Assembly: GCF_028369105.1 (NCBI RefSeq)
Contig: NZ_JAQNDO010000001.1
Span: forward strand, 7,410,501-7,474,500
Source: Polyangium mundeleinium
GTDB taxonomy: Bacteria > Myxococcota_A > Polyangia > Polyangiales > Polyangiaceae
Reading direction: 5' to 3'
DNA: 64,000 nt
Shown here: in pieces, positions 1-64,000 of the stretch
Position numbering within the stretch: position 1 is the first letter of the stretch
Layout: each line of letters opens with the position of its first letter
Notes under the pieces: generated by a model
What the model was told of the DNA's origin: nothing
The model's input: only the letters and a program-made list of their open reading frames with translations
Database searches by the model: none
Translations under genes and position numbers: made by a program

Positions 1-586
1 TCGAGACGTCGAGCATGCTCACCGGCTCGTCCGCGAGGATGAGATCCGGCTCCACGGCGAGGGCACGCGCAATCGCGACACGTTGCCGCTGCCCGCCGGA
101 GAGCTCCTGCGGGTATTTCGCGGCGACCTCGGGCGCAGGGACGAGGCCCACGGTGTCGAGCAAGGCATGGACGCGAGTGGAGAGATCGGCGCGCGTCTTC
201 GCCTTGTCATGCAGGAGCAGCGGGCGTTCGAGGTGCTGGCCGATGGTGCGCGCGGGGTTCAGGGAGCCGAACGGGTCCTGGAAGATCATCTGCACGCGGC
301 GGCGATACGCGAGCGTCGCGCGGCCTCGCTCTTCGTGAAGGACGTCGCGGCCGTCGAGAAGGATACGCCCGCTCGTCGGCGCTTCGAGGCGCACGCAGAG
401 CCGCGCGATCGTGCTCTTGCCGCTGCCCGATTCGCCGACGAGCGCGAGGATCTCGCGATGACCGAGCGTGAAGGAGGCGTCGTGGAGCGCCCGCAGGTGC
501 TTCGGGCGCAACCATCCTCCGACGCGGTAGAGCTTGCCGAGCTGCTGCACGTCGAGGAGCGGGGGCGTTTGATCGGGCTCGCTCAT
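1..586 (-). CDS. Oligopeptide-type ABC transporter ATPase, second subunit (DppF/OppF-like), 3' end outside window
   Basis: Cytoplasmic ATPase that would energise import through the two permeases encoded upstream. 195 codons are visible before the window edge, so the C-terminal part is missing. Residues 51-58 are Walker A (GESGSGKS), [12 protein letters not shown] is the Q-loop region, [15 protein letters not shown] the ABC signature, and [11 protein letters not shown] the Walker B plus D-loop, where the sequence is cut. The ATG overlaps the stop of the preceding ATPase gene as ATGA, implying translational coupling and the heterodimeric ATPase pair usual in the Dpp/Opp family. The family is firm; the substrate cannot be read from the ATPase. 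Confidence 0.93.
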
Positions 587-1548
587 GGAGACACGAGGTG
601 GCAAGCGGTGGAGTGGTCCTCGCCGATCCCGCGCAGCGCGGGCGCTTCCATCGCGCACCTCGCCGTGGCCTCGGCGCAACGCGCGCGGAAGGCGCAGCCT
701 GCGGGCAACCGACGCAGATCAGGGGGGGAGCCCGGGATGCCCGCGAGCCTGCGGCGCGGGCCGTGCAGGGAGACGAACGAGCCGAGCAGGCCCTTCGTGT
801 AGGGATGTCGCGGCGCGCGGAAGAGCTCACGCGTGGGCGCCATCTCCACGAGGCGCCCCGCGTAAAGCACGCCGATGCGCGTGGCGAACTGCGACACGAT
901 CGACATGTCGTGCGTGATGAAGAGGACGGACAAGCCGAGCTTCTCCTTGAGCTCGGCGATCTTCGAAAGCACCTCGTGCTGGACGACCACGTCGAGCGCC
1001 GTCGTCGGCTCGTCCATGACGACGAGCGGCGGATCGAGGGCGAGCGCCATGGCGATGCCAACACGTTGACGCATGCCGCCCGAGAGCTCGTGGGGATGGC
1101 TCGCGAGCCGCGCAGGATCGATGCCGACGAGCTCGAGCAGGTGGGCTGCACGCTCACGCGCAGCACGCGCGCTCGTCCGCTCGTGCGTGACGAGGATGTC
1201 GATGATCTGCTCGCCGATCGTCAGGACGGGGCAAAGCGCGTTCATCGCGCTCTGGAGGACGAAGGACATCTTGCGCCAACGAAAGCGGCGCAGGTCGTCC
1301 TCGGGCATGGCGAGGACGTCGTGGCCCTCGAAGAGCACGCGGCCGGCCGTGATCATCGCGGGCGGGCCGAGGATCCTCGCGAGGGCCTGCGCGACCGTCG
1401 ATTTGCCGCTGCCCGACTCGCCCACGAGGCCGAGCACCTCGCCGCGCTCGAGCACGAACGATACGGCGTCGACGGCGCGCACCGGGCCCGACGGCGTCAT
1501 GTATTCGACGACGAGATCCTCGACCGAAAGGAGGGGCGCGTCAGCCAT
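583..1548 (-). CDS. Oligopeptide-type ABC transporter ATPase, first subunit (DppD/OppD-like)
   Basis: A 321-residue ABC ATPase, the partner of the truncated ATPase downstream. Walker A is [12 protein letters not shown] (about residues 40-51), the signature is [16 protein letters not shown], and Walker B is [12 protein letters not shown]. After the nucleotide-binding domain comes the family's C-terminal oligopeptide-transporter extension ([15 protein letters not shown], with Cys at CAFRARC and ACHLVSP). Length matches DppD/OppD. It overlaps the upstream permease gene by 8 bases and the next ATPase gene by 4, so the genes form one operon running leftwards. Peptide import is the family default; see the solute-binding protein entry for an alternative. 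Confidence 0.94.
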
Positions 1549-2440
1549 GATCCCTCACGACCGGGGTCGACGCGCCCATGCGGATCCCGCGGGCGGCGAG
1601 GGCGCGGGCCGAGGCCGACACGGCGCGCAGGCGCGGATTCGTGATCTCGTCGAGGGAGAAGCTCACGAGGACGAGCGCGGTGCCGACGAGCGCGACGGAG
1701 AGGCCCGTCGGCACGAGCGTCCACCACGCGCCCGTCAGGAGCGCGGCATCGTTGCTGGCCCAATAAAGGTTCGTCCCCCACGTCACGAGGCTCATGTCGC
1801 CGAGCCCGAGGAACTCGAGGCCGACCTGCGCGCCGATCGCGTACACCGTCGCGCTGATGAAGCACGACGCGAGGACCGACGTCATGTTCGGCAATATCTC
1901 GCGAAAGACGATGTGGAGCCTGCTCTCGCCCGTGACGATCGCCGCGGCGACGAAATCCTTGTTGCGGAGCGAGAGTACCTGCGCGCGGATCACCCGCGCA
2001 TTCCAGGCCCAGCCCGTCGTGACGAGCACGACGAGCAGGGCCTTCGTACCCGCGGGCAAGTACGCCGCGAGCACCACGGCCAGGGGCAAGGCAGGGATGA
2101 CGAGGGAGACGTTCGTGAGGAGCGAGAGCACGTCGTCGACGAGCCCGCCGAACGTGCCCGCGACAGCGCCGACGATCGCGCCGATCGTGGTCATCAGGAG
2201 CCCGGCGACGAAGCCGACGAGGAGCGACGATCTGGCGCCCGCAATCGTTTGAGACCAAACATCCTGCCCCTGCCCCGTGGTGCCGAGCAGGTGCGCGCGC
2301 GAGGGCGGCTGGAGCGGGATGTCGACGAACGCCGTGGGATCGTGGGGCGCGACGAGGGGCCCGAGGAGCGCCATCAGGAAAAACACCCCGAGAATCACGA
2401 GGCCCAGGGCGGCTTTTCGAGGGATCTTCGGTGTCTGCAT
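1541..2440 (-). CDS. ABC transporter inner-membrane permease (DppC/OppC-like)
   Basis: A 299-residue integral membrane subunit with an N-terminal membrane segment (ALGLVILGVFFLMALLGPLV), a short periplasmic stretch and about five more helices. The ATPase-contacting EAA-type loop is TGESRLHIVFREILPN. The frame is open far upstream, but the protein starts at ATG 2440 (MQTPKIPRK), 17 bases after the stop of the other permease gene; upstream residues in that frame are a shadow of that gene. The 3' end overlaps the first ATPase gene by 8 bases. The pairing with a DppB-like permease and two ATPases is the standard Dpp/Opp architecture. Confidence 0.93.
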   Translation of the reverse strand: MQTPKIPRKAALGLVILGVFFLMALLGPLVAPHDPTAFVDIPLQPPSRAHLLGTTGQGQDVWSQTIAGARSSLLVGFVAGLLMTTIGAIVGAVAGTFGGLVDDVLSLLTNVSLVIPALPLAVVLAAYLPAGTKALLVVLVTTGWAWNARVIRAQVLSLRNKDFVAAAIVTGESRLHIVFREILPNMTSVLASCFISATVYAIGAQVGLEFLGLGDMSLVTWGTNLYWASNDAALLTGAWWTLVPTGLSVALVGTALVLVSFSLDEITNPRLRAVSASARALAARGIRMGASTPVVRDHG

Positions 2441-2457
2441 CACGCGCTCCCCTGCCC

Positions 2458-3435
2458 TCAGCGTCCGCGCGTCCGCGGGTCGAGCCATACGTAAAGCACG
2501 TCCACGAGGAAGTTCGCGGCGAGCACGGCCATGGTGATCGTCAGGAAGATGCCCTGCATCAACGGATAGTCCTGGCTGCGAACCGCCTGCACGAGGAGAT
2601 AGCCCTGGCCCGGGTACGAAAAGACGATCTCGGTGAGGAGCGACCCGCCGAGGACGAACCCGAGCGCCATGCCGAAGCCGGTGACGTTCGGCAAGAGCGC
2701 GTTGCGCGCCGCATAATGGAACATGATCCGGAGCGGCGACAGGCCCTTCGCGTGCGCCATCGTGACGTAATCCTCCGCGAGGACGCCGATCATCGAGCTG
2801 CGCATGGAGAGCATCCAGCCGCCCACGCTCGCGAGGACGATCGAGGTCGCCGGCAGGAGCAGGTGCTCGACGACGCTCGCGACGAACGAGAAGCTCATCG
2901 AGGGCGCGAGCGTGTCGGCGTACGCGTGACGCAGCGGCAGCACGTCGAGCGTGAAGCCGAATCCATAAAGCAGCATCATCGCGAGCCAGAAATAAGGAAA
3001 CGCGCCGAGGAACACGAGCAGCGGCGGAAGCGTCGCGTCGAAGGCGCCGCCCCTTCGCCACGCCGCGATCACACCGAGCAGTGATCCCAGGGCGAACGCG
3101 ACGACCACGGACGAGCCCGTGAGCAGCGCCGTCCAGCCGAGCCCCATCGCGAGGACATCCGTGACCTTGGCCGGAAAGTACGCGACCGAAACACCGAGGT
3201 CGCCGCGGAAGAGGTGCGCGAGGTACGCGGCATATTGCTCGTGCAGCGGCCCGCCCGTGAAGCCAAACGCCTCGCGCAGCGCCGCGAGCGCCTCGGGCTG
3301 GAGTTGCCCCTTGTACCGCGCGAACATCGCGGAGGCGGGATCGCCGGGCGCGAGGCGCGGGACGATGAAATTCAGGGTGAGCGAGGCCCAGGCCGCGAGG
3401 ATGTACAGGCCGAGCTGTCGCAGGAGGTATCGCAC
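2458..3435 (-). CDS. ABC transporter inner-membrane permease (DppB/OppB-like)
   Basis: A 325-residue permease with six predicted membrane segments. It begins MRYLLRQLGLYILAAWASL and has the typical early motif IVPRLAPGDPA found after the first helix in the DppB family. The EAA loop is AHAKGLSPLRIMFHYAARN, followed by LLPNVTGFGMALGFVLGGS. It lies 27 bases downstream of the solute-binding protein gene and 17 bases upstream of the second permease gene, as part of one leftward operon. The family is clear; substrate specificity is not encoded here. Confidence 0.94.
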   Translation of the reverse strand: MRYLLRQLGLYILAAWASLTLNFIVPRLAPGDPASAMFARYKGQLQPEALAALREAFGFTGGPLHEQYAAYLAHLFRGDLGVSVAYFPAKVTDVLAMGLGWTALLTGSSVVVAFALGSLLGVIAAWRRGGAFDATLPPLLVFLGAFPYFWLAMMLLYGFGFTLDVLPLRHAYADTLAPSMSFSFVASVVEHLLLPATSIVLASVGGWMLSMRSSMIGVLAEDYVTMAHAKGLSPLRIMFHYAARNALLPNVTGFGMALGFVLGGSLLTEIVFSYPGQGYLLVQAVRSQDYPLMQGIFLTITMAVLAANFLVDVLYVWLDPRTRGR

Positions 3436-3462
3436 GTGCCGTCTCCTCGTGAACCTTTCCCC

Positions 3463-5163
3463 TCACGCGCCCCGCGGTGTGAGCCGCGTGAGGACAAGCA
3501 AGCACTCTGGCGCGCTGTAGGGCGAGGGTTTGGCGTAGGGATCCTGCGCGCTCGGAAACCCCTCGAAATGGCGTGTGTTGAACGCGGCCCACGATGGGTT
3601 CGGGAAGAGTGGGATCACCGGCGCGCGCGTGGCGAAGAGGCGCTCGAGCGCGTGCGAGAGGCGCATCTCCTCACGCTCGTCGGCCGCCCCTTCGAATGCC
3701 GCGAGAAGGACGTCAGCCTCCTCGCTGCCGAACCGGTGCCAGTTGCGCGCGGCGGGCTCGCCGAGGGGCCGGAGGGTCGCCGTGCCCATCAGATCTCGAT
3801 AAAAATGATACGGCGTGGGCTCGTCCGAGGACCAGCCGAGCGAGAGGTCGAACGCTCCTTTTTGCAGCTTCTCGAAGAAGGCGCTGAAGTCGTAGGCGCG
3901 CGCCGCCGAGGTGACGCCGAGCGTGCGCAAGCCCTGGGCGATGATCTGTGCGGCGCGGATCCAGTCGGACCAGCCCGTGACCACGTGGACGTCGAGCGTG
4001 AGCGGCGTGCCTTCGGCCGAGGCGCGCAGGCCGTCCGCGCGGCGCGGATACCCCGCCTCGTCGAGCAGCTTCCCTGCGCGGTCCATGTCGTGCGTGATCC
4101 AGTCGCCGGCGGCCGCGGCCTCGGGGCTGCGAAAACGCGCGTATCCGTCGTGAAGCCCGGTCGCGTCCGCGGCGCGGGTATACCCGTACATCGCGACCTT
4201 CACGAGCAGGGCGCGATCGATCGACATGCTGATCGCCTTGCGCACGCGTTCGTCCGAGAGCGGGGCCCGCGCGGCGTTCGGATACAACATGACGGTCCCG
4301 CCCACGAGCGGGAACCAATAATGGTGGTGGGCCGGATCCCGCGCGACGAAGATGCGCTCGACGTCGGGCACGAAGTTGCCGGCCCAGTCCACCTCGCCGT
4401 GGAGGAGCGCGAGCGTCGCCTGATCGTTACCGGGATATGCGGGGAAGCGGAGGCCCCGGAGGGCGGGCTTGCCCGGCTGCCAGTAGCGCGGGTTTCGGCC
4501 GAGCTCGTAGACCTGATTCTGAAAGACGGTGATTTCGGTGAAGGGCCCGGTGGCCACGGGGCGCTCGTTCGTGAACGTGACGGGGTCGGGTACGTCCCTC
4601 CACACGTGCCGCGGCACGATGGGCTGGTGGCCGAGGTAAACGAGGCCCGGCACGTATTGTTTGTTCAGGGAAAACACCACGATGTCCGGGCCCGTCGCCC
4701 GGACGTCGTCGAGGAAGGACCAGACGCCGAAGAGATCAAGCGCTTTGTGGCGCTGGAGGATCTCGAACGTGAAGACGACGTCGTCGGCCGTGAAGGGCTG
4801 GCCGTCGGACCAGGTGACGCCGGGACGGAGGGTACAATGGAGCGTCCGTTTGTCGGGGCCCCAGGTGAAGCCGCTCGACAGCCACGGGACGACCTTGCCG
4901 CCCATCGTGTCGTAGATGAAAAGCGGCTCGTAGATTCCAGCCCGCGTGGGCCAGCGGATGTTCCCGGGCGCGAGCAGGGGATTGAAGTTGCGCACCCAGG
5001 AGGCCTGCTGCTCGGTCGACACCGTGAGGACACCGCCGGGATCACGCCGCGCGCCGCCGCGCCGCCCGGAGCACGCGCTCGCGAGCGGGGCGAGGAGCGT
5101 CGCCGCCAAAAACCGCCGGCGGGGCCATCGCAATCGTGTCATCGAGGAATCTTTCAGGGCCAT
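3463..5163 (-). CDS. Extracellular solute-binding lipoprotein, family 5 (DppA/OppA-like)
   Basis: A 566-residue periplasmic binding protein that delivers substrate to the adjacent permeases. The N-terminus has a twin-arginine-like RRRFLA followed by a hydrophobic stretch and lipobox LASAC, so it is probably a lipoprotein and possibly Tat-exported. ATG 5142 (MTRLRW) would place the signal nearer the start than ATG 5163. The mature part shows family 5 hallmarks: YEPLFIYDTMGG and WSDGQPFTADDVVFTFE. It heads the leftward importer operon. Family 5 proteins bind peptides, nickel or beta-glucan oligosaccharides; because a cellulase pair is encoded divergently next door, cello-oligosaccharide uptake is an inference worth holding alongside peptide uptake. 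Confidence 0.9.
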   Translation of the reverse strand: MALKDSSMTRLRWPRRRFLAATLLAPLASACSGRRGGARRDPGGVLTVSTEQQASWVRNFNPLLAPGNIRWPTRAGIYEPLFIYDTMGGKVVPWLSSGFTWGPDKRTLHCTLRPGVTWSDGQPFTADDVVFTFEILQRHKALDLFGVWSFLDDVRATGPDIVVFSLNKQYVPGLVYLGHQPIVPRHVWRDVPDPVTFTNERPVATGPFTEITVFQNQVYELGRNPRYWQPGKPALRGLRFPAYPGNDQATLALLHGEVDWAGNFVPDVERIFVARDPAHHHYWFPLVGGTVMLYPNAARAPLSDERVRKAISMSIDRALLVKVAMYGYTRAADATGLHDGYARFRSPEAAAAGDWITHDMDRAGKLLDEAGYPRRADGLRASAEGTPLTLDVHVVTGWSDWIRAAQIIAQGLRTLGVTSAARAYDFSAFFEKLQKGAFDLSLGWSSDEPTPYHFYRDLMGTATLRPLGEPAARNWHRFGSEEADVLLAAFEGAADEREEMRLSHALERLFATRAPVIPLFPNPSWAAFNTRHFEGFPSAQDPYAKPSPYSAPECLLVLTRLTPRGA

Positions 5164-5261
5164 CGAATTCGTTTCACCGCGACGCTACCCGCATTTTTCG
5201 CCGAGCGTCAAGGTCACTCTGACGCGGCGGGCGGCGTCGATCTTTGCAGGCGACCATGATA

Positions 5262-5277
5262 TGGCATTGCCGGTGCC
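5262..5277 (+). promoter_or_regulatory. Candidate sigma-54 (-24/-12) promoter ahead of the CBM3/cellulase pair
   Basis: TGGCATTGCCGGTGCC has GG and GC dinucleotides at the 11-base separation required by RpoN promoters. It agrees with the TGGCAY half but only partly with TTGCW. It lies about 50 bases before the lipoprotein ATG. Myxobacteria use sigma-54 widely, but such a match can arise by chance in GC-rich DNA. Confidence 0.3.
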
Positions 5278-5326
5278 TCGGTCCCACCAGCGTGTCTTCT
5301 CTCGGGACGAGGAGAGGGAGTTCATC

Positions 5327-6106
5327 ATGCGAACCAGAGGCTTCGATGTGTCGTCCGCGAGGATGGGGATCCTCGTCTCCGTCGCCGCGCTGCTCGCGGC
5401 CTGCGCTTATGGGGTCGATCCGGACCGGAGCGGCCTCGAACCCGGAGCCGGCGGCACCGGTCCGGGTGGAGCGGGCGGCGGGGGTCCGGGCGGCGCGAGC
5501 AGCTCCGCAAGCTCCAGTGCTTCGAGTTCCAGCGCGAGCAGCTCCAGTGCTTCGAGCTCCAGCGCGAGCAGCTCCAGCTCCTCAAGCTCCAGCAGTGCGA
5601 GCTCCTCCAGCTCCAGCAGCGCGAGCAGCTCCGGCGCGGGCGGCGCGCCCCCGACGGGCCTGTACGTGCGGTACAAGGCGTCGGATACGAACGCGACGAA
5701 CGCCGAGATCAAGCCGCATTTCAACGTCGTGAACGGCAGCGACGCGTCCGTGTCGCTCTCCGAGCTGACGATTCGTTATTACTACACGCTGGAGCCGAAC
5801 GGTTCGCAGACCGAGGTATTTCACTGCGACTATGCGTTCGTCGGCTGTGGGAAGGTGTCGGGCACGTTCATGACGACGTCGGGCGCGAACGCCGACCATT
5901 ACCTCCAGGTGTCGTTCAGCGGCGCCGACGTGCTCGCGCCCGGCCAGCAGAGTGGCGAGGTCCAGGCTCGATACAACAAGTCGGATTACGCCAGCTACGA
6001 CGAGGCGAACGACTATTCGTTCGATCCGACGAAGACCTCGTTCACCGAGTGGGACCGGGTCACGCTCTACCACAATGGCACGCTCGTCTGGGGGGTGGAG
6101 CCGTGA
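5327..6106 (+). CDS. Lipoprotein with poly-serine linker and family 3 carbohydrate-binding module (cellulose-binding)
   Basis: A 259-residue surface lipoprotein predicted to bind crystalline cellulose. The signal segment MGILVSVAALLAACAYG ends in lipobox LLAAC. After a Gly-rich stretch comes a roughly 55-residue Ser/Ala linker, then a complete CBM3: LYVRYKASDTNATNAEIKPH at the start, an HCDYAFVGCGKV centre and a DRVTLYHNGTLVWGVEP end, all typical of the family. ATG 5327 is chosen because GGAGAGGGAG lies just upstream and the lipobox then falls at the right distance; upstream sequence in frame belongs to no recognisable domain. Its stop overlaps the GTG of the cellulase gene (GTGA), so the two should be co-translated. 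Confidence 0.92.
   Translation: MRTRGFDVSSARMGILVSVAALLAACAYGVDPDRSGLEPGAGGTGPGGAGGGGPGGASSSASSSASSSSASSSSASSSSASSSSSSSSSSASSSSSSSASSSGAGGAPPTGLYVRYKASDTNATNAEIKPHFNVVNGSDASVSLSELTIRYYYTLEPNGSQTEVFHCDYAFVGCGKVSGTFMTTSGANADHYLQVSFSGADVLAPGQQSGEVQARYNKSDYASYDEANDYSFDPTKTSFTEWDRVTLYHNGTLVWGVEP
5510..5632 (+). repeat. 30-bp in-frame tandem repeat encoding the Ser-rich linker
   Basis: Two nearly identical 30-bp units (5510-5539 and 5540-5569, one base different) are followed by degenerating AGCTCC-rich copies. The period is a multiple of three, so length changes keep the reading frame. Such Ser-rich linkers tether binding modules to lipoprotein anchors in cellulolytic bacteria. Confidence 0.85.
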
Positions 6107-7185
6107 TTCGGGCCGACGTCCTCGTGCGACGCGCGGGCCTCCTCGGCGCGTGTGCGCTCCTCTTGATGGGCGCTCCGGGGTGTGATCCCGGGGGCGCCTC
6201 AAGCCCGCCGCCGGCCACCATCGATCCTGAGGACATGGGCTCGGACGAGGATGTCGGCGCGGGGGACCTGGGCCCGACGCCGGTCGAAATCCATGGGCAA
6301 CTCGAGGTGGTCGGCACGGAGCTCCAGGATAAAAACGGAGAGCGCGTGCAGCTCAAGGGCCCGAGCAGCATGTGGCTGAACTGGGAAAACGAAGGCTTCG
6401 CGCAAAACCTTGAAGCCTTGCGCTGGATGCGGAACAACTGGCGAGCGACCGTGACCCGCGCCGCCATGGGCGTCGAGCCGGACGGGGCGTACCTGACGAA
6501 CCCCGACAAGGCGCGGAGCCAGGTGGAGCAGATCGTCGACCATGCGATCGCCGCGGGCGTGTACGTGATCATCGACTGGCACGATCACAATGCGCACCAG
6601 CACAAGGACCAGGCCGTCCAGTTCTTCAGCGAGATGGCCGCGAAATACGGCGACAAACCCAACGTGATCTACGAGCCGTTCAACGAGCCGCTGGATCTCG
6701 ACTGGCAGAGCACCCTGAAGCCGTACCACGAGGCCGTGATCGCGGCGATCCGCGCGAAGGATCCGGACAACGTGATCGTGCTCGGCACGCCGAACTGGTC
6801 GCAGGACGTGGACCGCGCCGCGGAATCGCCGGTGGAAGGGACGAACCTCCTTTACACGTTGCATTTTTATGCGTGTACCCATACGGACTTCTTGCGCGGC
6901 AAGGCCGAAGGCGCCCGCGCCAAAGGTTTGCCCCTTTTCGTGACGGAGTGGGGAGCCACGCACGCCGACGGGGGGACGGACGGGCAAGTATGCCTGGACG
7001 CCGCGCGCCTCTGGCACCAGTGGATGAACACGCACGGCATCGGCTGGACCGCCTGGAAGCTCGACAATTGCGGCCAGGATTCGAGCTGCATTCTCGCGCC
7101 TCATGCCCCCGTCACCGGCGGGTGGACGAGCACGTACCTGAAAGGGCACGGCGTGTTTGTCCGGGCACGCATGCAAGGCAATTGA
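6103..7185 (+). CDS. Glycoside hydrolase family 5 endoglucanase, lipoprotein
   Basis: A 360-residue secreted enzyme predicted to cleave internal beta-1,4-glucan bonds. The signal ends in lipobox MGAPGC. The GH5 fold is recognisable from AAGVYVIIDWHDHNAH, the acid/base Glu in YEPFNEP, YTLHFYACTH, and the nucleophile Glu in LFVTEWGATH, the last followed by CLDAARLWHQWM. Start GTG 6103 is preceded by GGGGGGTGGAG and overlaps the stop of the CBM3 gene; an upstream ATG in frame would lie inside that gene. The catalytic domain has no binding module of its own, so the CBM3 protein upstream probably supplies cellulose targeting in trans. Confidence 0.93.
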   Translation: MIRADVLVRRAGLLGACALLLMGAPGCDPGGASSPPPATIDPEDMGSDEDVGAGDLGPTPVEIHGQLEVVGTELQDKNGERVQLKGPSSMWLNWENEGFAQNLEALRWMRNNWRATVTRAAMGVEPDGAYLTNPDKARSQVEQIVDHAIAAGVYVIIDWHDHNAHQHKDQAVQFFSEMAAKYGDKPNVIYEPFNEPLDLDWQSTLKPYHEAVIAAIRAKDPDNVIVLGTPNWSQDVDRAAESPVEGTNLLYTLHFYACTHTDFLRGKAEGARAKGLPLFVTEWGATHADGGTDGQVCLDAARLWHQWMNTHGIGWTAWKLDNCGQDSSCILAPHAPVTGGWTSTYLKGHGVFVRARMQGN

Positions 7186-7205
7186 CGTTCTCTTCCCCGA
7201 CCAGC

Positions 7206-7376
7206 GCCGGGGCGCTGCCCCGGACCCCGCGGGGGGCTGTCCGCCCCCTCGACCCCGGACCAGCGAGGCGCTGGACCCAGGGTTGAAAAACTGCGCGATG
7301 CGCAGTTTTTCAAACAGGTCGAGGAAGAAGCCGGGGGGCCAACAGGACCAGCCACGCGGCTGTCTTGAGCGGCAAC
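7206..7376 (+). repeat. Left terminal inverted repeat of the 1-kb composite element (four-hairpin module H1-H4)
   Basis: Four consecutive hairpins: H1 GGGGCGCTGCCCC (7209-7221), H2 with arms GGGGGC/GCCCCC (about 7231-7249), H3 CCAGCGAGGCGCTGG (7260-7274) and H4, a 14-bp perfect stem TTGAAAAACTGCGC with loop GAT (7283-7313), then a conserved flank ending GAGCGGCAAC. The reverse complement of 8052-8226 matches nearly base for base apart from scattered substitutions. This was read by eye, not by alignment software. Confidence 0.88.
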
Positions 7377-7404
7377 GCCGCTGCCGGTCTTGACCGGGCC
7401 TGTT

Positions 7405-7485
7405 CGATGAGCTGCGCGGAGCGCAGTTCATCGAGCTTGGGTCCAGCCCCTGGCTGGTCCGGGTCCAGGGGTGGACAACCCCTGG
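7405..7485 (-). repeat. Second hairpin module, opposite orientation (H4, H3, H2)
   Basis: H4-type palindrome at 7405-7433 (arm CGATGAGCTGCGC, loop GGA, one G-T mismatch), H3-type CCAGCCCCTGGCTGG at 7443-7457 and H2-type with arms CCAGGGG/CCCCTGG at 7465-7485. The same order seen in the other copies, read on the minus strand. Confidence 0.8.
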
Positions 7486-7607
7486 TCCTGAGCACGGGTC
7501 TCCAAGGGCGCGGCCCTCCGCCGCCTCCGCCCTCGTTCACGCAGGCCCGCGCCGCCTCGAACCCGCCTCCACCTCCTCGCAATGCGCCCGGAACCGCTGC
7601 CCGCCCG

Positions 7608-7921
7608 ATTCCCCTTTGTCGGAACCTCCCTCGCCTCTGCACCGAGGTCGTTTCCGCGTTTCTGGACCACGCGCGGAGCCGTCTCCCAGGTCGTTCCCCT
7701 TTTTCGGAAGGCCCCCCGCCTCGTTTCCGGGAGGCTTCCCCTTTTTCGGAACGCCGCGCGACGCCGCCCCCGAGGCTCTTCCCACATCGTACAACGCGCC
7801 AGGATCCGCTTCCGGGGACGTTCCCAATTCTGGGAACACGTCCCGCCGCGGGGTGGGGCGCGTTCCGACAAAGGGGAACGAGCGTTTCGCCGTTTTCGCG
7901 GGCATTGTCCCTCCCGCAAAG
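7608..7921. repeat. Phased tandem array A: eight 18-bp near-palindromic cores every 42-43 bp
   Basis: Cores begin at 7608, 7651, 7693, 7735, 7778, 7820, 7862 and 7904, with steps of 43, 42, 42, 43, 42, 42 and 42. Typical cores are GTTCCCCTTTTTCGGAAG (7693) and GTTCCCAATTCTGGGAAC (7820); the half-sites GTTCC and GGAAC are inverted. The core at 7862 is the reverse complement of the core at 7608 apart from one end base. Intervening 24-25 bp are GC-rich and poorly conserved. The two 43-bp steps break any reading frame. Confidence 0.82.
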
Positions 7922-8051
7922 CACGTCCCCACGTCCCGCGCCCCCGTTGCACGGACCGGGCGCCTCCTCGGGTACATTTCGTCGGGCGCGTCCTGACGAC
8001 GCGACCCACCGCGCGGCCGCTCGCAGCGGGCCCCGCGGACCGGTCAGCACC

Positions 8052-8226
8052 GTTGCCGCTCGAGACAGCCGCGCTCCGGGTTCTGCTGGCCCCCCGGCTC
8101 CTTCGTCGGCCTGTTTGAAAAACTGCGCACCGCGCAGTTTTTCAACCCTGGGTCCAGCGCCTCGCTGGTCCGGGGTCGAGGGGGCGGACAGCCCCCCGCG
8201 GGGTCCGGGGCGGAGCCCCGGGCGCG
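8052..8226 (-). repeat. Right terminal inverted repeat of the 1-kb composite element
   Basis: Inverted copy of the left module: H4 at 8115-8145 (arm TTGAAAAACTGCGC, loop ACC), H3 CCAGCGCCTCGCTGG at 8154-8168, H2 with arms GGGGGC/GCCCCC near 8179-8197 and H1 near 8206-8222. H1 and the H4 loop differ from the left copy while all stems stay paired. Confidence 0.88.
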
Positions 8227-8270
8227 GCGCTTCGGGCCACCGCTCGCTCGCTTCACCGCTCCCATGGCCT

Positions 8271-8276
8271 TAGGGC
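8271..8276 (+). promoter_or_regulatory. Candidate -10 element for kup (TAGGGC)
   Basis: The hexamer ends 10 bases before the kup ATG and there is no Shine-Dalgarno sequence between, consistent with a very short or absent leader. The match to TANNNT is partial. Confidence 0.3.
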
Positions 8277-8286
8277 TCTGCGTACG

Positions 8287-10191
8287 ATGACGGACGAACC
8301 CTCGAGGGCGGCTCAGCCTGGCGCGCCCGTGGCCCATGGCCCCCGCGCGGCTCTGCTCCTCGGCGCGCTTGGTGTCGTCTTCGGGGACATCGGCACGAGC
8401 CCGCTTTATGCGGTCAAGGAATGCTTCAGCCCGGCCGCCTCGCACCGGGTCGAGCCCACGCCGGAGAACATCCTCGGGATCCTGTCGCTGGTCTTCTGGA
8501 CGCTCCTGATGGTCGTGACGATCAAGTATCTCACGTTCATCATGAAGGCCGATAACCAGGGATCCGGCGGCATCATGGCGCTGCTCGCCCTGGTCCCGCC
8601 GCGAAAAAACAATCCGACGGGTCCGCTCGTCCTGCTCGTGCTCTTCGGCGCGTCCCTGCTGTACGGGGACGGCGTCATCACGCCCGCGATCTCGGTCCTC
8701 TCGGCCATGGAGGGCCTCGAGGTCGCGACCCACAAGCTGCGCCCGGCCGTCGTGCCGCTCACGGTCGCCATTCTGGTCGCGTTGTTTCTGGCGCAAAAGC
8801 GCGGAACCGGGGGGATCGGCAATGTCTTCGGGCCCGTCACGCTCGTCTGGTTCGTGACCATCGCCGTGCTCGGCGGGCGGTTCGTCGTGGCGAACCCGGC
8901 CGTGCTCGCGGCCGTGGATCCCCGCCACGCCCTACGGTTTTTCCTGGAACACGGCACGCACGGGTTCATGGTGCTCGGCGCCGTGGTCCTGTGCATCACG
9001 GGCGCGGAGGCGCTTTATGCGGACATGGGCCATTTCGGCCGCGGTCCGATCCGCGCCGCCTGGTACACCGTGGTCTGGCCGGCGTTGCTGCTCAATTATT
9101 TCGGCCAGGGCGCGATGCTCCTCGGAAACCCGGGCGCCGCGACGAACCCTTTTTATGCCCTCGTCCCCTCCTGGGCCCTCTACCCGACCGTGGCCATCGC
9201 AACGGCAGCCACGATCGTCGCCTCGCAGGCGCTCATCTCCGGGGCGTTCTCGCTCACCCAGCAGGCCGTGCAGCTCGGGTATTTTCCGCGCGTCAGCATC
9301 GTCCACACCTCGAAGCACGCCGAGGGGCAGATCTACGTCCCGGAGATCAACCGCGCGCTGCTCGTCCTCTGCGTGGCCCTGGTGCTCACGTTCCGCACGT
9401 CGAGCGCGCTCGCGGCGGCCTACGGAATCGCGGTCACGGGGACGATGGCCATCACGACGATCGTGTATTTCGTCGTGGTGCGGCAGCGCTGGGGCTGGCC
9501 GCTCTGGAAAGCCGTGCCGCCCGTTCTGGTTTTCCTGGTCATCGACATCTCGTTTTTCACGGCAAACGCGGCGAAGTTTCTCCACGGCGGCTGGTTCCCG
9601 GTCGTCATGGCGGCCGGCATTTTCACGGTGATGACGACCTGGAAGACGGGGCGGCGTATCCTCGGCGAGGCCTTCAAGGCCGATCTTTTGCCGCTCGAAC
9701 AATTCCTGGAGGACGTCACCCGACGAAATCCCTTCCGCGTGCACGGGACGGCGGTTTTCATGGCCTCGAACCCGCACGGGACGCCGCCCGTCCTCTTGCA
9801 CCATTTCAAGCACAACCAGGTCCTCCACGAGCAGGTCGTGCTGCTGTCGGTCACGAGCGAGCGGGTCCCCGAGATCCCGCCCGAGGAGCGCATCAGCGTC
9901 ATCGACAAGGGGAACGGTTTTTATCGGGTGCGGGCGCGGTACGGCTTCATGCAGACGCCGCACGTGCCGAGCGTGCTGCTCGCCTGCAAGGCGCACGGGC
10001 TCGGCATCGAGCTCAAGCGCACGAGTTATTACCTCGGCCGCGAGACGCTCTTGCCCACGGGGCGGTCGAAGATGATGCGCTGGCGAAAAGGCCTGTTCGC
10101 CTTCATTTCCCGAAACGCGCGCCCCGCGACGGCCTACTTCGGGCTGCCGCCGGGCCGCGTGGTCGAGTTCGGGATGCAGATCAACCTGTGA
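8287..10191 (+). CDS. kup: Potassium uptake protein of the Kup/HAK/KT family
   Basis: A 634-residue inner-membrane K+ transporter, probably proton-coupled as for E. coli Kup. The diagnostic N-terminal motif GVVFGDIGTSPLYA lies at about residues 29-42, and GSGGIMALLALV follows the second helix. About twelve membrane segments occupy residues 20-440, and a soluble C-terminal domain of roughly 180 residues follows (VFMASNPHGTPPVLLHHFKH), as in the family. It stands alone: the 1-kb composite repeat precedes it and a chain of four hairpins follows it before gmhA. Confidence 0.95.
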   Translation: MTDEPSRAAQPGAPVAHGPRAALLLGALGVVFGDIGTSPLYAVKECFSPAASHRVEPTPENILGILSLVFWTLLMVVTIKYLTFIMKADNQGSGGIMALLALVPPRKNNPTGPLVLLVLFGASLLYGDGVITPAISVLSAMEGLEVATHKLRPAVVPLTVAILVALFLAQKRGTGGIGNVFGPVTLVWFVTIAVLGGRFVVANPAVLAAVDPRHALRFFLEHGTHGFMVLGAVVLCITGAEALYADMGHFGRGPIRAAWYTVVWPALLLNYFGQGAMLLGNPGAATNPFYALVPSWALYPTVAIATAATIVASQALISGAFSLTQQAVQLGYFPRVSIVHTSKHAEGQIYVPEINRALLVLCVALVLTFRTSSALAAAYGIAVTGTMAITTIVYFVVVRQRWGWPLWKAVPPVLVFLVIDISFFTANAAKFLHGGWFPVVMAAGIFTVMTTWKTGRRILGEAFKADLLPLEQFLEDVTRRNPFRVHGTAVFMASNPHGTPPVLLHHFKHNQVLHEQVVLLSVTSERVPEIPPEERISVIDKGNGFYRVRARYGFMQTPHVPSVLLACKAHGLGIELKRTSYYLGRETLLPTGRSKMMRWRKGLFAFISRNARPATAYFGLPPGRVVEFGMQINL

Positions 10192-10239
10192 AGCCAGGAC
10201 AGCGCGCCCCCCTCCCCAGGGTCCGAGCTCTGTTGTCCC

Positions 10240-10346
10240 GAGGGGGACGCCTCGCGTCCCCCTCTCGCCCGGGCAAAGCCCGGACGATTCACCCCCCGAG
10301 GGAAGATCGCTTCGCGATCTTCCGAGCATCGAACCGGTCGATGCTC
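10240..10346. repeat. Chain of four consecutive perfect hairpins between kup and gmhA
   Basis: 10240-10264: arm GAGGGGGACGC, loop CTC. 10269-10283: CCGGGC, loop AAA, GCCCGG. 10301-10323: arm GGAAGATCGC, loop TTC. 10324-10346: arm GAGCATCGA, loop ACCGG. The last two abut with no gap. The layout (short GC hairpins, then a longer palindrome) resembles the H1-H4 modules although the sequences differ. It may terminate kup transcription, but there is no T-run. Confidence 0.8.
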
Positions 10347-10352
10347 TAGAAC
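10347..10352 (+). promoter_or_regulatory. Candidate -10 element for gmhA (TAGAAC)
   Basis: CTAGAAC with a 9-base gap to the gmhA ATG and no Shine-Dalgarno sequence. The same hexamer and the same gap precede the rlmN-like gene. Confidence 0.45.
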
Positions 10353-10361
10353 GACGGCCCC

Positions 10362-10979
10362 ATGTCGTCCACCCACGATTTCGTCGACACCTACCTGCGC
10401 GAGACGGCCGAGATCGCCCTCGGTACGAGCCGGCAAGACCTGACGGCCGTCATCGACATCCTCTTCGATGCCTGGAAAAACGACCGGACCATCTACACCT
10501 GCGGCAACGGCGGCAGCGCGGCGAACGCGAGCCACCTCGCCTGCGACATCGCGAAGTTCACCTGGGTGGAAGGCAAAAAGCGCTTCAAGTGCCGCTCGCT
10601 CTGCGACAACGCGGCGCTCCTCAGCGCGCTCACGAACGACGTGGGCTTCAACCGAATCTTCCTGGAGCAGCTCGACGGCTCGATGGGCCCGGGCGACGTG
10701 CTCGTGTGCCTGAGCGTGCACGGCGGGTCGGGCGCGGACAAGGCCGGGCCCTGGTCGCAAAATCTGGTTTCCGCAGCCGATTTCGTGAAGAAGCACGGCG
10801 GCAAGGTGGTCGCGCTCGTGGGCTACGACGGCGGCGCGCTCCGGCAGATGGCCGACGCGTCCATCATCGTCCCGAGGACCTCGGGCGGGCATACGTCGAC
10901 GCCGCACGTGGAGGGCTTCCACGAGGTCTACCATCACCTGATCTGCGAGCGGCTGCGGCAGATGGTGGCCGAAGCATGA
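10362..10979 (+). CDS. gmhA: Phosphoheptose (sedoheptulose 7-phosphate) isomerase, SIS domain
   Basis: A 205-residue cytoplasmic isomerase that converts sedoheptulose 7-phosphate to D-glycero-D-manno-heptose 7-phosphate, the first step to ADP- or GDP-heptose for cell-surface glycans. The SIS sugar-phosphate signature GNGGSAANASHLACD is at about residues 48-62, a second phosphate-binding stretch is CLSVHGGSG, and GGHTSTPHVEGFHEVYHH carries the His cluster typical of GmhA. Its stop overlaps the ATG of gmhB (ATGA). The start is supported by the CTAGAAC element 9 bases upstream. GmhA-like SIS proteins can act on other sugar phosphates, but the gmhB partner favours this role. Confidence 0.9.
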   Translation: MSSTHDFVDTYLRETAEIALGTSRQDLTAVIDILFDAWKNDRTIYTCGNGGSAANASHLACDIAKFTWVEGKKRFKCRSLCDNAALLSALTNDVGFNRIFLEQLDGSMGPGDVLVCLSVHGGSGADKAGPWSQNLVSAADFVKKHGGKVVALVGYDGGALRQMADASIIVPRTSGGHTSTPHVEGFHEVYHHLICERLRQMVAEA

Positions 10980-11614
10980 ACGGGCCCGCGCGCCCCGGCG
11001 TGATCCTCGACCGCGACGGGACGCTCATCGACTTCGTCCGCGACGCCGAGCTCGGCGCCGTGGTGAGCGCCTTCCACCCCGATCACATCCGCCTGTTGCC
11101 CGGCGTCGTGCAAGGGCTCGCGCTCCTGCAAGACGCGGGGTTTGTCTTGGCCATCGCCACGAACCAGCCGGGCGCGGCGAAGGGGCAGATCCCCGAGAGC
11201 GCCATCACCCGGACGAACCAGGCGCTCGTCGACGCGCTCGCCCGGGAAGGAATCCACATCGAGGCGGTGCGCGCCTGCTTGCATCACCCGGAAGGCGGGC
11301 CGGGCGGCGATCCCACGCTCGCCACGGACTGCGGGTGCCGCAAGCCGAAGCCGGGGATGTTGCTGTCGCTCGTGCAGGAGCTCGGGCTCGATCCGGCGCG
11401 CTCGTGGATGGTCGGCGACGCGGCGGTGGACGTGCTGGCGGCGCGCGGGGCGGGGCTTCGCGCGGGGCTCCTCTTCGAATGGGGGCGCTGCGAGATGTGC
11501 CCGGTGCGAGGGGGGTTCGACGAGATCCCGATGATCCGACCGGATGCCTCGGCGAGCCGGTTCGACGAGCTCGCCCGGCGCCTCCGAGATTCGCTCGCCA
11601 CGGCGCCGGGCTGA
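10976..11614 (+). CDS. gmhB: D-glycero-D-manno-heptose-1,7-bisphosphate 7-phosphatase (HAD family)
   Basis: A 212-residue HAD phosphatase of the heptose pathway. The catalytic pair is D12 and D14 in ILDRDGTLI; motif II is IATNQPG, and the metal-binding motif is MVGDAAVDVLAA. The zinc-binding loop that separates GmhB from histidinol-phosphate phosphatases is present: CLHHPEGG then CGCRKPKPG. The start is fixed by the ATGA overlap with gmhA; earlier residues in the open frame are a shadow of gmhA. The C-terminal 30 residues after MCPVRGG are a short extension. Confidence 0.9.
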   Translation: MNGPARPGVILDRDGTLIDFVRDAELGAVVSAFHPDHIRLLPGVVQGLALLQDAGFVLAIATNQPGAAKGQIPESAITRTNQALVDALAREGIHIEAVRACLHHPEGGPGGDPTLATDCGCRKPKPGMLLSLVQELGLDPARSWMVGDAAVDVLAARGAGLRAGLLFEWGRCEMCPVRGGFDEIPMIRPDASASRFDELARRLRDSLATAPG

Positions 11615-11665
11615 TCTATGCTCCGCCGCCCCCGGCCCCCGCCGGGCGCGTAGCGCGGAGTGGAC

Positions 11666-12316
11666 ATGCTCTTTCTCGACAGCTCGGATCCCAAGGAGAT
11701 CAAGGACGTCTTCGCCTGGGGGGTGATCGCCGGGGTCACGACGAACCCGCTCATCCTGGCGCGCGAGGCAGGCGCGGCGGATCTCGAAGAGCGCATCCGC
11801 GCGGTCGTCGCCGCCTCGAAGGGCCCGGTCTCCGTGGAGCTCGTGAGCGAGACCGAGGGCGCGATGCTGGAAGAAGCCCTCCGCTACCACGCGTGGGCGC
11901 CGTCCCGGATCGTGATCAAGGTGCCGTTCGGCGAGGCAGGGCTGCGCGTGACGCACGCGCTCACGACGCAGGGGATCGAGACGAACGTGACGTGCCTCAT
12001 GAGCTTCAACCAGGCCTACCTGGCGGCGCTCGCGGGCGGGACGTACGTGTCGATCTTCAGCGGGCGGGTGCGGGACATGGGCTACGACGTGCGGCCCGTC
12101 ATCGCCGAGACGCGGGCGCAGCTCGATCGGGAGAAGCTCGGGGCGAAGATCATCGTGGGGTCGATCCGGCACATCCTCGACGTGAACGAGGCGCTTTCAC
12201 ACGGGGCGCACGTGGTGACGGTGCCGCCGGCCATCCTGCGGAAGATGCTGCACAACCCGAAGACCGACGAGACGATCCGCGAGTTCAACGCGGCCTGGGC
12301 GAGCCGTGCTAAGTAG
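11666..12316 (+). CDS. Transaldolase / fructose-6-phosphate aldolase family protein
   Basis: A 216-residue small transaldolase-type aldolase. MLFLDSSDPKEI and GVTTNPLIL are the family's N-terminal signatures, and the Schiff-base Lys is K85 in RIVIKVPFG, the position found in E. coli FSA. VSIFSGRVRDMGYD and the length also fit. ATG 11666 is preferred over GTG 11660 because GGAG lies 5 bases before it and the protein then starts as homologues do. A transaldolase can make sedoheptulose 7-phosphate, the substrate of the gmhA product, so its place in this gene set makes metabolic sense. The 3' end overlaps the next gene by 11 bases. Confidence 0.88.
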   Translation: MLFLDSSDPKEIKDVFAWGVIAGVTTNPLILAREAGAADLEERIRAVVAASKGPVSVELVSETEGAMLEEALRYHAWAPSRIVIKVPFGEAGLRVTHALTTQGIETNVTCLMSFNQAYLAALAGGTYVSIFSGRVRDMGYDVRPVIAETRAQLDREKLGAKIIVGSIRHILDVNEALSHGAHVVTVPPAILRKMLHNPKTDETIREFNAAWASRAK

Positions 12317-13805
12317 CCCCGCCGTGACGGCAGACGGCACTTCCACGGCCGAGGGCGCGACGAACACGAAGTACGTCGTCGAGGAGCAAAACATGGCGCT
12401 CGTGGGCGCCATCGGGCGGCCGCGGCGGGTGCTCGACGTGGGCTGCGGGGTGGGTCTGAACGGCGAGGCGGCGAAAAAGCGCGGCGCGCACGTGACCGGG
12501 ATCGAGATCGTCCCGGCCTCGATCGACCGGGCCAAGGAGCGGCTCGACGAGGTGCTCGCGATCGACGTGACGAGCGACGAGGCCGTGACGAAGGGCCTCG
12601 CCGGCCGGAGTTTTGATCTCCTGCTCTTCGCCGACATGCTGGAGCACGTAGCCGATCCGATCGCGGTGATCCGGCGGCTGCTCCCGTACCTGGAGGACGG
12701 GGGGCACGTGATCGTGTCGCTGCCGAACGTGGCGGCGTGGACGGTGCGCCTGGGGCTGCTCGCGGGGAAGTTCGTGTACACGCAGAGCGGGATCCTCGAC
12801 GACTCGCACCTGCGCTTCTTCACGCGCGAGACGGGCCGGCAGATGCTGGAGCGCGCGGGGCTCGAGGTGCTGCGGCTGGAGCAGAACCCGATGCTCGTAC
12901 GCGCCGCGAAGGACGTGGTGCTGTCCGCGCAACGGGCCGTGGCGCCCGGCGGGACGCCCGATCCGGAGAGCCTGCGCAAGTCGCTCCCGTACAAGCTCTA
13001 CCAGGGGCTCGTGCGCCCGGTGGAGGACGTGGTCGCGGCACGCGCGCCGGAGCTTTTGTCCTTCCAGAACGTGTACGTCGCCCGCAAGCCGCCGAAGGCG
13101 CGAAAGCTCAGCCTGACCGTCGGCATGTTGACGATGAACGAGGAGGACAGCATCGAGGCGATGATGGGCGAGATCCGGAGGGTCGCGCCCGACGCCAAGA
13201 TCCTGTGCGTCGACAGCTCGACGGATCGGACGCCCGAGATCGCGGCGCGGCTCGGCGCGCGCGTGCTGCGGCAGCTCCCGCCGCGCGGGCATGGGCCGGC
13301 GATGGAGCTGCTCATGTACAGCGCCGCGGCCGAGAGCGACCTCTTGATCTACCTCGACTGCGACTTCACCTACCCGGCCGATTACATCCCGGTGCTGCGG
13401 CGGATCGTCGAGGAAGAAGGCGTGGATGTGGTGAACTGCGCCCGCACGCGCACGCGGCCGGCGGCGATGCCGCTGCCGAACTACCTGGCGAACCGGTCGT
13501 TCGCGGCCCTCGCGCACGTGATGCACGGCATCCCGACGTGCGACGTGCACAGCGGCATGCGGGCGTACCGGTCGAGCATGATGCGCGCGTTCGATTTCGA
13601 CGGCGAGGGCGACGCCCTCCCCATCGACACGCTGCTCTTCCCGGCGAAATGCGGCTACCGCGTGGTGGAGATGCCCATCGACTACCAGGAGCGCGTGGGG
13701 CAATCGAAGCTGCGGAAGATCGCCGGCACGGTCTGGACGATGATCCGGCTCGTGAACGCGCTGCCCGTGGGGCAGCGCGGTTCGTCGCGGTACGAGCTCC
13801 GGTAG
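12306..13805 (+). CDS. Fusion of SAM-dependent methyltransferase and family 2 glycosyltransferase
   Basis: A 499-residue two-domain protein. Residues about 20-240 are a class I methyltransferase with SAM motif VLDVGCGVG, acidic IEIVPAS, and LLLFADMLEHVADP, like UbiG or sugar-chain methyltransferases. From about residue 253 a GT2 domain begins (LSLTVGMLTMNEEDSIEAM), with the nucleotide-sugar acidic motif YLDCDFTYPADY and a late VGQSKLRKIAGT typical of polyprenyl-phosphate glycosyltransferases; there is no C-terminal membrane anchor. Start GTG 12306 overlaps the aldolase gene; GTG 12324 is possible. Context suggests modification and transfer of a heptose or related sugar for the envelope, which is inference. 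Confidence 0.87.
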   Translation: MLSSPAVTADGTSTAEGATNTKYVVEEQNMALVGAIGRPRRVLDVGCGVGLNGEAAKKRGAHVTGIEIVPASIDRAKERLDEVLAIDVTSDEAVTKGLAGRSFDLLLFADMLEHVADPIAVIRRLLPYLEDGGHVIVSLPNVAAWTVRLGLLAGKFVYTQSGILDDSHLRFFTRETGRQMLERAGLEVLRLEQNPMLVRAAKDVVLSAQRAVAPGGTPDPESLRKSLPYKLYQGLVRPVEDVVAARAPELLSFQNVYVARKPPKARKLSLTVGMLTMNEEDSIEAMMGEIRRVAPDAKILCVDSSTDRTPEIAARLGARVLRQLPPRGHGPAMELLMYSAAAESDLLIYLDCDFTYPADYIPVLRRIVEEEGVDVVNCARTRTRPAAMPLPNYLANRSFAALAHVMHGIPTCDVHSGMRAYRSSMMRAFDFDGEGDALPIDTLLFPAKCGYRVVEMPIDYQERVGQSKLRKIAGTVWTMIRLVNALPVGQRGSSRYELR

Positions 13806-13823
13806 GCCGGGCCGCTCCGCCGG

Positions 13824-15026
13824 TCAGCGGCGGGGCGCCGTCGGCGCCGTCTTCGGGGGGGGCGTGCTGTCGCCCGAGAGGAGCGACAGACCGGCCACGA
13901 TCGTCCCGATGCCGAGAAGCGCGAGCACGACGATCACGAGCGCCGAGCTCTTGCGCGGTTCTTCCGGCGTGACCGTGACGGGCAGGACCTCCGGCGGGCG
14001 CAGGGCCGCGTCGCGAACGTCGGCCGGGATGCGATCGGAGATCTCCTTGAGCGAGGAGAGCTTCGGCCGGCGCATCGAACCCGTGGTCGTGGTCGCGCCG
14101 AACGGCCGCGATCCCGGCGACGAGCTGCGCTGCGTGACGAGCGGGAACGAAGTGCGGCTCGTGCGCTCCTCGATCTCGACGCCGAGGGCGCGCTCGAACT
14201 CGTCGGCGAGCTCCTTGGCCGCCGAGTAACGCGCCGTGGGGTCCCGCTGGAGGGCCTTGGCGAAGAAGGAGTCGATCGAGGGGGGGAGGCCGGGCACGAG
14301 CGTGGTGATCGGCTCGAATCGGCCCTCTTCGATGGCGTTGCCGAAGCTCTCGAGGTTCTGCCCGCTGAAGGGGGCGCGTCCGCTGAGCGCGTAATACGCG
14401 AGGACCGCGAGGGTCCAGAGATCGGCGCGGAAATCAACGTCCTTCTGGCCGAAAATCTGCTCCGGGCTCATGAACTCGGGCGAGATCATGTGCGTCGCGT
14501 CGCTCGTGGTCCGGCCCATCGAGGAGATGCCCGCGCGGACCGAGAGGCCGAGGTCCAGGACCTTCGCCTCGAAATCGCCGCCCTCGGGTTCGGTGAGGAA
14601 GACGTTGCCGGGCTTCAGGTTCCGGTGGACGAGGCCGAGGAGATGCGCCTTGACGAGGCCCTTGGCGAGCTGCGAGACGAGGCGCGCGGCGTCCTTCGGC
14701 GCCAGCGGGCCGGTCCTCGCGATGCGGCTGCCGAGGTCTTCCCCTTCGAGCAGCTCCATCACGAGGTAAGGCATGCCGGTGCGCGTCAGGCCGTGCTCGA
14801 GGATCTGCGCGACGTGCGGGCTCTTGATCTGCCGCGTGGCGACGTCCGCCTCGCGCTGAAAGCGGTGGAGGGGCGAGGAGTTGCGCGACAAGGCGCGCCC
14901 CATGAGCTTGACGGCGACGTCCTTGCCGAAGCCTACGTGCTCGGCGACCCACACCTGGGATTTGCCCTCCTGCCCGAGGTGCCTCGAGAGCCGCATCTTG
15001 GGAGTGATCTGGTCTCCTTCCAACAT
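13824..15026 (-). CDS. Ser/Thr kinase-like membrane protein with HRN in place of HRD (possible pseudokinase)
   Basis: A 400-residue Hanks-type kinase fold followed by a linker and one membrane helix (SALVIVVLALLGIGTIVAGL). The nucleotide-binding Lys is K40 (VAVK), the helix C Glu is E59, and a DLG motif replaces DFG at 158-160. The catalytic loop reads HRNLKPGN (134-141): the catalytic Asp of HRD is Asn, while K138 and N141 remain. The glycine loop (GQEGKSQVW) is also degenerate. Catalysis is therefore doubtful and a scaffold or sensor role is possible. It is convergent with the methyltransferase-glycosyltransferase gene. ATG 15026 is preceded by GGAAGCGAG. Confidence 0.9.
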   Translation of the reverse strand: MLEGDQITPKMRLSRHLGQEGKSQVWVAEHVGFGKDVAVKLMGRALSRNSSPLHRFQREADVATRQIKSPHVAQILEHGLTRTGMPYLVMELLEGEDLGSRIARTGPLAPKDAARLVSQLAKGLVKAHLLGLVHRNLKPGNVFLTEPEGGDFEAKVLDLGLSVRAGISSMGRTTSDATHMISPEFMSPEQIFGQKDVDFRADLWTLAVLAYYALSGRAPFSGQNLESFGNAIEEGRFEPITTLVPGLPPSIDSFFAKALQRDPTARYSAAKELADEFERALGVEIEERTSRTSFPLVTQRSSSPGSRPFGATTTTGSMRRPKLSSLKEISDRIPADVRDAALRPPEVLPVTVTPEEPRKSSALVIVVLALLGIGTIVAGLSLLSGDSTPPPKTAPTAPRR

Positions 15027-15153
15027 CTCGCTTCCGTGGCGCGGTCCCCGAGACGCCGGGCGTGCCGGCGCGCGGAGAGGGCTTTCTCACTCGACTCGAC
15101 GTTACATCACGCAGCGGGCCCAAAGTAAAGAAGCGCGCCCGGGAAGGTCGGTT

Positions 15154-16245
15154 TCAAGGAGCGGGCAAGGTCACATCGGCGGGCGCCACGCCGGCAGCCA
15201 CCGCCGGATAATTGGCGCTTTTCGTGCGGCCCGCGCGCTGCGTGGTGAACAGCAATGTGTAGCCAGGCCGCACGAGGGCGCAGGGCTCGTGGGGTCCGAG
15301 CGAGCTGCCGCTGCCGAAGACAGGGCTCACGGCGCGCTGGAGGGGCGCGGCGCTGGCCGGATCAAAGCGCGCGGCGAGGCCCACGACGGCCTGGCCGAGG
15401 GTGTCCCGGGCGGCGTGGTAGACGCGCAATATGGAGCGGCCCTCGGCCGACCGGACGAGCACGGGCGCGGGCGCGCCGACCCAAGCGCCGTCGTAGGGCG
15501 GCTCGGCCCCCTCCCCGGCCGGCGCGGGCGCGAGCGCGGGGCCGTCGCCGACGCGGGTCCAGGTGATGCCGTCGTCGGAGCGCGCCTCGCCGATGCGCGC
15601 GGCGTCGCCGGGCCCCGGGACCTCGTAAAACATCCGGAGCGAGCCGTCGTCGAGCACGACGACGCCCGGGCTCCGCGGCACCGCGCCGGTCTCCCAGCCA
15701 GCCGCGTCGGGGCCAAGGACGGGCCCTTCGACCCGCGTGAAGACGGCGCCGTCCGGGCTCCGCGCCAGCCCGATGCCGCCGGCCGCGGCGTAATACAGGA
15801 AGACCTCGCCGCCCACGCGGACGACCGACGGTGCGCCGACGGTGCCGCCTTCCCAGGGCTCCTCGGGCGTGAGCACAACGAGGGGCATGCGGTCGAAGGA
15901 GCGGCCATCGTCGGCGCCATGACGCACGATGGCGCCGGGCGGGGCCGCAGGATCGGGGTCCTGCCCCGGCACCTCGGGGGTCATGGCGAAGTAACCCAAG
16001 ACCGCGGGCGTCGCGGGATCACCGTCGACGTCGAGGACCGTGGGATCCCGCGGAAACGTCTCGTCGTCTTCGAGGGCATTCGGGGCGGAGCGGAGGTTGC
16101 CGAGCTCGCCCGCGCGGAGGGCGCGGAACGGGCCGGCGGCGGCGTTCGGCAGGTTCTCCCCGCCGGTCTCGGTGTCGGCGAGCGTGGCGCAGCCGGACAG
16201 GAGCGCGAGGGCGAGGAGGAACGAACCAGCGTGTCCCGTGCGCAT
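15154..16245 (-). CDS. Lipoprotein with five-bladed beta-propeller-like repeats
   Basis: A 363-residue lipoprotein: signal FLLALALLSGCATLA with lipobox LLSGC. The body has recurring blade-like segments of the type seen in GH43/GH32 or sialidase propellers (RHGADDGRSFDRMPLVVL, ARSPDGAVFTRVEGPVL, ARSDDGITWTRVGDGPAL), each with a S/D-DG-x-T/F-x-R core. I see no conserved catalytic acid triad, so enzymatic activity is not claimed. It begins 10 bases after the stop of the adjacent FadL-like gene and is the third gene of a leftward operon with two barrels, suggesting an outer-membrane or surface-associated role. Confidence 0.8.
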   Translation of the reverse strand: MRTGHAGSFLLALALLSGCATLADTETGGENLPNAAAGPFRALRAGELGNLRSAPNALEDDETFPRDPTVLDVDGDPATPAVLGYFAMTPEVPGQDPDPAAPPGAIVRHGADDGRSFDRMPLVVLTPEEPWEGGTVGAPSVVRVGGEVFLYYAAAGGIGLARSPDGAVFTRVEGPVLGPDAAGWETGAVPRSPGVVVLDDGSLRMFYEVPGPGDAARIGEARSDDGITWTRVGDGPALAPAPAGEGAEPPYDGAWVGAPAPVLVRSAEGRSILRVYHAARDTLGQAVVGLAARFDPASAAPLQRAVSPVFGSGSSLGPHEPCALVRPGYTLLFTTQRAGRTKSANYPAVAAGVAPADVTLPAP

Positions 16246-16255
16246 CGTCTTGCCC

Positions 16256-17635
16256 TCAGAACGAGGCGGTGAGCGTGGCGCCGCCCGCGATCATGGTGCC
16301 GTCGGCCCGGTAGTCCCCCACGAAGTCGGCCGGGTTCGCCTTCTGCGTGACGCGCTCGGGCAGCACGGAGAGGGCCACGTGCGTGTCGAGGCGGAGCGCG
16401 CCGCGGAGGACGGAGAACGGCGCGTTGAGGACGACGCCCACGCCGAGGGAGATCGTGTGCCGATCGGCGTCGACGAAGTTCGTCGGGCCCTCCTGCGGCG
16501 GCACGGGCGAACGCTCGTAGGCGTACCCGGCGCGCAAGGGGATCTCGACGGCCTTGGCGGGCGCAGGGCGCCCCGAGACGCGCCGCTCGGCACCGAACGC
16601 GAGGACGTACTCGACGCCGAGGCGTGGGACGAAGCGGTCCTGGAACGCGGGCGGGACGATCACGACAGGCTTGGGATCCTCGGGCAACTCGACGCCGACG
16701 CCGGGCGGGGGCTCGGCTTCGAGGTGGGCGGAGGTCCGGGGGGTCGGGCTCTCGTAGGCCGACCAGTTCACCCAGCCGAGATCGAAGTTCGCGCGGAGGC
16801 GGGGCACGGCCTGGAAGGACAAACCGAGGACGACCTGCTGCGGCTGGAAGGCGTCGAGCGTGCGTGTTTCGAGGGTGTAGCGGAGCGGGACGTCGACGCC
16901 GGCGAAGTCGACGATGCCCTCGAGGTTCGCCTGGAGCGCGAGGTCGAGCTTGGTTTGTCCGCGGTAGGCGACGCCGAGGTAGCCGAGGCGGCCGAGTTTG
17001 ACGCGGGCGCCGGCGATGGGGTACCGGATGGAGGTGAGATCGGCGTCGACCTCGTGGGAGAGCTGCGAGTCGTAAGGCTTCAGGACGTTGGCCTCGCCGC
17101 GGATGCCGAAGCGGCCGCGCGTGGCGGCGAGGAAGGCAAGGCCGCCGCCGATTTCGAGCCACGGAAGCGGGCGGACGGCGAGGTGGACCGAGAGGAACAG
17201 GATGGTGGGCCGGTCGTTGTAGAGCTCCCAGCGCGGCGTCTCCTGGCGGAGGGCGCGGATGCGGGAGAGGCCGTTGTCGGGGATGTACGTGGCGATGCCG
17301 AACGCGAACGGGAGCGAGAGGATCTTGCCCGGCGCGACGATGCCCGCCATGAGGCCGTGGACGTCGGCGACGTCGTTGTCCTTGCCGTTGATGCGGAGGC
17401 GGTTGTCCGCGTAGAGGTAGCCGACCGAGAGCTCGAGGCCGGGCGCGGAGACGAGGCCGGCAGGGTTGTAGAAGCAGCCCGAGAAGTCCGCGGCGTCGGC
17501 GGTGACGGCCCCGGCGAGCGCGCCGGTGCGGGAGCCCATGCCGTACGTCCCGGGAGCGCTGGCCTGAGCTTCCGGCGCGGCGAGGAGCCACGCCGCGGCG
17601 AGCGCGGGCAGAAGCGAGCGTGCGTGGTTCGACAT
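16256..17635 (-). CDS. FadL/OmpP1-like outer-membrane beta-barrel protein (second of pair)
   Basis: A 459-residue predicted outer-membrane protein. Signal peptide SLLPALAAAWLLAAPEAQAS is followed by the FadL-like opening GTYGMGSRTGALAGAVTADAADFSGCFYNPAGL, given here only by position (about residues 28-60), in which the N-P-A-G motif is diagnostic. Alternating hydrophobic strands run to a C-terminal aromatic residue (LTASF), as expected for BAM-dependent barrels. The start is ATG 17635, whose A is also the last base of the upstream barrel gene's stop (TGATG). A longer open frame upstream is a shadow of that gene. Likely role: uptake of hydrophobic compounds. Confidence 0.87.
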   Translation of the reverse strand: MSNHARSLLPALAAAWLLAAPEAQASAPGTYGMGSRTGALAGAVTADAADFSGCFYNPAGLVSAPGLELSVGYLYADNRLRINGKDNDVADVHGLMAGIVAPGKILSLPFAFGIATYIPDNGLSRIRALRQETPRWELYNDRPTILFLSVHLAVRPLPWLEIGGGLAFLAATRGRFGIRGEANVLKPYDSQLSHEVDADLTSIRYPIAGARVKLGRLGYLGVAYRGQTKLDLALQANLEGIVDFAGVDVPLRYTLETRTLDAFQPQQVVLGLSFQAVPRLRANFDLGWVNWSAYESPTPRTSAHLEAEPPPGVGVELPEDPKPVVIVPPAFQDRFVPRLGVEYVLAFGAERRVSGRPAPAKAVEIPLRAGYAYERSPVPPQEGPTNFVDADRHTISLGVGVVLNAPFSVLRGALRLDTHVALSVLPERVTQKANPADFVGDYRADGTMIAGGATLTASF

Positions 17636-18936
17636 CAGAACCCGACCCCCACGGTGGCGGCGCCGGCGACGACGACGCCGCTCGTGCGCACGGAAGGAGC
17701 GCCGGGGTTGCTCGCGGGCACGTCCGCGGCCTTGTCGTTCGCGCGAGGATGGAGGACCTGCACCTGCCCGGCGAGATCGAAGCGCAGGTTCGGGAAGGGC
17801 GCGGCGAGTTCGAGCCCGTAGCCGAGGCCAAAGACGCTGCGCGTGTTGTCGTAGATGTTCGCGGCGGCCGTCTGCGGCGGCGAGGGCGAAAGCTCGAGGA
17901 AGTAGCCGGCGCGGAGCATCATCGAGACGGACGTCTTCGGCGAGAGGACCCGCTCGATGCCGAGGCGCGGGACGATCGTGTCCGCGTACCCGAGCGGCGT
18001 GGGCGTGAGGGCGCCACAAGGCTCCTCGGGCGGTGCACCCGTGGACGGGTCGATCTCCGGGCAACGGACGGTGGCCTCGGCGGGCCCGGGGTACGCCGAC
18101 CAGCGCTTGTACGTCGCGCCCGCGGTGACGCGCCACGGGCCACCGACGCGCGCGACCTCGAGCGCGATCTGCGCGGGATCGTACTGCGCGAGGCCAGAGA
18201 TGTTGAGCGGAGGCACGACGATCTGGCCGAGGTCCTTCACCTCGATGACGACGTTGAAGCGCCCGACGAGCTCGCCGCGGTAGGTGAGGCCGACGCGGTA
18301 AGCGCCGCGCTCGTAGCTCGCGCCGAGGATGGGGCCGTAACTCGCGACGAGCGTGTCTTCGACGACGGTGCCGATGCGGCCGGAGGCGTCGGTGGCGACG
18401 AGGACGGAGCCGGTGAGCGCCGCGAGCGCCGCGAAGCCGCCTCCGATCCGCACGCCATACCCGACGTCGACGCCGAGGCCGACCTGGACCGCGACGGAGG
18501 CCGTGCGATCCGCGAGGGGGAACTGCTTGGTTTCGGGAAAGAGGATGCGACCGCGGACGATGAGGTCGAAGGGCGTGAAGAAGCCGAGGCCGATGGTGAT
18601 GCGGTCCTTCAGGACACCGGCGAACGGCACGGGCAGGACGGCGCCGATGAAGCCGCCCGCGAGGTTGTCGTAGTTCAGGCGCTCGGGCGCGCGGAGGTCG
18701 AAGACCGAGCCGAGCAGGCCGATCGTGAGCTCGCGTCGATGTTCGAGGCTGAGGAGCGCGGGGTTGCTCCAGACCGACTCGAAGCCGCGGCCGAGCGCGG
18801 CGCCGGTGCCGCCCATCGCCATGGAGCGCGGGCCAAAGCCGTACACGTCCTCGGGGGAGCTCCACGCGTCGCCGGCCGGCAGCGCCGTGAGGGCGGCCGA
18901 GGCGACGGCGAGCAAGAAGGCGCGGCGGCGGGCCAT
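17635..18936 (-). CDS. FadL/OmpP1-like outer-membrane beta-barrel protein (first of pair)
   Basis: A 433-residue predicted outer-membrane barrel. Signal FLLAVASAALTALPAGDAW; then GFGPRSMAMGGTGAALGRG and SVWSNPALLSL, matching the FadL N-terminal region with its asparagine-proline motif. Strand-like repeats end in a terminal Phe (VGVGF). It shares layout with the next gene but the pair are clearly diverged paralogues. ATG 18936 has a TACCGT hexamer ending 9 bases upstream and no Shine-Dalgarno sequence, so it probably heads the three-gene leftward operon as a leaderless message. Confidence 0.87.
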   Translation of the reverse strand: MARRRAFLLAVASAALTALPAGDAWSSPEDVYGFGPRSMAMGGTGAALGRGFESVWSNPALLSLEHRRELTIGLLGSVFDLRAPERLNYDNLAGGFIGAVLPVPFAGVLKDRITIGLGFFTPFDLIVRGRILFPETKQFPLADRTASVAVQVGLGVDVGYGVRIGGGFAALAALTGSVLVATDASGRIGTVVEDTLVASYGPILGASYERGAYRVGLTYRGELVGRFNVVIEVKDLGQIVVPPLNISGLAQYDPAQIALEVARVGGPWRVTAGATYKRWSAYPGPAEATVRCPEIDPSTGAPPEEPCGALTPTPLGYADTIVPRLGIERVLSPKTSVSMMLRAGYFLELSPSPPQTAAANIYDNTRSVFGLGYGLELAAPFPNLRFDLAGQVQVLHPRANDKAADVPASNPGAPSVRTSGVVVAGAATVGVGF

Positions 18937-18945
18937 GCGCGCGCG

Positions 18946-18951
18946 ACGGTA
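18946..18951 (-). promoter_or_regulatory. Candidate -10 element (TACCGT) for the FadL-like operon
   Basis: Read on the minus strand, TACCGT ends 9 bases before ATG 18936 with no ribosome-binding site between, the same spacing as several other first genes in the window. Confidence 0.45.
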
Positions 18952-19023
18952 GACGCATGCAGGGCCGGAAGGAAGAGGGAGCGGAGGCCGCGACGCGCGG
19001 CGACGTGCGGGACGGATCGAGGC

Positions 19024-19929
19024 TCAGCGACGAACGGGTCCGCTGTCTTCCTGGGCCTCGACGAACACCTCGTCGAGCGAGTTCGCCGCGTAGGAGCGCT
19101 TCGCCCACCGGGACAAGGTCGCGCCGCTCGCGGTCGCGACGTGCGCCTGCATGGCCTCCGGGAGCTCGCCGAAGCGCTCGCGCAGGACTTCGAGGAGCAT
19201 CTCGCGGCGGCCTTCTTCACGGCCTTCTTCACGGCCCTCTTCGCGGCCCTTCTCTTCCGCGTCTTGCTTGATCGCCAGGATCTCGGGGTTGCCCTTGCGC
19301 TCGAGGGCCCGCGCGGCCTCGCGCTCCGCCACCGCGCCGTCGAGCAGCGCGCGCACCAGGATCGGCCGTATGAAGCAGGGATCCTCGATCCTCCCGTCGA
19401 GGTCGAGCGGCACGAACGTGGCCTTCTCGCGCGACCACTCGCAGATCTCGCCGCGCTTCACCCGGATCGCGAACACGCGGCGAACACCGCGCTCGATGAG
19501 GTCCTCGGCCTTCTCGCGCACCACGCCTGGCGCCTGCTCGTTCACGATCTCGAACGAGACCTCTTCGAGGTGCCGCCTCCCCGTCGCGGGATCCGTGCCG
19601 TCCCGCCGGATCGACAAATCCGTGGCGAAATTCGAGCGCTCCGAGACACGCGTGAGCAGGTCGATCGAGGCGCGATAGCCTTCGCGGACGTGCAAGCGGA
19701 TCACGGCGCCGAGGTTCGCGTGCGCGTCGCCGTGGGGCTCGAGCGCGGGCTGGGCGATGATCGTCCGGCCGCGTATCATCTCGTCGCGCGTCGTCTCCGG
19801 GACGACGACGTGCTGATCGACCGGGGGGAACCTGCGGGGCGGATCGGCCGGAGGGAACGAGAGCGCGGAGCCCCCCCGGGCGGACGGCGCGAGCATCATC
19901 GAGGGACCATCGCGCTTCGGATCCATCAT
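19024..19929 (-). CDS. Uma2-family (PD-(D/E)XK-like) putative nuclease with charged C-terminal repeat
   Basis: About 301 residues. The central part resembles Uma2 proteins: EPHGDAHANLGAVI, then FATDLSIRR, the acidic EEVSFEIVNE and EKAEDLIERGVRRVFAIRVK, in the order expected for a restriction-endonuclease-like core; the catalytic residues were not verified structurally. A charged stretch with EEGR repeated three times and an Arg/Glu-rich tail follows. ATG 19929 (MMDPKRD) is chosen because TACCCT ends 8 bases upstream; GTG 19935 and ATG 19926 are also possible. Uma2 proteins are abundant in myxobacteria and cyanobacteria and their biological role is not settled. Confidence 0.78.
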   Translation of the reverse strand: MMDPKRDGPSMMLAPSARGGSALSFPPADPPRRFPPVDQHVVVPETTRDEMIRGRTIIAQPALEPHGDAHANLGAVIRLHVREGYRASIDLLTRVSERSNFATDLSIRRDGTDPATGRRHLEEVSFEIVNEQAPGVVREKAEDLIERGVRRVFAIRVKRGEICEWSREKATFVPLDLDGRIEDPCFIRPILVRALLDGAVAEREAARALERKGNPEILAIKQDAEEKGREEGREEGREEGRREMLLEVLRERFGELPEAMQAHVATASGATLSRWAKRSYAANSLDEVFVEAQEDSGPVRR

Positions 19930-19937
19930 CAACACGC

Positions 19938-19943
19938 AGGGTA
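19938..19943 (-). promoter_or_regulatory. Candidate -10 element (TACCCT) for the Uma2-like gene
   Basis: On the minus strand TACCCT ends 8 bases before ATG 19929; this spacing, repeated elsewhere, is why that start was chosen over GTG 19935. Confidence 0.35.
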
Positions 19944-20000
19944 GCAGGATCCGCGGAGGATGGGGAGAACGAGACGAGTGCGTCCGGGGTCGCGCTCGAC

Positions 20001-20006
20001 TAGAAC
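20001..20006 (+). promoter_or_regulatory. Candidate -10 element (TAGAAC) for the rlmN-like gene
   Basis: CTAGAAC ends 9 bases before GTG 20016, identical in hexamer and gap to the gmhA upstream element; no Shine-Dalgarno sequence intervenes. Confidence 0.45.
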
Positions 20007-20015
20007 GATGCCGCC

Positions 20016-21152
20016 GTGCCCCTCGCCCTTCAGGCCCTTCTCCCCCACGAGCTCGCCCGCGTTTGCAACATCGACGTGACGGACGCGCGGCGGATCGTCT
20101 CGCTCGTGCACCGGACGGGTGGTTTGCCCGAGCGCTCGCCCGCGACGATCCGACGCGTCGCGCTCGACGCCGCCCGCGCCGCCGGACACGTCCCCACGAT
20201 CCACATCGAGAGCCGCGCCGCGAGCGCGATCGATCCGTTCGTCAAGTACGCCTTCCGCCTGCCCGACGGGGCCGTCATCGAGACCGTGCGCATCCCCCTC
20301 GAGCACCCGGGTCGCTTCTCGGTCTGCGTGTCCTCGCAGGTCGGCTGCGCGCTTGCATGCGCGTTCTGCGCGACGGGCCGCATGGGCCTCGGACGCAACC
20401 TCGAGCCGTGGGAGATCGTCGAGCAGGTGCGACGCGTGCGCGAGGAGCTCGCGCAGGACCCCCCGACAAACCTCGTCGCCGCCGGGATCCGTCCTCGCGT
20501 GCACGGCGTGCTCTTCCAGGGCATGGGCGAGCCCATGGCGAACATCGAGCGCGTGATCCACGCGATCCGCGTGATGAGCGAGCCGAGCGCGCTCGCCATC
20601 GACATGCGCAACATCACGGTGTGCACGTCGGGCTTGCCGACCGGGATCCGCACGCTCCTCCGGGAGGTCCCTGCGGTGCGGCTCGGGGTCTCGCTTGGCT
20701 CGGCGCGACCGGGGCGCAGGCGCGCGCTCATGCCCATCGAGGGCGCGCACCCGCTCGAAGAGGTGCTCGCGGCTGCGGGCGAGCACGCGCGGGCGACGGG
20801 GCGATCGCCGATGTTCGCGTACACGCTGCTCGCCGGGCAAAACGACACGGACGAGGATGCCGCGGCGCTCGCGGATCTCTGCCTCTCCTTCGCCGAGGCG
20901 CACGGGCAGAGGCCCCGGCTCAGCTTGATCCCTTACAACGCGATCGCCGACGGCACCACGCCCGATCCGTTCCAGCCATCGACGCGGCTCGAAACCTTCC
21001 GCGCGGTGTTGCTCGGGCGCGGGGTGGGCACGATCGTGCGGTATTCGGGCGGCGGCGACGTGGGGGCGGCGTGTGGTCAGCTCGCGCGGCCGCTGCAGAG
21101 GGGGGTTCGGGGGCGTAGCTCGGCTCGACCGAGCGAAGCCCCCGAGCGTTGA
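20016..21152 (+). CDS. rlmN: Radical-SAM 23S rRNA adenine C2-methyltransferase, RlmN-like
   Basis: A 378-residue RlmN/Cfr-type enzyme predicted to methylate A2503 of 23S rRNA (and tRNA A37 in E. coli RlmN). The iron-sulfur Cys are C111, C115 and C118 in CALACAFCATG; FQGMGEPMANIERV is the family's GEPL-type motif, and a late Cys in DVGAACGQLA is at the position of the second catalytic Cys. It departs from the standard sequence at VRLGVSLGSARPG, where most RlmN have VSLHA. The last 15 or so codons lie inside a 39-bp hairpin of a dispersed repeat family, so the C-terminus is repeat-derived. GTG start supported by the upstream TAGAAC. Confidence 0.82.
   Translation: MPLALQALLPHELARVCNIDVTDARRIVSLVHRTGGLPERSPATIRRVALDAARAAGHVPTIHIESRAASAIDPFVKYAFRLPDGAVIETVRIPLEHPGRFSVCVSSQVGCALACAFCATGRMGLGRNLEPWEIVEQVRRVREELAQDPPTNLVAAGIRPRVHGVLFQGMGEPMANIERVIHAIRVMSEPSALAIDMRNITVCTSGLPTGIRTLLREVPAVRLGVSLGSARPGRRRALMPIEGAHPLEEVLAAAGEHARATGRSPMFAYTLLAGQNDTDEDAAALADLCLSFAEAHGQRPRLSLIPYNAIADGTTPDPFQPSTRLETFRAVLLGRGVGTIVRYSGGGDVGAACGQLARPLQRGVRGRSSARPSEAPER
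21107..21145. repeat. Single copy of the two-tier hairpin repeat at the 3' end of the rlmN-like gene
   Basis: Outer stem TCGGGGGC (21107-21114) with GCCCCCGA (21138-21145); inner stem GCTCGG with CCGAGC around loop CTCGA. The stop codon follows at 21150. The layout matches the tandem copies at 45504-45690, but with a different, still perfectly paired inner stem. Confidence 0.8.
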
Positions 21153-21198
21153 CCAAGAGGGACGACGTCTCGCGGTGGATTCCGAACCCACGGCGCGC

Positions 21199-21204
21199 TA
21201 GCTT
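21199..21204 (+). promoter_or_regulatory. Candidate -10 element (TAGCTT) for tatB-tatC
   Basis: GCTAGCTT ends 6 bases before GTG 21211, compatible with transcription starting at or next to the start codon. Confidence 0.45.
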
Positions 21205-21210
21205 GCTCGC

Positions 21211-21759
21211 GTGTTCGGATTGAGCTTCGGTGAGATGGTCGTGGTCGTGCTCGTGGCCATCGTGGTGGTGGGCCCGCGGCACCTGCCGAGCATGATGCGG
21301 ACGGCCGGGCAGTGGGTGACGCGCATCCGCCGCATGAGCACCGACCTCCGGGCGCAGAGCGGCATCGACCAGCTCCTCCGCGAAGAAGGCATCGACCGGA
21401 GCATCCAGGAGATCCGCGCGCTCTCGAACGTGAACGTGCTCGACGGCCTGGAGAAGCTCGCCGTTCCGTCCCCCGCCGCCAAGGCCGCCACGACCTCCAC
21501 CGTGGCCGCAGCCGCGACCGTGGCGGCCGCCGCGGCGAGCGCGCCTGCGCCCCACGAAGAGCCGGTCGTCATCTTGCGCGAGCGTGAGTATCCGCAGGTC
21601 GGCTGCGACGCCTACGACGCGTTGCCCGACGACGCGGCCCCGTACGGAGAGGGAGACCTCGGCGCGCCCGAGCCCCTCGCCCACCACCCGCTGGGTGCCG
21701 TGGCGACCGACGATCCGACGAGCCGGGTCGTCACGAAGGAGCCGAGCGCGGCGTCATGA
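21211..21759 (+). CDS. tatB: Sec-independent protein translocase subunit TatB (TatA/B family)
   Basis: A 182-residue TatA/B-type protein: short periplasmic N-terminus, one membrane helix (EMVVVVLVAIVVVGPRHLP) with the family's Glu and the GP hinge, then an amphipathic helix (MMRTAGQWVTRIRRMSTDL) and a long low-complexity Ala/Pro tail. The FG-x-S-x-x-E opening (MFGLSFGEM) and length beyond 150 residues favour TatB over TatA. The stop overlaps the ATG of tatC (ATGA). No tatA is seen in the window, so it must lie elsewhere if the system has three components. The long C-terminal tail after residue 90 is poorly conserved in the family. Confidence 0.85.
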   Translation: MFGLSFGEMVVVVLVAIVVVGPRHLPSMMRTAGQWVTRIRRMSTDLRAQSGIDQLLREEGIDRSIQEIRALSNVNVLDGLEKLAVPSPAAKAATTSTVAAAATVAAAAASAPAPHEEPVVILREREYPQVGCDAYDALPDDAAPYGEGDLGAPEPLAHHPLGAVATDDPTSRVVTKEPSAAS

Positions 21760-22622
21760 GTGATTCCAAGGCGAAGGCGGTCAAGGACGCGGCGTCCGCT
21801 CCGATCGAGGAGGAGGAGGGCGCTCCCATGACGTTCTGGGAGCACCTCGACGAGTTGCGCAAGCGCCTCGTCTACTGCTTCGTCGCCTTCCTGATCTGCT
21901 GCGTGCTCACCTGGGAGTACCGCGATCCCCTGCTCGACATCATCTCGCGGCCGTTCAAGGGCGCGTGGACGGCGCAGGGCTTGGCGAACCAGGCGACCTT
22001 GCACTTCGAGTCGCCCCAGGCCGCGTTCATCGGGTACTTCCAGCTCTCGCTGCTCGGCTCGATCGTGCTCAGCGCGCCGGTCATCTTCTACCAGCTCTGG
22101 GCCTTCATCGCGCCCGGGCTCTACGCGCGCGAAAAACGCTTCGTGATCCCCTTCGTGCTCTCCGCGTCGGGGCTCTTCGCGGGCGGCTGTTACTTCGGCT
22201 GGCGTGTCGCCTTCCCCATCACGTTCAACTACTTCCTCGGCCTCGCCGGCACCGTCGGCGGCGGCCAGGGCGTGACGATCACGCCCACCGTGATGATGGG
22301 CGAGTACATCGACTTCGTGACCCGGATGCTCCTCGCGTTCGGGATCGTCTTCGAGATCCCGCTGCTCATCCTGTTCCTGTCGCTCGCGGGCATCGTTAAT
22401 TACTTGCAGCTCATCCGATTCGGACGCTGGTTCGTCCTGATCGCTTTCATCGTCGCCGCGGTCGTCACACCGCCCGACATCACGAGCCAGATCGTGATGG
22501 CCGTGCCGATGCTCATCCTCTACGTGCTCTCGATCGGACTCGCGTTCGTCTTCGGCAAGAAGCCGACGGAGGCCCAGCGCGAGGCGTACCGGAAGAGCAA
22601 AGAGAAGACGAAGACGGCCTAG
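21756..22622 (+). CDS. tatC: Sec-independent protein translocase subunit TatC
   Basis: A 288-residue polytopic membrane protein, the receptor for twin-arginine signal peptides. The cytoplasmic N-terminal motif FWEHLDELRKRL, with the Glu needed for RR binding, is at about residues 27-38; YQLWAFIAPGLYAREKR is the second family signature. Six membrane helices follow, ending in a charged KKPTEAQREAYRKSKEKTK tail. Translationally coupled to tatB by a 4-base overlap. Convergent with rlmH, with only 14 bases between stops. Confidence 0.95.
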   Translation: MSDSKAKAVKDAASAPIEEEEGAPMTFWEHLDELRKRLVYCFVAFLICCVLTWEYRDPLLDIISRPFKGAWTAQGLANQATLHFESPQAAFIGYFQLSLLGSIVLSAPVIFYQLWAFIAPGLYAREKRFVIPFVLSASGLFAGGCYFGWRVAFPITFNYFLGLAGTVGGGQGVTITPTVMMGEYIDFVTRMLLAFGIVFEIPLLILFLSLAGIVNYLQLIRFGRWFVLIAFIVAAVVTPPDITSQIVMAVPMLILYVLSIGLAFVFGKKPTEAQREAYRKSKEKTKTA

Positions 22623-22636
22623 AAAAAACGTCCCGA

Positions 22637-23074
22637 TCAGTGGGCGTACGGCTCGCCGCGCAGGATCGTCATCGCGCGGTAGATCTGCTCCACGAGCACG
22701 AGCCGCGCGAGCCTGTGCGGGAACGTGAGCGTCGACAGGCTGATCCTGTCGTGCGCGGCGCGCGACGTCTCCGGGGGGATGCCGTCGGCGCCGCCGATCA
22801 GGAACGAGACCACGCCCTTGCCGCGGGATCCGGCGCGCTCGATCGTCCGGGCGAACGAGGGGCTGTCGAGCGCGCGCCCCATGACCTCGAGCGCGATCGT
22901 CGTCGAGCCGTCCGTCTTCTTCGCGAAGAGCTCGATGAGCCGCGCGGGCGGCGCGTCCTCGAGCTCGATCTCGTCACAAGGCATGTACCGGCGCACGCGG
23001 CCGAAGTAGTCGTCGAGGGCCGCGCGGAGCGGTTTGTCCTTCACGCGGCCCACGGCGACGACGACGATACGCAT
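22637..23074 (-). CDS. rlmH: 23S rRNA (pseudouridine1915-N3)-methyltransferase
   Basis: A 145-residue SPOUT methyltransferase that modifies helix 69 of 23S rRNA. MRIVVVAVGRVKDKPL is the family's N-terminus; FLIGGADGIPPETSRAAHDRISLS carries the trefoil-knot SAM-binding motif (GGADG); and the C-terminal RLARLVLVEQIYRAMTILRGEPYAH is nearly invariant in RlmH. About 10 residues shorter than the E. coli protein. ATG 23074 is 11 bases downstream of the rsfS stop; upstream residues in the frame are a shadow of rsfS. The proA-rsfS-rlmH order is a common bacterial arrangement. Confidence 0.95.
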   Translation of the reverse strand: MRIVVVAVGRVKDKPLRAALDDYFGRVRRYMPCDEIELEDAPPARLIELFAKKTDGSTTIALEVMGRALDSPSFARTIERAGSRGKGVVSFLIGGADGIPPETSRAAHDRISLSTLTFPHRLARLVLVEQIYRAMTILRGEPYAH

Positions 23075-23085
23075 ACGATCCGGCT

Positions 23086-23952
23086 CTACTCTTCCTCGGT
23101 CCGATCCTCGACTTCGTCGTCCCCGAACCCTTCGCCCGCGTCCGCTTGCGCGCGGTTGCCCTGCAGGGCGGGTCGCGCTCCCGGCTCGCCTTCGGGCACG
23201 GCGACGCGGCTCGCGTCCATCCAGAGGCCCTCGATGTCGTAGAGCTGCCGCGCGTCCTCCTGGAAGACGTGCACGACCACGTCGCCGTAGTCGAGCAGCA
23301 CCCACGTGGCCGCGGACATGCCCTCGACCGAGATCGGCGCGATCTTCTTCTTGCCGAGCTCCTCCTCGATCCCCTGCGCGATCGAGCCAACGTGCCGATC
23401 ACTCCGGCCCGTCATGAGCACCAGGAAATCCGCGTAGTCGACGCGCCCGCGCACGTCGAGGATCTCCACGCCGAGCGCCTTCTTGTCGAGGCCGGCGACC
23501 GCCATCGCGACCGCGAGCTCGCGCGCCGGCGAGGCCGTCTCGGGCACGGGCGCCTTGCGTCCCGCCGCTCGCTTCGGGGCCGCGAGCGGCGTCTTCTTCA
23601 CGCCGGGCGCGGCCTTGCTGCGGAGCTCGCCCTCGGCCTTGCGCCGCGGCAACCCCGGGCGCTTCGTGGTCTTGGCGGCCCCGGATGCGCGCACCGCCTG
23701 CCCGCTCGCGTGCGAGGCGCGGAGCTTCGGTCGGGCCGACTTCTTCGCCGCCTTCACCGCCGCCTTCACCACGGCCGGCGCCACGTGTGTGTCCCGCTCG
23801 CCCGACGCTTCGCCCGGGTCCACGTCGCGAGGCGAGCGCGCCGCGCCCGTCTTGCTCGTCTTCGTCTTCGTCGTCGTCTTCGTCGCAGTCGTCTTGCTGC
23901 GAGCCGGCTTGGGCGACTCGCCCCCGCCGTCCGATCGCTTCTTCGTTGCCAA
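23086..23952 (-). CDS. rsfS: Ribosome silencing factor RsfS with long basic N-terminal extension
   Basis: Residues about 142-250 are a complete RsfS domain (binds ribosomal protein uL14 and blocks subunit joining): ARELAVAMAVAGLDKKALGV, DYADFLVLMTGRSDRHVGSI, WVLLDYGDVVVHVFQEDAR and LYDIEGLWMDAS. Before it lies a roughly 140-residue extension rich in Lys, Ala, Thr and Arg (for example ATKTTTKTKTSKTG), absent from typical 105-130 residue RsfS, and an acidic tail follows (FGDDEVEDRTEEE). The frame is continuous from ATG 23952, 34 bases after proA, with no better internal start. The extension resembles disordered nucleic-acid-binding tails; that function is inference. Confidence 0.9.
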   Translation of the reverse strand: MATKKRSDGGGESPKPARSKTTATKTTTKTKTSKTGAARSPRDVDPGEASGERDTHVAPAVVKAAVKAAKKSARPKLRASHASGQAVRASGAAKTTKRPGLPRRKAEGELRSKAAPGVKKTPLAAPKRAAGRKAPVPETASPARELAVAMAVAGLDKKALGVEILDVRGRVDYADFLVLMTGRSDRHVGSIAQGIEEELGKKKIAPISVEGMSAATWVLLDYGDVVVHVFQEDARQLYDIEGLWMDASRVAVPEGEPGARPALQGNRAQADAGEGFGDDEVEDRTEEE

Positions 23953-23986
23953 CGTCTACCTCACTTCGGCCTCTGACCCGGGCCGA

Positions 23987-25288
23987 TTACCGAATTTGCC
24001 CCTCACCGAAGACGATCCACTTCTTCGCGGTGAGGCTCTCGAGCCCCATCGGTCCGTACGCATGGAGCTTCGTCGTCGAGATGCCGATCTCCGCGCCGAG
24101 CCCGAGCTCGCCGCCGTCGTTGAAACGCGTGGACGCGTTGACGAGCACGCAGCTCGCGTCGACGGCCCGCGAGAAGCGCTGCGCCCGCTCGTAGCTGCGC
24201 GTGCAGATCGCCTCGGTGTGGTTCGAGCCGTACTGCGCGATGTGATCGAGCGCCTCGTCGAACGAGCCGACGATCCGGATGGCGAGGATCGGCGCGAGAA
24301 ACTCCTGCCCGTAATCCTCGGTCGACGCGGGTTTGGCCGAGGGGATCACCGCGCGAGTCGCCTGATCGCCGCGGATCTCGAGCCCCTGCGCCGCGAGTTT
24401 TCCGACCCGCGGCAAGAACGCGAGCGCCACGCTCTCGTGCACGAGCAAGCACTCGAGCGCGTTGCAGACGCCCGGCCGGCTGAGCTTGCCGTTCTCCACG
24501 AGCCGGAGCGCCATGTTGAGATCGGCGCCCTCGTCGACGTAGAGGTGACAAACCCCCTTGTAGTGCTGGATCACCGGCACGCGGGCGTGCTCGGTCACGA
24601 AGCGGATGAGCCCCTCGCCGCCGCGCGGGATGACGAGATCGATCCTCCCCGCGAGCCCGACGAGCAGCCGGATCCCCTCGCGATCGCTGGGCGGCACGAT
24701 CTGCACGGCGTCCGCAGGCAACCCGGCGGACGCGACCGCGGCGCGGACGAGCTCTCCGAGCGCTGCGTTCGATCGCGCCGCCTCCTTGCCGCCGCGCAGG
24801 AGCACGGCGTTGCCGCTCTTCAAGCAGAGCGCGGCCGAGTCCACGGTCACGTTCGGACGCGCCTCGTAGATCATCGCGATCACGCCGAGCGGGATGCGCA
24901 CCTGGCCCACGCTGAGGCCGTTCGGGCGCTGCTTCATGCCGAGCACCTCGCCCACCGGATCCTCGAACGACGCGATCTGCGTGACGGCCGCCGCGATGCC
25001 GAGGATGCGCGGTTCGTCGAGGATCAACCGGTCGACGAGCGCAGGGGCGAGCCCGGACGCGCGCGCGGCCTCGACGTCTTCGGCGTTCGCAGCGCGGAGC
25101 GGCGAGCCCTCGGCAGCTTGGGCGCGCAGCGCCTCTGCGATCGCGACGAGCGCGCGATCCTTGGCTTCACGCGACGCGGTCGACAGCGTACGCGCGGCCT
25201 TTCGGGCGCGCTTTGCGAGCTCGACGAGCTCCTCGGTCAGGATTGCGGTGCTCTCCACGGCGTCGAAACCTAACGCGGCTGCCCGCAC
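23987..25288 (-). CDS. proA: Gamma-glutamyl phosphate reductase (proline biosynthesis)
   Basis: A 433-residue NADPH-dependent reductase making glutamate-5-semialdehyde. The family is clear from GVIAMIYEARPNVTVDSAALCLKSGNAV (about residues 130-157; only key parts quoted), DLVIPRGGEGLIRFV, the active-site Cys in RPGVCNALECLLVH, STRFNDGGELGLGAEIG and HAYGPMGLE. proB is not next to it, which is not unusual. It heads the leftward proA-rsfS-rlmH group. Start GTG 25288 is read 12 bases downstream of a TAGCAC on the minus strand that shares a GCTAGC palindrome with the divergent lipoprotein gene. Confidence 0.95.
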   Translation of the reverse strand: MRAAALGFDAVESTAILTEELVELAKRARKAARTLSTASREAKDRALVAIAEALRAQAAEGSPLRAANAEDVEAARASGLAPALVDRLILDEPRILGIAAAVTQIASFEDPVGEVLGMKQRPNGLSVGQVRIPLGVIAMIYEARPNVTVDSAALCLKSGNAVLLRGGKEAARSNAALGELVRAAVASAGLPADAVQIVPPSDREGIRLLVGLAGRIDLVIPRGGEGLIRFVTEHARVPVIQHYKGVCHLYVDEGADLNMALRLVENGKLSRPGVCNALECLLVHESVALAFLPRVGKLAAQGLEIRGDQATRAVIPSAKPASTEDYGQEFLAPILAIRIVGSFDEALDHIAQYGSNHTEAICTRSYERAQRFSRAVDASCVLVNASTRFNDGGELGLGAEIGISTTKLHAYGPMGLESLTAKKWIVFGEGQIR

Positions 25289-25302
25289 AAGGCCAAGGGC
25301 GT

Positions 25303-25310
25303 GCTAGCGT
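25303..25310. promoter_or_regulatory. Shared GCTAGC core between divergent proA and the small-lipoprotein pair
   Basis: GCTAGC at 25303-25308 is self-complementary. On the plus strand it gives TAGCGT (25305-25310), ending 6 bases before GTG 25317. On the minus strand it gives TAGCAC, ending 12 bases before GTG 25288. One core may serve as -10 element in both directions. Confidence 0.4.
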
Positions 25311-25316
25311 GGCCTC

Positions 25317-25664
25317 GTGTCGGCTCGCCCGCGCGGTGTCCCCGCCTGGTTCCTTCTCCTGCCCCTCGGGCTGCCTACGTGGCTCGGCTGTGGCTCTCAC
25401 GACGACGAGGGGCCGGCGAGCGCCGCGCCCGCAGCGACGATGATCCCGATGGGCGCGCCCGGCGCCGAGGGCGCGAAATTCGACCCGACCCCGGAGACGC
25501 CTCCCCCCAAACCCTCCGAAATGCGCCAGAAGATCGACGGTACCCCCGAACCGCTCGCGCCTCCGAGCCCGTTCGGCCTGCCGCCCGAGAACCAGCACGA
25601 GGGCCCGGCGACGCCGACACCTCCTCCGCCGCCGAACCTGAAGAAGAAGGGGACCCAAATATGA
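25317..25664 (+). CDS. Small proline-rich lipoprotein
   Basis: A 115-residue protein with signal segment AWFLLLPLGLPTWLGC, giving lipobox TWLGC, followed by a disordered, Pro-rich mature part of about 90 residues (PETPPPKPSEM, TPTPPPPPNLKKKG). No domain is recognisable. The start is GTG 25317, 6 bases after TAGCGT. Its stop overlaps the ATG of the next small lipoprotein gene as ATGA, so the pair is one unit. Likely a periplasmic or outer-membrane anchored filler or stalk protein; the function is unknown. Confidence 0.72.
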   Translation: MSARPRGVPAWFLLLPLGLPTWLGCGSHDDEGPASAAPAATMIPMGAPGAEGAKFDPTPETPPPKPSEMRQKIDGTPEPLAPPSPFGLPPENQHEGPATPTPPPPPNLKKKGTQI

Positions 25665-25858
25665 GCAACCGGTTCGTCCCCGCGCTCGTGTCGCTCGTCG
25701 TGCTCGCCGCAGGCGCCTGCAGCAGCCCGCCGAAGCCGAAGCCGCTGCCGGGCGGCCCGCCGCCCGAGTACGAGGCGCCGCGGAGCTTCGATCTGCCCGG
25801 AAACCAGGCGCCCCCGGCCGAAGCGCCCGCGCCGACCGATCCGCCCCCGCCGCCTTAA
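25661..25858 (+). CDS. Very small proline-rich lipoprotein
   Basis: A 65-residue protein with signal FVPALVSLVVLAAGACSS (lipobox AAGAC) and a mature part of about 45 residues consisting largely of Pro, Ala and Glu, ending PTDPPPPP. ATG 25661 is fixed by the 4-base overlap with the preceding lipoprotein gene and by the position of the lipobox. The TAA stop (25856-25858) is the first three bases of a foldback element. The function is unknown; the similarity in style to its partner suggests a shared envelope role. Confidence 0.7.
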   Translation: MSNRFVPALVSLVVLAAGACSSPPKPKPLPGGPPPEYEAPRSFDLPGNQAPPAEAPAPTDPPPPP

Positions 25859-25983
25859 CAACCTGTGGAATGATCGTCGCGAGCGCCCCGAAGCTAGGGC
25901 GACGGAGCGAGGAATCCTGAAGGATTTCGAGCGATGTCGACCGACGATTCGGGGCGCGCAGCAGATAAGTCCACAGGCTGTTA
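25856..25983. repeat. Foldback element whose ends supply the stop codons of both convergent genes
   Basis: Outer arms 25856-25869 (TAACAACCTGTGGA) and 25970-25983 (TCCACAGGCTGTTA) pair at 13 of 14 positions. Inside are GCGCCCCGAA / TTCGGGGCGC arms and a central AATCC-tgaa-GGATT hairpin. The first TAA is the stop of the small lipoprotein gene, and the last TTA is the stop (TAA) of the amidotransferase gene on the other strand. It could act as a bidirectional terminator or be an inserted miniature element. Confidence 0.72.
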
Positions 25984-26778
25984 GAAGGCGCGCCGGATCT
26001 CGGGTCCACGTCCTCCAGGACGACGACTTACCACAAAGGCCCTTCGTTTGGCTTCGACGGGCGAAACCCTCGGCGCGACGCCGCCCTCGATGCAGAGGAG
26101 CGATCGCTCGGGGACCTCCTGCCAAGCGCCCTCGTGCGGCGCCTCCGACGCAATGCGAACGACGCCCGCCTCGGACGAGACGTACAAGCTCCGGCCGAAG
26201 CGATGGGCATAAAGCACGTCCCCATCACTCAATAGAAAATTGATCGCGCCGAAGCGAGGCCTGTCCGTCGCGGCCTCGATGACCCGGGCGATCGCGCGCT
26301 GGGCCGCACCGCCGGGCGCGCGCCGGCTCCCGTACGTGGCGCCGACCTCGTCGAGCGCGGTCATCAGGAACGCGAAAAACCGCTCGCTATCCGTGTCCCC
26401 CGCGATTTCCCGCCTGCGCGATTGCGAGGTGCGTCTTTCGAGCCACGCGACGTCCGAGATGGTGCCATTGTGCGCGAAAACCCACGCATCCCGGCGAAAC
26501 GGGTGGGTATTCGTGAGGTCGGTCCTTCCGACCGTGGCTTTGCGGACGTGTGCGAGGACGACGCGCCCGCGGGTATTCGAGGCGATCGTGCGGAACGTCG
26601 GGTCCGCGTGCGCGCACGTCGGGCTCTTGTGGATCGCCCAGGTTTTCCCGTCATGGGCGGCGATCCCCCAGCCGTGCGGGTGCTCGGACGACAGGGCGGC
26701 GAGGCTTTTGGGAGCCGTGGCGAGCGGCTCGGGGTGAGGTTCGACGTGCCTCGAAACGACGCCAAACAGGCGACACAT
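25981..26778 (-). CDS. Class II glutamine amidotransferase domain protein (YafJ/EgtC-like)
   Basis: A 265-residue Ntn-type amidotransferase. Translation begins MCRLFGVVSRH, so removal of Met exposes the nucleophile Cys; HGWGIAAHDGKTWAIHKSP, VVLAHVRKATVG and FAHNGTISD with the Asn-Gly oxyanion motif confirm the family, and SDGDVLYAHRFGRSLYV follows. It would release ammonia from glutamine or a gamma-glutamyl compound; no synthase partner is fused or adjacent, as in YafJ-type stand-alone proteins. ATG 26778 has TATCAT ending 8 bases upstream, and further upstream residues in frame are a shadow of the Uma2 remnant. The stop lies in the foldback element. Confidence 0.88.
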   Translation of the reverse strand: MCRLFGVVSRHVEPHPEPLATAPKSLAALSSEHPHGWGIAAHDGKTWAIHKSPTCAHADPTFRTIASNTRGRVVLAHVRKATVGRTDLTNTHPFRRDAWVFAHNGTISDVAWLERRTSQSRRREIAGDTDSERFFAFLMTALDEVGATYGSRRAPGGAAQRAIARVIEAATDRPRFGAINFLLSDGDVLYAHRFGRSLYVSSEAGVVRIASEAPHEGAWQEVPERSLLCIEGGVAPRVSPVEAKRRAFVVSRRPGGRGPEIRRAF

Positions 26779-26786
26779 CGGAGCAG

Positions 26787-26792
26787 ATGATA
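26787..26792 (-). promoter_or_regulatory. Candidate -10 element (TATCAT) for the amidotransferase gene
   Basis: On the minus strand TATCAT ends 8 bases before ATG 26778, with no ribosome-binding sequence between; no convincing -35 hexamer is seen. Confidence 0.45.
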
Positions 26793-26889
26793 GCCGAGGG
26801 TGCGAGGATGGGCCAGATTGTACGGGAGAAACGGGTACGGACGGGCGCGCGCGGCGGGGGCGGGATCTGCTAGGATCGACGACGGCACC

Positions 26890-27282
26890 ATGGACGCTCC
26901 TCGGAAGTTCGCGACGTACGAGGATCTGCTGGCCTTGCCCGCGTCGGAGAGGGCCGAGATCATCGGGGGCAGCCTGCTGATGCTGCCGTCGTCGCGCCCG
27001 AGGCACTCGAACGTGCAGCGAGCGCTGGGAAGGTTCGTCGGTGGACCGTTCCACGACGACGACGGCTTCGGCGGCCCCGGCGGCTGGTGGATCTTCCTCG
27101 ACGTGGACGTCGCGCTGGGCCTGCCGCGCATTTTGGAGGATTTTGAATTGCGCGACGGTTTGTGGGTGAACATCGCGTCGTACGACGAGCACGCGACGGC
27201 GCAGATTCCGCCCTTCGAGGCCGTCGAATTGCCGATGCCCCGTATCTTCCTGCCGCGCCCGCCGAGCAGCGAAGGGGCTTGA
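26890..27282 (+). pseudogene. Uma2-family gene with internal deletion of the catalytic core
   Basis: A continuous 130-codon frame whose two halves match the ends of Uma2 proteins: RKFATYEDLLALPASERAEI, IIGGSLLMLPSSRPRHSNVQ and GPGGWWIFLDVDVALGLP from the N-terminal part, then directly LEDFELRDGLWVNIASYDEH and IPPFEAVELPMP from the C-terminal end. The middle, which in Uma2 proteins holds the P-D, E-V-x-S-P-S-T and W-L-V-D-P segments with the catalytic acids, is absent, probably by an in-frame deletion of about 60-70 codons near 27130. The product may be made but should be inactive as a nuclease. TAGGAT at 26871-26876 lies 13 bases before the ATG. Confidence 0.75.
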
Positions 27283-27292
27283 CCCGCCCGCT

Positions 27293-28060
27293 TCAGACGA
27301 TCGTCAACCCGCCGTCCGCCACGAAGCTCGCTCCGTGGCAATAACTCGAATCGTCCGACGCGAGGAAGAGCGCGAGCTTCGCCATTTCCTCGTTGGTGGC
27401 CACGCGACGGGCGGGAATCATTTGCTGGTAGCCAGCCCGCAGCGCCTCGGCGTGCCCCGGGGCCATTTGTTCGGTGAACGCGTACATCATGCGGTTGTCG
27501 ACGCCGCCCGGGACCATCGCATTGACCCGGATGTTCACGGGCGCGAGCTCGGCCGCCGCCGTGCGCACGAGCGCGAGCACCGCGGCCTTGCTCGTCGCAT
27601 ACGCGGCGCACCCCGGGAACGAGGTGATCGCGGCCGTCGACGACGTGACCACGATGCTCCCTCCGCCCCGCTCCCGCATGCGCGGAATGACCTTCTGGAT
27701 GCCCAGGAACGCCCCGCGGACGTGAATCGCGTGAAGGTCGTCGAGCACCGCCACGTCGAGGTCCGCGATGGGCGTGACCGTCCCCTCGTTTCCCGCATTC
27801 GCAAAAAGCACGTCGACCCCGCCGAAGGCCCGAACCGCCGCGTCGACGTACCGCGTGGAGTCTTCGATCGTTCGGACGTCCGCCACCACGGTGCGCGTCC
27901 GCGCGGAATCACACCCCTCCGCGGCCTGCCGCAGCCGCTCTTCGTCGCGACCGACCAGCACGAGCTTGGCCCCCTCGCGTGAAAAGAGCGCGGCCGTCGC
28001 CGTCCCAATGCCCCCCGAAGCTCCCGTGATGATGACGACCTTGTCCGTCAGCTTCCCCAT
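27293..28060 (-). CDS. Short-chain dehydrogenase/reductase (SDR) family oxidoreductase
   Basis: About 255 residues of a classical SDR: cofactor motif TGASGGIGTATA near the N-terminus, structural LFANAGNEG, catalytic Ser in IVVTSSTAAITS and Tyr-Lys in YATSKAA, and the C-terminal ASFVADGGLTIV common to FabG-like enzymes. Substrate cannot be inferred. ATG 28060 is chosen over GTG 28066 because a TAGCGT hexamer ends exactly 9 bases before it, as in other first genes here. Convergent with the Uma2 remnant, 10 bases between stops. Confidence 0.9.
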   Translation of the reverse strand: MGKLTDKVVIITGASGGIGTATAALFSREGAKLVLVGRDEERLRQAAEGCDSARTRTVVADVRTIEDSTRYVDAAVRAFGGVDVLFANAGNEGTVTPIADLDVAVLDDLHAIHVRGAFLGIQKVIPRMRERGGGSIVVTSSTAAITSFPGCAAYATSKAAVLALVRTAAAELAPVNIRVNAMVPGGVDNRMMYAFTEQMAPGHAEALRAGYQQMIPARRVATNEEMAKLALFLASDDSSYCHGASFVADGGLTIV

Positions 28061-28069
28061 AGGCACGGC

Positions 28070-28075
28070 ACGCTA
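28070..28075 (-). promoter_or_regulatory. Candidate -10 element (TAGCGT) for the SDR gene
   Basis: On the minus strand TAGCGT ends 9 bases before ATG 28060 but only 3 before GTG 28066, which favours the ATG. Confidence 0.45.
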
Positions 28076-28117
28076 CCGATTCTTCCCGCCTTTTGCCAGC
28101 GCAGCGAGGCCCGGAGC

Positions 28118-28193
28118 TGGGGCGTCGCCCCAGGCCCCAGGAGGGGGCGGACAGCCCCCCGCGGGGTCCGGGGCAGCGCCCCGGCGCGGCGGG
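28118..28193 (-). repeat. Partial hairpin module (H1/H2 parts)
   Basis: Contains TGGGGCGTCGCCCCA, an H2-type hairpin with arms GGGGGC/GCCCCC and an H1-type CCGGGGCAGCGCCCCGG. No H3 or H4 is present in this copy. It abuts the phased array to its right. Confidence 0.75.
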
Positions 28194-28485
28194 GGCTCAC
28201 CTACCCCCGCGCGCTTCGTCGAAGGACTCGGATCACGGCTCGCCTGCCCCCGCGCGCGTCGTGACCACGGGAGGGACGGGGCGTCCCGCCAGGGAACATG
28301 GCGTGACTACCGGAGGATCACGGCTCGGCTTGGTGTGTACGGTGGCAGCGCGGGGGAGGATCGGAGCGTCCTTCGCGTGGGATGGACGCGGAGCGGGAGA
28401 GGGACGGGGTCACCTGGCCGCGTTGGGTCGCGGAGCGGGGGTGGATCACGGCTCTGGGCATGGGTTTCATCGGGAAGCCGCTGCG
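28188..28485. repeat. Phased tandem array B: seven units of 42-43 bp
   Basis: Unit starts at 28188, 28230, 28273, 28315, 28358, 28401 and 28443 give steps of 42, 43, 42, 43, 43 and 42. Units at 28230, 28315 and 28443 begin GGATCACGGCTC, those at 28273 and 28401 begin GGGACGGGG, and 28358 begins GGATCGGAGCG. Units at 28188 and 28230 share CCCCCGCGCGC in register. The sequence is unrelated to arrays A and C, but the period is the same. It is not a multiple of three, and no gene is credible here. Confidence 0.78.
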
Positions 28486-28486
28486 C

Positions 28487-28589
28487 TGGGGCCTTGCCCC
28501 AGGCCCCACCAGGGGCTGTCCGCCCCTGGACCCGGACCAGGGCCAGCCCTGGACCCCTGGGCATCGACTGCGCGAAGCGCAGTCGATGC
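28487..28589 (+). repeat. Complete four-hairpin module H1-H4
   Basis: H1 TGGGGCCTTGCCCCA (28487-28501), H2 with arms CCAGGGGC/GCCCCTGG (28509-28529), H3 CCAGGGCCAGCCCTGG (28537-28552) and H4 with arm GCATCGACTGCGC and loop GAA (28561-28589). The order equals that of the left end of the 7.2-kb element, while the stem sequences of H1, H3 and H4 differ yet stay paired. Confidence 0.85.
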
Positions 28590-28629
28590 GGGGAAATTGC
28601 TTGTAACTGTCCGCCCCCCTTTGCAGCCA

Positions 28630-28871
28630 GGGGCTGGACCCAAGCTCGATGAACTGCGCGATGCGCAGTTCATCGAACAGCCAGGGTCAAGACCGGCAAC
28701 GACCCTGCCAACCGAGACAGCCGCGTGGCGGGTTCGGCTGGCAACCCGGCTTCTTCGTCGGCCTGTTTGAAAAACTGCGCACCGCGCAGTTTTTCAACCC
28801 TGGGTCCAGCCCCTGGCTGGTCCGGGGTCGAGGGGGCGGACAGCCCCCCGCGGGGTCCGGGGCAGCGCCCC
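28630..28871 (-). repeat. Double hairpin module, inverted relative to 7283-7433 and ending 25 bases before a lipoprotein gene
   Basis: H4-type palindrome at 28646-28676 (arm TCGATGAACTGCGC, loop GAT), a linker containing GGTCAAGACCGGCAACG, a second H4 at 28767-28797 (arm TTGAAAAACTGCGC, loop ACC), then H3 CCAGCCCCTGGCTGG (28806-28820), H2 (about 28832-28849) and H1 GGGGCAGCGCCCC (28859-28871). The reverse complement of 28646-28797 aligns with 7283-7433 along its whole length. Confidence 0.85.
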
Positions 28872-28895
28872 GGCGGCGGCGCCACGTGAACTGGG

Positions 28896-29387
28896 ATGAT
28901 ACCCTTGCTCCCCGTGATTCGGCTCGGCTCGCTCGTCCTCCCTGCCCTGCTCCTCGCCCTCCCCGCGTGCTCCCGCGGCGACGCCCCGGCCGACCCCTCG
29001 CCGCCCCCCGTCGTGTCCTCCCGGCCCGCGCCTGCGCCCCGCCCGGCTGGCCCCGCCGAACTCGCCCTCGTCGCGCCCCTCGCGCCCGGCAGCACGCTCG
29101 ACGGTTTTGCCGTGCGCGACATCCGCGCGGTGCAGAACGGCGTCCTCACGCTCGTTTGCGCAAAGGATCGGGCCCTCGTGCGCCTCTCCGTCGCGCTCGT
29201 CGCGGACGACGGCCCCGCGCCGCCTGCTGTCGCCGGCAAATACGCGATCTTTTACTCGGCGCGTGGCAGCGATCCGGCGGACGGCGAGCGCCTCGCCAAG
29301 GCCCTCGCGGCCATCCTGGAGAAACACCCCGACGTACCCGTTCCGCCGGGGATGACCTCGTTCGTCCCGACGCCCATTCCCATCTAG
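28896..29387 (+). CDS. Hypothetical lipoprotein
   Basis: A 163-residue protein with signal SLVLPALLLALPACSRG (lipobox LALPAC region), a Pro-rich spacer and a domain of about 110 residues beginning LALVAPLAPGSTLDGFAVRD. The domain contains GVLTLVCAKDRALVRLSVAL and KYAIFYSARGSDPADGERLA, an alternating strand pattern followed by a helix. I do not recognise the family. The start lies 25 bases beyond a hairpin module, so its promoter may be inside or next to the repeat; GTG 28914 is an alternative start. It is transcribed toward guaA, 57 bases away. Confidence 0.78.
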   Translation: MIPLLPVIRLGSLVLPALLLALPACSRGDAPADPSPPPVVSSRPAPAPRPAGPAELALVAPLAPGSTLDGFAVRDIRAVQNGVLTLVCAKDRALVRLSVALVADDGPAPPAVAGKYAIFYSARGSDPADGERLAKALAAILEKHPDVPVPPGMTSFVPTPIPI

Positions 29388-29431
29388 CCCCTTCGCGCCC
29401 TCCGGTGCTCGCCCCCTCTCGCGAAAAGTGC

Positions 29432-29437
29432 TAGCGC
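29432..29437 (+). promoter_or_regulatory. Candidate -10 element (TAGCGC) for guaA
   Basis: GTGCTAGCGC ends 7 bases before the guaA ATG. The same GCTAGCG string precedes the small-lipoprotein pair and the biotin carrier gene. Confidence 0.45.
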
Positions 29438-29444
29438 GGCGACC

Positions 29445-31001
29445 ATGCTCACTGGCCGACGGGACCTCGTCCTGATCCTGGATTTCGGTTCGCAGTACAC
29501 CCAGCTCATCGCCCGCCGGATCCGCGAGGCCTCCGTGTACTGCGAGGTCTACCGCTATGACCTGCCGATCGAGCGCATCCGCGAGCTCGCCCCCCGCGGC
29601 ATCATCCTCTCGGGCGGACCGTCGAGCGTGTACGGCGAGGGCGCCCCGCACATCTCCGCCGAGCTCTTCTCCGTTGGCATCCCGATCCTCGGCATCTGCT
29701 ACGGCATGCAGCTCCTCTCGCACCTGCTCGGCGGCAAGGTCGAGCGCGGCGCCGAGGGCGAATACGGGCCCGCGCTGGTCCGCACGACCCGCGCCGCCGG
29801 CGTCTTCGCGCGCTTCAACGACGGCGACGTCCTCGACGTCTGGATGAGCCACGGCGACAAGGTCGTCGAGCTCCCGCCCGGCTTCTCCACGCTCGGCACC
29901 ACCGACACCACCCCGTTCGCCGCCATCGCCGACGACGAGCGCCGCATCTACGGCCTGCAATTCCACCCTGAGGTCGCGCACACGCGCCGCGGCAAGGACC
30001 TGCTCGAAGCATTCCTCTTCGACGTCTGCGGCCTCGAGCCCACGTGGACCCCGGCCTCGTTCGTCGAGGAATCGGTCGCGGTGATCCGCCAGAAGGTCGG
30101 CCCCGACGCGAGCGCCGTGTGTGGCCTCTCGGGCGGCGTCGACTCCTCGGTCGCCGCGATCCTCTGCCACCGCGCGCTCGGCGACCGGCTCGTCTGCATC
30201 TTCGTCGACAACGGCCTCTTGCGAAAAGGCGAGGCTGAGCAAGTCGTGAAGATGTTCGGCGACCACTACCACCTCCGGCTCGTGCACGTGGATGCCCGCA
30301 AGCGCTTCCTCGACGCGCTCTCCGGCGTCACGGATCCCGAGCAGAAGCGCAAGACGATCGGCCGCGTCTTCATCGAGGTCTTCGAGGAGGAGGCGAAGAA
30401 GATCGAGGATTGCCGCTTCCTCGTGCAAGGTACGCTCTACCCGGACGTGATCGAGAGCGTCTCGGCGAAGGGCCCGAGCGCGGTGATCAAGAGCCACCAC
30501 AACGTCGGCGGCTTGCCGGAGCGCATGAAGCTCGGCCTCGTCGAGCCGCTGCGTGAGCTCTTCAAGGACGAGGTGCGCGCGGTCGGCGCGACGATGGGCA
30601 TCCCGCACCACCTGCTCTGGCGCCACCCCTTCCCCGGCCCTGGACTTGCCGTGCGTTGCCTCGGCCCGCTCACCGAGGAGCGGCTCCAGGTCTTGCGCGA
30701 GGCCGACGCGATCTTCGAGGAGGAGATCCGCGAGGCGGGGCTCTACGACAAGATCTGGCAAAGCTTCTGCGTGCTCTTGCCCGTCCGCACCGTCGGCGTG
30801 ATGGGCGACGAGCGCACGTACGACGAGGTGATCGCGCTGCGGGCCGTGGAGTCGAAGGACGGCATGACGGCCGACTGGTCGCGCATCCCGCACGAGGTGC
30901 TCGGACGAACGAGCGCGCGGATCATCAACGAGGTCCGCGGCGTGAACCGCGTCGTGTACGATGTCTCGTCGAAGCCTCCGGCCACGATCGAGTGGGAATG
31001 A
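29445..31001 (+). CDS. guaA: GMP synthase (glutamine-hydrolysing)
   Basis: A 518-residue enzyme aminating XMP to GMP. N-terminal class I glutaminase with nucleophile Cys in [11 protein letters not shown] and His/Glu in QFHPEVAHT; then the ATP-pyrophosphatase domain with P-loop [12 protein letters not shown]; then the GMP synthase dimerisation domain, ending [21 protein letters not shown] (given by position at the C-terminus; key end PPATIEWE). [10 protein letters not shown] and [13 protein letters not shown] are also diagnostic. Full length. The stop TGA overlaps the start of the PEGA lipoprotein gene. Confidence 0.98.
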
Positions 31002-31315
31002 TGGAAACGAGCGCGAAACGCGGGAGCTTGGCGGCCCTTCTGTGCAGCCTATTCATCGGGGCCTGCGCGCCGAGCGTGCCGGCCACGGTCTCGCTGCGGG
31101 TGAAGGGCAACGCCCCGGACGCGTCGGTGACGATCGACGACATGTACATCGGGGCGCTCGCGTTCGTGGCGAAGCGCGGCGTCGCCCTGCCGCCGGGCAA
31201 ACACCGGATTACCATCGAGAAGCCCGGCTTTTTTCCCTGGGACAAGCTCGTCGAGGCCCGCGAGGGGGATCCGCCGATCCACCTCGCGGTGGACCTCGTG
31301 AAAATCCCGGATTGA
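30998..31315 (+). CDS. Small PEGA-domain lipoprotein
   Basis: A 105-residue lipoprotein: signal [15 protein letters not shown] (lipobox FIGAC) and a PEGA-like beta-sandwich ([22 protein letters not shown], of which [12 protein letters not shown] is the core; [18 protein letters not shown] is the classic PEGA ending). PEGA domains are common in myxobacterial surface and kinase-associated proteins and bind no known small ligand. The start is either ATG 30998, overlapping the guaA stop, or ATG 31001. Co-transcription with guaA is likely but functional linkage is not implied. Confidence 0.8.
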
Positions 31316-31340
31316 TCGCGCCCGTTCGGGCAAGAAGGAC

Positions 31341-31368
31341 TTGACTCTGCGGGATGTTTCGCTACCGT
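31341..31368 (+). promoter_or_regulatory. Candidate housekeeping promoter for the 56-residue basic protein
   Basis: TTGACT at 31341-31346 and TACCGT at 31363-31368 are separated by 16 bases. Transcription would begin about 15 bases before the GAGGA-preceded ATG. It is one of the few places in the window where both hexamers are visible. Confidence 0.45.
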
Positions 31369-31390
31369 CCCGCGCTCCCCGAGGACAGAC

Positions 31391-31561
31391 ATGGCGAATA
31401 CCCCGAAGTGGAACATCCGGTTGCGGCACGAGTGGCTCTCCACGCCGCTGAAGAAGAAGCGGATCAAGCGCGGCCAGAAGGCGCGTATTGGCCTGCTGGA
31501 CGCCGAGGCGCGGAAGAAGACCAAGGCCGACAAGGCCCCAAAGGCCGAACAGGCGTCCTGA
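31391..31561 (+). CDS. Small highly basic protein of unknown function (56 residues)
   Basis: A 56-codon gene beginning MANTPKWNIRLRHEWLSTPL and continuing with KKKRIKRGQKARIG and a Lys/Ala-rich tail; about a third of residues are Lys or Arg. ATG 31391 has GAGGA five bases upstream. It has its own apparent promoter (31341-31368) and a rho-independent-type terminator (31627-31669), so it looks like a discrete, probably well-expressed unit. The size and charge resemble small ribosome- or nucleic-acid-associated proteins, but I recognise no family and claim no function. Confidence 0.7.
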   Translation: MANTPKWNIRLRHEWLSTPLKKKRIKRGQKARIGLLDAEARKKTKADKAPKAEQAS

Positions 31562-31626
31562 CCGGACGTTCGGACTTCTTGGCGGCACGCGCGAGACACC
31601 TGCGCGCACGCTGATCCGAGACGAAG

Positions 31627-31669
31627 AGGCGTCGCCCCTCGCCCACAACGCAGGGGTGGACGCCTTTTT
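31627..31669 (+). terminator. Rho-independent-type terminator after the small basic protein gene
   Basis: Stem AGGCGTC-G-CCCCT with AGGGG-TG-GACGCCT around a 12-base loop, followed by TTTTT (31665-31669). The T-run stands out in this GC-rich DNA. Confidence 0.75.
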
Positions 31670-31789
31670 CCGTCCGTAGGGCCTCGCATTTTGGCATGCT
31701 GGCGCAGACCGCCGTCGGCGCGTTCACGAACACGCACGTGGACGACGGCTCGGAGGCGGGAGAACGGCGCGCGCGTCGTGGTTCTACGG

Positions 31790-34153
31790 ATGAGCGATAC
31801 CAGCGAGGCCCTGCGACAGTCCGAGGAGCGTTACCGCACGCTCTTCGAACAGGCGCCCGTCGGCGTGTTCCTGTACGACCGAAGCCTCCGGCTCACCACG
31901 TGGAACGCGCGCTTCACGCAGCTCCTCCAGACGACGAACGAGCGGCTCTCGGGCTTCGACATGCACGGGCTGCGCGACCGCGCCGTGCTGCCCTCGATCA
32001 AGGGCGCCCTTGCCGGCGCGTCGAGCACGTACGAGGGCCGCTACCAGGCGACCACGAGCGACGCCGTCGTGTGGGTCTCGATGCGCCTTTGCCCGCTCCG
32101 GAACGCCAGCGGCGAGGTCATCGGCGGCATGGGCGTGGTCGAGGATCTCACGGAGCGAAACCGCGCGCTCTCCGCGCTCCGCGAGAGCGAGCAGCGCCAC
32201 GCGCTCTATGTCAAGCGCAGCCCCCTCGGCGTGATCGTGTGGAACACGCGCTTCGAAGTGCTCGAGTGGAACCCGTCGGCGACGCGGATCTTCGGCTACA
32301 CCGAGGAGGAAGCCCTCGGCAAACGCGAGCCGGGCTTCATCGTGTCGGAGAACGCTTGGCCCTTCGTCCGCGCGCTCTGGGAAGGTCTGCTCCAACAGAC
32401 GGGCGTCGAGCGGAGCCGCAACGAGAACGTGCGGAAGGACGGACGGACCATCTGCTGCGAGTGGTCCGCCACAGCGCTCGTCGACGCGCAGGACGACGTG
32501 ATCGGCGTCGCGGCCCTCGTCGAGGACGTGACCGAGCGGCAAGCCGCCGAGGAGGCGTTGAAGCGCTCGGAGGCGCGGTTCCGCGCGCTCATCGAACGCG
32601 CGCCCGACGCCATCGGCGTGGTGCGTCAAGGCCGGTGGATCTACGCGAACCCCGCGCTCGTCACGTACCTCGGCTACGAGCGCCCCGGCGAGCTCATCGG
32701 GCGCCTCGCGCGGGACTCCGTTCATCCCGACGACCGCGTCGTGCAGGAGCAACATCATGCCGATCTCGAGCGCGGCACGTCGGTCTCACCGCACGAGTAC
32801 CGGCTGCTCCGTCGCGACGGATCCATCGTCCACGCCGAGGTCGTGAGCCTGCTCGTCGACTACGACGGCGCGCCGGCGATCCTCGGCATCGCGCGTGATC
32901 TGACCGAGCGCAAGCAGATGCAAGCGCGCCTCGTGCAAGCCGAGCGCATGGCCGCGGTCGGCACGCTCGCGGCCGGGGTGGCGCATGAGATCAACAGCCC
33001 CCTCGCCTACGTGCTCACGCAGCTCACGGTGGCGACCGGCGAGGCGCTGCCCGGGTTGAAGCAACGCGTCGAGGTCCTCGAGCACGCCGCGGATCTCACG
33101 CCGGGCGAGCTCACGCAGCGCGTCCTGGAGCTCGAAGCGGCGCTCGACGGCGCGCGCGAGGCGGCCGAGCGCATGCGCAGCATCGTGCGGGATCTGCGGA
33201 CGTTCTCCCGCGCGGACGACGGCGAGATCGCGCCGACCGACGTGCGCCGCGTGCTCGACGCCTCGCTCAACATGGTCTTCGGCGAGATCCGCCACCGCGC
33301 GCGGCTCGAGAAGCAGTACGACGACGTGCCGCTCGTCGACGCCAACGAAGCGCGGCTCGGCCAGGTCTTCGTGAACCTGCTCGTCAACGCGGCGCAGGCG
33401 TTGCCCGAAGGAAATGCAGCGGCGAATCTGATCCGGCTGCGCACCTACGTCGGCGACGCGGGGCGCGTGATCGTGGAGGTGATGGACTCGGGCCCTGGCA
33501 TCCCCGACGACGTCAAAGCGAAGATCTTCGACCCCTTTTTCACGACGAAGCCCGCGGGCGTGGGCACGGGCCTCGGGCTCTGGATCTGCCAGGGGATCGT
33601 CACGCGCCTCGGCGGAACGATCGATCTTGCCTCGAGGCCCGGCGAGACGATCTTTCGAGTCGTGCTCCCGCCCGGCGCATCCGCCGGCAAACCTCTCGAC
33701 GGCGCGCGGGCTCTCCGCGCCGACGAGCCGAACCTCGCGCAGAAGCCAGCCATGAAGCCGAAGCCCCCCGACGTGAAGCCACGCCGCGGCCGCGTGCTCG
33801 TGATCGACGACGAGGCGCCGCTCGCGAACGCCCTCAAGATGTTCCTCGCCGACGAGCACGACGTCGTGGTCTCGACGAGCGGCCGCGACGCGCTCGCGCT
33901 GCTCGAAAAGGATCCGACGTTCGACGCGATCCTCTGCGATCTGATGATGCCCGACGTGACGGGCGTGGACGTCCACGAGGCGCTGCGCGAGCGCGCGCCC
34001 GACGTCGCCGCGCGTCTCGTCTTCGTGACGGGCGGCGCGTTCACGCCGCGCATGCGGGCGTTCCTCGAAGAGGTCCGCAACCCCCAGCTCGAAAAGCCCT
34101 TCGACCTCCCGAAGCTCCGCGCGCTGCTGCGCCAACTCGTCTCGGCGCGCTGA
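31790..34153 (+). CDS. Hybrid sensor histidine kinase: three PAS domains, HisKA, HATPase and receiver
   Basis: A 787-residue soluble signalling protein. Three PAS units (starting near [36 protein letters not shown] and [18 protein letters not shown]) are each followed by a DLTER-type linker. The phospho-acceptor His is in [13 protein letters not shown]; the ATPase domain has [15 protein letters not shown] (N box), [10 protein letters not shown] and [17 protein letters not shown]-terminal receiver has [12 protein letters not shown], phospho-acceptor Asp in [11 protein letters not shown], and the conserved Lys in QLEKPFDLP. No membrane segment, so it senses a cytoplasmic cue, possibly via PAS-bound cofactor. 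ATG 31790 ([10 protein letters not shown]) is chosen because the first PAS begins directly after; the frame is open upstream to 31691. Confidence 0.93.
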
Positions 34154-34175
34154 GAAGCTCGCTGCGCTTCTCAGC
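34149..34175. terminator. Palindrome overlapping the histidine kinase stop, candidate bidirectional terminator
   Basis: GCTGAGAAGC (34149-34158) and GCTTCTCAGC (34166-34175) are perfect inverted arms around a 7-base loop. It includes the stop codon of the kinase gene and lies 12 bases from the stop of the convergent gene. There is no T-run. Confidence 0.45.
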
Positions 34176-34187
34176 GCCCTGCCGGGG

Positions 34188-35291
34188 TCAGCGGGGGCCG
34201 CGTGCCGCGAACCAGTCGCGGTAGTGCTGGTACAGCGTCGCGTAGCGCACGTACGTCTCGCGATCCGCCGCGAACCGCCGCTGCCAGGCCTCGGTCTCGG
34301 TCGTGTGTGCCGTGTCCGTGAGCCCGTACTTCGTGCGGATCTCGGCGAGCGCAGCGGGGTTCACCGCGATCTCCGCGGCGAACGCTGCATACCGTTCGAG
34401 GCTGAGCTGCGGGCCCGACGCGACCGCCGGGAACCCCGCGAGCGTCATCGGCTGCGGCACCGTCGGTGGCATCGGGACGGGCGTCGGGCGCTGCGACGCG
34501 TACGACGCGCTCGACACCGGCGCCCCTGTGCTCGCGGGCGCGGCCGCGCCCGGCGATCCTGGCGCCGGCGGGTATCCGTATCCCCCGGGCTGCGACGGCT
34601 TCGGCGGCGGCGCGGGCGGCGGGAGCACCGCGGCCTTCATGGCCGGCGACGAGGGCGACGGGGGCGGCGGCGGGAGCGGCGCAGCCTGGAACGGGAGCGT
34701 GGGCCTCGAGGGCGCAGGTTGCGCGGGCAACGTCTGCCGTGCCGGCAACGGATCCGGGATCGTGGCGACGCGCGGCCGCATCGGCGCCGCGTGCTCGTCC
34801 GGAGGCAACATCGCGCCCGGCCCGCTCTCGCGCGGCGGCGGCGGCGGCCCCTTCACGGCCGGCGCGCCACTCGCCGTCACCGGCGGCGTCGTGCCTTCGG
34901 CCGCTGCTGCTGCGGCGGCGGCCCTGCGCGCGCGGAGCCTCGCGAGGAGCTGCTCCGGATCGGCCGTGGGCAACATCGGCACGGTGTCCATGAGCCCGAG
35001 CGGCACCGATTGCGCGCGCGGCGGCGTCGGCTCGTCCTCGTTGCCTCCGGCGCGCGCCTTGCGGGTCTCGATGGCCCGCGAGCGCGCCTCGAAGGCTGCT
35101 TTGTACCGCGCCTCCAGCGCGTTCCGCGTCGCCTCCGGCTCGCGTGACATACGCTCCATCCAGGCGTTGCGGCTCACGCCCCAGGCCTCGGCCGAGAGCG
35201 CCTCGACACGCAAAACCTCCTCGAGGGGCGTCCCTGCCTCGACCTCCGCGCACAGGGCGGCGAATCGTTCGAGCTCGATTTCCGGTTCCAT
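34188..35291 (-). CDS. Protein with duplicated helical domain flanking a proline-rich linker; function unknown
   Basis: About 367 residues. An N-terminal domain (ELERFAALCAEVEAGTPLEE through about residue 67) and a C-terminal domain (LERYAAFAAEIAVNPAALAE to near the end) look like copies of one another: both start LER-[FY]-AA-x-x-AE-[VI], both have a central W (NAWMERM, EAWQRRF) and both end with an Arg/Tyr-rich helix (ALEARYKAAF, TLYQHYRDWF). Between them are about 230 residues of Pro/Ala-rich disordered sequence. No signal peptide or membrane helix. ATG 35291 is preferred to GTG 35294. Convergent with the hybrid kinase. I do not recognise the domain. Confidence 0.72.
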   Translation of the reverse strand: MEPEIELERFAALCAEVEAGTPLEEVLRVEALSAEAWGVSRNAWMERMSREPEATRNALEARYKAAFEARSRAIETRKARAGGNEDEPTPPRAQSVPLGLMDTVPMLPTADPEQLLARLRARRAAAAAAAAEGTTPPVTASGAPAVKGPPPPPRESGPGAMLPPDEHAAPMRPRVATIPDPLPARQTLPAQPAPSRPTLPFQAAPLPPPPPSPSSPAMKAAVLPPPAPPPKPSQPGGYGYPPAPGSPGAAAPASTGAPVSSASYASQRPTPVPMPPTVPQPMTLAGFPAVASGPQLSLERYAAFAAEIAVNPAALAEIRTKYGLTDTAHTTETEAWQRRFAADRETYVRYATLYQHYRDWFAARGPR

Positions 35292-35436
35292 CACGTCGGG
35301 GCGCCCGTGAGCGCTCGGCAGACCATACGCCGGCCGCGGTCCGAGGTCGAGAGCGCCGCGCGACGTTTCAGCACGTTGCCGACGACTGGGCTTGCCCCCC
35401 GTCCGTCAAACCGTGGTACTAAGCGAGGTAGAAACG

Positions 35437-36090
35437 ATGAACTCGAGTCTCCGCACCTTTCTCGGTCTTGCCCTCCTCGTCGCCCCCCTCTCGGCGGGCT
35501 GTGCCTCTCGCACGGCGCCCTTCGATCAGATGGACCAGGCGCAAATCACTGTGCTGCGCCTGACTGCGCCGCCGCCCCCCGCTGCGGCGGTCGCGACACC
35601 CGGCGCGCTCCCGGGCATCCCGGGCCTGCCCATCCCGCCCGAGATGCAGGCTGCGGGGCAGCAGCTCCTCCAGGGCCTGAACCAGGCCGCGCCGGGGCTC
35701 ATCCCGCCGGGCCTCCTCCCTGGCGGCCAGACGCAGCCGGCGCCCGTCCAGCAGCAACAGGTGCCGCTGTGGAACGGCCTCGCGATCGTGGCCCAGACGC
35801 CCGTCACGAACGAGGACATGAAGAACGACCTCCTCGACCTCTTCGGCGACGAGGACAGCTTCCAGGCCGGCGCGAACAATTGCACGACGGCGCCCGGCAT
35901 GGGCATCTCGTTCGTTCGTCCGGGCCAGCCGAACACCGATCTCGTGGTTTGGTTCACGTGCTCCAAGGCCGCCGGCGTCACGCCCTTCACGCTCCCCTAC
36001 GGCAAGGACATGCTCACGGGTGAGTCGCACCAGAAGCTGAGCCAGATCTACCAGGCTCTCTTCGGCATGGCCGTTCCGCCCGGCTCCTGA
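35437..36090 (+). CDS. Hypothetical lipoprotein
   Basis: A 217-residue lipoprotein: signal FLGLALLVAPLSAGCAS (lipobox LSAGC), a Pro/Gln-rich spacer of about 80 residues (LPGIPGLPIPPEMQ, PVQQQQVPLWNG) and a globular C-terminal part with TNEDMKNDLLDLFGDEDSF, NNCTTAPGMGISFVRPG and WFTCSKAAGVTPFTLPYG. Two Cys (NNCTT, WFTCS) may form a disulfide. The start is ATG 35437, with GAGG 8 bases upstream; extra codons upstream in frame would bury the signal peptide. No family is recognised. Confidence 0.78.
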   Translation: MNSSLRTFLGLALLVAPLSAGCASRTAPFDQMDQAQITVLRLTAPPPPAAAVATPGALPGIPGLPIPPEMQAAGQQLLQGLNQAAPGLIPPGLLPGGQTQPAPVQQQQVPLWNGLAIVAQTPVTNEDMKNDLLDLFGDEDSFQAGANNCTTAPGMGISFVRPGQPNTDLVVWFTCSKAAGVTPFTLPYGKDMLTGESHQKLSQIYQALFGMAVPPGS

Positions 36091-36106
36091 TCTCTCGCGC
36101 CTCCGA

Positions 36107-36128
36107 GGGCCTCGATCCTGCGAGGCCC
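36107..36128. terminator. Candidate terminator hairpin after the lipoprotein gene
   Basis: Perfect 8-bp arms GGGCCTCG / CGAGGCCC around ATCCTG, 17 bases past the stop; no T-run follows, so assignment is weak. Confidence 0.35.
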
Positions 36129-36268
36129 CGTGCACGCTCCCGCCTCGGCAAGCCCGGATCTTCGGGACCGCCTCGAACGGCCATTTCACGCCTTCGTGGC
36201 GGAGAAAGCGGCCTGGATGCTAGGATGGCGCATCGACGCCGTCTCTGCGGCGCTCGCCGGGCCTTCCG

Positions 36269-37903
36269 ATGACCCAACATGAAAAGCTCTCCCCAGGGAT
36301 GGTGCTCGGGCGCTACGAGCTGCTCCTGCCGATCGCACAGGGAGGCATGGCCACGGTCTGGGCGGCGCGGCAAAAGGGATCACGCGGGTTTCAGAAGACG
36401 GTCGCCATCAAGACGATGCTGCCGTCGCTCTTGGACGACCCGCAGTTCGAGCAGATGTTCCTCGACGAGGCCTCGCTCGCCGCGCGCATCCATCACCCGA
36501 ACGTCGCGGAGATCCTCGACGTCGGCGAGCAGGACGACACGATCTACATCGTCATGGAGTGGGTCGACGGCGAGGCGCTCAGCGTCCTCACGAAGACCGC
36601 CAAGCGCAGCAACGTCCCCGTGCCGCAGCGCATCGCGCTCCGTATCGTCCGCCAGGCCTGCGCGGGCCTGCACTCGGCCCACGAGCTGCGCGACGATCAC
36701 GACCAGCTCCTCGACTTGGTGCACCGCGACGTTTCGCCGCAAAACATCCTCGTCTCGTACGACGGCATCGTGAAGCTCGTCGATTTCGGCGTGGCGAAGG
36801 CGCTCGGCCGCGCGGGCGGCGAGACGACGGCGGGGCAGCTCAAGGGCAAAGTCCCGTACATGTCGCCCGAGCAGGCCCTCGGGCAGAAGGTCGATCGGCG
36901 CACCGACGTCTTCGCGATGGGCATCGTGCTCTACCGGCTCACGACGGGCCTGCACCCGTTCCTCGGCGAGAACGACATGGCCACGATGAAGAACATCATC
37001 TCGCGGCCGCTCCTGCCGCCGCGCATGAAAAACCCGAGTTTCCCCGCCGAGCTCGAGCGCGTGCTGCTCACGTGCCTGAAGAAGGATGCGAACGAGCGCT
37101 ACCAGACGATGCTGGAGCTCGACGCGGCCCTGGAGCGTGTCCTCGCCTTGTCCGGGGCCTCGGTCGTCGACGATGACATCGGCGCGTTCACGCGCTCCGT
37201 GATGGGCGATCGGGGCCAGAAGCGCCGCGCCGCGCTGCGTGACGCCGTGCGCGCCGCCGACGAGCGCGCCGCGGGCATCGCGATGTCGCCGGGCGCCGCG
37301 CATCCGCACGTGCACGAGGCAGTCTCGGACATCGCGATCACGCGGATGAACTCGGCGCTCACGAGCTTCCCGACGAGCATGCCGCGGAGCTCCTCGACCT
37401 CGATCCTCCCGCCGACGTCCGAATCGTACGCGGACGGAGCCATGTCCGGCTCGCTCTTGCCGTCGACGCCGCCCCGTCCATACAACCGCGCGGGCCGCTT
37501 CGTCGCCATCGGCGCGGTGACCGCGCTCTCGCTCGCCGGCACGTTCATGTTCCTACGCGCGACGATGGCGCCACGCGCGGCCGCTGGAAACGCCGCCGGA
37601 AACGTGGCGCCCACGCCGCCGAGCCCGCCCGCGCCCACGCAGGCCGCGACGCCCGTGGCCGTGCAGACCGCCGTGGCTCCGCAGCCAGTCGAGACGGGCG
37701 GCGGCACGGTGCTCGACATCAACGATCTCCCGTCCGCCGACACGAAACCCGAAGCCACGACCAAGCGTGACGACAAACCCGCGGGCACGACGAAAGGCAC
37801 GGGCGCGACGAAGCCTGCGGCCCCGACGACCGCGACCGCAAAGCCCACCGGGGCGCCGACGAGCACGACGTGGGTACCCAGAGTCACGGATCCCGGCTTC
37901 TGA
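36269..37903 (+). CDS. Membrane-anchored Ser/Thr protein kinase (Hanks type)
   Basis: A 544-residue kinase with an intact catalytic core: glycine loop IAQGGMATVW, Lys48 in VAIK, catalytic loop LVHRDVSPQNIL, VDFGVAK, activation segment ending YMSPEQALGQ and RTDVFAMGIVLYRL. A Ser-rich juxtamembrane region, one membrane helix (FVAIGAVTALSLAGTFMFL, about residues 412-430) and a Pro/Thr-rich extracytoplasmic tail (PTPPSPPAPTQAATP) follow, without PASTA repeats. ATG 36269; TAGGAT at 36221-36226 is a possible -10. The last 34 bases overlap the next gene. It contrasts with the HRN kinase at 13.8 kb. Confidence 0.93.
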   Translation: MTQHEKLSPGMVLGRYELLLPIAQGGMATVWAARQKGSRGFQKTVAIKTMLPSLLDDPQFEQMFLDEASLAARIHHPNVAEILDVGEQDDTIYIVMEWVDGEALSVLTKTAKRSNVPVPQRIALRIVRQACAGLHSAHELRDDHDQLLDLVHRDVSPQNILVSYDGIVKLVDFGVAKALGRAGGETTAGQLKGKVPYMSPEQALGQKVDRRTDVFAMGIVLYRLTTGLHPFLGENDMATMKNIISRPLLPPRMKNPSFPAELERVLLTCLKKDANERYQTMLELDAALERVLALSGASVVDDDIGAFTRSVMGDRGQKRRAALRDAVRAADERAAGIAMSPGAAHPHVHEAVSDIAITRMNSALTSFPTSMPRSSSTSILPPTSESYADGAMSGSLLPSTPPRPYNRAGRFVAIGAVTALSLAGTFMFLRATMAPRAAAGNAAGNVAPTPPSPPAPTQAATPVAVQTAVAPQPVETGGGTVLDINDLPSADTKPEATTKRDDKPAGTTKGTGATKPAAPTTATAKPTGAPTSTTWVPRVTDPGF

Positions 37904-38904
37904 GCAAGGGCACGCCCCCCGCGTCCCTCCGCGATCTCGCGGTGGTCGGCCTCTGCGCCGCCATCGTGGTGCTCGGATCCGCCGCACACCGCGAGGACGA
38001 AGGCGCGGCCGCGAACAACGCGGAGACGTCCGAGGCCTCCGCGCCCACGCTCACGATGTCCCCGCTGCCGAACGGCGCGCCCGGCAAGCCCGCGGCCCTG
38101 GTCTCCGAGGCCGCGCCTCGCAGCGGCTGCGACTTCCCGGACAGCGGCTTCGGCGACTACCTCGGCTGGCGACCGCTCCCGCTCGGCCGCATCCTCGTCC
38201 CTTCGAGCCTCACCGTCCCGCCCGACGGCGGCTTTGATCTGCTCGTGCACTTCCACGGCACCGAGCCCGTGCGCAAGCAGCTCGCGCCCCTCGGCCTCGG
38301 CCTCGTGATCGCAGGCCTCGACACGGGCACGCTGTCGAGCGGCTACAAGAGCACGTTCGAGTCCGAAGGCACCTTCGACGCGATGCTCTCGGCCATCAGC
38401 CGCGAGGTCGCGCTCGCCACGAAAAACCCCGCGGCTCGCCCGCGCAGCATCGTCCTGTCGTCGTGGAGCGCGGGCTACGGCGCGATCGCGCGGATCCTCG
38501 GGGGAGGCCGCGACGACGTCGACGCCGTCATCCTGCTCGACTCGCTCTACGCGAGTTACGCGTCCGGCGGGAAGATGCCCGATCCCACGGAGCTTTTGCC
38601 CTTCTCGTCCTTCGCGCGTGCCGCGGCGAACGGCGGTCCTCTGCTCTTCGTCACGCACACGGCCGTCCCCACGCCGGACTACGCCTCCACGCTGGAGACC
38701 GGGACGTTCCTCCTGCGCGAGATCGGCGCCGACGTCCCGGCCACGCCGCCTGCGCAGGATCCGTTCGGCGTCTCGCGCGCCCACGATCAGAACCACTTCT
38801 TCCTCCGCGGGTACGCGGGCTCGGACGGCGACGCGCATTGCGGCCAGCTCCGGCTCCTGCCCGACATCCTGCGTGATCACGTCTTGCCCGCGTCACGCCC
38901 GTAG
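37870..38904 (+). CDS. Membrane-anchored alpha/beta-hydrolase-like protein
   Basis: A 344-residue protein with an N-terminal hydrophobic helix (LAVVGLCAAIVVLGSAA), a disordered spacer and a domain resembling an alpha/beta hydrolase: DLLVHFHGTEPVRKQLAPL, then the nucleophile elbow SSWSAGYGAI (S-x-S-x-G, with Ser in the first Gly position), AVILLDSLY and a late His in HDQNHFFLRGY. Substrate is unknown. Start GTG 37870 lies inside the kinase gene, giving a 34-base overlap in another frame; no later start keeps the hydrophobic helix. The overlap suggests the pair is co-expressed. Confidence 0.72.
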   Translation: MGTQSHGSRLLSKGTPPASLRDLAVVGLCAAIVVLGSAAHREDEGAAANNAETSEASAPTLTMSPLPNGAPGKPAALVSEAAPRSGCDFPDSGFGDYLGWRPLPLGRILVPSSLTVPPDGGFDLLVHFHGTEPVRKQLAPLGLGLVIAGLDTGTLSSGYKSTFESEGTFDAMLSAISREVALATKNPAARPRSIVLSSWSAGYGAIARILGGGRDDVDAVILLDSLYASYASGGKMPDPTELLPFSSFARAAANGGPLLFVTHTAVPTPDYASTLETGTFLLREIGADVPATPPAQDPFGVSRAHDQNHFFLRGYAGSDGDAHCGQLRLLPDILRDHVLPASRP

Positions 38905-38917
38905 GAGCCCATCGGCC

Positions 38918-40126
38918 TTGGCCACACCTCGCTCTTCGCCGCTCTACCACGACGACCCGAAGCTCTTCTCGTTCCGCGGCGTCGTCGTCGCCCACGAGTC
39001 CCACGCCGGCCGCCCCAGCGTGCGGCTCGATCGCACCGCGTTTTACCCCGAGTCCGGCGGGCAGATGGCCGATCGTGGACGCCTCGACGAGGCCGCCGTC
39101 ATCGACGTGCAGGTCGACGACGAGGGCCGCATCCACCACGTGCTCGAAGGGCCCCTGCCCGCGATCGGCGCCGATGTGCATGGCACGATCGACAAGCCGC
39201 GCCGCCTCGTCCACATGGCCCAGCACACGGGCCAGCACATGCTCTCGCGCGCGCTCGCCGACGTCGCCCGCGCCGAAACCGTCTCCTCGCGCCTCGGCGA
39301 GAGCGCGTGCACGATCGACCTCGACGTCACCACCCTCGACGAGCGCGCCGCGGCCGAGGCCGAGGCCCTCGTCAACGCCGTCATCGATGACGACGCCCCG
39401 ATCCGCGCGTTTTTCCCCTCGGAGGACGAGCTCCGCGCGCTCCCGCTGCGCAGGCAGCCCAAGGTGCACGACAACGTGCGCGTCGTCGTGATCGGCGACT
39501 TCGACGTCTCGCCTTGCGGGGGCACGCACTGCACGAACACCGCGCAGGTCGGCTTCGTCCGCATCGACGCGCTCGAGCGAACCAAGGGCAAGATGCGCGT
39601 CACGTTCTCCGCGGGCGTGCGGGCGCGGACGAAGCTCTCGCGCGAAGCCGACGTCGTGCGCGCGCTCGCCCGCGAGCTCACGTGCGGCCCCGAGGACGTC
39701 CCCGCGGGCATCGAAAAACTGCGCCGCGAGCTCGACGAGGCGCGTCAGGCGCTCGGGCGCGTGCGGGGCCGCGTGGCCGCGGCGATCGCCGACGCGCTCG
39801 TGAAGGACGCGCGGGCGCGGGGCGAACGCGTGGTAATCGGCGTCGTCGAAGATGCATCCCTCGATCTCGTGCGCGCGGTGGCCGGGCGCATCACGGCCGA
39901 GGCGGATCTCGTCGCGTTGCTCGCGGGGGAAGCCGACGGCGGCACGATCGTGCTCGCGGCGCGCGGATCGTCGAGCGACTTCGACTGCGGCGCCTTCTTG
40001 AAGCGCGCGGCGACCGCGGCGGGCGGTCGCGGCGGCGGCAGACCCGAGCGCGCCGAGGGCCGCTTGCCCGCGGGGATCGACTGGACGACGATCGCGGCCG
40101 CGACGCTCGCCACGCCCGGACGCTGA
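38918..40126 (+). CDS. Alanyl-tRNA editing protein (AlaX-like, with DHHA1 domain)
   Basis: A 402-residue protein homologous to the editing part of AlaRS, expected to deacylate Ser- or Gly-tRNA(Ala) in trans. The editing domain has FYPESGGQMADRG, the zinc-binding pair HTGQHML and CGGTHC (both motifs complete) and RVTFSAGVRA. The C-terminal part resembles DHHA1 (GGTIVLAARGSS, FDCGAFLKRAA, GGGRPERAEGRL). No aminoacylation domain is present. The start is TTG 38918, with AGGAG 10 bases upstream; there is no ATG or GTG before the domain begins, and the upstream open frame is a shadow of the hydrolase gene. Length fits the long AlaX class. Confidence 0.88.
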   Translation: MATPRSSPLYHDDPKLFSFRGVVVAHESHAGRPSVRLDRTAFYPESGGQMADRGRLDEAAVIDVQVDDEGRIHHVLEGPLPAIGADVHGTIDKPRRLVHMAQHTGQHMLSRALADVARAETVSSRLGESACTIDLDVTTLDERAAAEAEALVNAVIDDDAPIRAFFPSEDELRALPLRRQPKVHDNVRVVVIGDFDVSPCGGTHCTNTAQVGFVRIDALERTKGKMRVTFSAGVRARTKLSREADVVRALARELTCGPEDVPAGIEKLRRELDEARQALGRVRGRVAAAIADALVKDARARGERVVIGVVEDASLDLVRAVAGRITAEADLVALLAGEADGGTIVLAARGSSSDFDCGAFLKRAATAAGGRGGGRPERAEGRLPAGIDWTTIAAATLATPGR

Positions 40127-40138
40127 GCGCGCGCTCGT

Positions 40139-41254
40139 TTACAGGCCGCTGCAGCTGTCGAGCGCGGGATCGGTCTCGGCCGGGCATCCGGCGGACGGCA
40201 GCGGGGAAGGCTTCACCGCCCCGAGCATGGCGGGATCCGCCTCGAAATCCATGGCGAACGAGAGCGCCTCGCAGACCTTGTTCTTGTCCGTCGCGTCAGC
40301 CAGCAGCACGTCGGCCGCGCGGCAAGTGATCTGCCGCGTCGCCGGGTAGAACAGCGCGTCCTTGCAGATCGGGTTTCCCTTCGTGTCGCGGAAGCTCGCG
40401 AGCATGGGGAACAGCTCCGATACCGGGAGCTTCGCGCCGATCTTGCCCTCGCGTAGCTGGTACAGACCGGTCACAGTCCGATCGATGCGCGCCACGAGCA
40501 CCAGGTTCGACAGCGCGGCGTACATGGATGTGAACGCGCCGTCCGAGATCGGCAGCGGCGCCTCGGGGAGCCGGGCCACGAGCTTGTTGCCCGTCACGTA
40601 GGCCGTGCCGTCGATGAACCTCGGCGCGTAGGGGTCTGCCTGCACCGGTGCGACGAACTCCTGCCGGATCGACCACGCATCCGCGCCTTGCCATTCCGGT
40701 GACGCCGCGAGACCCAGGCTCCCGTACCAGCCGACCTCCACCTGATCGTCGTCGCTCGCGCCGTTGTACCCTTGTACGCGGAGCAGCACGCTCCACTGGC
40801 CGGACTCGGCCAGGTCGCGCAGGAAGCTCGACATGTCATCGATGTTGAGGATGTACGCGAGGGCGCCGAAGAGCGCGTAACTCGCCCCGTCGTGACCCCT
40901 GTCGTCGTCGCAGTACCCTTTGTCGTCCGACGGATCGATCGACTCGCAGCCCCGCTTGTCCTCGGTGCACGAGCACAGCCCGTCGAGGTTCAGCCCGGGG
41001 AGCGCGTCGTTCACGCCTTTTCCCATGTCGATCGTGCGTAGCGCCACGACGAACCCCTCGGCGCCGCCCGCGTCGTCCACGGCGGGCGGATCGGGGACCT
41101 CGTCGCGCACGCACATCATCGGCGTCGCGCCGCCCGCGCCTCCGTGACCTGCCCCGAGCGAGAGCTCGTCCGGGATCCCGGACACGAGCTGGCAACCGGC
41201 TGCCCACGAAAGTACGACGAAGCCCCCTCTCGTCGCGCGCCTCCGAACCGCCAT
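40139..41254 (-). CDS. Hypothetical lipoprotein, Cys-containing
   Basis: A 371-residue lipoprotein with a strong ribosome-binding site (AGGAGGAG five bases before ATG 41254). Signal GGFVVLSWAAGCQLVSG has lipobox WAAGC. The mature protein has an acidic Cys-rich segment (DGLCSCTEDKRGCESIDP), long mixed alpha/beta stretches, and Cys pairs near the end (ITCRAADVL, AGCPAETDPALDSCSGL). The style (GIPDELSLGAGHGGAGG after the lipobox) is common in myxobacterial surface lipoproteins. I do not recognise a catalytic family. Divergent from the lipoprotein gene at 41438. Confidence 0.8.
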   Translation of the reverse strand: MAVRRRATRGGFVVLSWAAGCQLVSGIPDELSLGAGHGGAGGATPMMCVRDEVPDPPAVDDAGGAEGFVVALRTIDMGKGVNDALPGLNLDGLCSCTEDKRGCESIDPSDDKGYCDDDRGHDGASYALFGALAYILNIDDMSSFLRDLAESGQWSVLLRVQGYNGASDDDQVEVGWYGSLGLAASPEWQGADAWSIRQEFVAPVQADPYAPRFIDGTAYVTGNKLVARLPEAPLPISDGAFTSMYAALSNLVLVARIDRTVTGLYQLREGKIGAKLPVSELFPMLASFRDTKGNPICKDALFYPATRQITCRAADVLLADATDKNKVCEALSFAMDFEADPAMLGAVKPSPLPSAGCPAETDPALDSCSGL

Positions 41255-41437
41255 CGCTCCTCCTGAAGGACAGGACGCTCGCGCGTAAAAATCCCCGCGC
41301 AGGCCCGCGATCGAGAAGATCACGATTGGGGCGGGCCGTCCACCGCACCCCGAAGGCCGCCGCGCACGTCCGGGGCGCGCGAGAGAGCGCGTGTGTTTTG
41401 CCTGGCATCGAGCCGGGCCATCGGCTACGCCGGCCCC

Positions 41438-42604
41438 ATGCGCCGCCGGACCCTCGCGCTCGTGCCGCTCGTCGCCCTCGCCCTCGCGAGCACGGCGTGC
41501 GACGAGACGTCCGACACCGACACCGACACCGACACCACGACGACCGTGCCGACCAGCATCCTCGTCGAGCCGAGCCTCTTCCTCGGCGACGTGCCTTGCT
41601 CCGCCGCGACCGGCGCCATGCAGAGTTACGTGGCCACCGTCCTCGACGTCACCGACGCGGCCGCGCCCTTCCCGCTCCCCTCGTCGCCGCCCGTCACCTG
41701 CACGGCGAGCGTCATCTTCCGGCAGATCCTCGTCGGCCACGTCTACCGCGTCCAGATCGACGGCTACGACGTCCCCGCCGCCGAGCTCACGCCCGTCGGG
41801 GGCACCTCCTCCGGCAGCCGCAGCATGGTCCGCCGCGCTGCACCTGCCGCGGGCACCGTCACGCCGCTCTGGTCGACCTACTGCAAGGACATCACCGGTC
41901 AGAAGAACGTCCGCTCCGTGCCGGAGACGTGCGAAGAGCTCGCGCCGCTCTCGACCGAGACCGGCGTGCTCATCAATCCGCGCGCCACGCTCGCTGGCAC
42001 GAGCTCCATCCCCGGCCTCGATCTCGCCTGCAAGACGAGCTCGATCGATCCGCAGGGCAACCCCGTGATCACCGGGGAGGTCGCGAGCTTCGACGTGCGC
42101 CCGGCCGATCCGGCCTTGCCCCCGCTCGTGAACCTCCCCTGCAAGAACCCCGCGCCTGCGCCGTACACGCAGAACATCAAGCCCGGCGCGACCTACACGT
42201 TCCGCATCGAGGCACGCGCCGAGACGGGCGGACCCGTCACGTGGGGCGCTTCCTGCACGGCGATCGCCGTGGAAGGCCTCGTCGTTCATGCGCTCTGCGA
42301 TCCGCTGAGCAAGGACGGCGCGCTCGACCTCTCCCTCGCGGACGTCCTCGCGGCCGCGGGCACCTCGTGCGCGAAGGAGAACGTCGCGACGTACGACGCC
42401 CTGCTCGGCGCGCCCAGCTCCCTCGAGGCCGACGGCGTCGCTTGCGGCAAGCCCCTCCGCTTCACGCCGATCGAACCCGGTGCCTACCCGAAGATCAAGC
42501 TCGTCGGCCGCGACGCTGCGGGCGCGGCGGTCGTGACCGCCTCCTGCCTCGCCGAAATCACCCCCGGCGCGGTCAGCACGGCCACTTGCACGCTCGGGCC
42601 TTGA
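41438..42604 (+). CDS. Hypothetical lipoprotein with Asp/Thr repeat after the lipobox
   Basis: A 388-residue lipoprotein: signal ALVPLVALALASTACDE (lipobox ASTAC) followed by an Asp-Thr run (SDTDTDTDTTTT), then a beta-rich body with about eleven Cys, probably disulfide-bonded, and Ig-like strand patterns (YVATVLDVTDAAAPFPLP, TYTFRIEARAETGGPVTWG). TACGCC ends 6 bases before ATG 41438, a possible leaderless -10. Further upstream codons in frame would disrupt the signal peptide. No domain family recognised; divergent from another lipoprotein gene. Confidence 0.78.
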   Translation: MRRRTLALVPLVALALASTACDETSDTDTDTDTTTTVPTSILVEPSLFLGDVPCSAATGAMQSYVATVLDVTDAAAPFPLPSSPPVTCTASVIFRQILVGHVYRVQIDGYDVPAAELTPVGGTSSGSRSMVRRAAPAAGTVTPLWSTYCKDITGQKNVRSVPETCEELAPLSTETGVLINPRATLAGTSSIPGLDLACKTSSIDPQGNPVITGEVASFDVRPADPALPPLVNLPCKNPAPAPYTQNIKPGATYTFRIEARAETGGPVTWGASCTAIAVEGLVVHALCDPLSKDGALDLSLADVLAAAGTSCAKENVATYDALLGAPSSLEADGVACGKPLRFTPIEPGAYPKIKLVGRDAAGAAVVTASCLAEITPGAVSTATCTLGP

Positions 42605-42705
42605 GCCTCCCCGACAACGGCCCAGACGGACCGACCGAGCCAGCGCCGCGACGCACCCAAACCTGCGTACAAAACCCTCGAACCTGATTGCAGGTTCACG
42701 GGTCG

Positions 42706-42711
42706 TATACT
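42706..42711 (+). promoter_or_regulatory. Candidate -10 element (TATACT) for gyrA
   Basis: TATACT is the closest match to the TATAAT consensus noticed in the window. It follows a small hairpin (AACCTG-attg-CAGGTT, 42681-42696) that may end transcription from the lipoprotein gene. No good -35 was found. Confidence 0.45.
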
Positions 42712-42792
42712 ACCTGAGAGCGTCCTCCGGCCGGCGTGGACGAGGCTTTTTTCAAGCCTCCTCGCGCGTCAGGCCCAGGCCCGAGCGGCGGT

Positions 42793-45402
<2,610 letters not shown>

Positions 45403-45503
45403 CATCCCCCCTCCCCTGGCACCTCGCGTGACCGGGAGCTAACGTAAGCACTGTCACACAGCATCGCCGGGGCTCACCCGGTCCCCCGGGGGGGATCCGG
45501 GGG

Positions 45504-45690
45504 TTTGGGGGCGTCGTTCGGCGTGTCCGAATGAGGTTCCCGAGCGTCGACGGGGTTTGGGGGCGTAGCGCGGCGTGTCCGCGCGACGCCCCCAAGCGTC
45601 AACGGAGAGGTTTGGGGGCGTAACGCGGCGTGTCCGCGCGACGCTCCCAAGCGTCAACGGAGGGGCTTGGGGGGGTGCGCCGCGCAGGAT
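45504..45690. repeat. Tandem hairpin repeat, three copies plus a partial, period 52-55 bp
   Basis: Copies start at 45504, 45556 and 45611, with a partial one at 45666. Each has an outer stem built on TTGGGGGCGT / ACGCCCCCAA (weaker in the first copy) and an inner stem around loop CGTGT: TTCGG/CCGAA in copy 1 and GCGCGG/CCGCGC in copies 2 and 3. The bases change together across the stem. Together with the sequence up to 45726 this fills the gene-free interval between gyrA and the sugar transferase; nothing else is visible in it. Confidence 0.85.
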
Positions 45691-45726
45691 CGGATGCGTG
45701 TGGGCCCTCCATTGCTGGGGGGCAAC

Positions 45727-47097
45727 ATGCTCGAGCTATTTCGGTCGCGTCGCCGTGCCATTGTATGGTTCGTCGAGGCTGGCCTGCTCGTATCGCTCGT
45801 CTGCGCGGGTGCGGCGGCGATCGAGGGGCATCGCGGCGTCGTCACGCTCGCCCGCGTGCTCGACGCTGCGGCGATCACGCTCGTGGCGCAGGCGTCGCTC
45901 TATTACCATGGCCTTTACGGACCCTCGCCCATTCGCGACCTCCGTACCCTGGCCTGGAAAGTCGCGCGTGCGCTCGCTGTCTCGGCTCTCCTGCTCTGGG
46001 CCCTCTTCCAGGGTTTTTCGGTCGACGCGGAAGAGCGCTTCGCGGCCGTGGCGCTCGGGCTCATGGCCGGCGCGCTCGTCTTGCCGCTCTTTCGCACCGG
46101 GCTCGCGCGGGCGGCGGCGAGTGATCGCCTCTGCAAGCGCACCCTGGTCCTCGGCTCGGGGCCGCTCGCCGACGCCGTGATCACCGGCGCGCGGACCCAT
46201 GACACCGGCGGCATGCGATTCGTCGGCCGCCTCGTACAGGAGGGCGACCCGGGCCGCGCCGCCCCCGACGTGCTCGGCAGCTACGACGAATTGCCGCACA
46301 TCGCGTCCGCGCACGGCATCCGGCACATCATCGTCTGCGCTGCGGATCGCCGGGGCAAATTGCCCATCAATGTCCTCCTGGAGCTCAAATTCCGGGGCGT
46401 CGAGGTCGAGGAAGGCGTGGAGTTTTACGAGCGCATCACGGGCAAAATCTTCGTCCGTGAGCTTCGCCCGAGCCAGCTCGTCTTTGCGCACGGCTTTCAC
46501 GTCGCGAAGCGCACGCTCCTCGGAAAGCGCCTGCTCGACGTCGTCTGCGCCTCGATCGGCCTCGTGCTGTCGGCGCCGCTGATGCTGCTCACGGCGCTCG
46601 CGATCCGGCTCGATTCGGCGGGCCCGATCCTTTATTCGCAGGTGCGGAGCGGCGTGTTCGGCCAGCCCTTCACCATTTACAAGTTCCGCTCGATGCGCAC
46701 GGATGCGGAGGCCGATGGCAAGGCGCGCTGGGCGTCGGAGGACGATCCGCGCGTGACGCGGGTGGGCCGCGTCATTCGCAAGACGCGGCTCGACGAGCTC
46801 CCGCAGCTCTGGAACGTGCTCGCCGGCGACATGAGCCTCGTCGGCCCGCGTCCCGAGCGCCCGAGCTTCACCGAGGAGCTCGAAAAGGCCATTCCGTTCT
46901 TCCGGCAGCGCCTCTTCGTCAAGCCCGGCCTCACGGGCTACGCGCAGGTCCGCTACCATTACGGCGCCACGACCGAGGACCAGCTCGAAAAGCTGCAGCA
47001 CGACCTGTTCTACATCAAGACGCTGTCGGTCTGGTTCGACCTGTCGATTCTGCTCGATACGATCAAGGTGGTGCTGCTCCGGATTGGATCGCGCTGA
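45727..47097 (+). CDS. Polyprenyl-phosphate sugar-1-phosphate transferase (initiating exopolysaccharide glycosyltransferase)
   Basis: A 456-residue WbaP/WcaJ/EpsL-type enzyme that would start a lipid-linked polysaccharide repeat. The N-terminal membrane helices and a CoA-binding-like segment ([19 protein letters not shown]) precede the catalytic domain: helix [20 protein letters not shown], then [50 protein letters not shown] and [10 protein letters not shown], all signatures of the bacterial sugar transferase family. ATG 45727 (MLELFRSRR) begins just before the first helix; ATG 45694 is possible. It opens a group of polysaccharide-related genes. Confidence 0.93.
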
Positions 47098-47244
47098 GAG
47101 GGTGTTCCACAGCGTAGCGCCGGGGTTTCACCCCGGACCCGACGAGGGGCTGTCCGCCCCTCGACCCGGACCAGGGCCAGCCCTGGACCTTTGGTGCATC
47201 GACCGCGACGCGGTCGATGCACAGGCGCATTGTGGAACACCCTC
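47098..47244. repeat. Four-hairpin module bounded by a perfect 14-bp inverted repeat
   Basis: Ends are GAGGGTGTTCCACA (47098-47111) and TGTGGAACACCCTC (47231-47244), exact inverted copies. Inside, in order: H1 CGGGGTTTCACCCCG (47121-47135), H2 GAGGGGCTGTCCGCCCCTC (47144-47162), H3 CCAGGGCCAGCCCTGG (47171-47186) and H4 with arm GTGCATCGACCGC and loop GAC (47194-47222). It starts right after the sugar transferase stop. Confidence 0.88.
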
Positions 47245-47250
47245 TGGCCT

Positions 47251-47534
47251 CGCTACGGCTCTCCACACGCGCAACGGGTGCGATCCCCACCTGGATCGCA
47301 CCCAGCGCCTCGCGCAACGGCGTCCCTCGACGTCTGGATCGCCCCTTGCGCCTCACGCAACCGGGTCGATGCCGACCTCGATCGCCCCCGGCGCCTCACG
47401 CAACTGGGTCGCTCAAGACCTCGATCGCCCCCGGCGCCTCACGTGCGAGGGTCCCTCGACGCCTGGATCGCCCCCGGCACCTCACACAACCGGTTCGATC
47501 GAGGCCTCGATCCACCCAGTTGCGCAAGCTGCCC
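47251..47534. repeat. Phased tandem array C: about six units of exactly 43 bp
   Basis: Unit starts at 47251 (diverged), 47294, 47337, 47380, 47423 and 47466, with a partial unit at 47509. Each full unit opens GATCGCNCCCNGCGCCTC and continues with CACGCAAC or a variant, followed by a less conserved 17-18 bp. Units 1 and 4 share TCCCTCGACG in the variable part; units 2 and 5 share TTCGAT or GTCGAT. 43 is not a multiple of three. The array starts six bases after the hairpin module ends. Confidence 0.85.
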
Positions 47535-47544
47535 CACACATCCA

Positions 47545-48942
47545 TCACTCGTCGTAGAACGCGTCCTCGTCCTCGTCCGCCGTCTTTGTTTCCTGGCCCC
47601 TCGGACGCCCCCCCGCCGCGCGCGCCTCCTCCTCCTCGAGCACCCCGGGCCGGGCGTCCTGGTCCTGCAGATCCGGATCCCTTGGCACCCGCCGCATCGG
47701 ATCCGTCGAGGCGATCGCCGAAATCGCCACCGTCACCATCGTCCGGAACGTCGGCGCCGACGCGCCCGTCGGGTCCGGCTCGAAGCGCGTCGAAATCAGC
47801 TCCAGGTCGACCCCGCCCGTCACGAGAATTCCCATCGTCAGCGGCATTCCGAGCGAACCGCCCGCGGCCACCGCCGTCGTCACGAACTTTCCCTCGGGCT
47901 GCGGCGTCCCCGGCGGCAACCCGAGCCGCGGCTGCGTCGCGAGTGGCGCTTCGCCATGGCGGAAGCGCAGGATCCCGCGCGCGATCACGCTCCGAAACTC
48001 CCGCCCCCCCCGCGGCCGGCTCCACAGCTCCAGCCCCGCCGCATGTTGCGCCCCAAACCCGATCCGCGGGCCGAGCGACGAGTACGAAAAGCTGTACGTC
48101 CCGACAACCCCGTATCCACGCCCGGCATACCGCGCGTCGATCCGCGCGTCGGGCGCGATCACGCCAGACGACTCATCCTGCAGGAACGACGGCGGGCTCG
48201 CCACCGTCAGCCCGAGCGCCGCGCCGCCGCGGATGCGCCGCGAAATCTCGAACGTCGCGGATCCGAGGGCCGAGACCGTGGTGATGTCCGCGGGCCCGCG
48301 CGTGAGGTCCACGTCGAGCAGCGCGTGCTCGAAATGGGTGAAGCCTGCCCGCACGATCGGCCCTATGCGAAAGCGACGGCCGGCGAGCCACGAAAACGAC
48401 GCGCTCCCGAGGACCGCGTGGCTATCGAGCCCCACCGCCTCGGGATGATCCGCGGCGACGGCGCCCGCTTGCGTGTATCCGGCCTCGAAACGTACATACG
48501 ACCGCGGCGACGTGCTCGCGGAAAACCCGACGCGGCTCCCGAGCGTGTAAATGACCCTTCCCTGGAGAAACGGGTCGCGCGCCGTCAAATCATTCGTGGC
48601 GCGGAGCCCGAGCCGCGACGCGAGGAGCGCGTCCGCGGAGATCGAAAAGGCCGTGCGGGGCGAGGTCACGACATCGAGCCGCGTCACCGCCGTGCCCGCG
48701 ATGTCCTGCGGGGACGTGGCCCCCTGCGTCGACGCGAGCGCCCGCCCGTACCGCCCGGAGATATCCAGCAAAAACGCCGCGCGGGACGCGCGGGACACGA
48801 TCCTCGCAGCGCCGTCCACGCTCGTGAGCGCAATCCCGTACCCGCCGCCCGGCGTGATGCCCGTGACCGCGCTTTGCTCGACCGTGACTGCCGCCGTCGC
48901 GTCGGTGACGGCGAGCCCTCCCGCGGGGAAAAAGCCCAGCAT
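47545..48942 (-). CDS. Predicted outer-membrane beta-barrel protein of a polysaccharide locus
   Basis: About 465 residues of alternating polar/hydrophobic strands (RTAFSISADALLASRLGL, SYVRFEAGYTQAGAV, RRFRIGPIVRAGFTHFEHAL, GYGVVGTYSFSYSSLGPRIG) typical of a large outer-membrane barrel, ending in a charged, Glu/Asp-rich tail (VLEEEEARAAGGRPRG, DEDEDAFYDE). An obvious signal peptide is not seen at ATG 48942 (MLGFFPAGGLAVTDA), so the true start or export route is uncertain; GGAGG precedes this ATG. The gene follows the GT2 gene by 32 bases on the same strand and may be its operon partner. No family name is claimed. Confidence 0.68.
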   Translation of the reverse strand: MLGFFPAGGLAVTDATAAVTVEQSAVTGITPGGGYGIALTSVDGAARIVSRASRAAFLLDISGRYGRALASTQGATSPQDIAGTAVTRLDVVTSPRTAFSISADALLASRLGLRATNDLTARDPFLQGRVIYTLGSRVGFSASTSPRSYVRFEAGYTQAGAVAADHPEAVGLDSHAVLGSASFSWLAGRRFRIGPIVRAGFTHFEHALLDVDLTRGPADITTVSALGSATFEISRRIRGGAALGLTVASPPSFLQDESSGVIAPDARIDARYAGRGYGVVGTYSFSYSSLGPRIGFGAQHAAGLELWSRPRGGREFRSVIARGILRFRHGEAPLATQPRLGLPPGTPQPEGKFVTTAVAAGGSLGMPLTMGILVTGGVDLELISTRFEPDPTGASAPTFRTMVTVAISAIASTDPMRRVPRDPDLQDQDARPGVLEEEEARAAGGRPRGQETKTADEDEDAFYDE

Positions 48943-48974
48943 GCGCCTCCATGGTTCTCGGGCCGCCCGGTGCT

Positions 48975-50051
48975 TCAGCGGGCCGTCAGCCGCTCCGGCT
49001 CTGCGTCCCGCAAGGGCGCCTGCGCGTACCGCGCGAGCCCGACCGCAAAGCCGAGCCCGTGCGCGACGTGCATCACGGGAAACATCGCCGCCACGAGGAA
49101 AACCAGGCACCCGTCCGCGCGACGCGCCGCCCACGCCGCCCCGGCGACGATGGCCAGCGTATACACGGCCGCCGCCGCGCCGAGAACGGGCTGCGCCGGC
49201 GAATAGAAAAGCGCGAGGATCACGAGCACGGTGAAGGTGAGAACGGTCGCGAACGGGATCAGGGGCCTGGGCGAAGGCGGCAACCCTCGCAGGAGGATCG
49301 TCCGCGCGCGGCCCGATCCATAGTTGAAATACTGCCGGAACAAGCCGCCGAACGTCGACCGCGGATAATAATGCCCCACGATGTCGCGCGATTGATAGAT
49401 GCGCCCGCCGCGCGCCAGGATCCGCTGGTTCAGCTCCGCGTCCTCGTTCGTCCGCGCGTCCGGGTCGAAGAGGCCCGCGAGCTCGAAGGCCTCGCGGCGG
49501 AAAGCACCGCACCACACGCTCTCCACGTATCCCTCGCGATCGGGGTCCCGGGACGCCGATCCGCCCACGCCGAGCGGGCTCCGGAGCGCCGCGCAGAGCG
49601 CTTTCTGAAACCTGGTTTTCCCCCGCGGCCGCATGGCGCCCCCCACATTGAGCGCGCCTGTTCGCCGGAGCACCGCGACGGACGCGGCCACGTATCCGGG
49701 GTCGTAATCGGCATGGGCGTCCATGCGGATGATCACGTCCCCGCGGGAGCGCTTGATCCCCAGGTTCAGGGCCGCGGCCTGGAGGCGCTGGGGATTGTCG
49801 AGCAAAACGATGCGTGGATCCTCGGCGGCGAGCGCGCGCACGATGTCCTGCGTCCGGTCGAGGGAGCGACCGTCGACGACGAAGATCTCCAGGCGTTCGG
49901 ACGGATATCGTTGCCCCGCCGCCGCCCGCACGACCCGCTCGATGTGGTCCTCTTCATTGTAACAAGGAATCACGATCGAACAGAAGGGACGTTCTGCGAG
50001 CGTCCGAAGAATCACGCCGCCGCGCCCCGACTCGGGTCCCCAATCATCCAT
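48975..50051 (-). CDS. Family 2 glycosyltransferase with C-terminal membrane segments
   Basis: A 358-residue membrane-associated GT2. CSIVIPCYNEEDHIERVV opens the GT-A domain; VVDGRSLDRTQDIV and IIRMDAHADYDPGYV (D-x-D-like) bind the nucleotide-sugar; and FDPDARTNEDAELNQRILARGG carries the E-D motif and substrate loop. Two or three C-terminal helices follow (FATVLTFTVLVILALFY, LVFLVAAMFPVMHVAHGLGF), as in ExoA/succinoglycan-type transferases. ATG 50051 (MDDWGPESG) places the domain near the start; the open frame further upstream overlaps the divergent GT4 gene. Probably adds a sugar to the exopolysaccharide. Confidence 0.9.
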   Translation of the reverse strand: MDDWGPESGRGGVILRTLAERPFCSIVIPCYNEEDHIERVVRAAAGQRYPSERLEIFVVDGRSLDRTQDIVRALAAEDPRIVLLDNPQRLQAAALNLGIKRSRGDVIIRMDAHADYDPGYVAASVAVLRRTGALNVGGAMRPRGKTRFQKALCAALRSPLGVGGSASRDPDREGYVESVWCGAFRREAFELAGLFDPDARTNEDAELNQRILARGGRIYQSRDIVGHYYPRSTFGGLFRQYFNYGSGRARTILLRGLPPSPRPLIPFATVLTFTVLVILALFYSPAQPVLGAAAAVYTLAIVAGAAWAARRADGCLVFLVAAMFPVMHVAHGLGFAVGLARYAQAPLRDAEPERLTAR

Positions 50052-50218
50052 CCCAAGCCCCCCAAAAAGCCACGAACAGAGCTCGGCCCCCGCCAAGCCC
50101 GGCCCCCCGACCCCGACGGCCAGCATCCCACGCCGTGGCTCTTTTTCAATCGGGCGAAATCCGAGTCCGATTGCAGGGTGCCCCGGGCGGGCGGATCCAG
50201 CGAATCCGTGTTCACGAA

Positions 50219-50247
50219 CATGCGCATTGCGAATGAGAATGCGCATG
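50219..50247. promoter_or_regulatory. Perfect 10-bp inverted repeat between divergent glycosyltransferase genes
   Basis: CATGCGCATT (50219-50228) and AATGCGCATG (50238-50247) flank GCGAATGAG. The left arm includes the GT4 start codon if ATG 50220 is used. An operator or an mRNA structure at the start are both possible; it is AT-richer than its surroundings. Confidence 0.45.
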
Positions 50248-51488
50248 CAATGCTAGGCGCGTTGCTCGGGACAACCCATTCTTCCCCTGGTGCTGGCGAG
50301 CGGCTGCGTGTCCTCGCCGTGACGCGGATCTTCCCGAATCGGGTGGAGCCGCTGTCATGCCCCTTCCAGCGCAGGCAGCTCGCCGCGCTCGCGCGCCTCG
50401 CCGAGGTCGAGGTGCTCGGCGTCGTGCCGTGGGTGCCGGGCGCGTCGCTGATCGGGGATCGCGCCCGGGTCGGAAAGCTCTGCCGCGTGCCGGCGGAGGA
50501 CACGATCGACGGCCTCCCCGTGGTGCACCCGCGCGCGCCGTACCTGCCGCTCGCAGGTCCATGGCTCTCCGGCGTGAACGGCCCGCTCTACCTCGCGGGC
50601 CTCGTCCCGCACCTCGCCGCGTTGCGCCGCCGCTTCGACGTCGTGCTCGGCGCGTTCCTCTTCCCCGACGCGTGGGCCGCGCAGCACCTCGCCCGCGCCC
50701 TCGGCCTGCCGTACGCCGTGAAGGCGCATGGCACCGACGTGAACGTGATCGCGCGCTGGCCTTCGGTGCGCGCCCTCGTGCAGGGAACGTTGCGCCGCGC
50801 GGGCGTGGTGATCGGCGTGAGCCGTCCGATGCTGGGCGCCCTCGAAGAGCTCGGCGCGCCGCGGGATCGCGTGACGCTCGTCCCGAATGGGGTCGATCGC
50901 GCGCTCTTTCAGCCGCGGAGCCGCGACGAGGCGCGTGGGGCCCTCGGGATGGATCCACGTTCGAAGGTGCTCGTCTACGTCGGCAGGCTCGAAGAGGCGA
51001 AGGGTCTGCACGAGCTCTGCGACGCGCTCGTATCGCTCGAAGCACGCGCGCCGGGTCGGTTCACGATCGCGCTCGTCGGCGATGGTTCGCTCCGCAAGAC
51101 GCTGGAAGAGAAGCGCGACGCGGGCTTGCCGCTCCTCGTCGCCGGCGCGCGTCCCGCCGAGGAGGTCGCGCGTTTCCTCGCCGCGTCCGACGCGCTCGTG
51201 CTCCCGAGCTTTCACGAGGGCACGCCCAACGTCGTGCTCGAAGCGCTCGCCGCGGGTCGACCCGTCGTCGCGACGCGCGTGGGCGGCATCCCGGACGTCG
51301 TCGCGCACGAGCGCACGGGCCTGCTCGTGCCGCCGCGCGACGCGCCCGCGCTCGCCGCGGCGATCGAACAAGCGACGAGCCGCGCGTGGGACGAGGACGA
51401 GCTCACGCGTGCCGCGCCGCCCGGCTGGGATCGAAGCGCGGAGGCGTTGCTCGCGGCGCTCCTTCGCGCGCGGTCGGTGCACGCATGA
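50220..51488 (+). CDS. Family 4 glycosyltransferase
   Basis: A 422-residue GT-B enzyme. N-terminal domain: LRVLAVTRIFPNRVEPLSCP, AVKAHGTDVNVIARWP and VIGVSRPMLGALEELGAP. C-terminal domain: VTLVPNGVDRALFQP, KVLVYVGRLEEAKGLHELCD and the retaining-GT4 signature FHEGTPNVVLEALAAGRPVV with both Glu residues. It would transfer a sugar during exopolysaccharide assembly. The start is uncertain: ATG 50220 includes a 20-residue leader before the first strand, ATG 50250 a shorter one. Its stop overlaps the next gene's ATG (ATGA). Confidence 0.9.
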   Translation: MRIANENAHAMLGALLGTTHSSPGAGERLRVLAVTRIFPNRVEPLSCPFQRRQLAALARLAEVEVLGVVPWVPGASLIGDRARVGKLCRVPAEDTIDGLPVVHPRAPYLPLAGPWLSGVNGPLYLAGLVPHLAALRRRFDVVLGAFLFPDAWAAQHLARALGLPYAVKAHGTDVNVIARWPSVRALVQGTLRRAGVVIGVSRPMLGALEELGAPRDRVTLVPNGVDRALFQPRSRDEARGALGMDPRSKVLVYVGRLEEAKGLHELCDALVSLEARAPGRFTIALVGDGSLRKTLEEKRDAGLPLLVAGARPAEEVARFLAASDALVLPSFHEGTPNVVLEALAAGRPVVATRVGGIPDVVAHERTGLLVPPRDAPALAAAIEQATSRAWDEDELTRAAPPGWDRSAEALLAALLRARSVHA

Positions 51489-53374
51489 AGCGCGGGAGCA
51501 CGCTGGGCGCCGCGTCGGCCCTCGCGCTCCTGCTCCTCGCGACGGTAACGGCGGCCGGTGGGCCCCGCGTCGTCGTGGTGGACGACGGCGTGCGCGTGCG
51601 GCGGGAGGGGCCCGATCTCGATCGAGCCATCACACGAGGACATGCGCTCGGCGGAGAGGATCACGCGATCGAGCTCGCGGCGCTCCGCGGCGAGGTGCTC
51701 GCGATCCAGGTGATCCTCGAAGCCGGCGACACGCCGCTCGACGCCGTCACCGTGGACGTCGCGCCGCCCCGCACGCCGATCCGCGTCGATCGTTTCATCG
51801 AGTCCTACGTCGAGATCACCGCGCGATCCCGCAACGAAAGGCACGCAGGCGAGTCGCTCGGCTGGACCCCGTCATCACGTCCCCCGGACGAGGACGTGCT
51901 CGGCGCCGTGCCCGACGCGCTCGTCCCCGTGGAGCTCGCGCCCGCGTGGCTCCCCTACCCTTTGCGGATCCAACCACGATCCCGCGGCGCGATCTGGATC
52001 GACGTCGAGGTCCCCACGAGCACGCCCCCCGGCCGCGTCGCGACCGAGATCGTCGTGAAACACGCAGGCGGCGTTCTCTCGCGTTTGCCCGTGGTCGTCG
52101 ACGTCGCGAGCGCCGAGCTCCCTTACCGCGCCACGAGCTTCCTCGCCTTCTACGACCCGAAGAACCTCATCGAGCGCATCGGCGCCCTCGAACCCGCCGA
52201 GAAGCAGCTCTTCCAGCTCCTCCACCGGCACCACGTCGACGCGCTCGGCTCGATCCGCAACGAGGCTGACCTCGATCGCCTCGGGCCCGCGCTCACGGGA
52301 GCTTGGTACACCAAGGAACACGGCTACGAGGGCCCGGGGGAAGGTGTCCCGTTGACCGCGGTCACGCTCGGCGCCTACGGCACGCTCGGCGATCCGCACC
52401 CCGACAAGCTCCGTGTGATCGAGGCGCTCGTCCCGAAGATCCCGGCGGCGGTCGAGGACGTCTTCCTCTACGCGATCGACGAGCAGTGCGAGAGCCCGCG
52501 CGGACCCACGTGGCGCTCGCTCCTCGCGCGATCACCCGTGCAAAAGCGCGTGCGCGTGGCGCACGCCTGCGCCGAGGATCCACGCCACCAGAAGGTCGAT
52601 CTCGTCCTTTTGCCCTCGCAGACCTTCCAGCAAGACGCGGCGCTCGGCACGCGTGATCAAGGCCGCGACGTGTGGGTCTACAACGGAAGGCTCCCGCACT
52701 CGGGCCCGCTCCTGCTCGACGTGCCGGCCACGAGCTTGCTCGCGGACGCCTGGATCGCGGCCACGCGCCCCACGGGACGATGGTTCCTGTGGGAGACGAC
52801 CTTCTGGAACGACGGCAACCGCGGCGGCCGCGGCCCGATCGACCCCTTCGTCGTCGCCGAGACCTTCCACAACAACGACGGCGACAGCGCGCTCGGCGAT
52901 GGCGTGCTCGTCTATCCGGGCAAACAGACGGGCCGCTTCGCGCACCACTCGGCCGGCTTCGACGGCGTCTTCCCTTCGATCCGGCTGAAGCTCTTGCGCC
53001 GCGGCATCCAGGACGCGGGTTACCTCGCGCTCGCGCGGAGCGCGCATCCCGCCGAGGCCGACGTGATCTCCACGCGCCTGCTTCCTCGCGCGCTCGACGA
53101 AGTCGACCTCGACGAAGCCACGCCCTTCCCCACGGACGCGGCCGCGTACACGAGCGCGCGGAGCACCCTTCGCGCGCTCGTCCCCGAAGGCGGGCGCCTC
53201 GATCCTCGCCAAACCGCGGACGTCCTCGACGCGGGTCGCGCAGCGCGTCAAACGCAGCAAAGGCCCATGTTTCGTGGCCCAAAACGCCTCGTCGTGGCCT
53301 TCGCCACCCTCGCGCTCGTCGCCGCGTCCCTCGCCGGGTGGCTCGTTCGACGCGGCAGGCGCCGTGCTTCGTGA
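51485..53374 (+). CDS. DUF4091-like glycoside-hydrolase-type secreted membrane protein
   Basis: A 629-residue protein with signal segment ALALLLLATVTAAGG, a beta-sandwich region (residues about 25-200: AIELAALRGEVLAIQVILEA) and a barrel-like domain resembling GH123/DUF4091 proteins: FLAFYDPKNLIERIG, DVFLYAIDEQCESPRG, VWVYNGRLPHSGPLLLDV and GVLVYPGKQTGRFAHH, which is close to the DUF4091 LxYPG pattern. A C-terminal membrane helix (LVVAFATLALVAASLAGWLV) and Arg-rich end anchor it. Translationally coupled to the GT4 gene by a 4-base overlap, so it probably acts on the same polysaccharide. Catalytic residues were not assigned. Confidence 0.75.
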   Translation: MKRGSTLGAASALALLLLATVTAAGGPRVVVVDDGVRVRREGPDLDRAITRGHALGGEDHAIELAALRGEVLAIQVILEAGDTPLDAVTVDVAPPRTPIRVDRFIESYVEITARSRNERHAGESLGWTPSSRPPDEDVLGAVPDALVPVELAPAWLPYPLRIQPRSRGAIWIDVEVPTSTPPGRVATEIVVKHAGGVLSRLPVVVDVASAELPYRATSFLAFYDPKNLIERIGALEPAEKQLFQLLHRHHVDALGSIRNEADLDRLGPALTGAWYTKEHGYEGPGEGVPLTAVTLGAYGTLGDPHPDKLRVIEALVPKIPAAVEDVFLYAIDEQCESPRGPTWRSLLARSPVQKRVRVAHACAEDPRHQKVDLVLLPSQTFQQDAALGTRDQGRDVWVYNGRLPHSGPLLLDVPATSLLADAWIAATRPTGRWFLWETTFWNDGNRGGRGPIDPFVVAETFHNNDGDSALGDGVLVYPGKQTGRFAHHSAGFDGVFPSIRLKLLRRGIQDAGYLALARSAHPAEADVISTRLLPRALDEVDLDEATPFPTDAAAYTSARSTLRALVPEGGRLDPRQTADVLDAGRAARQTQQRPMFRGPKRLVVAFATLALVAASLAGWLVRRGRRRAS

Positions 53375-53413
53375 TCCGCGGGCGGGCGGCCTAGGGTAAG
53401 CTCGCCCTCGCGA

Positions 53414-54232
53414 ATGCCCCCGAAGAAACCATCGTCTGCGGCCTCGCCTCTGCCTCCCGACGTGGGGCTCCTCGAGGAGATCGGCGGCGGCTTCCTCGGC
53501 GCGGCGGCCACCGTCGGCGGCATGGGCCTGCTCGGCTACCAGATCCTCCGAAGGCTCGTCACCTTCCGCATCGATCGCGCCGAGACCCTCCGGAACCTCT
53601 ACCGGATGGGCGTGAAATCGATCCCCATCGTGATCGTAACGGCCCTCTTCACGGGCGCGATCATGGTCATCCAGGCCGCGCCGCTCGTCGTGCGCCTCGG
53701 CGCGCAGGGCTTGCTCGGCTGGGGCGCGGGCTTCGGCATCCTGCGTGAGATCGCGCCGCTCTTGACGGCGCTCATGATCAACGGCCGCGTCGGCGCGAAC
53801 AACACGGCCGAGCTCGGCACCATGGTCGTCACCGAGCAGATCGACGCGCTGCGCGTGCTCGCGATCGATCCCATCGCGTTCCTGATCGCGCCGCGCTTCG
53901 TCGCGATCGTGACCACGCTCTTCCTGTCCACGATCTTCGCCGACACGCTCGCGCTGCTCGGCGCCGCGTACGGCGGCTTCGGCCTGCTCGGCGTCGAGCC
54001 GAAGACGTTTTACAACGGCCTGACGAGCGGCCTGCTCGGCCTGAGCGACGTCACGAGTGGCCTCGTGAAGAGCATCGTCTTCGGCGTCGTGATGGCGCTC
54101 TCGAGCTGCCAGTACGGGCTCGGCGTGAAGGGCGGCGCGCCGGGCGTCGGGCGGGCCGTGAACGCGACCGTGGTGGCCTCGGCCGCGGGCATCTTCATCC
54201 TCGACTACTTCGTCTCCTTCACGCTGGACTGA
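53414..54232 (+). CDS. mlaE: MlaE/YrbE-family lipid ABC transporter permease (first paralogue)
   Basis: A 272-residue permease for phospholipid transport between envelope membranes. About five helices; family motifs are GAGFGILREIAPLLTALMINGRVGANNTAELG (residues about 110-141; core REIAPLLTALMI) and VTEQIDALRVLAIDPIAFLIAPR. TAGGGT lies 16 bases before the ATG. The next gene, 6 bases downstream, encodes a second MlaE, so the permease may be a heterodimer as for mycobacterial YrbEA/YrbEB rather than the E. coli homodimer. Matching ATPase and MCE genes lie 2 kb away. Confidence 0.92.
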   Translation: MPPKKPSSAASPLPPDVGLLEEIGGGFLGAAATVGGMGLLGYQILRRLVTFRIDRAETLRNLYRMGVKSIPIVIVTALFTGAIMVIQAAPLVVRLGAQGLLGWGAGFGILREIAPLLTALMINGRVGANNTAELGTMVVTEQIDALRVLAIDPIAFLIAPRFVAIVTTLFLSTIFADTLALLGAAYGGFGLLGVEPKTFYNGLTSGLLGLSDVTSGLVKSIVFGVVMALSSCQYGLGVKGGAPGVGRAVNATVVASAAGIFILDYFVSFTLD

Positions 54233-54238
54233 GGACAC

Positions 54239-55090
54239 GTGAGCGCGGCGAACACCCACGACGAGCCCGCGCCCGAGAGCGGCATCGACCAGGCCGCCGA
54301 GGCCCCGGACGCGTCGATCGCCGCGGTGGTGGGCGCACAGGCGATGGAGCTCGTGGGCATGGGCCTCGGGATCGCCTCGGTGTTCGTCCGGACGCTCTAC
54401 TACTGCCTCCGCGGCCGGCCGGACTTCGGCGCCGTCGTGCGGCAGATGTTCGAGATCGGCAACCGCTCGGTCGTCTTCTTGACCGTGGTGATGGGCTTCA
54501 TCGGGATGATCCTGGTCCTCCAGGGCGGGCTCCAGGTGAAGCGCATCCTGCCCGAGTTCAGCATGGTCGGCGCCTCGTACCTGGAGCTGCTCGTCCGGGA
54601 TCTCGCGGCCACGATCAGCGCGCTGATGCTCGCCACGCGCGTCGGCGCGGGCATCGCGGCCGAGATCGGATCGATGGTCGTCACCGAGCAGGTCGACGCG
54701 CTGCGCATGTGCGCGGCCGATCCGATCGACTACCTCATCAAGCCACGTTTCCTCGCGAGCCTCGTCATGACCATTTGCCTGGTCATCTGGGCGGCGGGCG
54801 TCGCGATGCTGACGGGCATGCTCACCGCGTACATCATGTTCGATGTCAACCCGCGGACGTTCTTCAACCTGCACCTCGTCGACACGGGCGACCTCGTCGT
54901 GGGCCTGGCGAAGTGCCTGGCCTACGGCGCCGCGATCCCGGTCGTCGCGGGCCACTCGGGGCTCACCACACACGGCGGCAGCGAGGGCGTCGGCTGGGCG
55001 ACCACGCGGGCCGTCGTGAACGCCTCGCTCGCGGTGATCGTGCTCGATCTGATCCTCTCCGCGCTTGGCTACGTGCTCCTGGGTCCCTAG
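54239..55090 (+). CDS. mlaE: MlaE/YrbE-family lipid ABC transporter permease (second paralogue)
   Basis: A 283-residue permease with a 45-residue acidic N-terminal extension (HDEPAPESGIDQAAEAPD) before the membrane domain. Motifs: FMGFIGMILVLQGG-like VVMGFIGMILVLQGG, ATRVGAGIAAEIGSMVVTEQ, VDALRMCAADPIDYLIKPRF and the C-terminal GHSGLTTHGGSEGVG. It is clearly diverged from the first paralogue while keeping the EQxDALRxxAxDP core. GTG 54239 follows the previous stop by 6 bases, with GAGGA as ribosome-binding site. The stop TAG is followed 25 bases later by mutM. Confidence 0.92.
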   Translation: MSAANTHDEPAPESGIDQAAEAPDASIAAVVGAQAMELVGMGLGIASVFVRTLYYCLRGRPDFGAVVRQMFEIGNRSVVFLTVVMGFIGMILVLQGGLQVKRILPEFSMVGASYLELLVRDLAATISALMLATRVGAGIAAEIGSMVVTEQVDALRMCAADPIDYLIKPRFLASLVMTICLVIWAAGVAMLTGMLTAYIMFDVNPRTFFNLHLVDTGDLVVGLAKCLAYGAAIPVVAGHSGLTTHGGSEGVGWATTRAVVNASLAVIVLDLILSALGYVLLGP

Positions 55091-55115
55091 GTGCGGAGCG
55101 TTCTGACGAACCACC

Positions 55116-55964
55116 ATGCCCGAGCTGCCTGAGGTCGAGCACCAGGCGCGCGCGCTCCGCCGGCTCCTCGAAGGCGCGCGCATCGAGCGCGCCGAGGCCG
55201 ACGCGACGCCTGTTCTGAAAGGAAAAACCACGCCGGCCACGTTCACGGCGGCCCTCGCGGGGCGCTCGTTCTGCGGGATCGAGCGTGTGGGCAAGCTGCT
55301 CTTGCTCTCGTTCGACGCGGGCACGGGCCTCGCCTGCCACCTCGGCATGACGGGCAGGTGGCGGGCCCGCGTGGCCGGCGACGCGCCTCCCCGGCACGGC
55401 CGCGCGCGCCTCTTTTTGCAGGACGGCCGCGTGCTCGACTACGTCGACGTGCGGATGCTCGGTCGACTGGAGATTGTGCCGCGTGACGCGTTCGCGACGC
55501 TCGCCTCGTCCCTCGGCCCCGACCCGCTGCGCGACGGCCTCGACGCGCCTCGCCTCGCCGCGCAGATCGCCGGCACTTCACGGCCCATCAAGAACGTGCT
55601 GCTCGATCAGACCGTCCTCGCGGGCCTCGGCAACATCCAGGTGACGGAGGCACTCTTTCGCGCACGCGTGCACCCTTCCCGCGCGGCCGATGCGCTCACG
55701 CCTGCGGAGATCGAAGCACTCGCCGACGGGATCCTCGCGACGCTCATGCACACGCTCGCGGTGCACGAGCGCGACGACGAGATCGTCTACCTCTCCGATC
55801 GGACCGACGCGCCGAACCCGTTCCTCGTCTACGGCCGCGTGGGCGAACCATGCCCGCGCTGCGGCGCCCCGATCCGCACCCTCACGATCGCCGGCCGCAC
55901 GAGCCCCTTCTGCCCGCGCTGCCAGCGCCCTACTCGATTGGGCCCTCGGCGCGGCCGTGGATGA
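55116..55964 (+). CDS. mutM: Formamidopyrimidine-DNA glycosylase (Fpg/Nei family)
   Basis: A 282-residue base-excision repair enzyme removing 8-oxoguanine. N-terminal MPELPEVE supplies the catalytic Pro and Glu; the beta-hairpin Lys is in GKLLLLSFD; helix-two-turn-helix Asn is in LAGLGNIQVTEALF; and the zinc finger is CPRCGAPIRTL...FCPRCQ. Two usual motifs are altered: GNIQVTEAL instead of GNIYADEAL, and DVRMLGRLE instead of DPRRFG, which touches the void-filling loop. The last 35 bases overlap the convergent mlaF gene. It interrupts the lipid-transport gene set. Confidence 0.9.
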   Translation: MPELPEVEHQARALRRLLEGARIERAEADATPVLKGKTTPATFTAALAGRSFCGIERVGKLLLLSFDAGTGLACHLGMTGRWRARVAGDAPPRHGRARLFLQDGRVLDYVDVRMLGRLEIVPRDAFATLASSLGPDPLRDGLDAPRLAAQIAGTSRPIKNVLLDQTVLAGLGNIQVTEALFRARVHPSRAADALTPAEIEALADGILATLMHTLAVHERDDEIVYLSDRTDAPNPFLVYGRVGEPCPRCGAPIRTLTIAGRTSPFCPRCQRPTRLGPRRGRG

Positions 55965-56670
55965 ACTGCTGGATGATCTCGTCGTTCGAGGCCTTGAAGT
56001 CGTCGGGCGTCCCGATCAGCCGAACGAACCCTTTGTAGAGCATCACGATCCGATCGGCGATCGAGAAGATGCTCGCGAGGTCGTGGCTCACGACGATGCT
56101 CGTCACGCCGAGCGTGTCGCTCAGCTCGCGGATGAGTTTGTCCACGCGCCGCGCGCTCACGGGATCGAGGCTCGTCGTGGGTTCGTCGAAGAGCACGTAA
56201 CGTGGGTCGAGCGTGAGCGCGCGCGCGATGGCCACGCGCTTGCGCATGCCGTCGCCGAGCTCGGGCGGGAACCTGTCGGCGAACTCGCGCATGTGCACCT
56301 GATCGAGCCGCTTGCGCGCCTCGGCGAGCGCCTCCTTCGGCTTCAGGCCTTTGTGTTTGCGCAGCGGCAGCGCCACGTTCTCCGCGCAGGTCATCGAGTC
56401 GAAGAGCGTCGAGTGCTGGAAGACCATCGCGCACTTCATGCGCACCGGGTACATCTGCTCCTCGTCGAAGCGGCTGATCTCCTCGCCGTCGAGCCAGATC
56501 TCGCCCGCGTCCGGATAGAGCAGGCCAACGAGGTGCTTGATGAGCACGCTCTTGCCGACGCCCGATTGACCGATGATGAAAAAAACCTCCCCGTCTTGAA
56601 CGTCGAAGCTGACGTCCTCGATGACCTTCTTCGTCCCGAAGGATTTGGCGAGGTGGCGGAAGGAAATCAT
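55930..56670 (-). CDS. mlaF: MlaF-family ATPase of a lipid ABC transporter
   Basis: A 246-residue ATPase driving the MlaE permeases. Walker A is IIGQSGVGKSVLIKH and Walker B is YVLFDEPTTSLDP; H-loop IVVSHDLASIF. The signature reads [15 protein letters not shown], where LSGGM is usual; MlaF-type ATPases often vary here (LSGGMxKR). It is transcribed opposite to mlaE and mlaD, ending inside the 3' end of mutM and starting 71 bases from the divergent mlaD, so the transporter genes sit in at least two transcription units. TAACAT lies 22 bases upstream of the ATG. Confidence 0.93.
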   Translation of the reverse strand: MISFRHLAKSFGTKKVIEDVSFDVQDGEVFFIIGQSGVGKSVLIKHLVGLLYPDAGEIWLDGEEISRFDEEQMYPVRMKCAMVFQHSTLFDSMTCAENVALPLRKHKGLKPKEALAEARKRLDQVHMREFADRFPPELGDGMRKRVAIARALTLDPRYVLFDEPTTSLDPVSARRVDKLIRELSDTLGVTSIVVSHDLASIFSIADRIVMLYKGFVRLIGTPDDFKASNDEIIQQFIHGRAEGPIE

Positions 56671-56741
56671 GACGCAGTGGGCCGCGCGCTCGATGTTACG
56701 TGGGTCTGCCTTCGCCGACGAACATCGTGCATAGTGGACGC

Positions 56742-57767
56742 ATGGCGAGCCCGCGATCGATCGAGGTCAAGGTCGGCATCCTGATCCTGACGGCCACCGT
56801 TCTCCTCGCGGTGTTCATCCTCGTCATGGGCGGCATCAACTTCCAGCCCACGTATGCCCTCTTCGTCGACTTCGACAACCCCGGCGGCCTGCAAACCGGC
56901 GCCCCTATCAAGATCGCCGGAGTCAAAGTAGGTAAAATCACCGAAATACAGTTCCGGGGTGGAGAAGTGCCGGGCGGCGCGGGCAAACGTGATCCGCTCG
57001 TGCGGGTGAAGGTCGAAGTCGAGAAGCGGTATCAGCCGAGCGTTCGTGACAACGCGGTCTTTTACGTGACGTCGTCGAGCGTGCTCGGCGAGCAGTTCCT
57101 CGCGCTCGATCCGGGCTCGGGTGATCGGCCCGTGCTCGCGGAGAACGCGATCGTGCGAGGCCTCGATCCGCCGCGCCTCGACATGCTGATCGCCAAGGCC
57201 TACGACCTGCTCGACACCACGGTGAACGCGCTCTCGGGCAACAAGGACGAGATCGGCACCGCGCTGAACGGCCTCTCGCGCACGCTGAAGGGCACCGGGG
57301 ACTTCTTCGACAAGAACGGCGAACGGCTCGATCGCATCGCGGCGAACGTCGAGCAAATCACGGTGGACACGCAGGACACCGTGCGCGAGGCCAAGCAGAA
57401 GTACGTCGAGAACCCGCAGATCGATCGCATCCTCGACAACGTCGATCGCACGACGGGCGCGCTCGCGAAGGACGCGCCGCCCTTGCTCGCGGACGCGAAG
57501 GTCACGCTCGCCAACGTCAAGCGCGTGAGCGAAACCGTCGGCGGCGAGGGCGAGCAGGCGAAGATCCGCCAGGCGATCGGCGACCTCGCCGAGATCGCCC
57601 GGAACACGAAAGGCATCACCCAGGACGCGCAGGCGATCGCCTCGAGCGTGCGGCGTGGCAAAGGCACGGTGGGCGCGCTCGTGATGGACGAGCAGCTCTA
57701 CGACGATCTCCAGGAGCTCGTGCGCGACCTCAAGCACAACCCCTGGAAGTTCTTCTGGCGCGAGTAA
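56742..57767 (+). CDS. mlaD: MCE-domain (MlaD-like) lipid-binding protein
   Basis: A 341-residue protein with an N-terminal membrane anchor (VGILILTATVLLAVFILVMG), one MCE domain (NPGGLQTGAPIKIAGVKVGK is its start; YVTSSSVLGEQFLALDPGSG its end) and a long C-terminal helical region (LSRTLKGTGDFFDKNGERLD, IDRILDNVDRTTGALAKDAP), probably a coiled coil reaching across the periplasm, which E. coli MlaD lacks. ATG 56742; CATAGT ends 6 bases upstream. Divergent from mlaF. With two MlaE and MlaF it makes a complete inner-membrane complex apart from an MlaB-type STAS protein, which is not seen. Confidence 0.93.
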   Translation: MASPRSIEVKVGILILTATVLLAVFILVMGGINFQPTYALFVDFDNPGGLQTGAPIKIAGVKVGKITEIQFRGGEVPGGAGKRDPLVRVKVEVEKRYQPSVRDNAVFYVTSSSVLGEQFLALDPGSGDRPVLAENAIVRGLDPPRLDMLIAKAYDLLDTTVNALSGNKDEIGTALNGLSRTLKGTGDFFDKNGERLDRIAANVEQITVDTQDTVREAKQKYVENPQIDRILDNVDRTTGALAKDAPPLLADAKVTLANVKRVSETVGGEGEQAKIRQAIGDLAEIARNTKGITQDAQAIASSVRRGKGTVGALVMDEQLYDDLQELVRDLKHNPWKFFWRE

Positions 57768-57793
57768 CCCCGCGTTCCCTCAGCGCACGCGAA

Positions 57794-58009
57794 TCACTCG
57801 AACTCGACGAGGGGCTCGCCTTCCTTCACGGCCTGCTCCTCCTTCACGAGGATCTTCGTGATCGTGCCCTCGTCCTCGGCCTCGACGGGCATCTCCATCT
57901 TCATGGACTCGAGGATCGCGACGACGGTCCCTTCCTCGATCTTGTCGCCGACCTTCACTTCGATCTTCCAGACGTTGCCCGTGATGTGCGCCTTGATGAC
58001 CTTTGCCAT
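57794..58009 (-). CDS. Free-standing biotin carboxyl carrier protein
   Basis: A 71-residue single-domain biotinyl protein. The biotin-accepting Lys is in AILESMKMEMPVEAE (M-K-M), followed by TKILVKEEQAVKEGEPLVEF. There is no linker or extra domain, unlike AccB, so it resembles the small BCCP subunits used by acyl-CoA carboxylases or transcarboxylase-type complexes whose other subunits are encoded elsewhere. TAGCGT ends 9 bases before ATG 58009 on the minus strand. Convergent with mlaD, 26 bases between stops. Confidence 0.92.
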   Translation of the reverse strand: MAKVIKAHITGNVWKIEVKVGDKIEEGTVVAILESMKMEMPVEAEDEGTITKILVKEEQAVKEGEPLVEFE

Positions 58010-58018
58010 GGGGCGGCG

Positions 58019-58024
58019 ACGCTA
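58019..58024 (-). promoter_or_regulatory. Candidate -10 element (TAGCGT) for the biotin carrier gene
   Basis: On the minus strand GCTAGCGT ends 9 bases before ATG 58009, with no Shine-Dalgarno sequence; same hexamer and gap as for the SDR gene. Confidence 0.45.
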
Positions 58025-58227
58025 GCGGAGGTCCGTCGCGATGGGAAGCGCGTGACGAACCGGTCCTCGCGTGCGCCCAGCCCCGGGGCCGCGGCTGATC
58101 CCAAAAACGACGCGGCCGTCAAGCGGGAAAACGCAGATTGGGGACCTCTGGCACGGAGTTCACCTGTCTTCCGGGACGAAATCCCGAGGCAGGGCGGGCC
58201 CTGCGGAAAAGAATCGACTCCACCCAA

Positions 58228-58257
58228 TTGACAGGCATCTTGGGGAGTTGATACCGA
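58228..58257 (+). promoter_or_regulatory. Candidate promoter for the coiled-coil protein
   Basis: TTGACA at 58228-58233 and TACCGA at 58252-58257, 18 bases apart. The implied leader of about 115 bases contains the 58306-58326 hairpin and AAGGAG before the ATG. Confidence 0.35.
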
Positions 58258-58380
58258 CAGGCGCCGCGGTACTCTCACTTTGGCGGGTGTCCTCGGAAAG
58301 GCGCAGCCGTGCTGCAGAAGCACGGCGGTCCTCCCCCGGGGCGAACGGCGAGCGCGCTGCTTTCGAAGGAGCCACGACGC

Positions 58381-59133
58381 ATGTCCGAACAGAAGGAAAG
58401 CTCGGTCCTGTTCTCCCTCAAGGAGCTCATGAACCTCGAGGAGGACCGTATCAAGCAGGAGGAGGATGCGAAGGCCGCCGCAGCGGCCGCCGCAGAACGA
58501 GCCCGGCTCGACGACGAGCGCCGGAAGCGCGAGGAAGAAGAAGCGCGCATCCGGGCCGAGGACGAGCGCAGGGCCCTGGAAGAGCGCAAGGCCCGCGAAG
58601 AGGCCGCGCGCCTCGAGGCGATCCGTCAGGCCGAGGTCGAGAAGGCCCGCGTCGAGGCCGAGCAGAGGGCGCGGCTCGAGGCGATGAACGCGCAGCAGCA
58701 GCACGAGCGCAAGCTCGCCGAGCTGCAGCACGACGAGTCGAAGAAGAAGCTGCGCAAGACGCTCTACGGCGTGGTCGCGGCGGTCGTCGTCATCGGCGGC
58801 GTCACGACCGGCATCATCATCAACCAGAGCCAGAAGGCCGAGCAGGAGCGCCAGGCGCTCGCCGATCAGGCGCGACAGGCCGAGGAAGATCGCAAGAAGG
58901 CCGAGCAGCAGGCGAAGGAGCAGCAGCAGAAGATCGACAGCCTGCTCGGCCAGCTGACGAGCGCGAAGGACGAGGCGACGCGCCTCGCCCTGCAGAAGCA
59001 GCTCGACGAAGAGAAGGCGAAGCAGGACGCAGCCAAGAAGGGCGGCGGCGGTGGTCCGCGTCCCGCGGGCGGCGGCGGCGCGGCCAAGCCCTGCAACTGC
59101 GCGCCCGGCGATCCGCTCTGCAGCTGCCTCTGA
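58381..59133 (+). CDS. Coiled-coil single-pass membrane protein with Cys-rich C-terminal tail
   Basis: A 250-residue protein. Residues about 15-125 form a highly charged, predicted coiled coil (EEEEARIRAEDERRALEERK); a membrane helix follows (LYGVVAAVVVIGGVTTGIII), then a second coiled coil of about 70 residues (AEQERQALADQARQAEEDRK), a Gly-rich stretch and the tail KPCNCAPGDPLCSCL with four Cys in the last dozen residues. ATG 58381 has AAGGAG nine bases upstream. The tail could bind metal or form disulfides. I recognise no family; the layout suggests a structural or scaffolding envelope protein. Confidence 0.78.
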   Translation: MSEQKESSVLFSLKELMNLEEDRIKQEEDAKAAAAAAAERARLDDERRKREEEEARIRAEDERRALEERKAREEAARLEAIRQAEVEKARVEAEQRARLEAMNAQQQHERKLAELQHDESKKKLRKTLYGVVAAVVVIGGVTTGIIINQSQKAEQERQALADQARQAEEDRKKAEQQAKEQQQKIDSLLGQLTSAKDEATRLALQKQLDEEKAKQDAAKKGGGGGPRPAGGGGAAKPCNCAPGDPLCSCL

Positions 59134-59198
59134 TCCAGGCGAGCGGCCCGCGCGAACGCAGGTGCGGGCCGCCGTTTGCATCGCAAAGGTGCAAACGC

Positions 59199-60005
59199 AT
59201 GAAGCGCACGGCTCCCGAGAAGGCCCTGGACACCTCGTCCGGCGCCGAGGCCCCCTCCCCTCATGACCCCGATACATCCCCGATGAACGACGCGACGAGG
59301 CGGCTCGTCTTCCCGCTGGATTACGGCTCGCTCGATGAAGCCCGGGCCGGCGCGCGTGTCGTCGCTCCGTCGGTCGGCGTGCTCAAGGTGGGGCTCGAGC
59401 TCTTCGTGCGGGAAGGGCCCGCCGCGATCGCGGCGTGTCACGATCTCGGCCGGGACGTTTTTCTCGACCTGAAGCTCCACGACATCCCCGAGACCGTGGG
59501 CCGCGCGGTGCAAAGCGCGGCATCGCTCGGGGTCCGGTACCTGACGGTCCACGCGCACGGCGGTCGCGCGATGCTCGAACGTGCAGCCGAGGAGGCCGCG
59601 CGTGCGAGCGCGCCGCTCACGATCCTCGCGGTCACCGTGTTGACCTCGCTCGATGCGCAGGATCTCACGGCGCTCGGTTTGTCCGCGTCCCCGGCAGAAC
59701 AAGCGGAGCGGGTCGCGCGGCTCGCGTGGGACGCGGGGGTGCGAGGGTTCGTCGCGTCTGCGTCGGAGGCGGCGAACCTCCGGCGCGCGCTCGGGCCGGA
59801 GGCGCTGCTCGTCACGCCGGGCATCCGGCCGGCGGGCAGCGCGGCCGGGGATCAGAAGCGAATCACGACGCCGGCGCAGGCGATCTCGAGCGGGGCGGAT
59901 CTGCTCGTCGTCGGGCGGCCGATCCGCGACGCGGCGAGCCCGCTCGACGCTGCGCGCGCCGTCGTGGCCGAAATCGAAGGCGCGCTCGCCGCAAGGAGCA
60001 CATGA
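59199..60005 (+). CDS. pyrF: Orotidine 5'-phosphate decarboxylase (UMP synthesis)
   Basis: About 268 residues from ATG 59199, or 240 from ATG 59283. Catalytic Asp-Lys-x-x-Asp is in VFLDLKLHDIPETVG; LVFPLDYGSLDEARAG at the start of the fold, LTVHAHGGRAMLERAAEE, and TPGIRPAGSAAGDQKRITTP plus VVGRPIRDA at the phosphate site complete the type I family. The longer start has AAAGGT at a good distance but adds 28 residues that look disordered; the shorter start matches the usual family length. The stop overlaps the ATG of rlmB. Confidence 0.93.
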   Translation: MKRTAPEKALDTSSGAEAPSPHDPDTSPMNDATRRLVFPLDYGSLDEARAGARVVAPSVGVLKVGLELFVREGPAAIAACHDLGRDVFLDLKLHDIPETVGRAVQSAASLGVRYLTVHAHGGRAMLERAAEEAARASAPLTILAVTVLTSLDAQDLTALGLSASPAEQAERVARLAWDAGVRGFVASASEAANLRRALGPEALLVTPGIRPAGSAAGDQKRITTPAQAISSGADLLVVGRPIRDAASPLDAARAVVAEIEGALAARST

Positions 60006-60727
60006 CTCGACTTGTGTATGGCCTCCAGCCCGTCCGCGAAGCCGTGCGCGTGCACGGCGACGCTCTCGAACGTGTCGTCGTCGAGCAAGGCGGGAGCCCC
60101 AAGATCCAGGCTGTCGGACGTTTCGCCGAGGGCCGCGGCGTCCGCGTCGAGACCGCGCCCCGCATCGAGCTCGATCGTCGCACCGGCGGCGGCAGGCACC
60201 AGGGTGTGCTCGCGGTCGCGCCGGACCTCAGGATCCGCGGCGTGGATCAGCTAGCGATCGAGCCGACGTCCATCGTCGTCGCGCTCGACGGGATCATGGA
60301 TCCGCAGAACTTCGGGGCGATCGTGCGCAGCGCCGTCGCGCTCGGGGCCACGGGGATCGTCTGGCCCGAGCACAGCTCCGCGCCGCTCTCGCCGGCCATG
60401 TTCCGCGCATCCGCGGGCGCCATCGAGCACGCCACACTCTGCCGTGTCTCGTCCTTGCCGGAAGCGCTGCGCTCCCTCGCGGATCGCGGCGTCACCGTGA
60501 TCGCCCTCGACGCGCAGGGGCCGACGACGCTCGGCGCGGTCGATCTGCGCGGCCCGGTGGCGATCGTGATCGGCGCCGAGGACAAGGGCGCGCGCAAGGC
60601 CGTGCTCCGCGCCTGCCAGCACGTCGCGCGCTTGCCGATGGCGGGGCCGATCGGATCGCTCAACGCCTCGGTCGCGGGCGCGCTCGCGCTCTACGAGGTG
60701 CTCCGCCAGCGGCAGGTGCCCACCTGA
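60002..60727 (+). CDS. rlmB: 23S rRNA (Gm2251) 2'-O-methyltransferase / TrmH-family SpoU methylase
   Basis: A 241-residue SPOUT methyltransferase. The substrate-binding domain opens LVYGLQPVREAVRVH. The three SpoU motifs are VALDGIMDPQNFGAIVRSA (motif 1, Asn and Arg), VIGAEDKGARKAVL (motif 2) and LPMAGPIGSLNASVAGALAL (motif 3), all intact. The match to RlmB is better than to TrmH by length and N-terminal domain. Translationally coupled to pyrF (ATGA). The next reading frame begins at or just after its stop. Confidence 0.92.
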   Translation: MTRLVYGLQPVREAVRVHGDALERVVVEQGGSPKIQAVGRFAEGRGVRVETAPRIELDRRTGGGRHQGVLAVAPDLRIRGVDQLAIEPTSIVVALDGIMDPQNFGAIVRSAVALGATGIVWPEHSSAPLSPAMFRASAGAIEHATLCRVSSLPEALRSLADRGVTVIALDAQGPTTLGAVDLRGPVAIVIGAEDKGARKAVLRACQHVARLPMAGPIGSLNASVAGALALYEVLRQRQVPT

Positions 60728-61908
60728 GAGCCCCGCGCGCGGCCTGGGCGACCCTCGTCCTTGCTGCCGTGCCGCTCCGGCTCGCGCTCGCGCTAGGAAC
60801 GGATCTCTCCCCGGACGAGGCGTACTACCTCGCCGCGGCCCGCGCGCCGGGCGTCCTGCCTCCGCTCGTCGACCACCCGCCGCTCGTCCCGCTCCTGCTT
60901 CGGCTCGTCGATCGGCTCACGGCCTTGCCCGTCGAGCTCCGCGTCCGGCTCGTCCCGCTCGTGTGTTCGCTTGGCCTCTCGATCGCCACGGTCGCCCTCG
61001 CGCGCCGCCGCGGCGCGGACGCCTCCGGGCAGAACCTCGCGGCCTTCCTGTCGAGCTTCGCGCTCCTCCCGGTCGCGGGCGGCTTCGTCGCCACCCCGGA
61101 CGGCCCGGCCCTCCTCGCCCTCGTGCTCGCCTTGTTGTGGGCCGAGCCCGCGCCCGAGGCCGCCGCCGCGTCCCTCCCACGACGGCTCGCCGCCGCGTTC
61201 GGCCTCGGGCTCGTGGGGGCCGCGGGCGCCCTCGCCAAGGTGGTCGTCCTGCCCCTCTTCCCGCTCATCGTCGTCCTGGCCGCGCGCCGCCGCCTCGGCG
61301 AGCGCCTCCTCGCCCTCGCCCCCCTCGCCCTCGCCGGCCCGCTGCTCGCCCCGAGCCTCGCCTTCCAGCTCCGGCACGCCTACGCCCAGCAGGCGCCCAC
61401 GTTCACGCTCCTCGGCGCCCTCGGGGCCCTCGCCGCGGCCGCGCTCGCCCAGGCGCTGCTCTGGACCCCCTGGACCCTCTTCCACGGCGCCCGCGCCCTC
61501 CGCACCTCCCCGCCTGCCGACCGCGCCGTCGTCCTGCTCCTGACGGCCCTCGTCGCCGCCTCGGCCCTCGCGCGGGCCGTGCCCCCCGAGCCGAACTGGT
61601 ATGCGCCTTCGGCTTTGATCCTCGCGGTCGCGTGCGCTCGAACCGGTAAGGATTTGGCCCCGCGCGCGCGACTTGCCATGCTGCTCGCCGTCCTCGTGCC
61701 CACGGCGATCGCGGCCGCGCACACGATCCGGCCTTTTTTGCCGCTGCCGCTCCGAGCCGACCCCACCGCCCGCCTCCACGGCTGGCGGAGCGGGGACGGG
61801 CCTGTCGACGCGCCGGGCGTGGGCCCTTATGGCGCCGCCGCGGAGCAATGTGTGTATCAGTTCACGTGCTCAAAAATAAACGACTACTTCCAAGCACTTG
61901 CTGAGTAA
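60724..61908 (+). CDS. GT39-like (ArnT/PMT-type) integral membrane glycosyltransferase, probable CTG start
   Basis: About 394 residues of a polyprenyl-phosphate-dependent glycosyltransferase. The acidic motif of the first loop is LSPDEAYYLAAARAPG, followed by PPLVDHPPLVPLLLRLVDRL, as in ArnT-like proteins; about nine membrane segments follow and the tail contains CVYQFTCSKINDYF. No ATG, GTG or TTG exists in frame between 60361 and 60768. GTG 60769 would delete most of the first helix, while CTG 60724 overlaps the rlmB stop (CTGA), has AGGTG five bases upstream and gives RAPRAAWATLVLAAVPLRL. The boundary is therefore inference; the family call is moderately sure. Confidence 0.75.
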   Translation: MRAPRAAWATLVLAAVPLRLALALGTDLSPDEAYYLAAARAPGVLPPLVDHPPLVPLLLRLVDRLTALPVELRVRLVPLVCSLGLSIATVALARRRGADASGQNLAAFLSSFALLPVAGGFVATPDGPALLALVLALLWAEPAPEAAAASLPRRLAAAFGLGLVGAAGALAKVVVLPLFPLIVVLAARRRLGERLLALAPLALAGPLLAPSLAFQLRHAYAQQAPTFTLLGALGALAAAALAQALLWTPWTLFHGARALRTSPPADRAVVLLLTALVAASALARAVPPEPNWYAPSALILAVACARTGKDLAPRARLAMLLAVLVPTAIAAAHTIRPFLPLPLRADPTARLHGWRSGDGPVDAPGVGPYGAAAEQCVYQFTCSKINDYFQALAE

Positions 61909-62240
61909 CCTTCAAGGTTCCACTTCATCACCGAATTTGCCTGAACGAGCGGCCAGGGAAAGGGCCTCGTCGTTCGTTTCAAGCGAATGACCCTCGCGCG
62001 CCGAAAGATCGCCGAATTGTTGATCAAATTCGCGTACTTGGACATGCCGCCCGGAGAAACTTCTCGCATTTCGCCCAGATAGTTCAGGCGATACACGAAG
62101 GGAGGCCGGCCGGTCGCCAAGCGCGCGATATCGATCCGGTTCTTCCGGGAACCAGCTCGAAGAGAGGTCGCGCACATCGGGTTTGGGAGGACGAACCCGC
62201 ACGACACGCGTGCATGTGAGCCGATCGGCAGGACGAACGT
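61909..62240. other. Gene-free interval, visibly less GC-rich than its surroundings
   Basis: No supported gene. An open frame of 107 codons on the minus strand (62207-61884) contains GRPPFVYRLNYLGEMREVSP but has no ribosome-binding site, runs into the end of the GT39-like gene and matches nothing I know. A small palindrome AACCTTCAAGGTT (61907-61919) sits at the stop of the GT39-like gene. Possible remnant of acquired DNA. Confidence 0.5.
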
Positions 62241-63410
62241 TCAGGATGCGGGGCGGGTGCGTCCGAGGACGCGGGCGAACCGCGCGAGGGCCTCGTCGAC
62301 GTCGTCCGCGGTGGTCTCTTCGCCGAGCGAGACCCGCACCGCCGCGAGCGCGCGCGCCTCGCCCACCATCGCCGCGAGCACCGGCGAAGGCTCGGCCGTG
62401 CCCGCGCTGCAAGCCGACCCGCTGGAGACCGCCACGCGCTCGAGGTCGAGCGCCGCGCAGAGCTCCTCGCCACGCCAGCCCGGAAAGGAGAGGTTCGTCA
62501 CATGAGGCGCGCGCTCGGCCGCGCCGTTGGGCAGAGCCTCGGCCCCGGCCTCGCGGCCCAGCCGAACGAGGTCGGCCTGGAGCCGATCCCGGAGCGGCGC
62601 GAGCTCGGCGTACCGGGTGGGGGTGTGTCGCGCCCGCTCGGCCGCCACGGCGAACCCCGCGGCAGCGACCGGATCCTGCGTCCCCGGCCGGAGCCCGCGC
62701 TCTTGCGAGCCGCCGTACAGGAGGCGCGACAGCCGCACCGACGGCGCCGTGAGCAGCGCGCCGATGCCCTTGGGCCCCCGGATCTTGTGCGCGGCCACGC
62801 TGACGAGATCCGCGCCTTCGAGGGTCGAGCGCGGCAGCTTGCCCACGGCCTGCACCGCGTCGACGTGGAGGAGCGCCCCCCGCGACCGGCAGAGCGCCGC
62901 GACGGCTGCGACCGGCTGGATCACGCCCGTCTCGTGGTTCACGGCCTGGAGCGCGACGAGCCGCACGGAGGCTCCCGACGCAACCGCACGATCCATGGCG
63001 TCGGCGACGGCCTCGGGCGAGATCCGCCCCGAGGGCTCGGGATCCACCCACGCAACGAGGACCCCACGCGCGGCGAGGTGTTCGGCGAACCGAACGACGC
63101 TCGGGTGCTCGATGCGGCCTACGACGAGCGCAGGTTGCGAAGACGCGCCGCCCGTCGATGCGAACGCATGGTGGAGCGCGAGGTTGTTCGCCTCGGTCCC
63201 GCCCGAGGTCAGCACGACGTCGCGCGGATCAAACCCCACGAGCGCGGCGACCGCCTCGCGTGCGTCCTCGACACGCGAGCGCGCCCGCCGCCCCGGCCCG
63301 TGCACGCTGGCCGGGTTGCCCCACGCCGAGGTCGCCGCCTCGACCATCGCGGCGACGACGTCCGGATGCGGCGGCGTCGTCGCGTTCCAGTCGAGGTAGA
63401 CGACCCTCAC
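62241..63410 (-). CDS. Cysteine desulfurase (NifS/IscS-like)
   Basis: A 389-residue PLP enzyme that moves sulfur from cysteine to a persulfide for Fe-S or thio-cofactor synthesis. Start VYLDWNATTPPHPDVV; TSGGTEANNLALHHAF; PLP Lys in VSVAAHKIRGPKGIGALL; GGSQERGLRPGTQ; and the catalytic Cys loop VSSGSACSAGTAEPSPVL. The loop length and SACSxG match the NifS/IscS group I type. Start GTG 63410 overlaps the stop of the upstream histidine kinase gene (GTGA). No iscU or iscR is next to it, so the partner is unknown. Confidence 0.93.
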   Translation of the reverse strand: MRVVYLDWNATTPPHPDVVAAMVEAATSAWGNPASVHGPGRRARSRVEDAREAVAALVGFDPRDVVLTSGGTEANNLALHHAFASTGGASSQPALVVGRIEHPSVVRFAEHLAARGVLVAWVDPEPSGRISPEAVADAMDRAVASGASVRLVALQAVNHETGVIQPVAAVAALCRSRGALLHVDAVQAVGKLPRSTLEGADLVSVAAHKIRGPKGIGALLTAPSVRLSRLLYGGSQERGLRPGTQDPVAAAGFAVAAERARHTPTRYAELAPLRDRLQADLVRLGREAGAEALPNGAAERAPHVTNLSFPGWRGEELCAALDLERVAVSSGSACSAGTAEPSPVLAAMVGEARALAAVRVSLGEETTADDVDEALARFARVLGRTRPAS

Positions 63411-64000
63411 CGCTCCTTCTCCGCGTCCGGCGACGGCAGCTCGCCCGGCGCGCGTTGCGCGACCGTCAGGAAAAACGCCGCGCCGCCGAGCCGCACGCCC
63501 TCGATGATCTCGTTGCAGGGCGAAGCGAGCTTGAGCTCGCCGCCGAGCCCGCGCGCCGTGCGCCGCGCGATCGCAAGTCCCACGCCCACACCCCCGTGCT
63601 CTCGCGTGACCGATCCATCCACCTGGTAGAACGGATCGAAGATGCGCTGCTGCTGATCGGGCGGGATGCCCGGCCCGGTGTCGCCCACGCAGAGCTCGTA
63701 GTGCCCCGAGGCGAGGCGCGCCACACGCACGCCCACAGTGCCGCCGGACGGCGTGAACTTCGCGGCGTTCTCGAGCAAGTGCACCATCGCGCGCTGGAGC
63801 CTGCCCGCGTCGCCCCAGCCGGGGAGCGGGCCGCGCGGAAGATTCTCGACGAGGTGGATCCGCGCCTCGGCGAGGTTGTCGGCGACCTGCGCGACGGCCC
63901 TGCGTGTCGTGTCGAGGAAGTCGTAGTCGACGTGGATGAAGCGCATGCGCCCCGTCTCGAGCCCCGTCACGTCGAGCAGGTTGTCCATGAGCGATCGCAG
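63407..64000 (-). CDS. Sensor histidine kinase, C-terminal part (5' end outside window)
   Basis: 198 codons of a histidine kinase whose N-terminus lies beyond the right edge. The visible part begins LRSLMDNLLDVTGLETGRM, the end of the dimerisation helix, and contains a full HATPase: N box MVHLLENAAKFTPSGG, G1 VGDTGPGIPPDQ, F box RIFDPFYQVDGS and G2 GGVGVGLAIARRTARGLGG. Upstream sensing domains and the phospho-accepting His are not visible. Its stop overlaps the GTG of the cysteine desulfurase gene, so the two are co-translated. Confidence 0.9.
   Translation of the reverse strand: MRSLMDNLLDVTGLETGRMRFIHVDYDFLDTTRRAVAQVADNLAEARIHLVENLPRGPLPGWGDAGRLQRAMVHLLENAAKFTPSGGTVGVRVARLASGHYELCVGDTGPGIPPDQQQRIFDPFYQVDGSVTREHGGVGVGLAIARRTARGLGGELKLASPCNEIIEGVRLGGAAFFLTVAQRAPGELPSPDAEKER

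Follow-up and report, generated by a model that had tools for sequence, protein, structure and literature searches.

In plasmid iterons and at viral EBNA1 sites, a protein assembles on binding sites repeated in phase with the DNA helix; each is a single replicon site of one sequence, with a period near 21-22 or 30 bp. The F-plasmid site sopC (parS-F) is described as twelve 43-bp repeats with ten 16-bp inverted repeats (PMC6238139). REP/BIME elements are portrayed as intergenic, palindromic, present at many loci and grouped into clusters of regularly spaced palindromes, and the inter-REP segments of Stenotrophomonas as varying substantially in length (PMC2817692). The arrays that we describe here from a 64-kb stretch of the Polyangium mundeleinium genome (the window) and from the rest of that genome have sopC as their nearest known system, as both consist of 43-bp tandem repeats with a palindrome. 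Among the best matches in open PMC literature, judged by title and opening of the abstract, none describes such a class of arrays.

Periodic arrays in the window and across the genome

The window contains three arrays, all adjoined by copies of a hairpin module:

Array 1, 7567..7878, no strand: eight units, all bearing a dyad of the TTCC-N8-GGAA type, in some cases degenerate; limits set by hand, initially annotated as 7608-7921
Array 2, 28188..28485, no strand: weak 42-43 bp periodicity
Array 3, 47233..47533, no strand: seven units of exactly 43 bp, dyad p 0.005; initially annotated as 47251-47534
Four-hairpin module left of array 1, 7204..7500, no strand: dispersed repeat; its link to the array class is unsupported
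Four-hairpin module right of array 1, 8038..8225, no strand
Module fragment left of array 2, 28141..28187, no strand
Four-hairpin module right of array 2, 28481..28875, no strand
Partial module left of array 3, 47117..47220, no strand

Two of the three arrays reported in the initial annotation are clear by autocorrelation (array 1, z 7.9 at lag 42; array 3, z 12.1 at lag 43), whereas array 2 has a weak signal (lag 85, z 4.2; lag 43, z 3.1), falls below the threshold of the intergenic scan (z 5.1 against 5.5) and has no significant palindrome in the dyad test (p 0.78). The mixture of 42- and 43-bp steps annotated in array 1 is present, but the order between TTCC-N8-GGAA sites is 42, 43, 42, 42, 43, 42, 42 and not 43, 42, 42, 43, 42, 42, 42; steps of 43 bp throughout array 3 were borne out by free step measurement. 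Array 1 is a member of the TTCC family, which has 5 copies in this genome and 8 in three other Polyangium genomes. Array 2 has two more copies in the genome (94% and 82% identity) and array 3 has one (75% identity). By nucleotide comparison of the sampled arrays, array 2 grouped with one other (L042), and arrays 1 and 3 each grouped with none.

The spacing is real and more widespread than these three arrays. An autocorrelation scan (threshold z 5.5) of 272 intergenic regions, drawn from the window and from 1.6 Mb sampled evenly across the same genome (about 12% of the genome), found a 43-series array in 25 regions, a 21-series array in 6 and, in 2 more, some other period indivisible by 3. Extrapolated from the sample, some 190 arrays are expected per genome. 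The same scan returned period 43 (z 21.8) for the positive control, F-plasmid sopC (NC_002483). In triplet-block shuffles of 30 of 81 sequences, 16 clusters exceeded z 6 but no 43-series period was among them, and the 43-bp periodicity thus exceeds chance. Nucleotide comparison divided 26 arrays into 20 sequence clusters, which upholds the view that one spacing is common to unrelated sequences, and supports a sequence that is specific to the family where the initial annotation had proposed one specific to the locus. Five other genomes were sampled at 100-200 kb each; other genera showed a wider spread of periods (41, 43, 44 and 85, and also 17, 23, 71-73, 122 and 125). The arrays are non-coding, as had been annotated: 43 is not a multiple of 3, and differences in the core of the TTGC family show no bias by frame (622/652/593), unlike a protein-coding tandem repeat.

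The initial annotation had further placed each array beside a module and combined the two into a composite element. The adjacency holds for all three window arrays; outside the window, a module occupies the same intergenic region in 4 of 23 cases. Among 28 module-bearing intergenic regions, 6 have a 43-series array, two of them in the window. With the window included, modules accompany 6/25 arrays and 22/247 other regions (p=0.03), which favours a composite; outside it, the counts are 4/23 and 21/240 (Fisher p=0.25), or 4/19 and 9/118 in regions of at least 400 bp (p=0.08). A small enrichment of modules near arrays is compatible with these counts, but a composite element as the basis of the class is scarcely credible. 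The other 19 of the 23 arrays outside the window stand without a module, an outcome that the initial annotation itself had named as refuting the module link, and slippage of the modules, which had been put forward as a source of the arrays, is therefore an unlikely origin for the class.

Conservation of the step between units

When steps were left free to range from 33 to 53 bp in a leave-one-out count, 116 of 140 were 43 bp and all fell within 41-45 (41, three; 42, twelve; 44, eight; 45, one), in line with the annotated period near four helical turns. Paired-site searches of six Polyangium genomes over 31 permitted spacings, with pairs counted by hand, gave the same picture. All 84 GGGGCCTCCCC pairs lie at 42-44 bp (77 at 43, 4 at 42, 3 at 44), as do all 27 TTCC-N8-GGAA pairs (20 at 42, 7 at 43) and 39 of 46 TTGC-N6-GCAA pairs (35 at 43, 4 at 42); of the remaining TTGC pairs, each genome contributes one at 33 (6 in all), and a single pair is at 45. 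When the TTGC pattern was reversed as a control, these genomes gave 7 matches. Outside Polyangium, nine genomes have one TTGC pair each, at nine different spacings of which one is 43, and a further genome (G036) has nine pairs, all at 42. Among the 80 matches listed from a TTGC scan of named genomes, 3 are from Polyangium, and most of the others span two 42-bp steps.

Within 18 TTGC arrays, 103 sites have a single best next site between 25 and 61 bp further along, and for 96 of them it lies at a distance of 43 bp; a count with a small penalty and steps limited to 41-45 gave 147 steps of 43 and 6 of 42. Nine TTGC copies align without a gap in 36/36 pairs over a 301-bp core (7 x 43 bp), despite at least 172 substitutions; in longer BLAST alignments, 22 of the 36 pairs have no gap and 14 have 1 to 6. 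The free step counts and the ungapped core support spacing under selection, as the initial annotation had suggested for the phase. Many unrelated sequences with one spacing, kept nearly to the base across species, point to a geometric constraint and not to one binding site. Indels per substitution in array and flank of three orthologous pairs are mixed (0.077/0.280 and 0.070/0.284, reversed at 0.218/0.081 in L174-L183), and we do not rely on them, as the flanks are partly unalignable.

The arrays could instead have a mutational origin, in which duplication prefers two- or four-turn steps, acts on arbitrary sequence and is followed by decay. The diverse unit sequences fit this, as do two nearly perfect arrays (L069 and L094, lag-43 identity 0.95 and 0.97) and the presence of 21-bp and 42-bp intergenic arrays. 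Under neutral decay, however, sites should disappear and indels accumulate, whereas the core of the nine TTGC copies is free of indels; moreover, L057 and L169 have spacers that are dissimilar by eye, yet they keep the palindrome and the 43-bp step. We regard a mutational origin as quite improbable.

Palindromes, dispersal and gene context

Significant dyads (p<=0.05) occur in 15 of 24 unit profiles, with a combined p of 2e-12 over arrays some of which are related, and 9 profiles have no significant palindrome. Arrays were put in one orientation before pooling for the TTGC and TTCC dyad logos, because pooling both orientations by itself creates symmetry. When the nine TTGC copies are oriented alike, the second-best dyad centre is 21.5 bp away from the main site (site A); the distance is 21.0 bp in the GG family and in both arrays of another genus. 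This half-way dyad is weak in the TTCC family and unclear in five single TTGC arrays; in single sampled arrays, the second-best dyad is at 21.0-21.5 bp in 6/24 and at 11.0 bp in 5/24.

Such dyads could also be the hairpins of a repeated structured RNA. Compared with 25 other intergenic stretches, 25 sampled arrays have some folding advantage (mean z -0.75 and -2.14, respectively, from 20 shuffles each), and Watson-Crick pairs exceed shuffles at inner positions 5/8 and 6/7 of the TTGC dyad, so that this dyad may conceivably have a structural role. However, its positions 4/9 have 56/126 paired letters against 57.6 in shuffles, array 1 folds no better than its own shuffles, an Rfam search of the window gave 0 matches at gathering score, and the gene context is mixed. 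A transcribed RNA is thus a highly improbable account of the arrays.

Each of the TTCC, TTGC and GG families is found at several places in a genome, and similarity between unlike loci mostly stops near the element edges. This would fit selfish, non-autonomous dispersed repeats, 300-550 bp long, that a transposase or gene conversion mobilises and that serve no host function, with an internal period set by what the transposase recognises. The arrays are also less frequent in divergent regions (4/25 against 97/220, p=0.009), as expected of tolerated insertions. However, inspection of nine aligned TTGC copies by eye revealed neither a constant terminal repeat nor a target-site duplication of the kind that marks a MITE-type element; their left edges vary. 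No match to the RAYT domain Y1_Tnp (one transposase family) turned up in the genome; matches number 0 in G000, G002 and G004, 1 each in G003 and G005, and 2 in G001. A TTCC array at one locus is retained in four species, with eight units in each although the sequence has diverged. Decaying selfish copies should lack both a constant unit number and an indel-free core, and both features of the arrays therefore count against a selfish origin, which we consider unlikely. A plasmid or phage origin of the TTGC element was rejected (no match in a plasmid or phage collection at E 1e-5).

All 7 occurrences of TTGCRYSSRYGCAA in the 1.66-Mb sample are at array units, within the two loci of the sample that have TTGC arrays, and no solo site occurs in that sample. 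The six genes flanking the window arrays encode a GH5 cellulase, a K+ transporter, a short-chain dehydrogenase, a sugar transferase and two proteins without a Pfam match, and ten neighbouring genes tested have no function in common. Relative to the single DnaA_C match at 11.65 Mb, 12/23 arrays of the unbiased sample lie in the opposite half (p=1.0), and an origin or terminus bias was discarded; the figure of 20/24 for mapped TTGC, GG and window-family copies (p=0.0015) comes from hand-counted, interrelated copies.

A candidate protein lattice and its relation to known systems

We consider it moderately probable that the arrays are DNA-level lattices for protein assembly. A short palindrome (site A) is frequent in the 42-43 bp unit, and some families add a second one (site B) half-way, which would bring a dyad axis to the same helix face about every 21.5 bp, or two helical turns. 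A and B may be occupied by a dimeric DNA-binding protein that polymerises, or wraps the DNA, over some 300-550 bp; separate families would have separate readers, probably paralogues with the same assembly geometry. The likely output would be chromosome architecture or insulation, as in a sopC-type partition complex of the F plasmid, and not control of one promoter. No binding protein for the arrays was found. ParB_N matches number 2 in this genome, whereas the 26 sampled arrays make up 20 clusters; there is not one cognate ParB per site class, and we rejected a ParB expansion as the reader.

More tentatively, the arrays may be scaffold sites in which many recognition sequences share one 21.5-bp dyad lattice, each read by its own member of a predicted family of polymerising proteins; we see this as possible but doubtful. 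If correct, they would be a bacterial equivalent of arrays that act as insulators or tethers in the organisation of very large genomes. The arrays suggest a possible, previously unrecognised class of DNA scaffold for proteins aligned on one helix face, and if a protein lattice reads the spacing, large bacterial genomes hold a class of architectural element that annotation has missed. They make the question directly testable, with bait at native spacing and shifted-spacing controls.

The arrays share with ParABS sites the 43-bp tandem repeats with a palindromic site. However, sopC is one plasmid locus with one recognition sequence, beside sopA and the ParB gene, whereas the arrays here are an estimated 190 on the chromosome, with 20 clusters among 26, ordinary neighbour genes where tested, and no parA/parB operon among the six genes flanking the window arrays. 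They resemble REP/BIME as intergenic palindromes at many loci, but hold their step nearly to the base and form many unrelated families; RAYT-driven REP elements were rejected on the missing Y1_Tnp match in this genome. The TTGC arrays are like CRISPR in their short, partly palindromic repeat, variable spacer and fixed period, and unlike it in that the site is 14 bp and the spacers are not unique, being homologous between dispersed copies and across species; other families differ from CRISPR in their near-constant spacers. Unlike iterons and EBNA1 sites, the arrays form a chromosome-wide class of many sequences.

Genome-wide recurrence of a 43-bp period

We surveyed 80 stretches of 20 kb, evenly stepped over the 13.25-Mb genome of Polyangium mundeleinium (G000), plus the window (G000:C1:7410501-7474500). 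In this sample, 86% was assigned to coding sequence by a simple codon-model gene caller. A repeat signal above z 5.5 was found in 48 of the 272 intergenic regions that are 230 bp or longer. Twenty-five have periods of a 43-series (43, 64, 65, 85, 86, 87, and 130 bp), six have periods of a 21-series (21, 42, and 63 bp), and 17 belong to neither; the period is divisible by 3 in 15 of these 17, which may be overlooked coding sequence, and the other two are 55 and 103 bp. Triplet-block shuffling of 30 of the 81 sequences gave 16 clusters above a threshold of z 6, every one with a period divisible by 3 (including one of 63 and one of 84) and none in the 43-series. Distances between identical short intergenic dyads, counted independently of the repeat scan (1354 in total, median 4 per distance), peak at 42 (119), 43 (83), 86 (74), 21 (70), and 84 bp (64).

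The spacing was also tested in 24 arrays, namely the 43-series minus two 64/65-bp arrays plus window array 2. When each step could take any value between 33 and 53 bp, 116 of 140 were 43 and all fell within 41 to 45. BLAST placed 26 arrays (the 25 and array 2) in 20 clusters, and scaling from 23 arrays in 1.6 Mb gives ~190 ± 40 arrays per genome. Intergenic arrays with 21-bp units (L033:14820-15183, L035:8470-9093, L093:1910-2721, and L099:11520-12152 in the sampled stretches), very regular in some cases, look like a two-turn version of the 43-bp lattice.

Three pattern searches covered six Polyangium genomes with the gap free over 31 values, matches being counted by hand. Pairs of GGGGCCTCCCC gave 84 matches across the six genomes (spacing 43 in 77, 42 in four, 44 in three), and TTGC-N6-GCAA pairs gave 46 (43 in 35, 42 in four, 33 in six, 45 in one). 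TTCC-N8-GGAA pairs gave 27 matches in five of the six genomes, 20 at 42 bp (six of them from one G004 array) and seven at 43. A fourth motif had three matches, all spaced 43 and in a single genome. The GG pattern occurred in one of 95 genomes drawn phylum-wide, G000 itself, in a draw that contained none of the other Polyangium genomes. Two other kinds of repeat were seen: a TTGC..GCAA pair spaced 33 bp, one per genome and near identical in all six, and a tandem hairpin-like repeat with a unit of ~50-55 bp.

Other repeats observed
G000:C1:9437553-9437599: TTGC..GCAA pair, 33-bp spacing, look-alikes in five other Polyangium genomes
Window 45498-45684, L042:442-594, and L042:7356-7487: GGGGTTTGGGGGCG-type tandem hairpin-like repeat, one of the three copies on the opposite strand

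Periods near 41-44 bp reappear in samples outside Polyangium (100-200 kb each, coding and intergenic sequence pooled). So far, the sharp 43-bp period is established for Polyangium only.

Array periods (bp) in further samples, restricted to periods not divisible by 3
G024: 85, 122
G036: 43, 44, 41, 17, 23, and four of 71-73
G048: 43, 41, 125
G023: no such array in its 100-200 kb
G003 (Polyangium, 100 kb): 64

One 41-bp array in G036 (L131:8370-8741) has a conserved block of ~19 bp and a variable remainder.

Window arrays and their copies

The initial annotation described three periodic arrays in the window; arrays 1 and 3 are indeed strongly periodic, and array 2 weakly so. G000 holds five, three, and two copies of arrays 1, 2, and 3, respectively, each count including the window array. 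Array 1 has 13 copies across four Polyangium genomes (5, 6, 1, and 1), with eight units in twelve copies and ten in one, and with a nearly constant order of 42- and 43-bp steps. Three of the five G000 copies have flank-matched orthologues in G003, one of these also in G005 and G001; the remaining two had no flank match among the fetched loci. Where four species share the locus, the array and the start of the right-hand gene are alignable, and the sequence immediately left of the array is not; this left flank is retained in G003, shifted by ~550 bp. The gene adjacent to the array has no Pfam match. Short stretches of 42-62 bp in four other-genus genomes match window 7540-7605, which immediately precedes array 1 on its left.

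Unit anatomy of the TTGC family and dyad spacing

Twenty stretches were fetched at TTGC matches, two of them from another genus. Sixteen of the 18 Polyangium stretches (without L170 and L175), together with the sampled L057 and L081, gave 18 TTGC arrays, each with 7 to 13 units if weak end units are included; judged by eye, the spacers are largely dissimilar in most arrays. Searching 25 to 61 bp further along the array, the best next site for the 103 sites with a single best lay at 43 bp in 96, 42 in four, 39 in two, and 54 in one. Nine copies from four species, among which two pairs have common flanks, can be aligned across 301 bp, a length of exactly seven units, with identities of 78-94%. 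This core is gap-free in all 36 pairs despite at least 172 substitutions, in which no frame bias was seen; a simple Poisson estimate puts the chance of zero indels at ~3e-8 if indels are one tenth as frequent as substitutions.

The site consensus, TTGC-RYSSRY-GCAA, occurs seven times in the 1.66-Mb sample, always within the two loci that contain TTGC arrays. Paired letters show no excess over shuffles at positions 4/9, whereas they do at 5/8 and 6/7; we take this pattern to indicate dyad symmetry of the DNA and not the stem of an RNA. L170:1173-1418 is a broken TTGC element whose two halves match other copies but in a different order, perhaps the scar of a recombination event. In other bacteria (L189-L304), TTGC-N6-GCAA sites occur in threes with 42-bp steps and are perhaps coding repeats.

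A significant dyad (p ≤ 0.05) is present in 15 of 24 arrays. In the oriented nine-copy TTGC set, the best and second-best symmetry centres are 21.5 bp apart; the distance is 21.0 bp both in the two G036 arrays (period 42) and, from 53 matches copied by hand, in the GG family. The G036 TTGC arrays (L187 and L188) carry a midpoint dyad, CCCGA-N4-TCGGG or CCGAA-type. Over the 24 single arrays, the mean symmetry score, computed in a single orientation, is +0.40 at 21.5 bp versus -3.1 to -1.4 elsewhere between 8 and 21 bp; the second-best centre lies at 21.0-21.5 bp in six arrays and at 11.0 bp in five. Oriented TTCC units show the second dyad weakly, and in five single TTGC arrays it is unclear. 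The centres at 21.0-21.5 bp therefore place successive dyad axes two helical turns apart in part of the families.

Genomic context and likeness to sopC

The initial annotation had suggested a composite element of arrays and four-hairpin modules, which the wider sample does not support: outside the window, a module shares the intergenic region in 4/23 arrays versus 21/240 other regions (p = 0.25). Among regions of at least 400 bp, the counts are 4/19 versus 9/118 (p = 0.08); for regions of all sizes with the window included, they are 6/25 versus 22/247 (p = 0.03). In counts that leave out 21 regions at stretch edges, arrays are under-represented between divergent genes (4/25 versus 97/220, p = 0.009) and over-represented between convergent genes (7/25 versus 23/220, p = 0.02). 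TTGC arrays, by contrast, have mixed contexts (19 loci: four convergent, five divergent, six tandem, four at an edge).

Whatever reads the arrays would have to require exact spacing on duplex DNA, accept many different sequences, and act across 300-550 bp. A putative dimeric protein that would assemble on them in two-turn steps fits these data; its role may be folding, segregation, insulation, or upkeep of the arrays themselves. The closest precedent is F-plasmid sopC, for which PMC6238139 reports twelve 43-bp repeats carrying ten inverted repeats of 16 bp, and the same scan recovers its period of 43. On the adjacent operon, at the flanks tested, and on ParB number, the arrays fall outside the sopC type.
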